Positions 1 to 38,584 of a DNA stretch of 38,584 bases are shown piece after piece. The notes below the pieces were generated by a model. The model was not told where the DNA came from, ran no database searches, and worked only from the letters and a program-made list of their open reading frames with translations. Origin of the DNA: a virus. Made by a program: the position numbers and the translations under genes. The DNA lies in IMG/VR virus record IMGVR_UViG_3300025652_000198, positions 1 through 38,584 of that record; one strand, written 5' to 3'. Every line of letters starts with the position of its first letter. Positions within the stretch are counted from its first letter, which is position 1.

Positions 1-43
1 CTAGCGTTATCGCGCCACCATATATAGAGGGACTTAGCCTCTT

Positions 44-117
44 ATGTTACACTCTTGCGGATTACTCGGCTGGGTGTGCATCCCCGTATAAACAGCGTGG
101 TCATGTTATACTCTTGC
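44..117. repeat. Imperfect direct repeat, 15 bp, 59 bp apart
   Basis: ATGTTACACTCTTGC at 44-58 recurs as ATGTTATACTCTTGC at 103-117, 14 of 15 bases identical. The copies share no further flanking sequence. The function is unknown; binding sites or remnants of terminal-repeat-adjacent short repeats are both possible. Confidence 0.6.
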
Positions 118-183
118 CAGAGTTATGATGAATGTCAGCCCATCATTAGGTAGGGGTATGCCCTATCTGTTCTCAGTAGTATG

Positions 184-197
184 CAGTCCTAAGACTG
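184..197. repeat. Short perfect inverted repeat
   Basis: CAGTC-CTAA-GACTG is a perfect 5-bp inverted repeat with a 4-base centre, inside the CTAG/CTTAG-rich end region. It is too short to assign a role. Confidence 0.4.
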
Positions 198-507
198 ACT
201 AGTGGCGTTGCCCACATTCGGCTAGTTAGTCGCCCTAGCTTGGCTTAGTTAGTGTCCTTACCCTATGTTAGTCAGCTTAGGGTGTCAACTGTTTTGTTTC
301 CGTGTCGTGTCTTAGTCTTATATACTAGGGCATTCCACCGTAGTTGTCTCTTGAGCCTCTGCACCTTGCTAGGTCTTAACCTTGTGCGTCAGTGCTTGGC
401 GTCTTTCGATGTAACAGTTATAGGCTTAAAGATAATTCCAAGTAAACCCATAAAATGAATGATTAGGTATAAATCGTGTAAGTCATTGGTTTAACTAGAT
501 AACTAGG

Positions 508-558
508 TGGCTAACCATAAGAATATAAGCAGATTATGCACCATTGGTATGGCTAACC
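508..558 (+). repeat. Two TGGCTAACC repeats (left cluster)
   Basis: TGGCTAACC occurs exactly at 508-516 and 550-558, 42 bp apart and in the same orientation. Near matches follow at 957-965 (AGGCTAACC) and 971-979 (TGGCTACCC). The same word occurs four times in the control region at 38248-38430 and was not found elsewhere when reading the window. A shared DNA-binding protein is the likely explanation, either a repressor or the integrase (arm-type sites). Confidence 0.6.
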
Positions 559-771
559 TACTATCGGGTTATAGATCAGATATATATCTATGGGTATTAA
601 TCGGGTTATTATTCAATCAATTCAATAGGTTATATGATTAGATATACATAAGGTTTAACTATGTATGGTCATATTAATGATGATTTAATCAATGATTACA
701 TAGGCTTAGATAACAAGAAATACGTTCAAGACTGAAACAGATACAGGAAACTGCATATGTCGGGCTTGGTC

Positions 772-794
772 TGTCTATCTTATGAGGGGTTAAG
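772..794 (-). promoter_or_regulatory. Phage RNA polymerase promoter, phi-OR-like
   Basis: On the minus strand this reads CTT, three variable bases, then CCCTCATAAGATAGACA. The 17-bp core is identical at 8351-8367 and 23602-23618. Aligned without gaps to the 23-bp T7 promoter it keeps CTCA at -9 to -6 and agrees at A-3, A-1, G+3, A+4 and A+6. It reads away from every recognised phage gene into the AT-rich region 420-760, the same position and direction as T7 phi-OR, which is tied to replication and concatemer processing at the late end. Confidence 0.8.
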
Positions 795-1096
795 CAGTTG
801 AACCCATGACTTGATCAGCTTGGACCTATGATTGAGACCGGATGAAAGGCCCAGCGAAAGGAAATAGATGCACCCACAAGCACAAGCATGCACGCCAGTT
901 GATCAACATCAGATAAACCAATGCATCACGCCACAAGGCATAGCACAGTGCAGCACAGGCTAACCCGTTATGGCTACCCGATGCTCTAACCTGTTGTAAT
1001 CAATGCAGCATGGCATACCAGCAAGGAATGCAACTAGCTATATAAGGATAAGACGCGGGCGCGTGCACCGGATTGAACCTGTTGTCAACACCTGAT

Positions 1097-1246
1097 TTAC
1101 CGAGGGGGTATAGGGGGGAATGCGCGGGTCGGAGGGTATAGATACCCCCACACAAAAATATGTCGGATTTTTACGTTTGCTCCTACACCGGGTACACCAC
1201 GAGGTAATACACGAGTTGAATGCAAAGGATTGAACGGTGTCAGCAC
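1097..1246 (-). CDS. Possible 49-aa protein, GTG start
   Basis: This small frame is listed because its signals are good rather than because its product is recognised. A textbook ribosome binding site, AAGGAGAT, lies just upstream of the GTG, and a strong sigma70-type promoter (1268-1296) lies directly before that. The product is rich in Pro, Gly and Arg with a short hydrophobic stretch (HIFVWGYLYPP). It matches no family I know. It is divergent from the regulator at 1335. The promoter could instead serve an untranslated RNA, and the frame could be chance. Confidence 0.25.
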   Translation of the reverse strand: MLTPFNPLHSTRVLPRGVPGVGANVKIRHIFVWGYLYPPTRAFPPIPPR

Positions 1247-1267
1247 GTCGATCTCCTTATCTCTACA

Positions 1268-1296
1268 ATTATGCAGACCCAATACTCACATCTCAA
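1268..1296 (-). promoter_or_regulatory. Sigma70-type promoter, minus strand
   Basis: On the minus strand TTGAGA (1291-1296) is followed by a 17-base spacer and CATAAT (1268-1273), each hexamer 5 of 6 to consensus. It would start near 1261 and read toward the 49-aa frame at 1246 and on into the left non-coding region. It lies back-to-back with the start of the plus-strand regulator, the usual geometry for an autoregulated divergent pair. Confidence 0.5.
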
Positions 1297-1334
1297 GTAT
1301 TGCACAACGCACAGTGTGGTACTAAGTGCCACCT

Positions 1335-1679
1335 ATGTTTGAAGCAATACACATACGAGGTATAAAGGCCCTACAGGACGCAGGAGTTACCCGACTGGAG
1401 CACGTAGTTCTCGCGTGTCTCGTCATGGATGACCGCCCGTGGTCGATCTCGTCGTTATCAGATGCCACAGGATACACCAGAGCAGCCATCAGGAACACGC
1501 TCAGGTGCGATAGATGGTCTCATATGACCCACAGGGACAGAAACGGGGGATACACCCTTAGAAGGGCTGCTAGGGCCTTTGCTGTAAAGGGCGCAGATGA
1601 GTTAATGGGGATACTGGATGGTAGTAGGTCTGGGTGGAGCACTGAAATCGCCAGTGCTCTACGCAAATCAACTAAATGA
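1335..1679 (+). CDS. Winged-helix/HTH transcriptional regulator
   Basis: This 114-residue basic protein is the only clear plus-strand gene. From the GTG at 1326 (117 residues), a winged-helix core spans about residues 24-88: a helix (LEHVVLACLVMDD), then a helix-turn-helix (SISSLSDATGYTRAAIRNTL), then a wing-like DRNGGYTL and an AARAF helix. This layout is seen in MarR-like and other small wHTH proteins. Neither the ATG at 1335 nor the GTG at 1326 has a clear Shine-Dalgarno; I prefer the ATG. It is divergent from a minus-strand promoter and followed by a strong terminator. In a phage with an integrase, a lone opposite-strand regulator is a good candidate for the lysogeny repressor, but this is inferred from position only. 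Confidence 0.7.
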   Translation: MFEAIHIRGIKALQDAGVTRLEHVVLACLVMDDRPWSISSLSDATGYTRAAIRNTLRCDRWSHMTHRDRNGGYTLRRAARAFAVKGADELMGILDGSRSGWSTEIASALRKSTK

Positions 1680-1707
1680 GTGGGTTTGTGTGTATATACT
1701 AAAGTTA

Positions 1708-1728
1708 GTGTTTCTAAATTGGAAACAC
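1708..1728. repeat. Inverted repeat GTGTTTC / GAAACAC
   Basis: A perfect 7-bp inverted repeat with a 7-base centre lies 29 bp after the stop of the regulator gene. It has no T-run, so it is not a classic terminator. It could be an operator or an RNA hairpin in the 3' untranslated region. Confidence 0.45.
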
Positions 1729-1779
1729 GTGCTATATGAGGATTGTCAGCCCGTCAGATTACTCTGGTGGACTAAGGAT

Positions 1780-1819
1780 ACCCCCGGTGATGCTCTCAGG
1801 CTCCCACCGGGGGTGTTTT
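1780..1819 (+). terminator. Rho-independent terminator between convergent genes
   Basis: ACCCCCGGTG pairs with CACCGGGGGT (1780-1789 with 1805-1814), a perfect 10-bp GC-rich stem, followed by GTTTTC. It ends the plus-strand regulator transcript. It lies two bases before the stop of the convergent holin gene, so on the minus strand it may also stop the late transcript, though the T-run on that side is poor. Confidence 0.8.
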
Positions 1820-1820
1820 C

Positions 1821-2231
1821 TTAGGATCGGGCTACACCCTTGATCTTCTCTGCGCTACGCATGGCACCTAAGCCGAGCATACCCAAGAGGATAGGACCTA
1901 GAGTGTCCCAGTCCAGTACAGGCAGACCGCCTAAGTCCACGTACTCACCTGTGAAGGCGCTGTAGTAGATAGCGGTGCTCTGGATGACAGGCATTGCAAT
2001 GAAGGATAGGACGAGTGCGGATACACATGTCCAACCTACAGCGGGTCGCCAACCTGAAACGAAGAGGCTCGTGTGTTGTGCCTCCTGCTTGTTGACTTCT
2101 AGCTGTGCGATCTCACCACGATGTGCGAGTTCCAAGAGTTTCAACTTGGCTGTAGCACGTTCTTCATCAGTGGTGAACATCTCGTCAATCAAGACTGTGA
2201 CGCCTTGTATGATAGCTGTTGTACTAGACAT
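1821..2231 (-). CDS. Holin, three-TM (GTA-type) family
   Basis: This 136-residue membrane protein would permeabilise the inner membrane and release the endolysin encoded just upstream. A helical N-terminus (residues 1-52) ends in NKQEAQHTSLFVSGWRPAVGW, the signature of the GTA-type three-TM holin family: the xSGWRPxxGW motif is at 59-67. Hydrophobic segments follow at about 64-90 and 110-124, ending in LGMLGLGAMRSAEKIKG, also typical of the family. The start at 2231 follows GGGAGAAC at good spacing. A longer upstream frame would overlap the endolysin by over 140 bases and lacks support. It overlaps the endolysin stop by 8 bases and is the last gene of the late operon. Confidence 0.85.
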   Translation of the reverse strand: MSSTTAIIQGVTVLIDEMFTTDEERATAKLKLLELAHRGEIAQLEVNKQEAQHTSLFVSGWRPAVGWTCVSALVLSFIAMPVIQSTAIYYSAFTGEYVDLGGLPVLDWDTLGPILLGMLGLGAMRSAEKIKGVARS

Positions 2232-2892
2232 AGAGTTCTCCCAGTGCGTTGAAGAAGTTAGCAGCTTGTGCTGCAACCATCGGGCCGTTCTTCTTGTGGT
2301 CACCATTGATGATCCGACGATCTGTGTTGTCGAAGGCGGGTGTGACCATACAGTCAGGGACCTCATCTAGGCTGAACTTAGTGAATACACCGTCGCGCAT
2401 ACCAATGAAGGCAATGGCGAGGGCGTGATCCCACTCAAGGGCCAAGTCCGGGTTCTTGTCGAGGGGTATACCCAAGATAGCCGCGAACTTCTTGTAGTTG
2501 GCGTACCAAGTGATCTGTACAAGCCCACGTCCATAGTAGGACTGCTTGTAGGGACCGTCGAGGTTGCTGTAGTTAGTGCGGATTATACCTTTGTTGAAGA
2601 TTGCTGTCACTGCGCGACGGGCTGACTGATCGGAATACGCAGGGCCGTATCTACGGGCACCTTCACGGATGGGCTGCATCCACTTAGCTGTTTCGTGATA
2701 GATAGTCGCCAGAACATAAGCGAGGTCTGGGCGAGAGTATCCATTGGCGAGGCCGTAGGCGATGATCTTATCCATGCCTTCGACTTGGTGCTGCTTGAGC
2801 CGCCCCCCAAATAGGGAACGGCGCACAGCGTCATAGAACGCTTTATTCAACTGCTGGGGCTTTCTCACCCGGAATTGCAGCCTTGGCTTCAA
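2224..2892 (-). CDS. Endolysin, glycoside hydrolase 19 (chitinase class I-like)
   Basis: Muralytic enzyme of about 222 residues that cleaves peptidoglycan glycan strands at the end of infection. The GH19 hallmarks are YHETAKW (residues 65-71, catalytic Glu67), a second acid in REGARRYG (Glu77), and YGRGLVQITWYANYKKF, the conserved substrate-groove motif. There is no signal peptide, so it relies on the holin encoded next. T7 uses an amidase (gp3.5) placed among its replication genes, whereas here lysis genes sit at the late end as in phiKMV. The start is uncertain: the ATG at 2892 overlaps the previous gene by 50 bases and has no clear Shine-Dalgarno; a GTG at 2868 is an alternative. Confidence 0.85.
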   Translation of the reverse strand: MKPRLQFRVRKPQQLNKAFYDAVRRSLFGGRLKQHQVEGMDKIIAYGLANGYSRPDLAYVLATIYHETAKWMQPIREGARRYGPAYSDQSARRAVTAIFNKGIIRTNYSNLDGPYKQSYYGRGLVQITWYANYKKFAAILGIPLDKNPDLALEWDHALAIAFIGMRDGVFTKFSLDEVPDCMVTPAFDNTDRRIINGDHKKNGPMVAAQAANFFNALGELYV

Positions 2893-3271
2893 CAGCCGCT
2901 TCTGCGCTTGCCAACAGAGCCTTGAGGCGGGTTACCTCAGCCTTCTGATCAGCGAGTGATCGGGCGTACTCAGCCTCTGTCCGGTTCTTGGACGCAGCAG
3001 CGGATTGCTCCATGTCTTTGATCTGATCTTCGATCTTCACGCGGGCGTGTTGGCCGAGGACCTTCAAGGTAGCAATGAAGATTTCCATTTTGGCGCTGTC
3101 GCCTTTGATCCGGCCTACGGCGCGAACACCTTCCTTGCGAAGCATGGAAGTGAAGCCATGTGGATCGCGGGGGAACTCAATGAGGCGCGGGTTGCTTACG
3201 GAACCTGAGATTTTGCGTTCAACGATAGCGTCAGCTTCGTTGACAGTGGTTGGTGCTTTAGTTTTAGCCAT
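2843..3271 (-). CDS. Unknown 142-aa protein with C-terminal coiled coil
   Basis: I do not recognise a family. Residues 1-75 are a mixed, basic, apparently folded region (LIEFPRDPHGFTSMLRKEG, then VRAVGRIKGDSAKMEIFI). Residues 78-132 are strongly helical with heptad-like Ala/Leu/Glu spacing, and an Ala/Pro tail follows. It has no signal peptide or TM segment, so it is not an obvious spanin. It begins after AAGGACAGGCCG, 11 bases from the terminase stop, and runs into the endolysin start. The position between terminase and lysis genes suggests a late role. Confidence 0.75.
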   Translation of the reverse strand: MAKTKAPTTVNEADAIVERKISGSVSNPRLIEFPRDPHGFTSMLRKEGVRAVGRIKGDSAKMEIFIATLKVLGQHARVKIEDQIKDMEQSAAASKNRTEAEYARSLADQKAEVTRLKALLASAEAAVEAKAAIPGEKAPAVE

Positions 3272-3281
3272 CGGCCTGTCC

Positions 3282-5093
3282 TTAAAATTTGCGTCTCATA
3301 CGTGAGAGTGCATTGGGTTGTGCTGTCCGGGAACCGGATGCATTCAGTAGATTGTTAAGACCCGGTATGGCTCTGCCATTACCTAGGGGGTTCTTAATCA
3401 TGTCGTCGTAGCGAGACTGAGCAGCACGTGCTTGTGCCTTGAACTCGTCTTGCTTGAGATGGGTAGTCCAGTGACGACAGGAGCCTGCGAGGGCGTCTAG
3501 TCGGTCATCGTGGATGAGTGCACCTTTTTCCCGTGTGATACGGGATAGTTGATAGAACACGCTGTAAGACGGGCGGTGCTCTACTGGGTACTTCTTGCAG
3601 GCATCCCAATCCATCTGGATGAGACCCTCGTCTGCCACAAGTCGGTTAGAACCGATCATAGGCTCAAGTACGTCGATGATGCGTAGTTCTTTCTGCCCTG
3701 TCTCCCATACGTCTTCGATATGGCAAGGATGCCTACGAATTAGCTTAGGGGTCCAGATGCTAGAGAGTGCACCGTTACCGAAGTTCTTCTCAATGTCGAT
3801 CTGCTGTGGTTGATACTGGCACGCAATCTCAGTGAGTGCGTCAAGTGCCTCATCCCCTAGTCCACCGGGGACACCACCAGTTGCGACCCAGAACACACGA
3901 CCTGCTAGAAAGCGGGTTATTGCGTAAGCTGTTTCGTCACCATTCTGACCACCACCTGCGGGGTCCACGTACATGTGCGTACCTTGGAAGTTCCCGAACT
4001 CTTGCCCGTAGCTGGATGCGCGATAATAGCTATCTGCGATAGGCCAGTCCATCGGGAGTGTGATGTGGTTGTCATTGCTTGGCTGGAAGTTGATCTCAAG
4101 TGGTGCAGAGCGTGCTGCCACGTGCATAAAGACGATCTTACCCGGTTTCAGAGGGAAGCGATGTGCGTCCATCAAGCGAGTGTCGAGCATGTGCTGTAGC
4201 TGGAAGTATGCTGCGCCTTGGTCAATCTCCTTGGCAGTTAGGATGCCCTCGTTAAGGAGATCAGGGTCTGTTGGTTTACCCCGGTCGCCCATGGGACCAC
4301 CGCCGAACTGCATAGAGGGTGCATTGGTAAGCGCCTCTCGAATAGCAGGAGCAAGGTGCTTGCCGTAGTTGTCGAGTTCTTCCGGTGTCGGATAACGTCC
4401 CGGCCAAATGCGGATGCAGAAGCCACGACTTACCAAACCGTTATAGATACTATCCACTGACTGTGGCGTACCAAGATAGATGATGTCGCCTGTTGAACAG
4501 ATGGATGTGAAGTCACGTGTGAGGTGCCGTAGGCGTTCACGTTGGACTTCTGTTGCGGAGTTCTTAGCACTCTCAACGTCATCTGCGATCAGCACGTCTG
4601 CCCGTTTACCCTGCATGTTGGACGTGATGCCCATACAGGCAATGCTGGGGGACTTCTCTGGGCCTTTGAGTTCGTAGTGAACGTCAAATGCCTTTACGGA
4701 TGCACGGTCTCCTGCACTACGGTCGGGCCGTAGACATTCGAGTTCGTCCATCCCCATGATGATCTGGATGATCCAGTTGGAGATTTCAGTAGCCATGTCA
4801 CTACCGCTAGAGACAATAAGAACCCGTGTGGTCGGGTCATGGATAATTCTCCAAACTGCATAGCAGGCTGTAATGGTTGTTTTCGCTTGGCCTCGTTGGG
4901 CTTGGATCATGCGAAACTTTGGTCCGAGTTCGAGATAACGTGCGATGTCAAGCTGCACCGGAGTGCAGTTGAAGCCGAGTAGACCTGTGATGACATCGTA
5001 CAGGAAGGGGCCGAACTCCGCGTATTCTTCACGAAGTCGATCTAAGTCCTGCCATCTCTCCCCCGGCTTGAACTGCCGAAGGTCATCTGCCAT
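3282..5093 (-). CDS. Terminase large subunit (T7 gp19-like)
   Basis: DNA packaging motor and headful or site-specific nuclease, 603 residues, close to the 586 of T7 gp19. The ATPase half has a Walker A-type loop AQRGQAKTT (65-73) and Walker B VLIADDVE (167-174), followed by a coupling-motif-like YLGTPQS (206-212). The nuclease half carries MYVDPAGGGQNGDETAYAI, with Asp377 the expected first metal ligand, and further acids in the C-terminal third (RLDALAG). Its ATG follows the small subunit's stop directly. It docks on the portal encoded at 20853. Confidence 0.95.
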   Translation of the reverse strand: MADDLRQFKPGERWQDLDRLREEYAEFGPFLYDVITGLLGFNCTPVQLDIARYLELGPKFRMIQAQRGQAKTTITACYAVWRIIHDPTTRVLIVSSGSDMATEISNWIIQIIMGMDELECLRPDRSAGDRASVKAFDVHYELKGPEKSPSIACMGITSNMQGKRADVLIADDVESAKNSATEVQRERLRHLTRDFTSICSTGDIIYLGTPQSVDSIYNGLVSRGFCIRIWPGRYPTPEELDNYGKHLAPAIREALTNAPSMQFGGGPMGDRGKPTDPDLLNEGILTAKEIDQGAAYFQLQHMLDTRLMDAHRFPLKPGKIVFMHVAARSAPLEINFQPSNDNHITLPMDWPIADSYYRASSYGQEFGNFQGTHMYVDPAGGGQNGDETAYAITRFLAGRVFWVATGGVPGGLGDEALDALTEIACQYQPQQIDIEKNFGNGALSSIWTPKLIRRHPCHIEDVWETGQKELRIIDVLEPMIGSNRLVADEGLIQMDWDACKKYPVEHRPSYSVFYQLSRITREKGALIHDDRLDALAGSCRHWTTHLKQDEFKAQARAAQSRYDDMIKNPLGNGRAIPGLNNLLNASGSRTAQPNALSRMRRKF

Positions 5094-5438
5094 TTAACTA
5101 CCCACAACTTTCAGTGTGGATAGGCTGGCTAGACTGGAGCGTTTATCACGACGCTCACTCAGGCGACGTTCTTGGTCACTGAGTTCTGTTAGCTTCTCTG
5201 TCTCGAAGCCGATGTCGTTGTCCTTGAGGAACTTAGTGACTGCCGACAGCATAGCTGGGTTGGGCAGTGCACCATCTTCAAAGATTTCACGGAGCATCTC
5301 ATCTTCGATGTTGTCTGCATTCATTGTCTCAATAGCGTCGAGGCGTGCCTCGTAGCGTGCTAGGATTTTGGTGAATACTTCTGCGACTTTGGAGTGTAGA
5401 CCACCAAGGGCAGTCTCTGTTGCTGCACCCAGTGCCAT
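5094..5438 (-). CDS. Terminase small subunit (T7 gp18-like)
   Basis: A 114-residue, largely helical, charged protein directly preceding the large terminase, the place of T7 gp18 (89 residues). It has an N-terminal helix (GGLHSKVAEVFTKILARYEARLDAIE), an acidic middle (DNIEDEMLREIFEDG) and a basic C-terminus (ERRLSERRDKRSS) that could contact DNA. Its ATG overlaps the preceding stop (TAATG), so translation is probably coupled. The assignment rests on position, size and composition rather than a diagnostic motif. Confidence 0.7.
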   Translation of the reverse strand: MALGAATETALGGLHSKVAEVFTKILARYEARLDAIETMNADNIEDEMLREIFEDGALPNPAMLSAVTKFLKDNDIGFETEKLTELSDQERRLSERRDKRSSLASLSTLKVVGS

Positions 5439-5704
5439 TACAATAATCCTAATCTGTGGAGTACAACTGTTATGCCTGCCGGAACGAGTGCTCCGAGTGC
5501 TACAGTTACTACGCCAATTTTTGTTTTGAATGTTTCAAGTCGAGTTAGTCGTGCAGTGTGTTCCACTGTGGTAGCGACGTGGACCGCCTCAATAGCGTCA
5601 AGGCGTTCCGATGTTTTACGGCGCTCGTGTACTAGATATTTGAGGTCAGCCCGCATCTCTCCCAGCATAAACAGGAGGCTATCCTGTGGGCTGTTATCGG
5701 TCAT
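5438..5704 (-). CDS. Small coiled-coil protein with C-terminal TM (XhlA-like topology)
   Basis: This 88-residue protein has a cytoplasmic helical N-terminus with heptad-like spacing (residues 10-58; repeated ERLDAIEAVH and ARLTRLETFK) followed by one hydrophobic segment at about 62-86 (IGVVTVALGALVPAGITVVL). The plan matches XhlA-type holin-associated proteins and some small phage holins. The position between the tail fibre and terminase genes is where T7 has holin gene 17.5. A lysis role is therefore plausible, as an accessory or second holin beside the one at 1821. There is no sequence-level proof. Confidence 0.7.
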   Translation of the reverse strand: MTDNSPQDSLLFMLGEMRADLKYLVHERRKTSERLDAIEAVHVATTVEHTARLTRLETFKTKIGVVTVALGALVPAGITVVLHRLGLL

Positions 5705-5740
5705 GCGCTGGTCCTGTTATGTGTTGAGTAGATCGCGTGA

Positions 5741-5771
5741 ACGCGCCCCCGCCTACTGAGAAGGGGCGCGT
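5741..5771 (-). terminator. Strong GC hairpin after the tail fibre gene
   Basis: On the minus strand ACGCGCCCC pairs with GGGGCGCGT around a loop of about 13 bases, four bases after the tail fibre stop. No T-run follows, so it may be a processing or stability hairpin or a weak terminator rather than a standard rho-independent one. Confidence 0.5.
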
Positions 5772-5774
5772 ATA

Positions 5775-8333
5775 TTATGACACGGTGAGCGTTCCACCGT
5801 TTGCCATCGTGACTGTGTGTGTTGTACCGTCCGGCGACTTCATCACAATGGATGTGGCGTAAATCGCCGACACTGGGTTGGCGCTCCTACCGATAGTCTC
5901 GCCAGTACCTGATGGGTGTAGAACGCCGCTAGACTTCATTACCCAGCGGGTTGTTGTGCTACCGTCCACGTTTCGGAAAAGAGCATCGCCCGCTGACGTT
6001 ACCAGAATATCCAGCCCTCTTGCTGTGCCGGCATCCTTAATCTTCAATGTATTCGAATAAAACAGGCTTGCGTCTGTGTCTACTAAAACACCGCCACCAT
6101 CATGGTCCACACTTTTCACACCAAGGCTACTAGCGCCCGCCGCGTTAACAAGCCCGCCCTCAGTGATGAATACGTCATACGTAGTGTTACCGCTAGAAGT
6201 CGCGCTATTGCCGAAAATAACCTTGCCAGATACGCAATAAATGCCATTATCGGCGTTATCACTAACCGTGGCACCATCAGCCAGAACAAGCGCACCGTTT
6301 CTAACGTCGATACCTGCTCCTAAGTTGTTCTCTGATACGCCGTTTTGAAAGCCTATGCTGCCAAACCCGATACCATAAACGCCCTGTACGCCGTTACCTG
6401 CCGCGACGGAGTTATTTGCAAGTAAGTCGCCGCCTTCCTCGGTCTCATAGCCTGACTGCCCATTACCAATGGCAGACGATGCCTTAACGCCCATCGAACC
6501 GTTCCGTGTAGACTGGAACCCACGCCAACCATTTGCACATGCAGTGCATTGGAACCCGTAGAAGTTGCCACCGTGGTTTTGTATACCGTTGCCAAGCCAC
6601 TCCACAAGATGAAGGTTCTTAGCGTACAGCGCACCTGCGTTGATTTGCTGGCTTTCTGTTGAACCCGTATTAAGTTGGTCAGGCGCAGGTCCAATTTGCA
6701 TACCGTCTGAATAGCTATCCTCACCCGCCGTTGTTGCGCTATCAAACGACCCAGCAATGACTAGATTTTCCATAGCGCCAACGGTTGTCATAACAGCAAC
6801 CCCGCGCTGCGTATTAGGCCAGCGCAATGTTGACTTGATCGGAATTATTCTTGCTGCGGTCATTGTCATGGTTGGCCATGCTACAGCAAGCGCGTGTTTT
6901 ACAGTGACGTCATTTCCAGAAATAGCCGTAATCTTCCAACAACCCTCGGACGACCTTACGGCCCCAGTACCTACGGCATAACCGATGTATAGGTATTCCC
7001 CGACAACACACTCTGTCGCATCAGATAGCGTATAACGCACGCGATGATCTTTAGGCGTGTCCGTGGTGTTTACAACTGCTGTGGCTGTGACAGTTGTGGC
7101 GGCTGGTCCCTTGAGCGTTAGATTGTGCAGTTGCGCGTTTTCCAGTTGGACTTGCTGCGTGACTGCCGCTTCCCCTGACGGTAATTGTATTGTGGTTGCA
7201 GATTGCAGCAGTACGCGGTTCAGACCCTCAATAATGGCGGGCACTTGGGCCAATGTAGGCTCAAGCACTGTATTAGGTGGCACAGCTACGTTGCTGCCCG
7301 TAGACAGCGCAGCTACAAGAATAGAGGCATCGTTTGTTGATCCGTCGGAAGCGGAACCAAACGCACGTAGGTCGCCTAAAACAATGTTGAACTCTACGCC
7401 ACCTACGCCAGAATAGTCTAAGTCTCCACCAGACATAACGCGCTCGTACACCGCACCGATGCTTCGGACGATAACGTAGCCACCGGGGGTGACATCTGTG
7501 GGGGCAATACCTGCAAGCCCAGAGAACTCATCAACTTGTGGTCCATCGTATAGGGCCGCGTGGTCAGCACTTGTAGCCGCTGATGTGGCAGAGGCTCCGG
7601 CCCCAGCAGCTTGCGTGGTTGCTACACCTGCCTGTGTGGTCGCGGTGGATGCAGAAGCTGACGCACTTGTAGCAGCAGCCTGTGCAGTGGTACTCGCAGT
7701 GACAGCTAAGTCTTTTGCTACTACAGAAGCGTCCCGTGCCGCGATAGAGGCAGCAGAGTATTCTGCAACAGCAGTTACACTATTAGATGCAGAGGTAGCC
7801 GAGGTGGACGCGGCAGTTGCGGAGTTCGCAGCGGCCAGCGCAGAAGCAGTGGTATCCACGCGGTCGGCGGCTACCGCAACTCGGTCAGCGGCAGTGGAGA
7901 CAGCATCGGCAGTAGTAGCGGCGTTGAGGACCACCATCTCATCGCGTAGCGCGAGGATAGCATCGAGCAGCGCACCGGAGAAACTGTCAACACGACCATC
8001 CAGTAGTTCGTGAATGTTCATCATCAACTGTTTGAAGGCGCGGGTGAGTGTAACGCGGGTGATCGCACCAGTATTGTCTACACTGATCTCAAGATCGTTC
8101 TTGGATACAGTACGCTCAATGATTACTGTGCTACCCGCTGTGATGGGATCAGTAACCCGAATAGTCCCAGCATCTAGGAAGGTATAGCTTCTGAAAATTG
8201 TGTCCCCAAGACCGTCTACCTCACCCTGCACATAAACCTGTATGTCAGTGGTCTTTAAGAAACCGAGTGCAAAGTTGATTGGGAAGTCTTGGTCGCCCCC
8301 ATTATAGGGGTATTCAATACGGGAATATCCCAT
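5775..8333 (-). CDS. Tail fibre / receptor-binding protein (T7 gp17-like N-terminus)
   Basis: This 852-residue fibre should bind the host surface. Residues 1-113 are the T7 gp17-type tail-attachment domain (MGYSRIEYPYNGGDQDFPINF, then RVTLTRAFKQLMMNIHELLDGR). Residues about 115-265 are a long Ala/Ser/Thr-rich repeat likely to form a coiled-coil or collagen-like trimer shaft. The rest is rich in Asn, Gly, Ser and Val with beta-helix-like repeats (NADNGIYCVSGKVIFGN), consistent with a polysaccharide-binding or -degrading tip. The C-terminus (IYATSIVMKSPDGTTHTVTM) resembles short beta-rich fibre ends. I chose the ATG at 8333, which has CGGAGAAAACTC before it and lies downstream of the phage promoter; a longer frame from 8372 would overlap the promoter. 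It is larger than T7 gp17 (553). Confidence 0.9.
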   Translation of the reverse strand: MGYSRIEYPYNGGDQDFPINFALGFLKTTDIQVYVQGEVDGLGDTIFRSYTFLDAGTIRVTDPITAGSTVIIERTVSKNDLEISVDNTGAITRVTLTRAFKQLMMNIHELLDGRVDSFSGALLDAILALRDEMVVLNAATTADAVSTAADRVAVAADRVDTTASALAAANSATAASTSATSASNSVTAVAEYSAASIAARDASVVAKDLAVTASTTAQAAATSASASASTATTQAGVATTQAAGAGASATSAATSADHAALYDGPQVDEFSGLAGIAPTDVTPGGYVIVRSIGAVYERVMSGGDLDYSGVGGVEFNIVLGDLRAFGSASDGSTNDASILVAALSTGSNVAVPPNTVLEPTLAQVPAIIEGLNRVLLQSATTIQLPSGEAAVTQQVQLENAQLHNLTLKGPAATTVTATAVVNTTDTPKDHRVRYTLSDATECVVGEYLYIGYAVGTGAVRSSEGCWKITAISGNDVTVKHALAVAWPTMTMTAARIIPIKSTLRWPNTQRGVAVMTTVGAMENLVIAGSFDSATTAGEDSYSDGMQIGPAPDQLNTGSTESQQINAGALYAKNLHLVEWLGNGIQNHGGNFYGFQCTACANGWRGFQSTRNGSMGVKASSAIGNGQSGYETEEGGDLLANNSVAAGNGVQGVYGIGFGSIGFQNGVSENNLGAGIDVRNGALVLADGATVSDNADNGIYCVSGKVIFGNSATSSGNTTYDVFITEGGLVNAAGASSLGVKSVDHDGGGVLVDTDASLFYSNTLKIKDAGTARGLDILVTSAGDALFRNVDGSTTTRWVMKSSGVLHPSGTGETIGRSANPVSAIYATSIVMKSPDGTTHTVTMANGGTLTVS

Positions 8334-8350
8334 GAGTTTTCTCCGTTGTA

Positions 8351-8373
8351 TGTCTATCTTATGAGGGGGCAAG
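8351..8373 (-). promoter_or_regulatory. Phage RNA polymerase promoter before the tail fibre
   Basis: The 17-bp core CCCTCATAAGATAGACA (minus strand, 8367-8351) is identical to the copies at 772 and 23602 and is preceded by CTT at the same spacing. By alignment with T7, transcription would start near 8356, giving a leader of about 20 bases before the tail fibre ATG. It should boost fibre, terminase and lysis genes late in infection, like the T7 class III promoters near gene 17. Confidence 0.85.
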
Positions 8374-8389
8374 CAAATTTGCCTGCCCC
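8366..8389 (-). other. Hairpin overlapping the upstream half of the promoter
   Basis: GGGGCAGGCA and TGCTTGCCCC (minus strand) form a 10-bp stem with one G-U pair around AATT, or a near-perfect 24-bp palindrome. No T-run follows. Its 3' arm shares bases with the promoter upstream part. It may attenuate or process the transcript arriving from the virion genes just ahead of the new start. Confidence 0.5.
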
Positions 8390-8398
8390 TTCAAAGGG

Positions 8399-11300
8399 TT
8401 AATCGAACATTCGTGACAGCACATATGTGCCCATGAATGGTAGTGCCTTGATCGCCTGCTGGTCATACCAATCGGCGTCCCCTTGGACCTTATTGACAAC
8501 TGCCCCCGGCACACGTGCCAAGTTGTTTGCCATCATAATCGTAGGGGGTGTGAGGTCGTAGTGTGGGCCGTAGGCGTTGATACGTGCCTCATCCATACCC
8601 ATCATGGTCATAACCGGATCGTAAACAAACGGTATCCAACCTGTCATGTTGCTGTAGTTGAAGGCAGACTTAACTGTACCAAGTGCATCACGTTCCCGAC
8701 CGTCAAGAGTGTCTCTGATCTTTGAGGCCACCGCTGCTGTTGCTAGACCCATTAGAACTGTTGCCAGTGCTTCCTTGTCCATGAACTTAGCCTGACGCAC
8801 TACCTGCTTTTGGATCGCCTGTAGTGGGAAGGTCTTTAGGTGCATGAGTACGCTACCTGCTACGGTATGCATCCATGCGTCCTGCTCACCTGCCATAGAC
8901 TTCTGAACCACTTGGTTGATATTGCGGGTTACTGCGGATGCGAACATCTCTCCAGTTTCTGCGTCCCACTGGTTCATGTTCAGACGGTTCACAAAGGTGT
9001 GGTTACCGATTGTCTTGAACTCAACGATACCACTGCTGATGAGGTGTTCCAACTCCTGTGCGTCTATGCCCATGTCATTGAAACGTGCCTTCGTGATGTC
9101 ATCAAGATCGACACCTTCATCCATGGACTTCTTAATCTCACGGAAGATTTTGTCTGATACACCAAGTGCGGCTGTCTGCTGTTGGAATGAGCGGACATGG
9201 TTGAATGCACTGGTATAGCCTTGGACGAATGAACCAACTGAGGTGTGCTTGTTTACACTCTCCAACCATGATCCTTTGTCTGACCCTGCTGTATCGTCTA
9301 GGTCAAGCCATGGTGCGAATGCCCAATGGTCCTGCCCGATCTCTCCAGCGTAGAAAGCCATATCGTCCAACATCTCTTTGTTGCCAGCTTTCAGTTCTTT
9401 GTTGAGCACCGCCATAGGTCCACGAACCATCCAGTTCGCAACACCGTTCTGGGCGATCATAACGCCTGTCTCAGCAAGCTGCGTCACGCCTAGCTTCTCT
9501 AGGAGGCCGAGGTTAGCAATACGCTTCACAAGGGCTGCTTGGCCGATGCCTTCGTTGATGCCTGCATTCTTACCGATACCATACCCGTGGACTGGGCCTG
9601 CGTTGAAGTGCGAGAACATCGCCTCCAGCAACTCAGCTTGGATTGGTTCTTCACCAAGTGCCCGCTGCTCTGCCCGCATAGCGTCGATGATCTCTTTGCG
9701 CTTTGCTCGGTTTGTGATGCCGTGACGTGCAAGTGATGCAGACCCTGATACCTGACGAGTGTAGCGTTGCCAGATACCATGGAGGTCGTTGTCGAACAGG
9801 TCCACGATACGAACATCTGAACCGTCTGCTGTCTTAACAGATGCGTTCATGTCGATGTCATTACGCGACTTAGCGTAGCCTTCTTTGCTCTTCTCATGCT
9901 GTGCCCCAATGAGGCGGTCCATGATACTGTCGGCTTCGTGTGGTGATAGCCCACCTGTGATCATGCTCTCGCGTAGGAAGTCTTTGCCATCACCTGTCAT
10001 CAGGTTCATTACGCTGGTGTCCATGTCGAGGTTGTTGACCATTGCACGGTGTATGACTGCCTTAGCAACTGCGTCTGCATCTTTACCTGCACCCATACCT
10101 GCCTTGCGGTAGCCATCTGCGAGTGCTGTAACAATAGCGTCCTGTGTTACTCGACCGTTCTTGATCATGTCCCGTATCTTGGAACCGGACCACTTGTATG
10201 GGGTGTACCCACGACGATCTGGAAGACCTTCGAAACCGTCGATAGCTGTCTCGCCCTCACGACCACGACCAATGTTTAGGCTTTCCTGACCAGCACGTTC
10301 ATACTGATCTGCTGCCTTCTTGATCTCTGGGTTGCGGGACGATCCCCGGCCCATTGCACGGTCGTTGAGTTCCAGCATTACTTCGCGGTTGAATACGCCT
10401 TTGCCTTCTTCTGAGATGTGCTTGCCAGTGTTCTGCCAAGTGTGCCCTGTCTGCTTTGCCCACTCGGACTGTGCACCACGTAGGTCAGCACCAAGGTGGC
10501 GTTGAATACGGCGGTGGTAGTTGTCCATGCGGATTGAAGCTGTTGCACGGCCCCGACCAAGACCCCCTGCACTCTCAAAGACCGTACCTGCGATGTAGTT
10601 CGCTACAGCACTGTCACTTTGATACAGGCGCTTGAAGTTGTTGGTTGTTAGGTTGGTACTCTGGTGGTTAGCAACCTTGCCCCACCATGATGCATCGTCT
10701 GCTGCTTTACTGTCGCCCCAACCACTATCATGCCGCCAGTTACGAGCAGCAGTGATCCAGTTCTGGTTGGTCGGGGAGGCACCTGCGACTGCCCCGCGTT
10801 GTACAGTGTTAAGTGGTCCCGCCTGTGCTGCGCCTACGCTGCTTGGTTGTGCACCGGGATCATCGAACTTGGATGTGTCAGGGTACTCAAAATACTGTGT
10901 GAGGTCCTCCGGGTCCATGCTCTCAATGTCCATCTCGTCCGTCAGGGAACGGTCATCACGGGCAATACGTTGGTAGAAGTCATCCTGTGCTGCACGCATT
11001 GATGCACGTACATCACCCTTGGTTGCCCCACTGATAGCACCACCAAGTGCTGTACTCATAAGGGCCATGTTGGCAACCTCTTGCCATGCGACTGTCTCAC
11101 GGGATGCGTTATCAACTGCGCCAACAACGAGACCTGCCTGCAAGCCTGCATTGAGACCTTGTGTTAGACCGGATGCTCGAATGGCTGCGTTAGGTGACAT
11201 ACGAACTGTGTTAGCTGCGCGGAGTGTTGTGCGGGCCAACTTGGCTGAACCATAGGCACCACCGGATACGAACATCAGGGGTAGGTCGGCATCAACCAGT

Positions 11301-11812
11301 GACGCTGCCATGATGGTGAGTGCACCGCTGTCCTGTTGCGAGATACGCTGGCCGCGCTTGAGGTCTTCTTGGATGCGGGCACGTGCACGACTAGCTGCTA
11401 GGAAGTTGTCCTCACCCATGATGTCATGGTGGTACTCATATGGAATACCTTTGGTGAGTTCATCGAACCGCTCTGCTTTGTCGTAGTCAGCTTCGCCTGC
11501 CCGTACACCTGCCATAGCGAGTACAGGGGCGGCTAGATTGGCTGCGACCTGCCCTGCTGCTGCCAACAACGGTGGACGCTCTTCGAGGTTCATACCCTCA
11601 ACTGCCTCATCACGGATTTGCGTTGCTTCATCACCGATTACACGGGCTGCGCCTGCAATGGCTGTCTGTTGGAAACCGTCTGCCAAGTCGCCCGTGAAGG
11701 ACTGCTGTGCATCTGCACGGTCGTTCTCTGCACCACGGCGGGTGCCGGGACCTGCATAGGCTTCTTCGCCTGCAATGCGGTCCTCAACCTCTTCTTTGAA
11801 TGGGTCTGACAT
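8399..11812 (-). CDS. Large internal virion protein (T7 gp16-like)
   Basis: This 1137-residue protein lies where T7 has gp16 (1318 residues), the last core protein, ejected to form the trans-envelope channel. It is highly helical and Ala-rich, with hydrophobic stretches that could insert in membrane (about residues 168-190, 240-262, and ALATVLMGLATAAVASKI near 1040). Unlike T7 gp16 it has no transglycosylase motif at its N-terminus; that domain is instead in the preceding gene (11868). The start follows TTTAGGAGACACT. The identification is by size, order and composition. Confidence 0.8.
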   Translation of the reverse strand: MSDPFKEEVEDRIAGEEAYAGPGTRRGAENDRADAQQSFTGDLADGFQQTAIAGAARVIGDEATQIRDEAVEGMNLEERPPLLAAAGQVAANLAAPVLAMAGVRAGEADYDKAERFDELTKGIPYEYHHDIMGEDNFLAASRARARIQEDLKRGQRISQQDSGALTIMAASLVDADLPLMFVSGGAYGSAKLARTTLRAANTVRMSPNAAIRASGLTQGLNAGLQAGLVVGAVDNASRETVAWQEVANMALMSTALGGAISGATKGDVRASMRAAQDDFYQRIARDDRSLTDEMDIESMDPEDLTQYFEYPDTSKFDDPGAQPSSVGAAQAGPLNTVQRGAVAGASPTNQNWITAARNWRHDSGWGDSKAADDASWWGKVANHQSTNLTTNNFKRLYQSDSAVANYIAGTVFESAGGLGRGRATASIRMDNYHRRIQRHLGADLRGAQSEWAKQTGHTWQNTGKHISEEGKGVFNREVMLELNDRAMGRGSSRNPEIKKAADQYERAGQESLNIGRGREGETAIDGFEGLPDRRGYTPYKWSGSKIRDMIKNGRVTQDAIVTALADGYRKAGMGAGKDADAVAKAVIHRAMVNNLDMDTSVMNLMTGDGKDFLRESMITGGLSPHEADSIMDRLIGAQHEKSKEGYAKSRNDIDMNASVKTADGSDVRIVDLFDNDLHGIWQRYTRQVSGSASLARHGITNRAKRKEIIDAMRAEQRALGEEPIQAELLEAMFSHFNAGPVHGYGIGKNAGINEGIGQAALVKRIANLGLLEKLGVTQLAETGVMIAQNGVANWMVRGPMAVLNKELKAGNKEMLDDMAFYAGEIGQDHWAFAPWLDLDDTAGSDKGSWLESVNKHTSVGSFVQGYTSAFNHVRSFQQQTAALGVSDKIFREIKKSMDEGVDLDDITKARFNDMGIDAQELEHLISSGIVEFKTIGNHTFVNRLNMNQWDAETGEMFASAVTRNINQVVQKSMAGEQDAWMHTVAGSVLMHLKTFPLQAIQKQVVRQAKFMDKEALATVLMGLATAAVASKIRDTLDGRERDALGTVKSAFNYSNMTGWIPFVYDPVMTMMGMDEARINAYGPHYDLTPPTIMMANNLARVPGAVVNKVQGDADWYDQQAIKALPFMGTYVLSRMFD

Positions 11813-11829
11813 AGTGTCTCCTAAAAATG

Positions 11830-11862
11830 AAAAAGGCCCTCACTGATCTCTCAGCAAGGGCC
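11830..11862 (-). terminator. Rho-independent terminator between the two core-protein genes
   Basis: On the minus strand GGCCCTTGCTGA pairs with TCAGTGAGGGCC around GAGA (11835-11862), followed by TTTTTC. It lies in the 55-base gap between the large internal virion genes, and would reduce distal expression. Confidence 0.85.
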
Positions 11863-11867
11863 ACTGT

Positions 11868-14800
11868 TTATTCTATCGCTTCGTTCATACGTCGCCGCAT
11901 GTACTGCTCTCCCGCACGGCGTGCAGGTACAACGATAGGGTCGGAATAGCTTCCGTTAGGTCGTAGATATTGTACAACCACATCACCACCTACACCGTAG
12001 GATACGAAGGGTCGTACACCAGCAAGTGCACTGTCGTACACATCACTTTGATCCATCTTTGGATCGAGGCTTTCACTGAACAGGCCACCGACAGACTGCA
12101 TCCACTGTGGAAGAGTTTCGGTAACCGTGTACTGGTTCATCTCAGGGTACTGTGCACGGGCTTCGTCTGACCGTAACCAATCCATAACTGCTGAGTTGAT
12201 TGCACCATCGTGCATGAAGTCACCTGCCTTGCTTCCGAAGAAGTTCTGGCGGATGTCGTTGCCTGCACTGAGCATGACGGGGTTACCACCAATGATCTCA
12301 GTACGACCGGACACGTTCTCGCCTGCCATAGCCACCAAGTCGGCGGGTTGGATTTGAGGGTGGATGTTCTGTAGTCGGGACACCTCAGTTACAAGGGCCT
12401 CTGTTACAGCTTCACGCATCTCCGGTGAGTTCAACCCATCCCTTGACATACCCGTGTTGTCACGACGCTGATCAAGGGTTGCGTCCTTTTGGAAGATCGC
12501 CTGTAGTACCCCAATGTCCCGGCTGTCGATGAACTCATTGACAACCCTGTCCACATTACGCTGCACATCGGGACGTGCTAGATACGTGTCTGTGTCCTCA
12601 CGGAGGGGGTTAGCAGTGGTCTCAAGGCCGAGGGTGCGTACACCTTCGCCAATCTGTCCAATGCCCCCTGAGCGGGCTAATACAGCCTCTGCCATGATAC
12701 GGGATTTCTCGTCCATGAACGTGTTTGCGGCATGAGGGTTCATAGCTTTGATCTGGGCGTACTGTTCGATGGTGTCCACGATCATTGGGTTGGGGTTACC
12801 CTCCTTGTCGATCAAGGGACCCCGCATTGCTGCGGACATCTGTGTGGCGATCCGAGGATTGGTAACACCTGCACTTGCGATGAAGGCGTTCATGCCCTCG
12901 GCAATCATACCCTCTGCTTGATCCTCAGTGATAGCATTGGAGCCTAGAGCCTCTTGAACTGACTGTACGATAGCCTGCTCTTCTTGCTTGAAGGCACGAT
13001 CTTGCAGGTTGCGTGGCAAGTCACCGAGGTAGCCCATAGCCACTGCATGGTCGATCTGTACGCCATCCTCTGTGTACTGACGGTGCGCTGTTAATGCATC
13101 ACCAGTCTTGGTTAGGATAGCTTCCTGCTCTTCTGGACGACTACGATCAATAGTCTGGATACCGTACCCGTCGAACACCTCAGTACGGAAGTCTGTGTAC
13201 TTCTTGTTCGCTGCACGTATCTCGTCAGGACCACTTGCGGGATCACTTAGGACGGTCTCCCATTCAGAGCGTGCTCCTGTGATAGCCAACTCCGCTTCAT
13301 CCAACGCTAACTTGTAGGCTGCATTGTATGTGCTTGTAGCGGCTGTAACGGCTGCGGCATCAACTTGACGGATGGTGCTGATCTCATGGTTTACATCAGC
13401 CTCCGTTCGGGCTTGTCCATACCGTGCGTACAGGTGTTCCCGCCGTTCACGCCATGCACCCTCATCAAGTTCACCACTCTTGAACATATCGTCGGTGTCA
13501 GCAAGCCGGGGTGCGATCTCTTCGTAAATGTCCATTGCTAGACGTTCACGTGTCTGTGCCAAGCGACCCTGTGCAATACTTAATCGGTCTGCTGCTGTAG
13601 GTGCCTGCCAGTTTCCCAGCCCTGTCTGGAACTTTCGGACATAATCCTCAGTCTGTTCCTGATCTGGAAGTGTTGAGTAGTCACGACCATTCTGTATCCA
13701 ATCATCCGCATTACCCGGACCTGCGTTATACGCCACTGCTGCTGCCTCTAGGTCCCCGTCATAGCGGGATACCATTGCTGCCCAGTAGTCGCGCCCTACC
13801 CGCTGGAGTTCTGCGGGGCTGTTGTCACGGGCTGGTGTAACACCAAAACCGGGGTCCTTCTGAGTTAGGGGCATGACTTGCATACTGCCCTCTGCCTGAT
13901 CACCACGGTTGGCACCGCCTTCAATGACAGGCCCAACGGCACGCATATCACCACCACTCTCCACTTGACGGATTACGTCTTGGGTAATGGTAGCCATCGT
14001 ACCGTAGTCACCCCGTAGACGTGCTTCCTCAAGGAGCACGCTGCCCTCTAGGTTCCGTGTACGCGCAGTTCCAAGGCTCTGGCTGTAGATCGCCCCAGCT
14101 TCGGATGCATTCATTGTGATGTCATGGTCTGCGTATAAGATGCTGAGTTTCTCAACCGCATCTGACGGGTCTAATCCACCTGTCTCAACTTGACGCATCA
14201 AGTCCTGTTCACCCTCGAAGAGTGCCTCGTCATACTCTGCACGGCGACGGTTCTCGAATGCCTGCTGTGCACCACGGACCTGTGCCATCTGCTGTGTGGT
14301 AAGGTTGTCACCAAGCAGGCCATGGGAGGCCAGTGCTGAATACGCCAGTGGGTTGTCGTTCTCGAATGCCCGTAGGACACCGGATACCACTGCGGACTGA
14401 CGCCGTGCATCACTTAGTCCTGCGCTACCACCACTTGAACCACCCTGAGCAAAGTCAACGAGTGTTTCGGTTGCTGTTGGGTCGCGGGAGATGATGTCGA
14501 TGCTGCGCTCAAGGCTGGCGTAGTTCTCACCCTCAAGGTACTGCATATTCGCCACTGTATGATCGGCCACCAAGGAAGGCATGTGTTCTGCCATCTGTGT
14601 ACGAACAAGTTCAGCGGTGCGCGGGTCCTTGCCTTCAAGCATAGCATCAAGGCGGTTAACATACCGTGTGCGGTAGCTGTCAGGGTCGAGGGTGTGTGCA
14701 CTCTGTGCGATCTCTTCCTGCTGTGCTGCAAGCATTGAGGATGAGATGGTCTGCGCGTCCATAAGACGGTAACCCTCCATGGCAAACTTGTTGCCTTCTG

Positions 14801-15068
14801 TCTGGAGTTGATCAAATGCTGCACCCTGTTGGTACGCCATTTGCCCGTCGAGGATGTCTTTGTGTTGTTGTTTCTCAACAGCCTGCTGTAGTTTACCACC
14901 GCTCCACTGAGCAAGCTGATCTGCCACACGCGCTTGTGCGGACGTATCGGGCTGTTGTACTGGTCGAGGTGAAGACACCTGCGGCCCATTGAGGGTTACA
15001 GGCGTCATATCTGCACGACCAGCAAGACTGTCTTGTGTGGCATCACGCCGTTGTAGTCCAGTTGTCAT
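11868..15068 (-). CDS. Internal virion protein with lytic transglycosylase domain (gp15 position)
   Basis: This 1066-residue core protein lies where T7 has gp15 (747). It carries a soluble lytic transglycosylase domain in its middle, about residues 360-480: QVESGG with catalytic Glu370, then GSMQVMP (394-400) and AVAYNAGPGN (445-453), the classic SLT motif order. The domain would open a hole in peptidoglycan during DNA ejection. The N-terminal third is a Gln/Ala-rich helical region (VADQLAQWSGGKLQQAVEKQ) typical of core proteins. In T7 this activity is at the N-terminus of gp16, so here it has a different carrier, as in phiKMV-type phages. The start follows AGGAGACACTTAGA. Confidence 0.85.
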   Translation of the reverse strand: MTTGLQRRDATQDSLAGRADMTPVTLNGPQVSSPRPVQQPDTSAQARVADQLAQWSGGKLQQAVEKQQHKDILDGQMAYQQGAAFDQLQTEGNKFAMEGYRLMDAQTISSSMLAAQQEEIAQSAHTLDPDSYRTRYVNRLDAMLEGKDPRTAELVRTQMAEHMPSLVADHTVANMQYLEGENYASLERSIDIISRDPTATETLVDFAQGGSSGGSAGLSDARRQSAVVSGVLRAFENDNPLAYSALASHGLLGDNLTTQQMAQVRGAQQAFENRRRAEYDEALFEGEQDLMRQVETGGLDPSDAVEKLSILYADHDITMNASEAGAIYSQSLGTARTRNLEGSVLLEEARLRGDYGTMATITQDVIRQVESGGDMRAVGPVIEGGANRGDQAEGSMQVMPLTQKDPGFGVTPARDNSPAELQRVGRDYWAAMVSRYDGDLEAAAVAYNAGPGNADDWIQNGRDYSTLPDQEQTEDYVRKFQTGLGNWQAPTAADRLSIAQGRLAQTRERLAMDIYEEIAPRLADTDDMFKSGELDEGAWRERREHLYARYGQARTEADVNHEISTIRQVDAAAVTAATSTYNAAYKLALDEAELAITGARSEWETVLSDPASGPDEIRAANKKYTDFRTEVFDGYGIQTIDRSRPEEQEAILTKTGDALTAHRQYTEDGVQIDHAVAMGYLGDLPRNLQDRAFKQEEQAIVQSVQEALGSNAITEDQAEGMIAEGMNAFIASAGVTNPRIATQMSAAMRGPLIDKEGNPNPMIVDTIEQYAQIKAMNPHAANTFMDEKSRIMAEAVLARSGGIGQIGEGVRTLGLETTANPLREDTDTYLARPDVQRNVDRVVNEFIDSRDIGVLQAIFQKDATLDQRRDNTGMSRDGLNSPEMREAVTEALVTEVSRLQNIHPQIQPADLVAMAGENVSGRTEIIGGNPVMLSAGNDIRQNFFGSKAGDFMHDGAINSAVMDWLRSDEARAQYPEMNQYTVTETLPQWMQSVGGLFSESLDPKMDQSDVYDSALAGVRPFVSYGVGGDVVVQYLRPNGSYSDPIVVPARRAGEQYMRRRMNEAIE

Positions 15069-15100
15069 TCTAAGTGTCTCCTATGGCGGGAGCCGAGGCG

Positions 15101-15652
15101 CTAGTCGCGCCCCAGTCCTGCTAGTGTGTCTGATACCTTTTGTCCCTCTGGCTGATGGCTGTCATAGATGTCTATGATGGATGCCGACAGGCCGAGTAGT
15201 GCACTTGCTGCACTTGGACGTGGGATTACTGATATGTCTTTGCTGTACACGGCAGACATGGCTACGTTGCGCCTGTTCTGTGTGTTTGCATTTGCTTGTG
15301 ACTTCATCCGCTCTTGTAGTGCGAACTTAGCCTGCATACGGCTACGCGATAGACCATTCATGGTTGCTCGAACCGAACCACCGCGAACACCTGCTGATGC
15401 TGCACTCGCCGTGGCTGATGACTTATCTTGTAGCGCCTGCAACTCCACCGACTGCGCTGCACGCACTGACGCATCACGGGCGTTAACCTCTTGGTGTGTC
15501 AGTGCGTTGTTTTGCTGCGCGGTGGCGATTGCCTGCATTGCGTTGTTGTAGTCCTGCTGCATCTTATCCAGCTTGAACTGACCTTTAGCAGCAATATGAC
15601 CAAGCCCTGCCTTTAGGGTAGTGAGGCCCATTTGGGCGTACATAAGGCTCAT
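15101..15652 (-). CDS. Internal virion protein (T7 gp14-like)
   Basis: A 183-residue Ala/Gln-rich helical protein (T7 gp14 has 196) directly after tail tube B and before the larger core proteins. It has an amphipathic N-terminus (MSLMYAQMGLTTLKAG), a long helical core (residues 20-125) and a more hydrophobic stretch near 148-165 (SAASALLGLSASIIDIY). In T7, gp14 is ejected into the outer membrane and forms the first part of the channel. The start follows GAGGATAACAC and lies only 3 bases past the gp12 stop. Confidence 0.75.
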   Translation of the reverse strand: MSLMYAQMGLTTLKAGLGHIAAKGQFKLDKMQQDYNNAMQAIATAQQNNALTHQEVNARDASVRAAQSVELQALQDKSSATASAASAGVRGGSVRATMNGLSRSRMQAKFALQERMKSQANANTQNRRNVAMSAVYSKDISVIPRPSAASALLGLSASIIDIYDSHQPEGQKVSDTLAGLGRD

Positions 15653-15655
15653 GTG

Positions 15656-18046
15656 TTATCCTCTGCTGCCTTTGTATCCATGACCGACCCACTGCAACTC
15701 AATGAAGGTTGTTGGGCGCACGTCATCGGAGGTGAGTGTCAATTCTGACCAGTCATTCCGCTCACCCCAAGGGATGTGCAGTGTGCCTGATCGCATACCA
15801 TTACCGAATGGGTCGGCTGGGTCGTTGTCCAGTGGGAACCAATCCATTGATGCCTCAATAGGATCAGCACGATAACGACAGTCCATAATGTACTTGACGT
15901 ACCCAGTGTCTTCATACTGGAGCATGAACCCACCAACAACGATGTGTGTTCGTGGAACTGTCTGACCGTCCTGACCGCGAAGGTAAGGCATGGTTGGTGA
16001 TATGGAACGGGTGTAGCGTAGGCCCCCAATAACCCCTGCCCCAATAGGAACAGTTTCGTCATCGAACACGTAATCTACACCGGATGCTGTTGGTGTCTCT
16101 GAGATAGGGTAAACCTGTCGCCCCGGAGTTGCACATCCAGAGCCTTGAACGAATGCTGCCGCAGTGTAAGGGAGGGTAACTCCACTGGAACCATCTGCGG
16201 TCAGTTGATATTGGCGATCAAGGTTGATGTGGAAGTTGGCTACCGGATCGAGAGGGCGATCTAGGTCCAATGAGGTGACGATGTAATCGGAGGTGGTGTC
16301 ACCTGCGTTCTCCATGACAACAAATAGTTGGCTACCAGTGAAGAAGAAGTGGTTCACCTTGTTAGGCATCACCCACTTGCTCCATGAGGACTGCACCTTG
16401 TCTGTGCCGGACCATAGGAACTTGTAAATCCAGAGAGTAGTAGAGAAGTCTCCATCATCAGTCTTGATAACTGTTGTGTTAAAGTTCGTACTACATTCCA
16501 TCTTGTTAATCAGGCCCACGACATACTGATCTAGTGTTTCAGTAAGGTTGTCCGCGCCGTTTGTGGCTACGTCATCGTTAGTGAAGAACTCGTTGAGACC
16601 GGAGTACCGTCCTGACTTGAAGGGGAGCAGTACAGTCCTACCTGTTTGAACAGGCTTGGCACCACCACGCATCTCAAAGGCGGTTGTCTTAACCATTGAG
16701 GCATTGCCGGGGGTTAGGATGGAAGAGCCTGTGATCACGAACTGCCCCTCACCGGGGTCTGACACCAGAACAAGGTCCCGGTCGAAAGGGATGATCCAGT
16801 CTAGTCGTAAGGACCCTTCCTCAGTGGAAGTGATACTGATTGGGTCCGTGTCCAACTCTGATAGTGCAGTGCTCTTGAAAAAGTCGAAGGGGTTGTTGGT
16901 ACGGGACATTGCACAGTAGGGACCAGCAACAAAGACAATACGGGACTTAAAGCCCCCAATGTCTCGGATTGCGTGACCTACGATGTCTGAGAATGCGTTT
17001 GTCTCTTCATCACCAACACGGCGGTTTGCCCATGAACCCGTACCAAAGTTAAAGGTGGTGGGTCCTGTCTTCTGTAGAACATGGGGCATAGTTGTGAGAT
17101 CGAAGTCGGTTGGTTCTTCGTAGTTGTACCATTCTTCCCAGATACCTTCATCACCGAACCCAAGACCAACAGTGTCAGTTGTTGCTGAGTTGAAGCGGAG
17201 GTAGTAGTCGTCTGCATCACCACTCTCCACACCTACAATACGCACAAATGACCCGTGAGGTGCTGTGTCAGCCAAGGCTGTTACGTCATCTGCGGTTGCT
17301 GTGTGTGCCCGAATGGTGTTCTGTGTATCCCCGTCGCTAACCACAATAGTGAGTGTGTCACCGGGATACCGTAGATACACAGTGTTACCAGACTTACCAG
17401 CAACATCCGCTGCTGTGCTCGATGTGGCAGTTACTGTTGTGTTGATCCACGTGGTAAGTGATGTGAACAACTGATCCACAATATAGGTTGCTGCTGTCTT
17501 AGCTGCATCACCAGAGGCTGTACCGTCAGGGGTTGTATATGAAACAGTGGTAGACCCTGTGGGGTCCTTAATGGTTATGGAGTATGTGCGGCTAAAGATA
17601 CCACCCAAGACTGTTACAAGCCCAACCCCTTCAAAGATGTCTGTTGTACCAGTAACTGCCGCCGTAGCAACAACCACGTCACGGTTTACTAAGAACAGGT
17701 CGTTCTCGAACACGTAGTCCCGCATGTCTGCACCTATGTAGGCCAGATCAGTCGGGGTGGTTGTGATAGTCTGCTCAACCCCCTGAGTATCCCATACACG
17801 TAGAACCCCTGCGGAATAGCCCACGATATACCGTGTGCCTTCTATAACCGCGTCGAAGAAGTCCAAGCCTTGCTCAGAAACGTCAGTGATGAGTGCGTGC
17901 TCTGTTAGGGCAGGTCGTGAGGTTAATCCTTGAACAACATCACTGATGAAGTTGATCTGCTCCGATACTTTACCGGAGGGCCGAACTGCTGGTGGTTGCT
18001 GGCTTACGCCCTGCAATAGGCTACCGAGTGTACCGTCGCGTGCCAT
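15656..18046 (-). CDS. Tail tubular protein B (T7 gp12-like nozzle)
   Basis: A 796-residue protein, almost exactly T7 gp12's length (794), forming the tail nozzle below the gp11 adaptor. The N-terminus GSLLQGVSQQPPAVRPSGKV is the family's hallmark, followed by EQINFISDVVQGLTSRP. Beta-rich repeats fill the middle, and the C-terminal half has FDRDLVLVSDPGEGQFVITG and GLRYTRSISPTMPYLR. The start at 18046 follows AGGACACATC and overlaps nothing; an upstream frame into the gp11 gene has no ribosome binding site. Confidence 0.92.
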   Translation of the reverse strand: MARDGTLGSLLQGVSQQPPAVRPSGKVSEQINFISDVVQGLTSRPALTEHALITDVSEQGLDFFDAVIEGTRYIVGYSAGVLRVWDTQGVEQTITTTPTDLAYIGADMRDYVFENDLFLVNRDVVVATAAVTGTTDIFEGVGLVTVLGGIFSRTYSITIKDPTGSTTVSYTTPDGTASGDAAKTAATYIVDQLFTSLTTWINTTVTATSSTAADVAGKSGNTVYLRYPGDTLTIVVSDGDTQNTIRAHTATADDVTALADTAPHGSFVRIVGVESGDADDYYLRFNSATTDTVGLGFGDEGIWEEWYNYEEPTDFDLTTMPHVLQKTGPTTFNFGTGSWANRRVGDEETNAFSDIVGHAIRDIGGFKSRIVFVAGPYCAMSRTNNPFDFFKSTALSELDTDPISITSTEEGSLRLDWIIPFDRDLVLVSDPGEGQFVITGSSILTPGNASMVKTTAFEMRGGAKPVQTGRTVLLPFKSGRYSGLNEFFTNDDVATNGADNLTETLDQYVVGLINKMECSTNFNTTVIKTDDGDFSTTLWIYKFLWSGTDKVQSSWSKWVMPNKVNHFFFTGSQLFVVMENAGDTTSDYIVTSLDLDRPLDPVANFHINLDRQYQLTADGSSGVTLPYTAAAFVQGSGCATPGRQVYPISETPTASGVDYVFDDETVPIGAGVIGGLRYTRSISPTMPYLRGQDGQTVPRTHIVVGGFMLQYEDTGYVKYIMDCRYRADPIEASMDWFPLDNDPADPFGNGMRSGTLHIPWGERNDWSELTLTSDDVRPTTFIELQWVGHGYKGSRG

Positions 18047-18054
18047 GATGTGTC

Positions 18055-18639
18055 CTATTCGTCTGTTACTGGGAGGCCGTGTCCACGGTAACCGCGCTGC
18101 ATTTGCATGAAACTGGTGCCGTTGAATACGTTGAGGTCTGAGAACCGGAGGTTTGCACCCTTGAGTGCGATCCATGCGGTGTCCCGTTCATCACGGTAGT
18201 CGCGTAGCTTGGTCCCACCACCGTCTTCATCACGGAAGAACTCGTACACTGCACGACCACGGATGTAGTCCGCAGCTTCGTATGGCAGGTCGGATATCTC
18301 CACCTCGTCAATGAGGATGACCTTAACTGCTACACCGATGATGAATGTGGCATCTTCTGGGTCGTATAGCTTACCGCCACGCTGAGTGAAGGTACTGGAT
18401 GTATCCACCGGATCGACGCTGAGTGTTGTACTGGGGAGAATGACCTCCCCCGCGATGTCAGGGTTGAGTGTCCGCTTTGCACGGTTGAACCACCACCCCT
18501 GTGCCTGCACAGTACGGGTAACGATATTCAACTTGCTCTCGGCTTTGATGTAGAAAGGGTGTGTTGTGTCATTGGTCGTTAACGGAGCGGTGCCCGTAGC
18601 GGCCAACATCTGATTGATGATGTCTAGTTTAGTTAGCAT
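18055..18639 (-). CDS. Tail tubular protein A (T7 gp11-like adaptor)
   Basis: A 194-residue protein (T7 gp11 has 196) that links portal to nozzle. The N-terminus MLTKLDIINQMLAATGTAPL and the following WWFNRAKRTLNPD are typical of the gp11 family, as is the C-terminal ADYIRGRAVYEFFRDEDGG. The start at 18639 has an ideal AAAGGAGCAACCC upstream. A longer frame reaching into the capsid terminator is not supported. Confidence 0.92.
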   Translation of the reverse strand: MLTKLDIINQMLAATGTAPLTTNDTTHPFYIKAESKLNIVTRTVQAQGWWFNRAKRTLNPDIAGEVILPSTTLSVDPVDTSSTFTQRGGKLYDPEDATFIIGVAVKVILIDEVEISDLPYEAADYIRGRAVYEFFRDEDGGGTKLRDYRDERDTAWIALKGANLRFSDLNVFNGTSFMQMQRGYRGHGLPVTDE

Positions 18640-18733
18640 GGGTTGCTCCTTTGTGCATGGTATGGGCGGCGCACGGGTGCACGCCGTATGTCCGTAAGCG
18701 TTGCAGCTACGGGGAACCGCCCAAACGATGGAC

Positions 18734-18774
18734 AAAAAAAAGCCCCCTGCACCACCGAAGTGAAGCAAGGGGCT
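18734..18774 (-). terminator. Rho-independent terminator after the capsid gene
   Basis: On the minus strand AGCCCCTTGC pairs with TGCAGGGGGCT around a 13-base loop, followed by a run of eight T residues. It lies just after the capsid stop, the same place as T-phi after T7 gene 10, and would give capsid more transcript than the tail genes. Confidence 0.9.
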
Positions 18775-18797
18775 AGTTGGAGAGACTTGGTTAGAGA

Positions 18798-19781
18798 TTA
18801 GACGTTGGCAGTGATGCCAGTTGCGCCTGCCTTGAAGACAGAACCGGATACGTCAGGGCGTTTGCCCGATACACCGAAGGCTGTATAGCTGTCGATGAAC
18901 CACTGCTTCTCTTCACGAGACCAGAACACGTCCGAAGTCAACGGAATGGTTTCACCAGCCAACAGGGACTTAGGGTGAATGACCGTTGCGACTGCCATAG
19001 CTTCGTCAGCAGATACGTCATAGGCGTTGCTGTTGTCTGCGTTGGACAAGAGGTGACCAGTGATGGCTGCGTTGACCATGCGGGCAGTTGGGAGCACGAG
19101 CGAACCCATGATACCTTTGAACTTACCTGCGGCGAAGTCGCCAGCAGCGGAGTAATCACCGTTGACCAGCTTGTCGTTGTTCAACAGGACTTCGTGTTGT
19201 GTTGGGCGAACCATGATCACACACTCGTCGGTGTCGATGTCCTCTTCCTGCATCTGTACGAGGATTTTGACGATCTCAGCATACAGCTTGTCAGGGTCCA
19301 TCTCGTCGTTTGCAGCAGTCAGCTTGGCAACTTTACCAGCACCGAAGGCACCGTTGAGGCCAGCAGGTGCAGCAAGCAAGGAGTTCTTGACGTTCTGGAT
19401 CAAGAAGGCTTGGTCGAAGAACTTTGCCTGTTCCTTACCGTGGTCTTGACCCAGTTCCATACGTGCGTTGAAGTCCGTTTGGAACTCATTCAGCATGGAA
19501 CGGTTGTCACGGGCCAGTACGACTGTATCGACTGTGACGCCGACACGACCGAATGCAGTAGGTGTCGCGTCTGGGCGGACGCCTGCTGTCAGGGCTTTCA
19601 GTGTGGTGCGACCAACACGACGTTCGATCAGGGTGTCAGTACCGCGTACTGGCTTGACCTTGAAGAACTTGCGCATGATGGACTTCTTGGCGAATTGGCT
19701 GTCAACTTCGCCGCCGTACTCTTCGATCATCTCTGATTTGGCTTGATCGGACAGGTGAGTGCTATCGGTTGGTAGTGGCAT
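18798..19781 (-). CDS. Major capsid protein (T7 gp10-like)
   Basis: A 327-residue shell protein (T7 10A has 345) with the HK97 fold expected of the family. The N-terminal arm holds GEVDSQFAKKSIMRKFFKVKP, followed by RGTDTLIERRVGRTTL. The centre has QTDFNARMELGQDHGKEQAKFFDQ and a domain with ILVQMQEEDIDTDECVIMVR and PTQHEVLLNNDKLVNGDYS. Position after scaffold, a strong AAGGAATAAAAG ribosome site and a terminator just behind all fit. I saw no slippery sequence and extension frame at its end like T7's 10B. Confidence 0.93.
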   Translation of the reverse strand: MPLPTDSTHLSDQAKSEMIEEYGGEVDSQFAKKSIMRKFFKVKPVRGTDTLIERRVGRTTLKALTAGVRPDATPTAFGRVGVTVDTVVLARDNRSMLNEFQTDFNARMELGQDHGKEQAKFFDQAFLIQNVKNSLLAAPAGLNGAFGAGKVAKLTAANDEMDPDKLYAEIVKILVQMQEEDIDTDECVIMVRPTQHEVLLNNDKLVNGDYSAAGDFAAGKFKGIMGSLVLPTARMVNAAITGHLLSNADNSNAYDVSADEAMAVATVIHPKSLLAGETIPLTSDVFWSREEKQWFIDSYTAFGVSGKRPDVSGSVFKAGATGITANV

Positions 19782-19791
19782 CTTTTATTCC

Positions 19792-20700
19792 TTAAATACC
19801 TTTGGCACGGCCACGGGCACGTGCATCTTTGATTGATTGGATGGCTGCTGGAGTTGCACCCGTGTCATGCGCAACTTTCATGCGCTCGACATACTGACCT
19901 CGTGTGAGGCTCTCTGTCTTAGGTGGGGCAACGCCATCTCCGATGATCTCGGTGGTGTCGGCGTTGAGGGTGGTGTTCTTAGCATCTCCATTGAAGCGGG
20001 CTGCTAGTTCAGATGCTGCAAAGCGTGCCTTGGCACCACCTGCGTCGATCATTTCGTTGTACTCAGCGGTCTCAGCCTCTGGCACGTTTGTCTTGGCCCA
20101 CGCTGTGATGACCGACCAGTTGTCTTCGCCACCCACTGTCTTGTGGACTTCTGCTACAATGGTCTTTGCCTTGTCAGCACTGCGGGTGATGAAGTCACGG
20201 GTGCCTGCCATGATGAGTGTGGCCTTAGCCTTACCCACTTTGGCTTCGAGTGCAGCAACGTCGATCTGGTTGATGTCACCAGCGCGGATAGCATCGAACA
20301 TCAGAGACTTTGCCTCGTCTGTGCTGATACCCGCATTCTGGATGAGTTCGAGTACGCTGTCGCCTACCTCGTCACCAGTGCTGCCCCATACTGAATTGTC
20401 CAGCGGCTTGTTCTCAGCTTCTGCATCTGCATCTGCTTTGTCCTTAGCGGCCTTCTCTTCGGCTTCTGTGGCTGCTGCTGCTTCCGCTTCTGCGGCCTCT
20501 GCTGCTGCCTCTTCTGGGGTTGGTGTTACTTCACCCGCCTCTAGTTTCGCCTGAGCCTCGGCTTCCGCCTTGTTCTTAGGTGCTTCCTTTGGGGCCGGGG
20601 CACCATTCCCATCAGTACCCTCGCTAAGGTCTGCCTCAGATGCGCCCTGAGCACGTGCTGCTTTGTTAGGGTCGGCCATAAAGTCTGGTTTGTCTGTCAT
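19792..20700 (-). CDS. Capsid scaffolding protein (T7 gp9-like)
   Basis: A 302-residue, very acidic, Ala/Glu-rich protein placed between portal and capsid, as T7 gp9 (307). Residues about 15-105 are low-complexity Ala/Glu/Lys and probably helical or disordered. The C-terminal half is folded (LELIQNAGISTDEAKSLMFD, KVGKAKATLIMAG) and ends in a basic helix (IQSIKDARARGRAKGI), the usual capsid-binding end of scaffolds. I chose the ATG at 20700, which has GGAGGGTAAT upstream; a longer frame from 20736 overlaps the preceding gene. Confidence 0.9.
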   Translation of the reverse strand: MTDKPDFMADPNKAARAQGASEADLSEGTDGNGAPAPKEAPKNKAEAEAQAKLEAGEVTPTPEEAAAEAAEAEAAAATEAEEKAAKDKADADAEAENKPLDNSVWGSTGDEVGDSVLELIQNAGISTDEAKSLMFDAIRAGDINQIDVAALEAKVGKAKATLIMAGTRDFITRSADKAKTIVAEVHKTVGGEDNWSVITAWAKTNVPEAETAEYNEMIDAGGAKARFAASELAARFNGDAKNTTLNADTTEIIGDGVAPPKTESLTRGQYVERMKVAHDTGATPAAIQSIKDARARGRAKGI

Positions 20701-20701
20701 A

Positions 20702-20851
20702 TTACCCTCCGTAGGCTGCTGCGAGAATTGCTTCAACTTCGGCTGTGGATTTGTCTTTCATCCACTCTTCACCGTTGTCCCGCATGTATTGTTGGAAGAA
20801 CTTGCGCTTTTCTTTTGTGCTAAGTTCTGACCATGGTTTCTTTTCTGCCAT
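20702..20851 (-). CDS. Unknown 49-aa helical protein between portal and scaffold
   Basis: This short, charged, helical product (MAEKKPWSELSTKEKRKFF, then AEVEAILAAAYGG) is not recognised. It has a good ribosome site, CAGGAGAGTAAT, begins one base after the portal stop and ends one base before the scaffold ATG, so it is clearly part of the head operon. A head-assembly accessory role is possible. A start at 20914 would run inside the portal gene and is unlikely. Confidence 0.75.
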   Translation of the reverse strand: MAEKKPWSELSTKEKRKFFQQYMRDNGEEWMKDKSTAEVEAILAAAYGG

Positions 20852-20852
20852 A

Positions 20853-22418
20853 TTACTCTCCTGTAAAGGCTGCTTTGCCTGCCTGCTCTTGCACGTTAGC
20901 GTTAGCCTGCGCATTCATTGATGCCTGCTCTTGCTGCTGTGCTGCTTGGTTGTTCTTTGCGATCTCATCTGGTGTGTATGAGAACTCCTTGAACTTCACC
21001 GCGTGGTTGGTGAACACAAAGCTGGCGAACTTGGATGGGTTGATAGTACCGCGCAGTTCTTCTGGAACCATGTCCATTAGTTGAAGGTCTGCGATGGCAC
21101 GGCGCACGTTGTCCAACTGCCCCTCACGGGATAGTGTTTCGAGACCTGTAGTAACGATCACCTCAAAGGTGGATAGGTTACCCGTAGTCTCAGTGCTAAA
21201 GTTGATTTGACTTACGGCATACTCAGCTTCACGCTGTTGCCACTCAAGGGCTAGACGGGAATACAGACCACCAAAGGCGCTCTCTAGTTCCATAGCAATG
21301 AACCGGATTTCTTCTGCTGTTACACGCTCGGCGTCACGGGTTGCAGAACTGTTCAACAGGAAGGCTTGCGCGAGTTCCCGCTCCAATGCTGCAACAAGTA
21401 CCCGCAGTGCTTCGATCTCAAGGCGACGTGCACCCTCTGGGGTGGAGATGTCATCCTTACGACCTTGGTGATAGCTACCACGTGGTGAGGCGTTCAGTTC
21501 TGCAACATCCAGCACGGAGCCGGGGTCAACAAGATACTTAACGTCTGCCATGATTGCTGCCATGTCTTGGATAGCACGGGAGTAAACGTCGATCTGGTGA
21601 AAGGCTGTTGCATGATCTTCAACGTGTCCACGACCGTAGTTGTCACCGCGAGACAGGTTCCACACCAGTGATAACACTGGGAGGTCCACTGGCTTGTAGC
21701 GAGTACCATGGTCGATGTCGATTTCATCAACGGCTTGCTTCATTGCCCACCGATGACCGTCCCACTTGTAATGGGTGTATAGGTCAACTGTGTCAGTCTC
21801 TTTGTAGTCGGGGTTAACCTGCAAAGCACGCTGCTTGAGTGTTGCATCAAGACCGGAGAAGAACTTACGATCCATCAAGATGATCTCAATGGGTTCGCCT
21901 TCAAGGTCACGACGGATGCAAAAGTCTTTCACACCATACACGATCCGCTTACCGGATTTCAGTCGGCGGATAAGGCAGTTACCTGTGATGATGAGGTGCT
22001 TGACTGCTTCCACTGCCCGTGGGCGGTAGGAGGTCAGGTTCAGCTTGCGTACTGCGGTCTCTTCCACAGATGCTGTCTCTTCCCGAACTGCATCAGCAAA
22101 CCCTGCTTCTGCATCCTTGCCCATCTCTTCGCGGAGTTTCTTGCGAACATCCGGTGTGAGTGTGATTGTGAAGAACGGTCGATCATGGGGGAACATTGTG
22201 TCCACCACTTTATTGGCGAGGTGGTTGACTAGGCGTGGACCGGAGGCCACATCGCCCTTCTCTTGTTCGACGCCTTCTGCGTTATCATGCGGACAAACAG
22301 CGGGGATGGTCCAACGACCGTATTCCTGACTGCGTGTTACAAGATCACCCTTCTCACCGTGCATGACACCCCATAGTTGGGCAAGTCCTGTCTCTGGATC
22401 AGTTGGTGTTGGGAACAT
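20853..22418 (-). CDS. Portal / head-tail connector (T7 gp8-like)
   Basis: A 521-residue protein (T7 gp8 has 536) forming the dodecameric ring at the capsid vertex through which DNA is pumped and ejected. The typical regions are an N-terminal RPFFTITLTPDVRKKL, the core DRKFFSGLDATLKQRALQ and VDLPVLSLVWNLSRGDNYGR, and the long helical FLLNSSATRDAERVTAEEIR, all family-like. The C-terminus is Gln/Ala-rich. Its ATG overlaps the stop of the preceding gene (TAATG), so it is translationally coupled. Confidence 0.93.
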   Translation of the reverse strand: MFPTPTDPETGLAQLWGVMHGEKGDLVTRSQEYGRWTIPAVCPHDNAEGVEQEKGDVASGPRLVNHLANKVVDTMFPHDRPFFTITLTPDVRKKLREEMGKDAEAGFADAVREETASVEETAVRKLNLTSYRPRAVEAVKHLIITGNCLIRRLKSGKRIVYGVKDFCIRRDLEGEPIEIILMDRKFFSGLDATLKQRALQVNPDYKETDTVDLYTHYKWDGHRWAMKQAVDEIDIDHGTRYKPVDLPVLSLVWNLSRGDNYGRGHVEDHATAFHQIDVYSRAIQDMAAIMADVKYLVDPGSVLDVAELNASPRGSYHQGRKDDISTPEGARRLEIEALRVLVAALERELAQAFLLNSSATRDAERVTAEEIRFIAMELESAFGGLYSRLALEWQQREAEYAVSQINFSTETTGNLSTFEVIVTTGLETLSREGQLDNVRRAIADLQLMDMVPEELRGTINPSKFASFVFTNHAVKFKEFSYTPDEIAKNNQAAQQQEQASMNAQANANVQEQAGKAAFTGE

Positions 22419-22732
22419 TACAGACCCCCGATCTTAGAAGGGCTTACGCCTAACGTGCCAAGACCAGTTGTGGATGTGCGGACGGCTGTACCCTTCTTTG
22501 AGATGGGTTTACCGTTTGCAGTAGTGTCGTCATCTGCACCAAGTTTGACCTTAGCACCCGTGTCTTCTTCGACACCTTTGAGACCTGCGGCCTCTTGTGC
22601 TGCGGTCTTCTGTTCTTTCAGACGTTTGCGCTGCTCTGCTTGTGCGGCTTGTGTGTTCCGGTGTTGTGAAACTGCTGCGGTTGCACCCACGGCTAGTGAC
22701 GCCACGGCCACCATTGTTGTGATTGCTGCCAT
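22418..22732 (-). CDS. Small virion-associated protein (T7 gp7.3-like position)
   Basis: A 104-residue protein with an N-terminal hydrophobic segment (residues 2-20, AAITTMVAVASLAVGATAAV), a helical Gln/Lys-rich stretch (22-50) and a disordered Gly/Thr/Lys-rich tail. Such proteins just before the portal gene are common in T7-like phages, where gp7.3 is a tail or fibre-assembly protein. No sequence motif proves homology. The ribosome site AGGAGGTATTACA is one of the strongest in the window. Confidence 0.6.
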   Translation of the reverse strand: MAAITTMVAVASLAVGATAAVSQHRNTQAAQAEQRKRLKEQKTAAQEAAGLKGVEEDTGAKVKLGADDDTTANGKPISKKGTAVRTSTTGLGTLGVSPSKIGGL

Positions 22733-22743
22733 TGTAATACCTC

Positions 22744-23154
22744 CTAGATCAAGAGGCGATGGCTGCGCTCTATCTCGGTGAAGCCCTTGCGCTCCAATAC
22801 TTTGAGGATGCCGGGGGGTGTTGTGTTGAGTGTTGTCATACGGACTTCGTTGAAGCCTGCTTCCTTAGATGCGTTAACAAGTGCGTCCAGTAGGCGTAGA
22901 CCGTCACGGCCTTTGTCATACCACGCTGTCTCAACGGCTGCTTGCCAGTCTCGTACAGGGTCTTCAACATTGAGTGCGGTAAGTAGGCCGTGCTCGGACA
23001 GGAAGATGATCCCCCTGCCTAAGTGATGCTCGAACCAGTTGAACAACTTCTCTGTGTTTACGGGTACGTCAAAGTATTCAGCATTGAATGCTAGAACCTT
23101 GTCACGCACTTCGCCCCAGTCCTGTGGGTTTGCAGTACGGATCAAAGAGACCAC
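22744..23154 (-). CDS. GNAT-family N-acetyltransferase-like protein
   Basis: A 136-residue protein with the GNAT layout: an N-terminal IRTANPQDWGEVRDKVLAF, a central strand pair (GIIFLSEHGLLTALNVE), a YDKGRDGLRLLDALVNASKE segment where the acetyl-CoA loop should be, and GILKVLERKGFTEIER at the C-terminus, the usual end of the fold. The cofactor loop is not a canonical Q/RxxGxG/A, so catalysis is uncertain. GNAT-like genes at the start of the head module recur in podoviruses, with unknown substrate. The start is probably GTG at 23154, overlapping the previous stop by 13 bases; its nearest strong Shine-Dalgarno (23175-23180) is too far, so the start may be wrong. Confidence 0.7.
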   Translation of the reverse strand: MVSLIRTANPQDWGEVRDKVLAFNAEYFDVPVNTEKLFNWFEHHLGRGIIFLSEHGLLTALNVEDPVRDWQAAVETAWYDKGRDGLRLLDALVNASKEAGFNEVRMTTLNTTPPGILKVLERKGFTEIERSHRLLI

Positions 23155-23432
23155 CAGCGGCGTGGGCTACTCATCTCCTTACGCGCTCGACGTTCCATAG
23201 CCACGATCTGGTCGGTTGTGTGGGTGTCTGCTGCACGTTCCACTGACTGTACGTCATTGGTTGGTCGGCCAGTCTCTTGTATAAGACGTTCACGCATATC
23301 TCGTTTTGCTTCCTCATACCCTGCTGTGAAGAGGGTTGAGTGCTCGGTCAGGCGCTTGGGATCAGTAAAGGCGAATAGGCGCTTTACACCAGCCTCACTG
23401 ATCGCTGGGTTGTTTAGGCTTGTCATTGTCAT
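23142..23432 (-). CDS. Unknown 96-aa late protein
   Basis: A helical, charged protein (FAFTDPKRLTEHSTLFTAGY, then EEAKRDMRERLIQETG) ending in a basic, Trp-rich tail (SSPRRWWSL). No family is recognised. It starts inside the preceding 60-aa gene with GGAGAAGACAACC upstream and overlaps the next gene, so the three small genes at the head of the late operon are coupled. A structural or host-takeover role are both open. Confidence 0.7.
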   Translation of the reverse strand: MTMTSLNNPAISEAGVKRLFAFTDPKRLTEHSTLFTAGYEEAKRDMRERLIQETGRPTNDVQSVERAADTHTTDQIVAMERRARKEMSSPRRWWSL

Positions 23433-23577
23433 TGGTTGTCTTCTCCGGGTTCTCTAACTCGTGCATGAGGTCAGGCCCAAGGATGGACCGGACTTCATCA
23501 GGTATGGAAAGACCCCTTCCGACAAACTCTGCGGTGAGAATAATTAAATCCGTAACCGCCATGTCGGAAAAGGTCAT
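23395..23577 (-). CDS. Unknown 60-aa protein, first gene after the late promoter
   Basis: A short acidic product with a hydrophobic N-terminal half (AVTDLIILTAEFVGRGLSIPDEVRSI) and a polar, disordered tail (ENPEKTTNDNDKPKQP). Its ATG has GGAGCACCCC upstream and lies about 25-30 bases from the predicted start of the phage promoter at 23602, so it is the first cistron of the late transcript. Not recognised. Confidence 0.7.
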   Translation of the reverse strand: MTFSDMAVTDLIILTAEFVGRGLSIPDEVRSILGPDLMHELENPEKTTNDNDKPKQPSDQ

Positions 23578-23601
23578 GGGGTGCTCCAGAAAAATCTTAT
23601 G

Positions 23602-23624
23602 TGTCTATCTTATGAGGGACTAAG
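23602..23624 (-). promoter_or_regulatory. Phage RNA polymerase promoter for the late operon
   Basis: The minus strand reads CTT, three bases, CCCTCATAAGATAGACA, the core being identical to the sites at 772 and 8351. It is in the 51-base gap between the RNA polymerase stop and the next start, the expected place to switch structural genes to phage transcription. The core keeps the CTCA of the T7 promoter at -9 to -6. Confidence 0.87.
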
Positions 23625-23628
23625 GATT

Positions 23629-26106
23629 TCACCCAAAGAAATAAGGGCTTCTGAGAACATCCGTGATGTCAAGGTCTCCCCGTGCAGGAAGATCAGGTAG
23701 TTCTATGTCGTGACGTGTCTCATGTTCGTCCTTGAATGACTGGAGCACGTTTGTGTTCTGGTGGAGGTCAACAAAACACTCACGAATGATATGGTTCCAT
23801 TTGTCTGTGTCACATGCATGTACACCGAAGTCATCATGGATACAGGCAAAGCTGTCGATCCCTGCATCAACGCCCCTGTCTATGCACATAAGCATATGGG
23901 TTGCGTCGATACTGTGCACGAAGTTCGGGCTTGCCCCCTGCCGTTGTTTGCGGCTGTCCAGCTTGTCAGTCATGGAGGCGATACGCATTCGTAAACGACC
24001 ACCAATTTGGGTTTCAATCTGACGTGTCTTGTAGTGAAAGCTGGACTGATACATCGGGAAGTTCAGCGGGGTTGTGTAGTGCACTGGGTGCCCTGCCTTA
24101 GCCAACTGTGCAGCAGCTTGTTGCAACCAGTCCATAGCCTCACGTGCGGCGATCACCACCTCACTGATAGATGCCCATAGCTTAGGGCTAAGGTATAACG
24201 CATGGCGGAACTGTGTGTTCTTATCGAAGAAGTCCGGTGCGTTATCGGTGGACCACCGGAAGATTGTCTCCGTACACGCCTGCTGGGTGCTTCCATATGG
24301 CAGGGTCATCACTGGCTTCTTTGGTAACGCACGTTTCATGTGCTGCTCACCCCACACCTGCTCGAACAGGTCTAGCCAGTTGGTTGCTCCCGCATGTTCC
24401 TCACCACCCAGAGACCGTAACCCTTTCAGCTTACGTGTGCACACATCACCAACTTGCTGGTAGATGTCGGCAGGCTTGTCTGCTGGTGTTAGGTTGACTG
24501 CGGACCCTCCCACTCCATCCCGTAACATCGCGGAGAAGTGTTGGAGACCATTACAAGTCCCGTCGAGAGCAATGGGCAGATGCGAGACATACTTGTCTCC
24601 AATAACCACAGCGTCCGCATATTCCATGCAGAACGCAAGAAACTGGTAAGGCTTATCCGCGTCCGCCCAGACATGCTTGTGCTCAATAGGGTCATTAGCA
24701 ACAGCGATCCACGTGTCGTGCCGTTCTTCGACCCACTGAACTTGCTCATCGCGGGAACACTTATCGGTGCCCCATTTATTCGCACCGTGTACTTTGAGCC
24801 AGTATAGACCACGCGGCCCAAGCTGTTTACCCTCAGAGAATTGGAGCATAGCCTTGCCATGGTCCGTTCCCTGTGGTGATAGGCCGGAGGTTGCTGAGTA
24901 GACGCGCCCTCGGAAGTCACAGGTATAGACGTAGTAGAAATCATCATACTTCTCCATGTCCGTAGCCATACGCATGACACGGGACACCGCTAGGTTCTGG
25001 GATACCCTCTCCTTCTCCATTGAGTAGAACTCACGCGCTTCTGACTTCCAGTTAAGGAACGATGCATAGAGTTCGCTGTCTTCTGGGAGTTCAGATGGTT
25101 TGATGTGTTCGGGGATAGGAGATACGGGCATCTCGTATGGTTGGCTGCGGGGCATACCCACGCCTAAATTCTTGTGCCATACTTGCTGCATGACTTCTTT
25201 AACACGGGGGTTGATCTGCCAGCCTGTACGCTGCAATGCATTGATCGACTTCATCACCGTAGACAGGTCAGCCTCTGATAGGAGGCGGCTCTGCTTCTTG
25301 CCTGCCTTAGTTGAACGCACCTTAACTAGGGGCACCCGCTTACGCAGTTGTGGGCTGTAATACCCACCGTTGTTCCAACTGGTCCAATCATCCGGGGCAA
25401 TAATGCAGGGCATCGTGTCGGGGCTGATCAGTTCAGATAGTTCATTGTGGTTGTTCACCCAGTCCAAACACTCTTGTGATGGGGCTAGGTACACATCCGC
25501 TTGGCGACCCTTCTTGGTCGGGATACGGACAGTTTCAACGAGGTCACAGACTTCCATTAACAAGCTGACGATCAAGGCCCCTACACTGATCAAGGTCTCT
25601 TGTGTCCAAGGTTCCCATTCAACTCCGAGGGTGTTTGACTTGACAACCAAGACGCGGTGCTTGTGGCGGTAGTTCGTCGTACCCTTGCGTTCCCAAGAGC
25701 GGACGATCTCGTCGTAATATTCCTTGTGCTCTTCGTTGAACTTGCTGAACCGGAGTTCATCTTCAATGTGGCGTCCAATGGATGCACACACACTCTGCGC
25801 CTTCTGTGGGTTGTACAGTGTGTTGATGATCACCTTGAGTGAGAACAGGGCGACCTTATCGGTGTCTATGACGTTTAGGAGTTTAGCGTATTGGTTACGG
25901 CGACGACCATTTGGGTGCTTGCCTGCGAGGTAAGCACGGATGTGGTCTGATACCTGTAGGATGTATGAGCGTAGTAGGCGGGAGCCTGCACTTGTCTCGT
26001 CAGTGCGCCCGCCCTCTACTGCTCGGTCCTGTTGAACTCGGTATCTCTCGACGCCGTGATCAACCATACGCCCCTCCCACGCCAGTTGGTCGTGGATGTC
26101 GGGCAT
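23629..26106 (-). CDS. Single-subunit DNA-dependent RNA polymerase (T7 gp1-like)
   Basis: An 825-residue polymerase (T7 has 883) that transcribes the late genes from the CCCTCATAAGATAGACA promoters. Family motifs appear in order: CDFRGRVYSATSGLSPQG (396-413), LDGTCNGLQHFSAML with catalytic Asp515 (514-528), PKKPVMTLPYGST with the fingers Lys/Tyr (595-607), NFVHSIDATHM (728-738) and CIHDDFG with catalytic Asp758 (755-761). The C-terminus SPYFFG is a hydrophobic foot like T7's. The likely promoter-specificity loop lies at about 669-720. Unlike T7, the gene follows the replication genes. It starts after CAGGACACAAC. Confidence 0.97.
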   Translation of the reverse strand: MPDIHDQLAWEGRMVDHGVERYRVQQDRAVEGGRTDETSAGSRLLRSYILQVSDHIRAYLAGKHPNGRRRNQYAKLLNVIDTDKVALFSLKVIINTLYNPQKAQSVCASIGRHIEDELRFSKFNEEHKEYYDEIVRSWERKGTTNYRHKHRVLVVKSNTLGVEWEPWTQETLISVGALIVSLLMEVCDLVETVRIPTKKGRQADVYLAPSQECLDWVNNHNELSELISPDTMPCIIAPDDWTSWNNGGYYSPQLRKRVPLVKVRSTKAGKKQSRLLSEADLSTVMKSINALQRTGWQINPRVKEVMQQVWHKNLGVGMPRSQPYEMPVSPIPEHIKPSELPEDSELYASFLNWKSEAREFYSMEKERVSQNLAVSRVMRMATDMEKYDDFYYVYTCDFRGRVYSATSGLSPQGTDHGKAMLQFSEGKQLGPRGLYWLKVHGANKWGTDKCSRDEQVQWVEERHDTWIAVANDPIEHKHVWADADKPYQFLAFCMEYADAVVIGDKYVSHLPIALDGTCNGLQHFSAMLRDGVGGSAVNLTPADKPADIYQQVGDVCTRKLKGLRSLGGEEHAGATNWLDLFEQVWGEQHMKRALPKKPVMTLPYGSTQQACTETIFRWSTDNAPDFFDKNTQFRHALYLSPKLWASISEVVIAAREAMDWLQQAAAQLAKAGHPVHYTTPLNFPMYQSSFHYKTRQIETQIGGRLRMRIASMTDKLDSRKQRQGASPNFVHSIDATHMLMCIDRGVDAGIDSFACIHDDFGVHACDTDKWNHIIRECFVDLHQNTNVLQSFKDEHETRHDIELPDLPARGDLDITDVLRSPYFFG

Positions 26107-26118
26107 GTTGTGTCCTGT

Positions 26119-26241
26119 TTATTTTAGCTTGAAGCTGTCTGCTCGTCTGGTCTGTTCCTCTAGGGAAACTGACTTGTCATTGAGCATCAAAAGGACCATG
26201 AGGCTGCTGAGTGCGGGGGTGATTACTGCCACCTTCTTCAC
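26119..26241 (-). CDS. Unknown 40-aa hydrophobic peptide, GTG start
   Basis: The GTG overlaps the endonuclease VII stop (GTGA) and the frame runs to a TAA 12 bases before the RNA polymerase ATG, filling the gap exactly. The product has a hydrophobic N-terminal half (VAVITPALSSLMVLLML) and a polar tail (EEQTRRADSFKLK), like a tiny membrane peptide. The snug overlap and hydrophobic pattern favour a real gene. Its function is unknown. Confidence 0.5.
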   Translation of the reverse strand: MKKVAVITPALSSLMVLLMLNDKSVSLEEQTRRADSFKLK

Positions 26242-26633
26242 TTCGCCACCGCCTTTGCCTTTGCTCGTTTAAGACGGGCCTTCTTGTTGGTAGCCAGTCT
26301 CTTCTCTTCTGCTGTCTTGTGTGTGTGGTGGAAGATGCCGCCGTGTTGTGGTGTGCTGTGCCGCTGGTAATACCCAAGCAGGTTACGCAACCATTCTTCG
26401 GTTGTGAGTGTCCCACGGGCACGTCGAACTAGGTTGAATACCTTGCCTTCAATACCGTTGCAGTTGATGCAGAGCACATCTCGGAGGTAGCCAGTGTTAT
26501 GGTCATGGTCGAGTGCAGGGTTCTTCTTGCTGTTCCCAAACATGGTGCCATCGCACAGTGGGCAACGGTAACTCTGCTTGACCAGTAGCTTCTGTCGGAC
26601 GGTTTCTACCTGCCCTAGTTTCATACGGGTCAT
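26238..26633 (-). CDS. Recombination endonuclease VII (Holliday junction resolvase)
   Basis: A 131-residue His-Me finger/HNH nuclease that resolves branched replication and recombination intermediates before packaging; it replaces T7 gp3. The endonuclease VII zinc and active-site pattern is plain: CPLC (24-27), LDHDHNTG (41-48) and LCINCN (54-59). The C-terminus is a basic Lys/Ala tail. Its ATG overlaps the stop of the zinc mini-protein before it (ATGA), with AGGGGGTCAAGCA as ribosome site. Confidence 0.92.
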   Translation of the reverse strand: MTRMKLGQVETVRQKLLVKQSYRCPLCDGTMFGNSKKNPALDHDHNTGYLRDVLCINCNGIEGKVFNLVRRARGTLTTEEWLRNLLGYYQRHSTPQHGGIFHHTHKTAEEKRLATNKKARLKRAKAKAVAK

Positions 26634-26764
26634 TGCTTGACCCCCTGACTAACTTCATGCTTCCAGTAACGACAACCACACGTGCTACACACAATGACAT
26701 CACCCTTCGGTACAACCCGTTGGTGACACATATTGCAGATGAACGTCTTTACCGCTGTGCCCAT
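26630..26764 (-). CDS. 44-aa zinc-ribbon mini-protein
   Basis: The product is one zinc ribbon: CNMC (10-13) and CSTC (26-29) flank a short hairpin (HQRVVPKGDVIV), followed by GCRYW and a polar tail. It may bind nucleic acid or another protein. I chose the ATG at 26764, which overlaps the end of the membrane-protein gene by 16 bases; a longer frame from 26851 runs deep inside that gene. Confidence 0.65.
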   Translation of the reverse strand: MGTAVKTFICNMCHQRVVPKGDVIVCSTCGCRYWKHEVSQGVKQ

Positions 26765-27093
26765 GTCTTGCCCCGCTTGGTGCACCCATGCTCGTGGTCG
26801 ATGCGGTTCAAGATTGATACAAAGGGCACACCGCAGTGTCGGCAGGTGCATGGGTCGTCATCAACAGGAACTGTGATCTTCTCTGGACGCTCCCCGATAC
26901 GCCGGAACATCCTACGGATTGTGTAGCTGCGGATGTACGACACAAAGATGTACAACACCGTGACACTTGCTGCCTTGGTGCTGTCCATTGGGATACCGAG
27001 AAGTGGGAAGATGGTGAGGTTAACTAAGAAACCAATGACAATGCCCAACAGGGCCTGCGATAGGGTCTCCAGTGTATCCATTCGTTTACTCAT
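26749..27093 (-). CDS. Two-TM membrane protein with C-terminal zinc-like motif (DUF7220-like)
   Basis: A 114-residue protein with two hydrophobic segments (about 13-33, LLGIVIGFLVNLTIFPLLGI, and 41-58, AASVTVLYIFVSYIRSY) followed by TIRRMFRRIGE. This pattern, including FPLFGI-like and SxxRSYxxRRxF, is that of a small phage family known as DUF7220, as I recall it. The C-terminus adds CTCRHCG and HEHGC, a probable zinc site. The start at 27093 forms an ATGA overlap with the exonuclease stop and follows AAGGAATGGAAGAC. The function is unknown. Confidence 0.7.
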   Translation of the reverse strand: MSKRMDTLETLSQALLGIVIGFLVNLTIFPLLGIPMDSTKAASVTVLYIFVSYIRSYTIRRMFRRIGERPEKITVPVDDDPCTCRHCGVPFVSILNRIDHEHGCTKRGKTWAQR

Positions 27094-28190
27094 GTCTTCC
27101 ATTCCTTGATCCACTCAACTACGTCCAACGGGTTCTTGTTCCGCCGCATCCATAGGAGTTGCATGTCGCCCAAGAGGGCTTGTGTTGGGGTTACAGGTTC
27201 GTCTGTCAGCCAGTGTGCGAAGCGGAAGTCATGCTCCTTGGCTAGGCCGTTGAAGGCGTTACGGACGATGTTGAAGCAGTCGGCATTGGACTGCATATTC
27301 TTGAGTAGGTCGTAGGCAGTGACTGCCCCGATCTTCTTCAACTTGGACCGTTCTTCTTCGAGGCGCTTCTCCAACATGGGGATACGCTTGTTGTCCGGTT
27401 CAGCGTCAATCCAGTCCTTGAGGTCCTTCTTGTACTTCGCAGTCGGGACGTACTCAGTATGGATGCTGCCACACATGAACGGGAGACCTAGGATGTGGTC
27501 TGCTGTGTCACCCATGAGGCATTGCGCCCAAAAGAACTTCGTACCCCAACCCTTGAGGGTCTTCGTGGACTTGGTGTCATCAATGTAGATGCTTCCAAAG
27601 GGGTCACCCACTGTGATGATAGTCTCTGTATCGAAGTCGTAGTGCAGGCCGGGGACCATGCGGAGGTCCTTGTCCTTGCTGACGATCACGGAGAGGTTGC
27701 TACTGCCCCAAGCCCCGTTAGGACCCATGGCGTTGTAGTTCGCCTGTGCCATCCCATCATCAGCTTCCTGATCTAGGTGTATGACCCCGTTCAACTCTTG
27801 CCCGATGTACCCACGAATAGCGTCTAGGAACTCTGGGCGGGCCTTGTCGGTGCCGTGGCGGTTGCCTTGGTATTCCTGTTGGATTGCCTGCTCGTTACGT
27901 CCCCCCTTGTTCGAGCCTGACGGGGTGATGTGTGCACGGTACTCAGTTGCACCAGCAGATCGCATGAGGTGTTCAAGTGCAGCGGCTGCGTTGCTCTGCA
28001 TGTCCTCGAAGGACTTGCGTGGCTTTACACCCTGCATCTCGTCCACGGTCTCTGCGGAGACTTGGTATGCAATGAAGTCCGCGTCGATGTGGGCTACCCT
28101 ACCTGTTGTCGGCTTTGGGTAACTCACGTCTTTGAACTGGGGAGCGAGTTCAATCGTCCCCAGTCCAAGTTTAGCGAAGGCGTCGTTCAA
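27090..28190 (-). CDS. 5'-3' exonuclease (T7 gp6-like)
   Basis: A 366-residue PIN/flap-type nuclease that degrades host DNA to nucleotides and removes RNA primers. Metal-binding acids occur in the expected order: HIDADFIAY (Asp36, Asp38), DQEADDGMAQ (142-145), SKDKDL (171-176) and CLMGDTADHILGLP (Asp228, Asp231), the last being the helix-hairpin-helix-like region. The length is greater than T7 gp6 (300). It appears to start with TTG at 28190, immediately after the SSB stop (TAATTG); no ATG is available before residue 52, so the TTG is likely. Confidence 0.92.
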   Translation of the reverse strand: MNDAFAKLGLGTIELAPQFKDVSYPKPTTGRVAHIDADFIAYQVSAETVDEMQGVKPRKSFEDMQSNAAAALEHLMRSAGATEYRAHITPSGSNKGGRNEQAIQQEYQGNRHGTDKARPEFLDAIRGYIGQELNGVIHLDQEADDGMAQANYNAMGPNGAWGSSNLSVIVSKDKDLRMVPGLHYDFDTETIITVGDPFGSIYIDDTKSTKTLKGWGTKFFWAQCLMGDTADHILGLPFMCGSIHTEYVPTAKYKKDLKDWIDAEPDNKRIPMLEKRLEEERSKLKKIGAVTAYDLLKNMQSNADCFNIVRNAFNGLAKEHDFRFAHWLTDEPVTPTQALLGDMQLLWMRRNKNPLDVVEWIKEWKT

Positions 28191-29114
28191 TTAACCGAGA
28201 CCGAGTGATGCCATCAGTTCAGCAGCAGACTGGTCAGCCTTGGGTGCTGGTTCTTCTGGTGCCTTTGGTGCATCCGGTTCTTTCGGTGCAGGTGTCTTAG
28301 GCTCTTCCGGTGCTACTGGGGCTTCCGGTTCGTCTGGGGTCAGGTCGAGGTTGAGGTCATCCACACCACCAATGAGTGCCTGCAATGCAGAGCCTTCAAA
28401 GTTCAGTGCGTTCTGCACGATGTCTTCCTGCAACCAGTTCTTGCTGATCTCAGTCTCCAAGCCCTTCTCATCCTTCACGGTGCGTGTACCGTCGATGAAG
28501 ATGCTGGCCCACTGTTCAGCGGTTGGAGAGTTCCACAGGAGCATACGTGCCTGCTGTGTCATCTCAGGTACTGGCACCGCTGTGGTGTCGCCTGACATCG
28601 GGTCCTCAATGCTTGGCGCACTGATAGTCCATGTACCATCTGTATCACGCATGTTGGCGTAGACTGTCTTCTTGCCATCCTTCTCGACCTCGTTGTGCAC
28701 GACCTTGATCAGGAAGCCTTCACCGAGCATGTTCGTCATGTGCTTGATGCTATCACGACCGTAGGTCATCTTATTGAACAGCTTGAAGAAGGAGGCCTTA
28801 TCAGACTGCTTCTTTGTCACCTTGACGGAGATCATGTTGGTGAACTTCTGCATAACACCATCAACTTCAACCTCACGGACGTGCTTTGGACCGTTCAACT
28901 CGAAGTACAGACGAACTTCATCTGCGTCTGGTTTGTCTTTACCTTGGTATGGCCGCTGCTTGCGCTTGCCGAGATCGACGTAGCCACAGAACCGTGCAGG
29001 TGTCAGTCCAGCAGGGGCGATCTCAAAGTCGAAGCCACCTTCCTGTACAACTGATTGATCCTCAAGCTGGTCAACAACGTCAGCAGCTTGTGCGAATAGT
29101 GAATTTTCACCCAT
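28191..29114 (-). CDS. Probable single-stranded DNA-binding protein
   Basis: A 307-residue protein between DNA polymerase and exonuclease, the place of an SSB such as T7 gp2.5. Residues 1-230 look like an OB-fold region (FEIAPAGLTPARFCGYVDLG; MQKFTNMISVKVTKKQSDKA; FLIKVVHNEVEKDGKKTVYA). From about 235 the chain is acidic and Pro/Glu-rich (DEPEAPVAPEEPKTPAPKEP), the usual disordered SSB tail that recruits partners. It ends in ELMASLGLG rather than the acidic-aromatic tip of gp2.5. The start has an ideal AAGGAGAACACCC, suggesting strong expression. Confidence 0.75.
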   Translation of the reverse strand: MGENSLFAQAADVVDQLEDQSVVQEGGFDFEIAPAGLTPARFCGYVDLGKRKQRPYQGKDKPDADEVRLYFELNGPKHVREVEVDGVMQKFTNMISVKVTKKQSDKASFFKLFNKMTYGRDSIKHMTNMLGEGFLIKVVHNEVEKDGKKTVYANMRDTDGTWTISAPSIEDPMSGDTTAVPVPEMTQQARMLLWNSPTAEQWASIFIDGTRTVKDEKGLETEISKNWLQEDIVQNALNFEGSALQALIGGVDDLNLDLTPDEPEAPVAPEEPKTPAPKEPDAPKAPEEPAPKADQSAAELMASLGLG

Positions 29115-29153
29115 GGGTGTTCTCCTTAGATTAAATTATGTGTCGGGTTGTGC

Positions 29154-31565
29154 TTATGCAGCAGCTTGATAGTGATGCAGGTCGAGCATGTTTGGCCCTG
29201 TATCTGCGTCAACTGGGAACGGCACCGGACAGTCGATGTCGAAGTTCTTCTTTAGGATCAGTGGAACTGCTTCCATGATCTTCTTTGAGCCTTGGATAAC
29301 CACATCCACCACTTCTGGGTGCATGTCGAACCAAACGCAGTCGTGTACGGTGTTCACTAGGAAGGCCCGACCACCGAAGTTGTCGTTGGCCACGAACCAG
29401 CGCCATAGATAACCGAGTACAATCTGGACGATCTCACCACCTGTGCCTTGAACTGGATAGTTCTTGAGTTCCGGTGGGCTGTATGTGTCCATGACGCCTT
29501 TATCGCGCATGAACTTAGGGGCATCCCATGATCGCCAGCTATAGATAGTACCTGTTGGTGACTGCCATGTACCCTTGCGGAACACTCGCCAGCCACGCTC
29601 ACCATCACGGAAGGGTTCAGATGTCGCGTTGACCTCTGCTGCCACTTTCGCGTTGAACTTCTCCACGCCGGGATACTCCAGTTCCTCTGCGGTGATCAGC
29701 AGCTTCACGTCCTCCACAGGTAGTCCTGTGCTGTCTGAGATAGCCGGCGCACCTGCACCGTAGGCACGTTGGAATGAGAAGTGCTTACAGCCTGTGCGTT
29801 CCTTCTTCCAGAATGCGTGATCCTCCGCCGCCTCATCCTTACAGTGGAATAGTGCGAAGTCGTAGGACACCGAGTTCTTGAGTGCTACGCGCTTGCAGTG
29901 GAAGTCGATCTTGTTGTTCAAGTCCTTGCAGAGGTTCACGTCGAGTGAGAGCAGGCCCTGTACAACCACCTCCAACTGGCTGTAGTCGATCTCACCCATG
30001 ACACCCTGCTTGACCTGCATTAGGCCATGCTTGATGCAATACTCTTCGGTGAACCGTGATACGAAGATCGCCTTCAAGTCCGACTTGTCTGCCCGTGGGA
30101 TGTTCTGGAGGTTCGGGTCGTTGGATGACAGTCGTGTGGTCTTGGTGCTCGTGTGGTTCAGCTTGTGGTGAACGATCTTTGTCTCTGGGACAACACAAGT
30201 GAGCATCCCAGTGAACTCGCGCTTCTTCTCGTCGTACCGGACGTAGTAGGTTCCGATCTCTTTGTTCAGTGAGTTCCACCGACCATACAGCTTGAGGAAC
30301 GGGATGTCCCTGAGTGCCAGTATGTCGATGATGTCACTGCCTGTACCGTAGATTGGTACGCCCTTACCGTCCGTGGTGGTTAGCTTCCACTCTGGGTTAG
30401 GCTTGGTGATCTGGGGCATCTCGTGGAAGAAGTCTTGTATCTTGGTCTTGCGCTCTCCCCAGCCCTTCATGTTCTTGAACTTGGGTTCGCCGTTCTTCTT
30501 GCCTGACTTGTAGGTGTCTTGACGCCAGTTCGCGTCCGCACCGTCACAGCAGTGCTCACATGTACCGTTACCAGTGGTGTGGTTTTGGCCCCGGCATTTT
30601 GGACACCGGGTGGGATCGTAGGTGGTATACACACCACTTTCAGTCTCGTAGTGGCAGTATTGTGGATCGACAGGTTCACCGTCAAACAGCGGCCACTTCT
30701 CAACAGTGCGTAACCGAGCGAACCCGTCTGGGCTTTCTGGGTCTTCATACTCTGCTGATTTCTTGTACCGTATGGTGCCACCATAGAGCAGGCAGGACAC
30801 GTGTGTACCGCTGCCCCAGTTGAACGTCAGACCCTCTGGCATACCCTCGACGTATTGTTCTAGGTTTGCCTTGACCTCTGTGAAGTCCTTGTTGAGGATC
30901 GCTAGGTTCTTAGTGGCCCGTTCTGTGTCGATCTTGATGCCGTTGAACTCCATCTCGGAGGTGGCACACAGACCGTCCATGCGGAGTTGCACGGCACGGG
31001 TCATTCCGAGTTCTTCCATCTCCTTCAACTGACCGAGGTACACAAGTTCTGTGTTCCCGATGTCACCGGAGTTCCGACCCTCTTCCACAGTACCGATAAG
31101 GTAGTCCTCAAGGAGTTCTGGGTCGATCTCAGATGTCTTAACGCCTGCATCCCACAGTGCCTTCACACCGTCGATCTTCTTGCGGCCCCCGTATTCCTCA
31201 ATGATCGCATCAAGCGATACCATCTGGGACTTCTGGGTTTGGCCGTTGATCAGGTAGTAGGCGTATTGGGTGCAGTGTATCCGCCCGCCCCTCTTGAAGA
31301 AGGCGTGCAGTGCCTCTGGGCTGAACCGCTTCTCGTACAGCAACTCGAACTTCGCGTTGTGTGCCACGATCACGTCGCAGTCATCAGGGATGTGTAGTGG
31401 CTTGCTGTCTTCTTTCGTTGGGTAGTGGGACATGGAACACTGAGGATCACCCTGCATCTTCCAACCACGCATGACGATCCAGTTCTCTGGTAAGAACGGG
31501 TTCGCCTTGCGCTTGTATTTGGTGTGGGTCTCAGTTTCCTCGTCCAAGATCATGTATCTGGACAT
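29154..31565 (-). CDS. DNA polymerase, family A with 3'-5' exonuclease
   Basis: The replicative polymerase, 803 residues against 704 for T7 gp5. The exonuclease has MILDEETE (Asp8, Glu10) and VAHNAKFE (67-74). The polymerase has motif A GEIDYSQLEV (524-533), motif B around KHFSFQRAYGAG (594-605) and motif C VNTVHDCVWFDM (737-748), and RLSSNDPNLQNIP at 478-490. Between FNWGSGTHVSCLLYGG (248-263) and KLTTTDGKGVP (394-404) is an extra segment of over 100 residues with a zinc-ribbon-like cluster (Cys304, CPKC 321-324, CEHCC 336-340). The start follows CCTAGGAGTTACC. Confidence 0.96.
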   Translation of the reverse strand: MSRYMILDEETETHTKYKRKANPFLPENWIVMRGWKMQGDPQCSMSHYPTKEDSKPLHIPDDCDVIVAHNAKFELLYEKRFSPEALHAFFKRGGRIHCTQYAYYLINGQTQKSQMVSLDAIIEEYGGRKKIDGVKALWDAGVKTSEIDPELLEDYLIGTVEEGRNSGDIGNTELVYLGQLKEMEELGMTRAVQLRMDGLCATSEMEFNGIKIDTERATKNLAILNKDFTEVKANLEQYVEGMPEGLTFNWGSGTHVSCLLYGGTIRYKKSAEYEDPESPDGFARLRTVEKWPLFDGEPVDPQYCHYETESGVYTTYDPTRCPKCRGQNHTTGNGTCEHCCDGADANWRQDTYKSGKKNGEPKFKNMKGWGERKTKIQDFFHEMPQITKPNPEWKLTTTDGKGVPIYGTGSDIIDILALRDIPFLKLYGRWNSLNKEIGTYYVRYDEKKREFTGMLTCVVPETKIVHHKLNHTSTKTTRLSSNDPNLQNIPRADKSDLKAIFVSRFTEEYCIKHGLMQVKQGVMGEIDYSQLEVVVQGLLSLDVNLCKDLNNKIDFHCKRVALKNSVSYDFALFHCKDEAAEDHAFWKKERTGCKHFSFQRAYGAGAPAISDSTGLPVEDVKLLITAEELEYPGVEKFNAKVAAEVNATSEPFRDGERGWRVFRKGTWQSPTGTIYSWRSWDAPKFMRDKGVMDTYSPPELKNYPVQGTGGEIVQIVLGYLWRWFVANDNFGGRAFLVNTVHDCVWFDMHPEVVDVVIQGSKKIMEAVPLILKKNFDIDCPVPFPVDADTGPNMLDLHHYQAAA

Positions 31566-31573
31566 GGTAACTC

Positions 31574-32140
31574 CTAGGGTTGTCGGACTACCTGACCATC
31601 CTTGTATATCCAGCCACCACTTGATGTGGGCAGGTTACGTGGGTTACGTGGTAGGAAGTCGGGGAATTTGTCTTGCATACGGTCGTGACGCTCTGCTGCT
31701 GTTGTACGTGTGTTTGTCAACGTGCGGTGGCCGAGGTCATACAAGAACTGTGGGGAGTGGTATGTGGTGTCAGTCTTGGGGCACCATGATACCTGACAGA
31801 TACCGAAGTCACACCGATCCGCGATACCTTCGAGTGTCCAAGGCGTCCGCATGTAGATGATGTTCAACTCGAACCCAGCGTAGTTGATGGTGTACGCTTT
31901 CATCAGGTAGGCGTTGCGATCTGCGGCTAGGTCGGCTGGGTCAGTAGTCTCCAGTTCCTCTTGATCGAACTCAGGAACCGGGTCAGTGGGGAAACCTGAG
32001 ATGAAGATGTCAACGTCTTTGAACGGACGACCAAGCGTTGTGTCACGCAGTGCCCCCCCAACAATGAACCAGTCACGGTCTGGGAGATTTGCAGCCATGT
32101 ACTCCCGTGCTGCTGCTTTAGCTGCATCTAGGCCACACAT
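31574..32140 (-). CDS. Stand-alone nucleotidyltransferase (Pol beta / CCA-enzyme head-like)
   Basis: A 188-residue protein with the nucleotidyltransferase signature FIVGGALRD (25-33) followed by PFKDVDIFI (39-47); Asp42 and Asp44 are the expected metal ligands, with a third acid probably in the NYAGFELNIIYM strand. This is the head domain of tRNA CCA-adding enzymes and poly(A) polymerases, but the RNA-binding neck, body and tail domains are missing. It lies one step upstream of DNA polymerase. Substrate unknown: RNA end-tailing, tRNA modification or repair, or nucleotide transfer to a host protein are all possible. The start follows AGAGGTTGTTATCCC. Confidence 0.8.
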   Translation of the reverse strand: MCGLDAAKAAAREYMAANLPDRDWFIVGGALRDTTLGRPFKDVDIFISGFPTDPVPEFDQEELETTDPADLAADRNAYLMKAYTINYAGFELNIIYMRTPWTLEGIADRCDFGICQVSWCPKTDTTYHSPQFLYDLGHRTLTNTRTTAAERHDRMQDKFPDFLPRNPRNLPTSSGGWIYKDGQVVRQP

Positions 32141-32373
32141 GGGATAACAACCTCTTCGGTCATCTTAACTATGCGTATGTCCGTGACACAGACACCCAGC
32201 TTGTAGAGGTCCTCCACAACACCATGCATACCCCATGCGAACTCCGACGCAGCCCGTGGTATAACTGCTGAGTTCAATGACATGAACTCTTCCGATGCAT
32301 GGGTATGCAACGGTGGATCAATCTCATTCATGTGTCGGCTTGACCACCGAACTTGGTACTTCGTAAGTTTCAT
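32128..32373 (-). CDS. Unknown 81-aa protein
   Basis: A small mixed alpha/beta product (LTKYQVRWSSRHMNEIDP; AWGMHGVVEDLYKLGVCVTD; IRIVKMTEEV). I do not recognise it. Its ATG overlaps the dNMP kinase stop (ATGA), with AAAGAGAACACT as ribosome site, and its end overlaps the nucleotidyltransferase start by 13 bases, so it is coupled to both. Confidence 0.7.
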   Translation of the reverse strand: MKLTKYQVRWSSRHMNEIDPPLHTHASEEFMSLNSAVIPRAASEFAWGMHGVVEDLYKLGVCVTDIRIVKMTEEVVIPCVA

Positions 32374-32873
32374 AGTGTTCTCTTTTCATTGCGCATGGCC
32401 TTGAAGACCTCAGACAAGAGGTCCTCCAATGTGCCGTTGTTGTTGATGAATACGTCAGCGTCGGTGGGTAGGATCGACATACTGTCTTCGCCCTCTGGCG
32501 GTAGATGTAAGCTGCGATCCACCCACCAGATGCTGTCGAACAGCCCCGCTGCTTTGCCCGCCAAGAGTTCTTCTCGTCGGCGCATACCGCAATAGATGTT
32601 GTAGCCTTGGCCGAACATCTCACGTGCAGTGCGGGTCTCGTCTGGTGTGTTGTAGGCTTGGATCAGGTCCTTCCACAAAGCGCGGCGGTTGATCCTGTCT
32701 GCGAACATCATGTCAAAGTCGTAATACTCGTGCCCAATGTCGCCCCATATTGCGACACGCCCTACGAACTCCGAGGATGATATGAACTTGAAGCCAAAGC
32801 GATCACGTAGCATCTCAGCCACCGTGTCCTTGCCGTGTCTGCCGTGCCCTACAATCAGGATTTTGGGTTTCAC
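32370..32873 (-). CDS. Deoxynucleoside monophosphate kinase
   Basis: A 167-residue P-loop kinase supplying dNDPs for phage DNA synthesis. The N-terminus KPKILIVGHGRHGKDTVAEML carries the Walker A loop GHGRHGKDT, followed by a family-like FISSSEFVGRVAIW and RTAREMFGQGYNIYCGMRR, with a LID-like Arg-rich part. This matches the dNMP kinases of T5-like and many other phages. I take the GTG at 32873 as start: it overlaps the upstream stop (GTGA) and has GGAGGG 5-6 bases ahead. The ATG at 32885 and a longer frame from 32957 are less likely. Confidence 0.85.
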   Translation of the reverse strand: MKPKILIVGHGRHGKDTVAEMLRDRFGFKFISSSEFVGRVAIWGDIGHEYYDFDMMFADRINRRALWKDLIQAYNTPDETRTAREMFGQGYNIYCGMRRREELLAGKAAGLFDSIWWVDRSLHLPPEGEDSMSILPTDADVFINNNGTLEDLLSEVFKAMRNEKRTL

Positions 32874-34504
32874 TGGTCCCTCCATGCCTTGCCCTCCTTG
32901 ATAGTAAGGATTGCCCGCTTTGCGTTCTTGTATGTGATGGTCATGGAGTGTGACCAACTTGACAGGCCCTTGTTGTAGCCCATGTCCAGCTTGCCGTAGA
33001 CGCCACAGGTGTAGACACCTTCGATGATACCTGCTGTGTGGGTGTGCGCTGTGTTGGCTTTGCCCACTGTACGGAGGTTCTTAGGGCTACCCCGTGAACC
33101 GTTTGGTCCGAGGTGTCCGTGTAGACCTGCTTCGATCTCGTCAAGGATGCGGTAGCTGTCATCCTCTTGCAGGAACACACACTTCTCTTGGAACTCCTTG
33201 GTGAGGTGTGCCCTCAAAGCCGTTGTGAACGGGCGTGCCTTACGACCACCCTCACGTGCCAGATAGGAAGATACATTCATCTCATGCCAGAACCGAGCAT
33301 TAACTGGGTCGTACATGGCAACGCTGTTCTTCAACCAAATCTCAATGGCTTGGTCGTGGTTACTGACGACGATGAAGTGCTTTGACCAGTGACGGAAGGC
33401 CATGTTGCAGAGGAAGTCCCCTACCCCATCGAACTCCTGCTGCACGCTGTCTTTACCAGTCAGGAGCATCTCATGCAGGAAGTGTGGGTCCTTGATGTTG
33501 TGGTGGTTGCGGGCTGTGAAGTCGATTGTGTCGTGGAAGAACTGCTCCCGTGGCCGCAACTGATCGACAACCCCAGTACCGTGTGCAAACACTGTCTCCA
33601 GCACTGCATGGTCCACCTTGTCCCAGTGAATGTCACCGTGGGTGATGGCTTCGATTGGGAACGGTGGCTCTAAGCTGCCCTGCTCTGTCCAGTAGGTGTC
33701 GAGGTCGTAGAAACCCCCATCCTTGTCGGCGTTAAGCTGACGTGCCCACCAGACACCCCGATCATCAACCTCAACAACCAGTGCCCCGAAGACATGGTGG
33801 AACTCTGCCACCTGTCCTGACGCCTTCTGGATGTAGTTCCGTGCTGTGACTGTGCCTGTTGTGTACAGGAACTTCGGTGGGTCCGACTTCATTGTCGGCA
33901 CGCTCTCCATCATCAGCTTGGTGTGTGGGATGATACCGCTTGCCTTGCGGGTGTAGCCCTTGAAGCTGGACAGTGGGTTGATCCGTGTTGGTAGTATGTT
34001 CAACTCGCCGCACCAGATTAGGTCATCTGTGACCTCAAGGGGTTCATCAGAGATGTACGGTTGGATGCGGGGGTCGAACCATACGTCATCCTGATCGCTT
34101 GCCTCACCCGATCCCGGCTTGACTGACTTGCTGTCAAACGTGGACTTGTTGTAGGTGAAGCGGCTGATGTGCAGTTCCGCATCACGGGCCTGTGCATACT
34201 TCTCAAGTGCATTGAAGAACGGTTCATTGAGGAACGTGTTCGACTGTGCAGATGTGAATACAAAGGTGTGTCCTGTTGCACGTTGGCGGCGAGTGTCTGG
34301 GGCTTCGAGTACACCACGCACGATGGGTGCCGCGTCTTCCTCTTCTGGATGTTTCCAGATGTCTACGTCGATCTCATTTGCGAGTTCAATAAAGGCAGTA
34401 GTTGCGAACTTGTAGCCTTGCTCACGCAGGGTCTTCATTGCGATCACACGTGCCCCTTGGTTCATCACCAGTGCATCATACACGATGGATTTATTCAGTT
34501 TCAT
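32870..34504 (-). CDS. Metallophosphoesterase-like protein, probable T5 A1-type
   Basis: A 544-residue protein with a metallophosphoesterase pattern in its second half: THGDIHWDKVD (288-298), VVSNHDQAIE (379-388, the GNHD equivalent) and LHGHLGPNGSRGS (461-473, the GHxG equivalent), with a His-rich AHTHTAG at 486-492. Size and layout recall the T5 A1 protein (about 556 residues), needed in T5 for second-step DNA transfer and host DNA destruction. That match is from memory and is not proven here. The N-terminal 280 residues have no motif I recognise. It overlaps the helicase stop by 14 bases, with AAGGAACCCCCG as ribosome site. Confidence 0.7.
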   Translation of the reverse strand: MKLNKSIVYDALVMNQGARVIAMKTLREQGYKFATTAFIELANEIDVDIWKHPEEEDAAPIVRGVLEAPDTRRQRATGHTFVFTSAQSNTFLNEPFFNALEKYAQARDAELHISRFTYNKSTFDSKSVKPGSGEASDQDDVWFDPRIQPYISDEPLEVTDDLIWCGELNILPTRINPLSSFKGYTRKASGIIPHTKLMMESVPTMKSDPPKFLYTTGTVTARNYIQKASGQVAEFHHVFGALVVEVDDRGVWWARQLNADKDGGFYDLDTYWTEQGSLEPPFPIEAITHGDIHWDKVDHAVLETVFAHGTGVVDQLRPREQFFHDTIDFTARNHHNIKDPHFLHEMLLTGKDSVQQEFDGVGDFLCNMAFRHWSKHFIVVSNHDQAIEIWLKNSVAMYDPVNARFWHEMNVSSYLAREGGRKARPFTTALRAHLTKEFQEKCVFLQEDDSYRILDEIEAGLHGHLGPNGSRGSPKNLRTVGKANTAHTHTAGIIEGVYTCGVYGKLDMGYNKGLSSWSHSMTITYKNAKRAILTIKEGKAWRDQ

Positions 34505-35783
34505 CGGGGGTTCCTTCTTCCGTGCCTACAGGCATCCCAACGATGTCGGAGTACCTTGCACGTTGTGGTTCATATTTGACTTCTGCTCGTGGGTCGGGCT
34601 TGGCACCCTCACGCCGCAACTTGTTCTTGGGCATACCGATGTAGCGTACATTGGACAGTCCCGGATCATTGCTTGCGCCAATCATAATCTGGAAGTCACA
34701 GGCACCTTGTTTACCTGTCTTGCTGTCCTTGAGCATACCCAGTGTTGGGAACTGCAAACCGTCGCCCTCGTTGCTGATCTGACTGGTAGCGATACCAGCG
34801 TGCTCATGCTTAACGGCTAACTCACGGCCCCACTGATACATGCGCTCAAGTCCTAGGTCGGTGCGTGCTGCGTCCCCAAACCCTCGGATGTTGTCGATCA
34901 TATCGTACACGACAAGTCCCGGCTGGTTGGTCTCCACGATACCTTCAACTGTGAAGTTATCAGCGTTGTGGATGTCGATGACGCGGATACGATCCAACGA
35001 CCCCATGATGTCGCGGTACGCCTCTTTGAGCAGACCTGCTGTGTTCAGCTTGATGAGTTCACTCATCTGTGCGCCGAGTGCAGACTGGTACAGTCGCGGG
35101 ATGATACGTTTTCCCGGACCCTCGTTGTTCAACCAGATTGCACACTGTCCAGTAGGTAGCTGTGAGGCGAGGTGTGTGAGTTCACTTGCGATGAACGTGG
35201 TCTTACCCTTGTCAGGTCGGCCAGCAACGATACCAAAATCTCCCGGTCGTAGCTTGCGTACACTGTCGTTCATGGCCTTCAATCGCCAACTCAATCCGAA
35301 GTCACTGACTTCCTCATTAAGCAGGTCACCGATGTCATCCCTGATGAAGTCGATCTCTCGAACCCCTGCATCAGTTTTGAACTCATCTAACATCTGAGAC
35401 ATGATGCCTTGGATGTTTGGCAACTCCCCCGCATCGAAGCGGGATAGTGCATTCGCTAGTTGTGTCCCCAGTCGTAACTCAAGCATCGACCGCATGATCA
35501 TGCCGCGCTCTTTGTCCCCCACATCAACTGACAAGGCGTTCTCGATTATCTTCTCGAAACCACTACGTTGTTCTGTTGATAATGTGGGATGTCGTGCTCG
35601 GAACATAGGTAGGAATGTTCCATGGTCGATCTTGTCGTGTTCGGGGAGTTGGTCAAAGTAGTATTGGAAGTCATTCAGTAGGGCGTTGGTCTGCCCATCC
35701 ATTGCTGCTTCTGGTACTCGTCCTTTGACCTTGTAGAAGTCTGCGCGGTATTTCGTGATGCGCAGGAGGTTTAGGTCAATCAT
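34491..35783 (-). CDS. Replicative DNA helicase (DnaB / T7 gp4 C-terminal type)
   Basis: A 430-residue SF4 ring helicase. Residues 1-165 form a helical N-terminal domain. The RecA-like core starts near LRPGDFGIVAGRPDKGKTTF, with Walker A GRPDKGKT (188-195), then QCAIWLNNEGPGKRI (213-227) and Walker B LVVYDMIDN (290-298). An HEHAGIATSQISNEG segment follows, where the H4-type sensor residue is expected, and KNKLRREGAKP near the C-terminus. It lacks a primase domain; that is encoded separately and ends just before this ATG. The two are fused in T7 gp4. Confidence 0.92.
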   Translation of the reverse strand: MIDLNLLRITKYRADFYKVKGRVPEAAMDGQTNALLNDFQYYFDQLPEHDKIDHGTFLPMFRARHPTLSTEQRSGFEKIIENALSVDVGDKERGMIMRSMLELRLGTQLANALSRFDAGELPNIQGIMSQMLDEFKTDAGVREIDFIRDDIGDLLNEEVSDFGLSWRLKAMNDSVRKLRPGDFGIVAGRPDKGKTTFIASELTHLASQLPTGQCAIWLNNEGPGKRIIPRLYQSALGAQMSELIKLNTAGLLKEAYRDIMGSLDRIRVIDIHNADNFTVEGIVETNQPGLVVYDMIDNIRGFGDAARTDLGLERMYQWGRELAVKHEHAGIATSQISNEGDGLQFPTLGMLKDSKTGKQGACDFQIMIGASNDPGLSNVRYIGMPKNKLRREGAKPDPRAEVKYEPQRARYSDIVGMPVGTEEGTPDETE

Positions 35784-36572
35784 CTAATGACTGTCTCCTT
35801 TGTGTTCTGCGATAAGCCCCCTTATGACGCGCCTGTGGAGCACCTTGGGGTCCTTGTCAGTTCTAATGCGTGAAACTGTTACGGGGTGAAGACCCATGCG
35901 ACCGCGTAGTCTTGTGTACGCCTTGTCGCCTGCTGCATCCCCATCGAACCAGCCGATGACCTTATCCCGACCGTCAGCAATTTCTGCGGCCTGTTCTGGG
36001 GAAATGGATGTGCCTAGGACCGCCACAGCGGTGCCACCAGCACGGTCAATCGCAATCGCTGACAAGATGTCCTCAACAGCGATCACAGGCACCAGTGGGC
36101 GGCGTTTGGGCCAGTACAGCACCCCTGACGTGCCTAGCATCCGGTACTTCGGACGTTCCCCGAATACTGCGCGGCCAAGTAGGCCACCTTTGATCGGGAT
36201 TAGCACTCTGCGGGTCTTCTCGTGCCACTTCATGCCATACTTGGCAGTGGCTACTTCGGGTGTAAGTCCACCCTTGAGGGTCCAAAGAATAGCTTCTGGT
36301 GGACCGTCTGATATTGCAAGTGCGCCGGCAGGCATTCTTGGTTCAGTCTGCCCCGCCAGTCGATCTTCTTCTCGTCGGGTTGCCAAGATGGCATGTATGC
36401 TACGTTCCCCATGGGGTTCCCACTCTTTGTGCCCACACCGGAAGCATGGGCCTAGGTTGATGCCTCTGTGGCTGTTGCTGATGAAGGTGCTGGGGTCAGT
36501 ACTGCAACATACGACCTTGCGCTTTGACCCGATTGGGAGAGACTGTGCGACGGTTTGCCATTTCTGTGTCAT
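35784..36572 (-). CDS. DNA primase, zinc finger plus Toprim (T7 gp4 N-terminal type)
   Basis: A 262-residue primase. The zinc module has Cys22/Cys23 and PCFRCG (Cys43, Cys46), with HRGINLG between. The Toprim core has VIAVEDILSAIA (Glu167) and IGWFDGDAAGDKAY (Asp210, Asp212), the metal ligands for primer synthesis. A KYRMLGTSGVLYWP stretch links the two. Its stop abuts the helicase ATG, so the two are probably made together and act as a complex. The start at 36572 overlaps the preceding gene by 77 bases but is needed to include the zinc finger, and has GAGAAAGACGCAG upstream. Confidence 0.92.
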   Translation of the reverse strand: MTQKWQTVAQSLPIGSKRKVVCCSTDPSTFISNSHRGINLGPCFRCGHKEWEPHGERSIHAILATRREEDRLAGQTEPRMPAGALAISDGPPEAILWTLKGGLTPEVATAKYGMKWHEKTRRVLIPIKGGLLGRAVFGERPKYRMLGTSGVLYWPKRRPLVPVIAVEDILSAIAIDRAGGTAVAVLGTSISPEQAAEIADGRDKVIGWFDGDAAGDKAYTRLRGRMGLHPVTVSRIRTDKDPKVLHRRVIRGLIAEHKGDSH

Positions 36573-36915
36573 CTGCGTCTTTCTCGAATAGCTGCATCAA
36601 CACAACACCGTTGCGTCGGTAGGAGAGCGCACTGGGTGATGTGAGTTGCCCGTGGTCTGCACTCAGTACGGCCATGGCGGGTTGCTTTGCTTTGGAGAAC
36701 GTGCTCGTGATCATAATGCAGTCGCGGGTTGTCTCACATAGGAGGTCACCGTCCTGTTCGATGAACCCTGCGATGGACTGCATTGCCTCAGTGTGTGTCT
36801 TGGTGAGGCGGCGGAGGTGTCCGAACTCTTCTGTTGCTAGGTTCATCACATCGTGTGTCATAAAGCATCGCCGTTGTAGGCGGCAGTACGCTTGGCTCAG
36901 TTCAATGTTGTTCAT
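36496..36915 (-). CDS. Unknown 139-aa early protein
   Basis: An apparently all-helical N-terminal half (LSQAYCRLQRRCFMTHDVMN; EEFGHLRRLTKTHTEAMQSI) is followed by a beta-rich part (CETTRDCIMITSTFSKAKQP; ALSYRRNGVVLMQLFE) and a basic tail. No family is recognised. It overlaps the 59-aa gene before it (ATGA) and the primase after it, so it belongs to the same coupled operon. Confidence 0.7.
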   Translation of the reverse strand: MNNIELSQAYCRLQRRCFMTHDVMNLATEEFGHLRRLTKTHTEAMQSIAGFIEQDGDLLCETTRDCIMITSTFSKAKQPAMAVLSADHGQLTSPSALSYRRNGVVLMQLFEKDADDTEMANRRTVSPNRVKAQGRMLQY

Positions 36916-37091
36916 GGGTTCTCAGGCTCCAAAAGTGTGGGCATCTTACGGGATGCGTTTTTGTTGTACTCCGTGATCATCTCTGTGAGGTCTGCACGGT
37001 CGGCAGGTGTCATGGCATGGATGCCGTGGTACACGCTGTAAACGAGGGCACGTGAGCGCCTCCGTTGTTCAATTTCTGGGCGGCGGTTCAC
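36912..37091 (-). CDS. Unknown 59-aa protein, GTG start
   Basis: The GTG overlaps the stop of the upstream gene (GTGA) and the TGA overlaps the ATG of the next one (ATGA), so the frame exactly fills a gap that would otherwise be empty. The product is basic at its N-terminus (VNRRPEIEQRRRSRALVYSV) with a helical middle (MTPADRADLTEMITEYNKN). The double overlap is the same signature seen throughout this operon, which is the main evidence for the gene. Confidence 0.65.
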   Translation of the reverse strand: MNRRPEIEQRRRSRALVYSVYHGIHAMTPADRADLTEMITEYNKNASRKMPTLLEPENP

Positions 37092-37297
37092 TGTGCTGCC
37101 TCAAAGGCATCATTAGTTAGAAATTCGAGTTGGCCACGGTGATCACGAAGTGCGACCTTCCACCCCTGCATTGCTCCGCGAAGTTTGTGCGGGAACAGGC
37201 GGTAGGCTACGATGCCCTTCTGACCAACCATGTTAGCTGCCACACGGTCGGCGGTACTGTCTTGAATGAAGACTGCTGGGGTGGTGTCCATGGTCAT
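37088..37297 (-). CDS. Unknown 69-aa early protein
   Basis: A compact product, with a TTPAVFIQDSTADRVAANMV start, then KGIVAYRLFPHKLRGAMQG and LRDHRGQLEFLTNDAFEAAQ, looking like a small mixed alpha/beta domain. It is not recognised. Its ATG overlaps the upstream stop (ATGA). Confidence 0.65.
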   Translation of the reverse strand: MTMDTTPAVFIQDSTADRVAANMVGQKGIVAYRLFPHKLRGAMQGWKVALRDHRGQLEFLTNDAFEAAQ

Positions 37298-37530
37298 GCC
37301 ACCGAGATCAGTGAGGTCATCAGTGGGAAGGTCGTGCGACGATCCATGAGGCCCTTGGTTGTGTGCATGTAGACGATCCGGTCGTCTTGCGGTGTCTCGC
37401 CTGTTTCGATGTCACGGACGAATACCCGTCCGAATGGGACCTTCTTCTTGATCTTGGTACGGCGGGATGAAGAGATTGCACGGCGTCGGGCACGGGGAAG
37501 CACCCGCTCTGCGTCGGTTAGATTAAACAT
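37294..37530 (-). CDS. Unknown 78-aa basic early protein
   Basis: The N-terminal half is strongly basic (VLPRARRRAISSSRRTKIKK), followed by KVPFGRVFVRDIETGETPQD and a hydrophobic end (FPLMTSLISVA). Nucleic-acid binding is plausible. I place the start at the ATG at 37530, with AAAGGA 8 bases ahead; a longer frame to 37587 begins with TTG and has no ribosome site. This is the first gene after the early terminator. Confidence 0.65.
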   Translation of the reverse strand: MFNLTDAERVLPRARRRAISSSRRTKIKKKVPFGRVFVRDIETGETPQDDRIVYMHTTKGLMDRRTTFPLMTSLISVA

Positions 37531-37641
37531 GGGGAAGTCCTTTGGTGTCAGCCAATCAAGGGCGGGCAACTCACAACGACACACCAACCAACTACCCCTG
37601 ACCCTTGCGGAGGTCTGGGTTACGCTGTGGCCGCAAGATCA

Positions 37642-37662
37642 CTGTAGGGAACGTACCTACAG
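37642..37662. repeat. Inverted repeat CTGTAGG / CCTACAG
   Basis: A perfect 7-bp inverted repeat with a 7-base centre lies between the early terminator and the gene starting at 37530. This 240-bp gap has no gene. It could be an operator, or a hairpin in the transcript. I see no good sigma70 promoter beside it. Confidence 0.5.
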
Positions 37663-37690
37663 GCTGATGTGTCTCTGAGAGTTGCCCATG

Positions 37691-37721
37691 AAAAAGGCCC
37701 GCCACAATCAAGTGACGAGCC
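37691..37721 (-). terminator. Rho-independent terminator after the first early gene
   Basis: On the minus strand GGCTCGTCAC pairs with GTGGCGGGCC (with G-U pairs) around TTGATT, followed by TTTTT. It makes the 38183 gene a unit of its own. The replication genes therefore need read-through, antitermination or a separate promoter between 37690 and 37531. Confidence 0.85.
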
Positions 37722-37772
37722 TAGCATCTCGGCGGTGCAGCTTATGCTGTCTTCCGCCTATGGGGTGTGGTC

Positions 37773-38183
37773 TTAGATGTCTGCGAGTGGGTCCGAGGTA
37801 ACGACCGGATCAGCACTCACGACTGCCTCTGCCTTCGCCTTTGGCGCTGGCTTTGTTACTGGTGTCTCGCCACCGTCAACTGCTTCAACAGCGGCACCAT
37901 AGGACTGGCGTGTCGGCTTGACGATCAGGCCGAGGTCAACTGCTTTGTTCAAGTACCCACGCACTGTCTGTGCAGTCGGGACTTCTTTGCCCATCCGTGT
38001 GGCGGCGGCGATGATGTGGTTGATTGTCAACTCTGGGTGGCCAGCTTCTGCACCAGCGGCAACAATGGCAGCATACTCGCGGGCCATGTCGTCAGTCTCG
38101 GTGTTCAGCTTGCTTGCCAGTTCTGGTGGCAGGTCGCTCAGGTCGGTGAAGTCAAACGGGTTCTTTGATGGTGTATTAGTCAT
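37773..38183 (-). CDS. Probable small winged-helix protein, first early gene
   Basis: A 136-residue protein with a compact helical domain (HPELTINHIIAAATRMGKEV; PTAQTVRGYLNKAVDLGLIV) laid out like a winged helix, followed by an Ala/Pro/Val-rich acidic tail. It could bind DNA or host RNA polymerase. It is the first gene after the TGGCTAACC control region and is closed by its own terminator, so it may be regulatory and expressed early or in lysogeny. The start at 38183 has GGAGAGACAC upstream; the ATG four codons earlier would lie over that site. Confidence 0.6.
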   Translation of the reverse strand: MTNTPSKNPFDFTDLSDLPPELASKLNTETDDMAREYAAIVAAGAEAGHPELTINHIIAAATRMGKEVPTAQTVRGYLNKAVDLGLIVKPTRQSYGAAVEAVDGGETPVTKPAPKAKAEAVVSADPVVTSDPLADI

Positions 38184-38467
38184 GTGTCTCTCCATGGGTT
38201 GTGTGTATTGTGGCGTACAGCGTTGTTGCTGCTTAGTCCACGTTTGCGGTTAGCCACCTGCCTAAATGCTTCAATGTTATCAAAGAGCACTTAGGTCCGG
38301 GTTAGCCAGTCTATGCCCCTGTTATTGCAGGAACTGTTGCGTCCCCTAGGGACTGCCAAAGGTATCATTTTCCCCTTATTTTACAGTGTCTTGGGTTGCT
38401 CATGTGGCTAACCTTTCTGAGGGTTAGCCATGTGTGGTGTAGGATTTACCCTACTTTTTCATGGTTT
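38184..38467. promoter_or_regulatory. Early control region with repeated TGGCTAACC sites
   Basis: This gene-free 284 bp separates the integrase end from the first early gene. It holds the 9-bp word TGGCTAACC four times (38248-38256, 38300-38308 and 38422-38430 on the minus strand, 38405-38413 on the plus strand), a palindromic GTCCCCTAGGGAC (38341-38353), and a short hairpin with a T-run on the plus strand (GTAGG/CCTAC, 38439-38459). I found no sigma70 promoter near consensus, though the early genes should start here. It is the likely site of lysis-lysogeny or early control. Confidence 0.6.
38248..38430. repeat. Four TGGCTAACC repeats (right cluster), one pair inverted
   Basis: Minus-strand copies lie at 38248-38256, 38300-38308 and 38422-38430, with an inverted copy at 38405-38413. 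The last two form a 9-bp inverted repeat with an 8-base spacer, the geometry of a dimer operator. Two more exact copies lie at 508 and 550. Confidence 0.75.
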
Positions 38468-38584
38468 TCACCTCTCCATTGCTCTATCGGCAAGACCTGC
38501 TCTTGCAAATGTGCTCGTGTACTTCTCAACTTCTGCGAGGGTCTTATGCCCAGTCACAGCCATGATCTCGTGTGGACTTGCTCC
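38468..38584 (-). CDS. Tyrosine integrase, C-terminal fragment (cut by window end)
   Basis: The last 38 codons of a tyrosine recombinase, in frame to the window edge and closed by TGA. The motifs are unmistakable: GASPHEIMAVTGHKTLAEVE with the catalytic His of box II (TGHK), followed by KYTS with the nucleophilic Tyr (residue 22 of the fragment), then the usual RAGLADRAMER tail. It lies upstream of the early genes and on the same strand. If it belongs to the phage, this T7-like virus can integrate. It could also be a neighbouring host or element gene if the window straddles a prophage edge. Confidence 0.9.
   Translation of the reverse strand, partial: GASPHEIMAVTGHKTLAEVEKYTSTFARAGLADRAMER

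Follow-up and report, generated by a model that had tools for sequence, protein, structure and literature searches.

A repeated 9-bp word in a phiKMV-like phage contig outlines a probable lambda-type attachment site with a tRNA-Glu core

The 9-bp word TGGCTAACC is repeated near both ends of a viral contig that we analysed over its full 38,584 nucleotides (hereafter, the window). Judged from its sequence, the right-hand cluster of four copies is very probably the attP at which the lambda-type tyrosine integrase of a phiKMV-like phage acts. A first-pass annotation had suggested that the words might be arm-type sites for the integrase. For the right cluster this reading is supported, because the copies have attP geometry, enclose a tRNA core, are split between attL and attR in a related lysogen, vary across the integrase family and are absent from relatives that lack an integrase; the evidence does not extend it to the left cluster.

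Results

The phage and its gene order

By gene order, the window is a 38.6-kb contig of a phiKMV-like member of the Autographiviridae, related to T7. Almost all of its genes lie on the minus strand, the RNA polymerase gene adjoins the structural genes, as is characteristic of phiKMV-like phages, and the genes for primase, helicase and DNA polymerase occupy the right-hand part. In a comparison of RNA polymerases, the nearest isolated phages were Kafavirus MedPE-SWcel-C56 and Paracoccus phage ParMal1 (49% identity). The genes that bear on the argument are as follows.

1326-1679, plus strand: 117-amino-acid open reading frame with a weak helix-turn-helix match, opposing the direction of all other genes
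1821-2366: holin
3282-5093: terminase
20853-22418: head-tail adaptor, next to the RNA polymerase gene
23629-26106: single-subunit RNA polymerase (phrog_414), beside the head-tail adaptor and structural genes
37773-38195, minus strand: conserved early protein adjoining the putative attP, with weak matches of winged-helix type
38468-38584, minus strand: 3' part of the tyrosine integrase gene, which the contig end truncates to its last 38 codons plus stop

The integrase stop codon occupies 38468-38470, and the encoded fragment, GASPHEIMAVTGHKTLAEVEKYTSTFARAGLADRAMER, is similar to the C-terminus of the integrases of related phages. The contig is incomplete: two relatives, G002 (44.2 kb) and G007 (45.2 kb), hold about 5-6 kb more between the two ends, consisting of the remainder of the integrase gene and other early genes, among them a DNA clamp in G002. 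Because of this extra DNA, the left and right word clusters are not neighbours even on a circular map. An imperfect inverted repeat (26 bp, 81%; 37564-37589 and 37662-37687) surrounds a gene-free stretch downstream of the 37773-38195 gene.

The word is confined to the gene-free ends

Scanning both strands gave six exact copies of TGGCTAACC (508+, 550+, 38248-, 38300-, 38405+ and 38422-), the same six that the first-pass annotation had placed in the gene-free ends, and none in the 36 kb between them, where many copies in coding DNA would have spoken against a special role. The near copies that it had listed at 957 and 971 were both recovered with one mismatch, its inverted pair with an 8-base spacer is the one at 38405/38422, and the cluster said to adjoin the integrase sits in the interval that separates the integrase stop from the next early gene. 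Allowing up to one mismatch, the whole window contains 14 copies against 6.9 expected, a number reached in 3 of 100 shuffled sequences; the six one-mismatch copies in the 36-kb middle are at chance level. When the two clusters were scored with a weight matrix against order-2 Markov nulls, their summed score was reached in 0 of 2000 simulations, a test that is independent for the left cluster only, because the matrix was partly built from right-cluster sites.

Architecture of the right cluster

The right cluster comprises four putative arm sites and a putative core:

38422-38430, minus strand: arm site R1, TGGCTAACC
38405-38413, plus strand: arm site R2, TGGCTAACC, inverted relative to R1, spacer 8
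38342-38358, plus strand: core TCCCCTAGGGACTGCCA, with the same letters as the 3' end of Rhodobacterales tRNA-Glu(ttc)
38300-38308, minus strand: arm site R3, TGGCTAACC, +122 from R1
38248-38256, minus strand: arm site R4, TGGCTAACC, +174 from R1

Word copies thus flank the core on both sides, with the inverted pair R1/R2 on one side, the tRNA 3' end about 72 bp from R1, and R3 and R4 as two direct sites 52 bp apart on the other. With regard to IHF and Xis sites, a TTGAT-like motif was noticed, by eye only, in the stretch separating R3 from R4. That the core should be a tRNA end was predicted from its position and later borne out by the match to tRNA-Glu. The 17-base sequence is unique within the window. 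Of 293 Rhodobacterales genomes, 31 contain it (reversed control, 0), and at all 12 Rhodobacterales loci examined it forms the last 17 bases of tRNA-Glu(ttc). Since the match held at every locus examined, the phage or its close kin probably integrates at tRNA-Glu, and its host probably belongs to the Rhodobacterales.

The module in relatives and in a lysogen

In relatives too the word stands beside the integrase or the early gene, and the order is kept, as the first-pass annotation had proposed to check. Reading from the integrase stop, G007 (locus L013) has a word, a reversed word, two further words and then the conserved early gene, with steps of 18, 104 and 52 bp compared with 17, 105 and 52 in the window. 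The layout of L014 is similar, with a degenerate R3 and a reversed TGGCTAACT nearby. The core of L013 had no tRNA match in 61 Rhodobacterales and 58 alphaproteobacterial genomes.

The most informative relative, G002, is a prophage of Pseudorhodobacter antarcticus. Its integrase end abuts tRNA-Met(cat), the terminal bases of which, GTCCTGCCGGGCCTACCATT, are repeated at the opposite prophage end, so that the core is common to phage and bacterial attachment site here (tRNA-Met) as it is in the window (tRNA-Glu). The inverted pair lies in attL and the two direct words lie in attR. When the two flanks were joined by script, the module was arranged as in the window, and the distance from R1 to the core was 72, as in L013 and L014 and within one base of that in the window. 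On sequence grounds, this partition between attL and attR, together with sites on both sides of the core in the window, is the anatomy of a lambda-type attP. Among 391 genomes of the order, no further T7-like lysogen was found apart from G009. A transposase gene, likely an insertion sequence, lies just past attR of the P. antarcticus prophage (L016, 3301-4233).

Survey of the integrase family

A pattern scan for the inverted pair over 2.9 million viral contigs returned 53 loci, with a spacer of 9 in 41, 8 in four, 10 in two, and 6, 7 or 12 in the other six. In nearly all loci with spacers of 8-10, a related integrase gene ends at the pair or close to it, and the pair usually overlaps the final codons; the same search found no integrase at the pair in the six with other spacers. 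As this set had been picked by the word, a second set was picked by integrase similarity. With duplicates removed, the pair occurred at the integrase 3' end in 46 of 76 viral and 11 of 29 genomic loci, fractions that lean upwards because the query alignment was mostly built from integrases found through the word. The 5' side of the same loci, a control free of that lean, had the pair in 0 of 105, and shuffled sequences had it in 6 of 3000. About half of the wider family has no recognisable pair.

The word itself varies between phages (TGTCTAACC, TGTCCAACC, TGACTAACC, TGGCGAACC, TTGCTAACC) and is consistent within one phage; for example, L173 has TGGCGAACC four times and L125 has TGACTAACC three times. 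Because the pair search demands near-identical arms, the independent evidence here is that R3 and R4 share the variant of the pair. With the word left free, the four-site module scored 25-27 of 27 in ten loci (eight distinct modules), compared with at most 20 in 225 shuffles, and a tRNA-like end (TGG...) stands at about +72 in all modules shown. The same geometry is present in unrelated temperate phages with related integrases, and the other integrase-bearing contigs tested, some of them fragments, gave no match to a T7-like RNA polymerase. The isolated phage phi2LM21, which has a related integrase and an annotated tRNA-Phe att site, has no clear word copy on the integrase side.

In L119, which is identical to L092, the whole module is flipped as a block relative to the integrase gene. 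The inverted block is complete there and partly recognisable in L138, L112 and L143, which suggests that the attP site can flip and still function. In L048, L064, L071 and others, the last integrase codons encode the inverted pair (LAN...RLA). Where this is so, the integrase's own binding site may have shaped the tail of the protein, and because the pair lies inside the integrase reading frame in many family members, its conservation could be partly at the protein level.

The integrase and its proposed mode of action

The tyrosine recombinase beside these sites is represented in the window by a 38-amino-acid C-terminus and in G007 and G002 by full genes, which match Phage_integrase; the catalytic K, HxxR and Y are invariant in the family alignment. 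The predicted fold of the G007 integrase begins with three strands and a helix, consistent with a separate N-terminal arm-binding domain, and its best PDB match is full-length lambda Int; the window gene is cut before this domain. From the mechanism of lambda integrase we infer that Int is the word-binding protein and bridges arm and core, with its N-terminal domain as the probable reader of the word. This domain would bind both arms, one at R1/R2 and the other at R3/R4, and the catalytic domains would act on the core that copies the tRNA-Glu 3' end. With the arms brought together, attP would be recombined with the host tRNA-Glu gene, and recombination would restore the tRNA 3' end.

Alternative readings of the right cluster

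The first-pass annotation had also offered the words as operators of a lysogeny repressor. The repressor could be, for instance, the 117-amino-acid protein (1326-1679) or the 37773-38195 protein, with the integrase nearby by coincidence. The left cluster is conserved within a non-coding block upstream of early genes, and the 117-amino-acid protein has its helix-turn-helix match, both as that reading would have it. However, a homologue search found no convincing counterpart of this protein in the word-bearing relatives; the open reading frame may encode a lysogeny regulator or may not be a real gene. The 37773-38195 protein is probably not the word reader, because two phages, G400 and G401, keep its homologue with neither the exact word nor an integrase match (this integrase search had no positive control of its own, but the open reading frames listed nearby point the same way). 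ParMal1 and MedPE-SWcel-C56 likewise have no exact word, and their near copies are at chance level. Candidate regulators are thus missing from word-bearing relatives or kept in relatives without the word, and what the word travels with is the integrase, into unrelated phages and at set distances around a tRNA core. As an account of the right cluster, repressor operators are unsupported, and we consider them very unlikely.

Two further readings concern the integration reaction itself. Sites of excision factors (Xis/RDF) usually lie on one side. Such factors bind attP arms in other systems (PMC11963761), and the words might serve one of them instead of Int. Here, however, the words lie on both arms and accompany the integrase in elements of differing gene content, and this possibility seems slighter still than that of a repressor. 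The inverted pair might also be the strand-exchange core, with two core-type sites around an 8-bp overlap, and inverted 9-bp sites with an 8-bp spacer do look like a recombinase core. Yet the spacer ranges from 8 to 10 among relatives, and in the P. antarcticus lysogen the crossover is the common tRNA sequence 72 bp away and attL keeps the pair whole. The lysogen rules this arrangement out there, and for the window we give it practically no weight.

The left cluster in the early control region

The attP reading of the right cluster leaves the remote copies at the left end to be explained. They comprise the following elements.

508-516, plus strand: remote word copy
550-558, plus strand: remote word copy
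957-965, plus strand: near copy AGGCTAACC, opening a direct pair with a 14-bp step
971-979, plus strand: near copy TGGCTACCC, which completes the direct pair
1101-1172 (7203-7275 in L017; 1925-1997, minus strand, in L013): conserved non-coding element GAGGGGGTATAGGGGGGAA...GGTATAGATACCCCC...AAAAATATGTCGGA, beside the direct pair

This block, upstream of the early genes and at a distance of 5.7-7 kb from attP in the relatives, has no attP geometry. The earlier proposal that both clusters form one temperate control circuit is not established. The block may be a separate regulatory site, at which Int, or another protein recognising this word, controls early transcription or tethers attP to the early control region. 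For the two exact and two near copies, 0 of 2000 simulations scored as high in the window, and the same was true of G007. The direct pair, with a step of 13-14 bp, stands at a homologous place in all three integrase-bearing T7-like phages, which also keep the non-coding element (a candidate packaging site, origin or promoter); the integrase-less L034 has neither. Against this, the score of G002 is weak (P about 0.1), promoter-like sites show no excess over chance, and the comparison comprises three phages. A separate site of this kind is a tentative proposal, with the odds somewhat against it. Conservation and location in the early control region make a regulatory role possible, and the same protein may bind there. 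That the integrase reads the remote copies and so couples integration to the silencing of lytic genes, as a one-protein switch with no classical repressor, we regard as rather unlikely.

Discussion

As far as a limited literature search shows, what is new is the word itself, a four-site geometry that is fixed and includes an inverted pair, the variation of the word across one integrase family, and the presence of the module in a phiKMV-like phage; among the literature matches listed, none apparently describes the word as an att element. A T7-like phage appears to carry a complete lambda-style integration site with a named target, tRNA-Glu. Combined with a variable word, the ruler of pair, 72, 122 and 174 should make the attP and targets of a large integrase family readable from sequence alone, which may aid host finding for uncultured phages and the search for new integration tools. 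The second cluster makes lysogeny control in T7-like phages testable.

Lambda-type integration is known from textbooks to involve arm sites and tRNA cores. The system proposed here shares with lambda a tyrosine recombinase, an N-terminal arm-binding domain and arm sites on either side of the core. It differs in that one arm is a tight inverted pair and the other consists of two direct sites at a 52-bp step, in that the core is a tRNA end, and, in the wider family, in that the arm pair often lies inside the end of the integrase gene. To our knowledge, the TGGCTAACC-type word is unrelated to lambda arm sites. The alphaproteobacterial tyrosine integrase IntS of ICEMlSymR7A also uses several arm sites around a core, in a 283-bp attP; its five sites have the consensus TGKTGGTATC (PMC11963761), whereas the window has four sites of the TGGCTAACC type.

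MedPE-SWcel-C56 and ParMal1, both Autographiviridae, have a gene order like that of the window; ParMal1 has no annotated integrase, and neither phage is among the integrase matches listed. Temperate T7-like phages with a tyrosine integrase are known, namely Pelagibacter HTVC019P, Agrobacterium Pasto and Pseudomonas LUZ100; integration was shown for HTVC019P and Pasto, and a tRNA link has been proposed (PMC10134795). The term 'attP' does not appear in the main text of the LUZ100 paper. In contrast to these three phages, the window phage has a phiKMV-like gene order and has its integrase gene with the first early genes, a long way from that for RNA polymerase. In LUZ100, by contrast, the integrase gene is close upstream of the polymerase gene.

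Follow-up and report, generated by a model that had tools for sequence, protein, structure and literature searches.

Three copies of a 23-bp element as probable promoters of the T7-type RNA polymerase of an IMG/VR podovirus

Divergent and orthogonal promoters of T7-like RNA polymerases (RNAPs) are already known from phage LUZ100 (PMC10134795), from Pseudomonas phages (PMC10138996) and from EM1 (PMC9596486). The bases at positions -12 to -10 are the main discriminators between the T7 and T3 promoters, and ATCTGTT is the class II pause and termination consensus of phage RNAPs (PMC11617373). For Rhizobium phage RHEph02, a promoter was predicted in 2024 (PMC11475235). In a screen that included the RHEph02 RNAP and its predicted promoter, only 8 of 26 predicted pairs were active, and activity was absent from all 16 pairs in which the DNA-binding domain has low similarity to that of T7 (PMC11475235). 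This low activity rate counts against reading the elements described here as promoters.

Here, we analysed a 38,584-base IMG/VR record, in the following called the window, of a T7-like podovirus with its main genes on the minus strand. A scan of the whole window located three exact copies of the 17-mer CTTnnnCCCTCATAAGATAGACA (= CCCTCATAAGATAGACA), at 772-788, 8351-8367 and 23602-23618, all on the minus strand. No further match with up to three mismatches was found in the window, and the plus strand carries no copy. In dinucleotide shuffles, 0.08 core matches are expected at up to three mismatches, and three were never reached. CTT precedes each 17-mer with a constant gap of three bases (CTTAAC, CTTGCC and CTTAGT), giving 23-bp units at 772-794, 8351-8373 and 23602-23624. 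The first-pass annotation had described the three exact minus-strand copies as well as the fixed CTT spacing, and both descriptions hold at all three sites. All copies are co-directional with the genes and lie in intergenic gaps. An Rfam search gave no match, and the 17-mer has no exact match in other IMG/VR contigs.

Promoter 1 (CTTAGTCCCTCATAAGATAGACA, 23602-23624, minus strand; predicted start A23606 or G23605) is assigned to the late, structural genes and is situated 4 bp past the stop codon of the gene for the 825-aa RNAP, the same place as in relatives. The first gene after it is a small ORF of 60 aa taken from the ORF list (23395-23577, minus strand). Promoter 2 (CTTGCCCCCTCATAAGATAGACA, 8351-8373, minus strand; predicted start A8355 or G8354), assigned to tail fibre, terminase and lysis, lies 17 bp ahead of the ATG of the tail fibre gene (5775-8333, minus strand), whose product has a T7 tail-fibre N-terminal domain; in relatives, too, the counterpart follows promoter 1 at a distance of about 15 kb. 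A GC-rich hairpin of 10 bp that lacks a U tract (8351-8393, z-score -3.9) ends inside promoter 2 and is possibly a terminator or RNA-stability element of the upstream operon. Promoter 3 (CTTAACCCCTCATAAGATAGACA, 772-794, minus strand; predicted start A776 or G775) lies at the genome end, where the DNA is non-coding, and has a phiOL-like position. With a length 6-7 kb below that of its relatives, the window seems to have been opened inside the early non-coding region, so that some of the early genes are probably absent from it.

The single-subunit RNAP (825 aa, 23629-26106, minus strand) was assigned by homology and matches T7 RNAP over its full length (E 5e-111). The catalytic residues D537, K631, Y639, H811 and D812 of T7 are conserved as D515, K596, Y604, H757 and D758. 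The specificity loop (residues 689-709, codons at 23980-24042, minus strand) places Q696, E698, R706 and R708 at the positions of T7 R746, N748, R756 and Q758, so that positions 746/748/756/758 read QERR in the window, RNRQ in T7, RDRQ in T3 and RRKS in SP6.

It had been argued in the first-pass annotation that the sites align without gaps to the T7 promoter. Such an alignment can be drawn, but it carries little weight as evidence: the ungapped match covers 9-11 of 23 positions, whereas 55 23-mers of the window reach at least 13, so that the likeness to the T7 consensus does not exceed the window background. The total match to the T3 promoter (12-13 of 23, with 64 window 23-mers reaching at least 13) likewise falls within the background, and the alignment register is uncertain. 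In the T7/T3 register, CCCTCA at -11 to -6 is nevertheless identical to the T3 promoter, and Glu698 occupies the T7 N748 position, which is Asp in T3; together, these two features make T3-like recognition conceivable. Of the earlier prediction that the polymerase probably ignores T7, T3 and SP6 promoters, the part concerning T7 and SP6 is thus plausible from the sequence, while the part concerning T3 is not safe.

The promoter reading rests on the elements of the relatives and not on the match to T7, which is no better than chance. An IMG/VR search with the RNAP as a single sequence gave no matches, and an alignment query was needed to find relatives. The related RNAPs in phage records are those of MedPE-SWcel-C56 (49% identity), ParMal1 (49%), ParKuw1 (47.5%) and Rhizobium and Agrobacterium phages (41-43%); relatives in IMG/VR reach 67%, and further ones occur in genomes. 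Most of them carry a promoter-like element shortly past the RNAP stop codon, and in most of the longer contigs this element recurs elsewhere with 0-3 mismatches, compared with about 4 for random segments. A search of the relatives for the motif of the window itself returned chance-level counts per genome, although a few of these weak matches were the relatives' own promoters; the informative route is through the repeats of each genome. As had been suggested as a check, most relatives possess a promoter-like element of their own beside the RNAP gene, and its sequence differs from phage to phage. In the gammaproteobacterial relatives with 36-40% identity (Vibrio 1.204.O, Alteromonas H4/4), no such element was found after the RNAP gene, which counts against the promoter reading.

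All alphaproteobacterial relatives examined whole have their own, different repeated element at three matching places, namely past the RNAP stop codon, before the tail fibre gene and at the genome end. This layout of three sites is common to the window, ParMal1, ParKuw1, L092 and L016 (with a tandem pair after the RNAP gene in L016), the tail-fibre site lying about 15 kb beyond the post-RNAP site and the end site another 6.9-11 kb further on. The same places together with extra copies are found in MedPE-SWcel-C56, RHEph02, Atu_ph03, Paso, TM34, SI01, Alfirin, NMeng1 and X3_9. In the 11 genomes scanned, every copy is on the coding strand and none on the other strand. The versions are phage-specific, for example TCCTCACTATTAGGATAA in RHEph02, TTATCCTTCGTATAAGGAA in Atu_ph03 and GGACCCTAATAGGAAA in Paso. 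Intermediate relatives possess the canonical CACTATAG core, and among them L036 (CTTAACGCTTCACTATAG / CTTAACGCTTCACTATAGAGG), with this textbook core, is at the sequence level the link between the divergent form of the window and known promoters.

A comparison of promoters and polymerases across phages gives moderate support for co-variation of the element with the specificity loop, which was the top-ranking RNAP block in two analyses. In a hand-picked promoter set of 37 phages, promoter distance has its strongest correlation with RNAP block 735-764 (r 0.50, against 0.31 for the median block), and for the loop, after controlling for the remainder of the RNAP, the partial correlation is 0.36 (p 0.0005). 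When segments after the RNAP gene were cut automatically from 57 phages, block 736-768, containing the loop, ranked first of 77. A peak at the specificity loop was seen for the promoter segment alone, the top block of the adjacent control segment being 170-204. However, the partial Mantel value in the automatic set is no stronger for the promoter segment (0.19) than for the control segment (0.21), and for this reason the support is considered moderate.

Several further observations concern the relatives themselves. The annotated RNAP of RHEph02 (L007) starts at 21619, while homology points to 21580, 13 codons earlier, where there is also an ATG that has a good ribosome binding site; truncation could account for a failure of activity tests made with the annotated protein. 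Over the RNAP gene, L016, a 60% relative from IMG/VR, is identical to a stretch of a 62-kb Pseudorhodobacter antarcticus contig (L101), so that such a phage may be present, perhaps as a prophage, in a cultured strain of the Rhodobacteraceae. Alteromonas phage H4/4 (L129, Autographiviridae) has two genes annotated as phage RNA polymerase, at 921-3047 and 19779-22169. 'Nostoc phage NMeng1' (L013, OQ540924) belongs to the Agrobacterium/Rhizobium group by its RNAP, promoters and end cassette, and its true host may be an associated alphaproteobacterium. Contigs of the phage group within metagenome-assembled genomes labelled Saprospiraceae, Desulfurococcales archaeon, Bdellovibrionales and Anaerolineales (L100, L104, L105, L109) are probably binning errors. 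In L024, L012, L013, L019, L075, L085 and others, a CCTCC stretch of the promoter can pair with the downstream ribosome binding site, so that a read-through transcript would hide this site and a promoter-started transcript would not. This pairing is suggestive in 8 of 35 relatives (0.05 or less in comparison with shuffles) but absent at the post-RNAP promoter of the window, and sequestration by such a hairpin was not retained as an explanation.

The three copies differ in role, which the first-pass annotation had missed: the end copy lies inside a predicted terminal-repeat border and is paired with a pause-type motif. The border element GTGGGTGC-ATCTAT (864-877, minus strand), the predicted right border of the direct terminal repeat with the boundary between 870 and 869, is identical over 14 nt to the terminal-repeat border that PhageTerm predicts for Rhizobium phage Paso, a match seen in 0 of 2000 shuffles. 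Promoter 3 sits about 75 bp inside this border. Past promoter 3 follows TATCTGTTTCAGTCT (729-743, minus strand), a predicted class II phage-RNAP pause or terminator signal that shares 14 of 15 bases with the T7 terminal-repeat border TATCTGTTACAGTCT. Its ATCTGTT (736-742), a T7-type class II motif on the coding strand, begins 29 nt past the 17-mer. On the minus strand, the order at the genome end is therefore border (877-864), promoter 3 (794-772), TATCTGTTTCAGTCT (743-729) and non-coding DNA. The last of these (1-771) is a possible origin region without a minus-strand ORF of at least 60 aa and with a GC content of 30% at 501-750; relatives have about 0.8-1.6 kb of non-coding DNA at the matching place.

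ATCTGTT is found at the terminal-repeat border in T7, T3, SP6 and Rhizobium phage Palo. The copy at 736-742 was itself considered as the border. This assignment was rejected, because Palo, ParMal1, ParKuw1 and Atu_ph03 have a separate ATCTGTT upstream of the promoter and the window has its Paso-type border at 864-877; the motif at 736-742 is accordingly read as a promoter-proximal signal. In 11 genomes, a pause-type motif lies within 60 nt past 20 of 52 promoters compared with 0.39 expected, where the degenerate motif was defined after viewing the genomes and ATCTGTT itself was known beforehand. The promoter-pause pair is present at the genome end in 15 of 15 genomes and at none of 14 tail-fibre promoters; Palo, L016, L092 and the later-fetched X3_9 agree with the pairing at the end. 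Rhizobial phages have a further pause-type motif, past the promoter next to the DNA polymerase gene. We tentatively propose for the alphaproteobacterial T7-like clade a common arrangement of a border (G-rich-ATCTRT), a promoter 20-145 bp further on, a TATCNGTY-type pause about 10-40 nt later and about 0.8-1.6 kb of non-coding DNA, in which an RNA of about 40 nt would prime replication or mark the end for the terminase, with a second pair beside the DNA polymerase gene in rhizobial phages. It is possible, though somewhat short of an even chance, that this start-stop cassette works as an origin or end-processing element. In the literature searched, which did not extend to most subscription journals, we found no description of such an end promoter-pause pair.

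Placing the sites in the exact T7/T3 register, with CCCTCA at -11 to -6, would put +1 on T18 of the 23-mer, as in the first-pass annotation. This register fits the T3 pattern through CCC at -11 to -9 and through the Glu at position 748. In most relatives a G stands at position 17-19 as counted from CTT, and in many of them at position 18. A pyrimidine start is, however, disfavoured by this enzyme family. In addition, the window and its two nearest relatives, L014 and L015, share the distance from CTT to GACA, which starts at position 20 in all three, while position 18 is C or A in L014 and L015. The exact register is therefore regarded as unlikely, and initiation at A19 or G20, 1-2 nt downstream of T18, appears likelier from this alignment.

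The repeats might instead be binding or processing sites of another phage factor involved in packaging, recombination, RNA processing or termination, in line with the strong GC hairpin overlapping the upstream part of the 8351 copy and the position of the 772 copy beside packaging-type signals at the genome end. However, the other two copies have no significant hairpin (z -0.25 and -1.8), copies keep to the coding strand, ahead of genes or the end region, with none on the opposite strand, the CACTATAG core is present in intermediate relatives, and divergence peaks at the RNAP specificity loop, which together make this explanation quite improbable. Host sigma-factor promoters repeated by the phage appear still more improbable, to the point of being nearly negligible. 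The early genes must be transcribed by the host and no host promoters were identified, but the 23-mer lacks a -35/-10 pattern, the single sigma-70-like match in 1-2000 lies elsewhere (1296-1268), with a count below chance expectation, and the element is wholly different between phages with related hosts. The 23-bp elements are thus very probably the promoter set of the window's own T7-type RNAP. The identification as phage promoters made in the first-pass annotation can be kept on the basis of the layout in relatives and the co-variation with the loop, but not on the similarity to T7 by which it had been argued.

With the elements read as promoters of the phage RNAP, the host RNAP would make the early, replication and RNAP transcripts, since no copy of the element is present upstream of the RNAP gene within the window. 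The phage RNAP would then use three starts: the one at 23602 would serve the structural operon and the one at 8351 tail fibre, terminase and lysis, while the one at 772 would lie just within the terminal repeat. Its specificity loop (Q696/E698/R706/R708) would read CCCTCA upstream, as T3 RNAP reads CCCTCA, and the initiating base would probably be A19 or G20. About 40 nt after initiation at the genome end, the polymerase would meet ATCTGTT, so that the end copy probably gives a short or paused transcript for replication priming or end processing and not an mRNA.

The claim of a new promoter specificity holds for the sequence, which is new given the lack of exact matches in other IMG/VR contigs; its kind, that of divergent T7-like RNAP promoters, is already known, and it is one of dozens of variants in a clade for which the RHEph02 promoter had already been predicted. 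The window adds one predicted RNAP-promoter pair with its own specificity, and the table of several dozen natural pairs across the clade can serve to calibrate the way in which promoter choice is encoded in the specificity loop. Furthermore, a class II pause signal consistently accompanies one class of these promoters, both at the genome end and, in phages of rhizobia, beside the DNA polymerase gene. The probable stop signal paired with the end promoter may mark where replication or packaging begins, and the coupling offers a testable handle on replication priming or genome-end marking by single-subunit phage RNAPs outside E. coli.

Compared with known systems, the Paracoccus phages ParMal1 and ParKuw1 and the IMG/VR phage L092 are alike in having exactly three copies at the three matching places together with the end cassette, and differ in promoter sequence (CTATCCCTCACATATAGACA, GAACCCACCATAGGACA and CCCTTCATCTAATGAA, respectively). 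The predicted RHEph02 promoter TTAATCCTCACTATTAGGATAA (PMC11475235) shares clade, positions and the kind of repeat of 20-24 bp, but has another sequence and six copies instead of three, and the RNAP of this Rhizobium phage is 44% identical to that of the window. Among T7, T3, SP6 and K11, the T3 promoter AATTAACCCTCACTAAAGGGAGA is the best match (12-13 of 23), having in common with the window CCCTCA at -11 to -6 in the ungapped register and, in the polymerase, an acidic residue at the position of T7 748. It differs from -5 to +3 (TAAGATAG in the window, CTAAAGGG in T3), and T3 RNAP is only 32% identical to the window RNAP, with differences at positions 746 and 758. In terms of position, promoter 1 resembles T7 phi1.1A and T3 phi1.05, which are found just after the RNAP gene, and promoter 3 resembles phiOL of T7 (405) and T3 (366-388). 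At the T7 concatemer junction, TATCTGTT lies at the terminal-repeat border and phiOL to the right of the terminal repeat, as does promoter 3. The T7 pause signal is situated at the border, before phiOL, whereas in the window the pause-type signal comes just after the end promoter.
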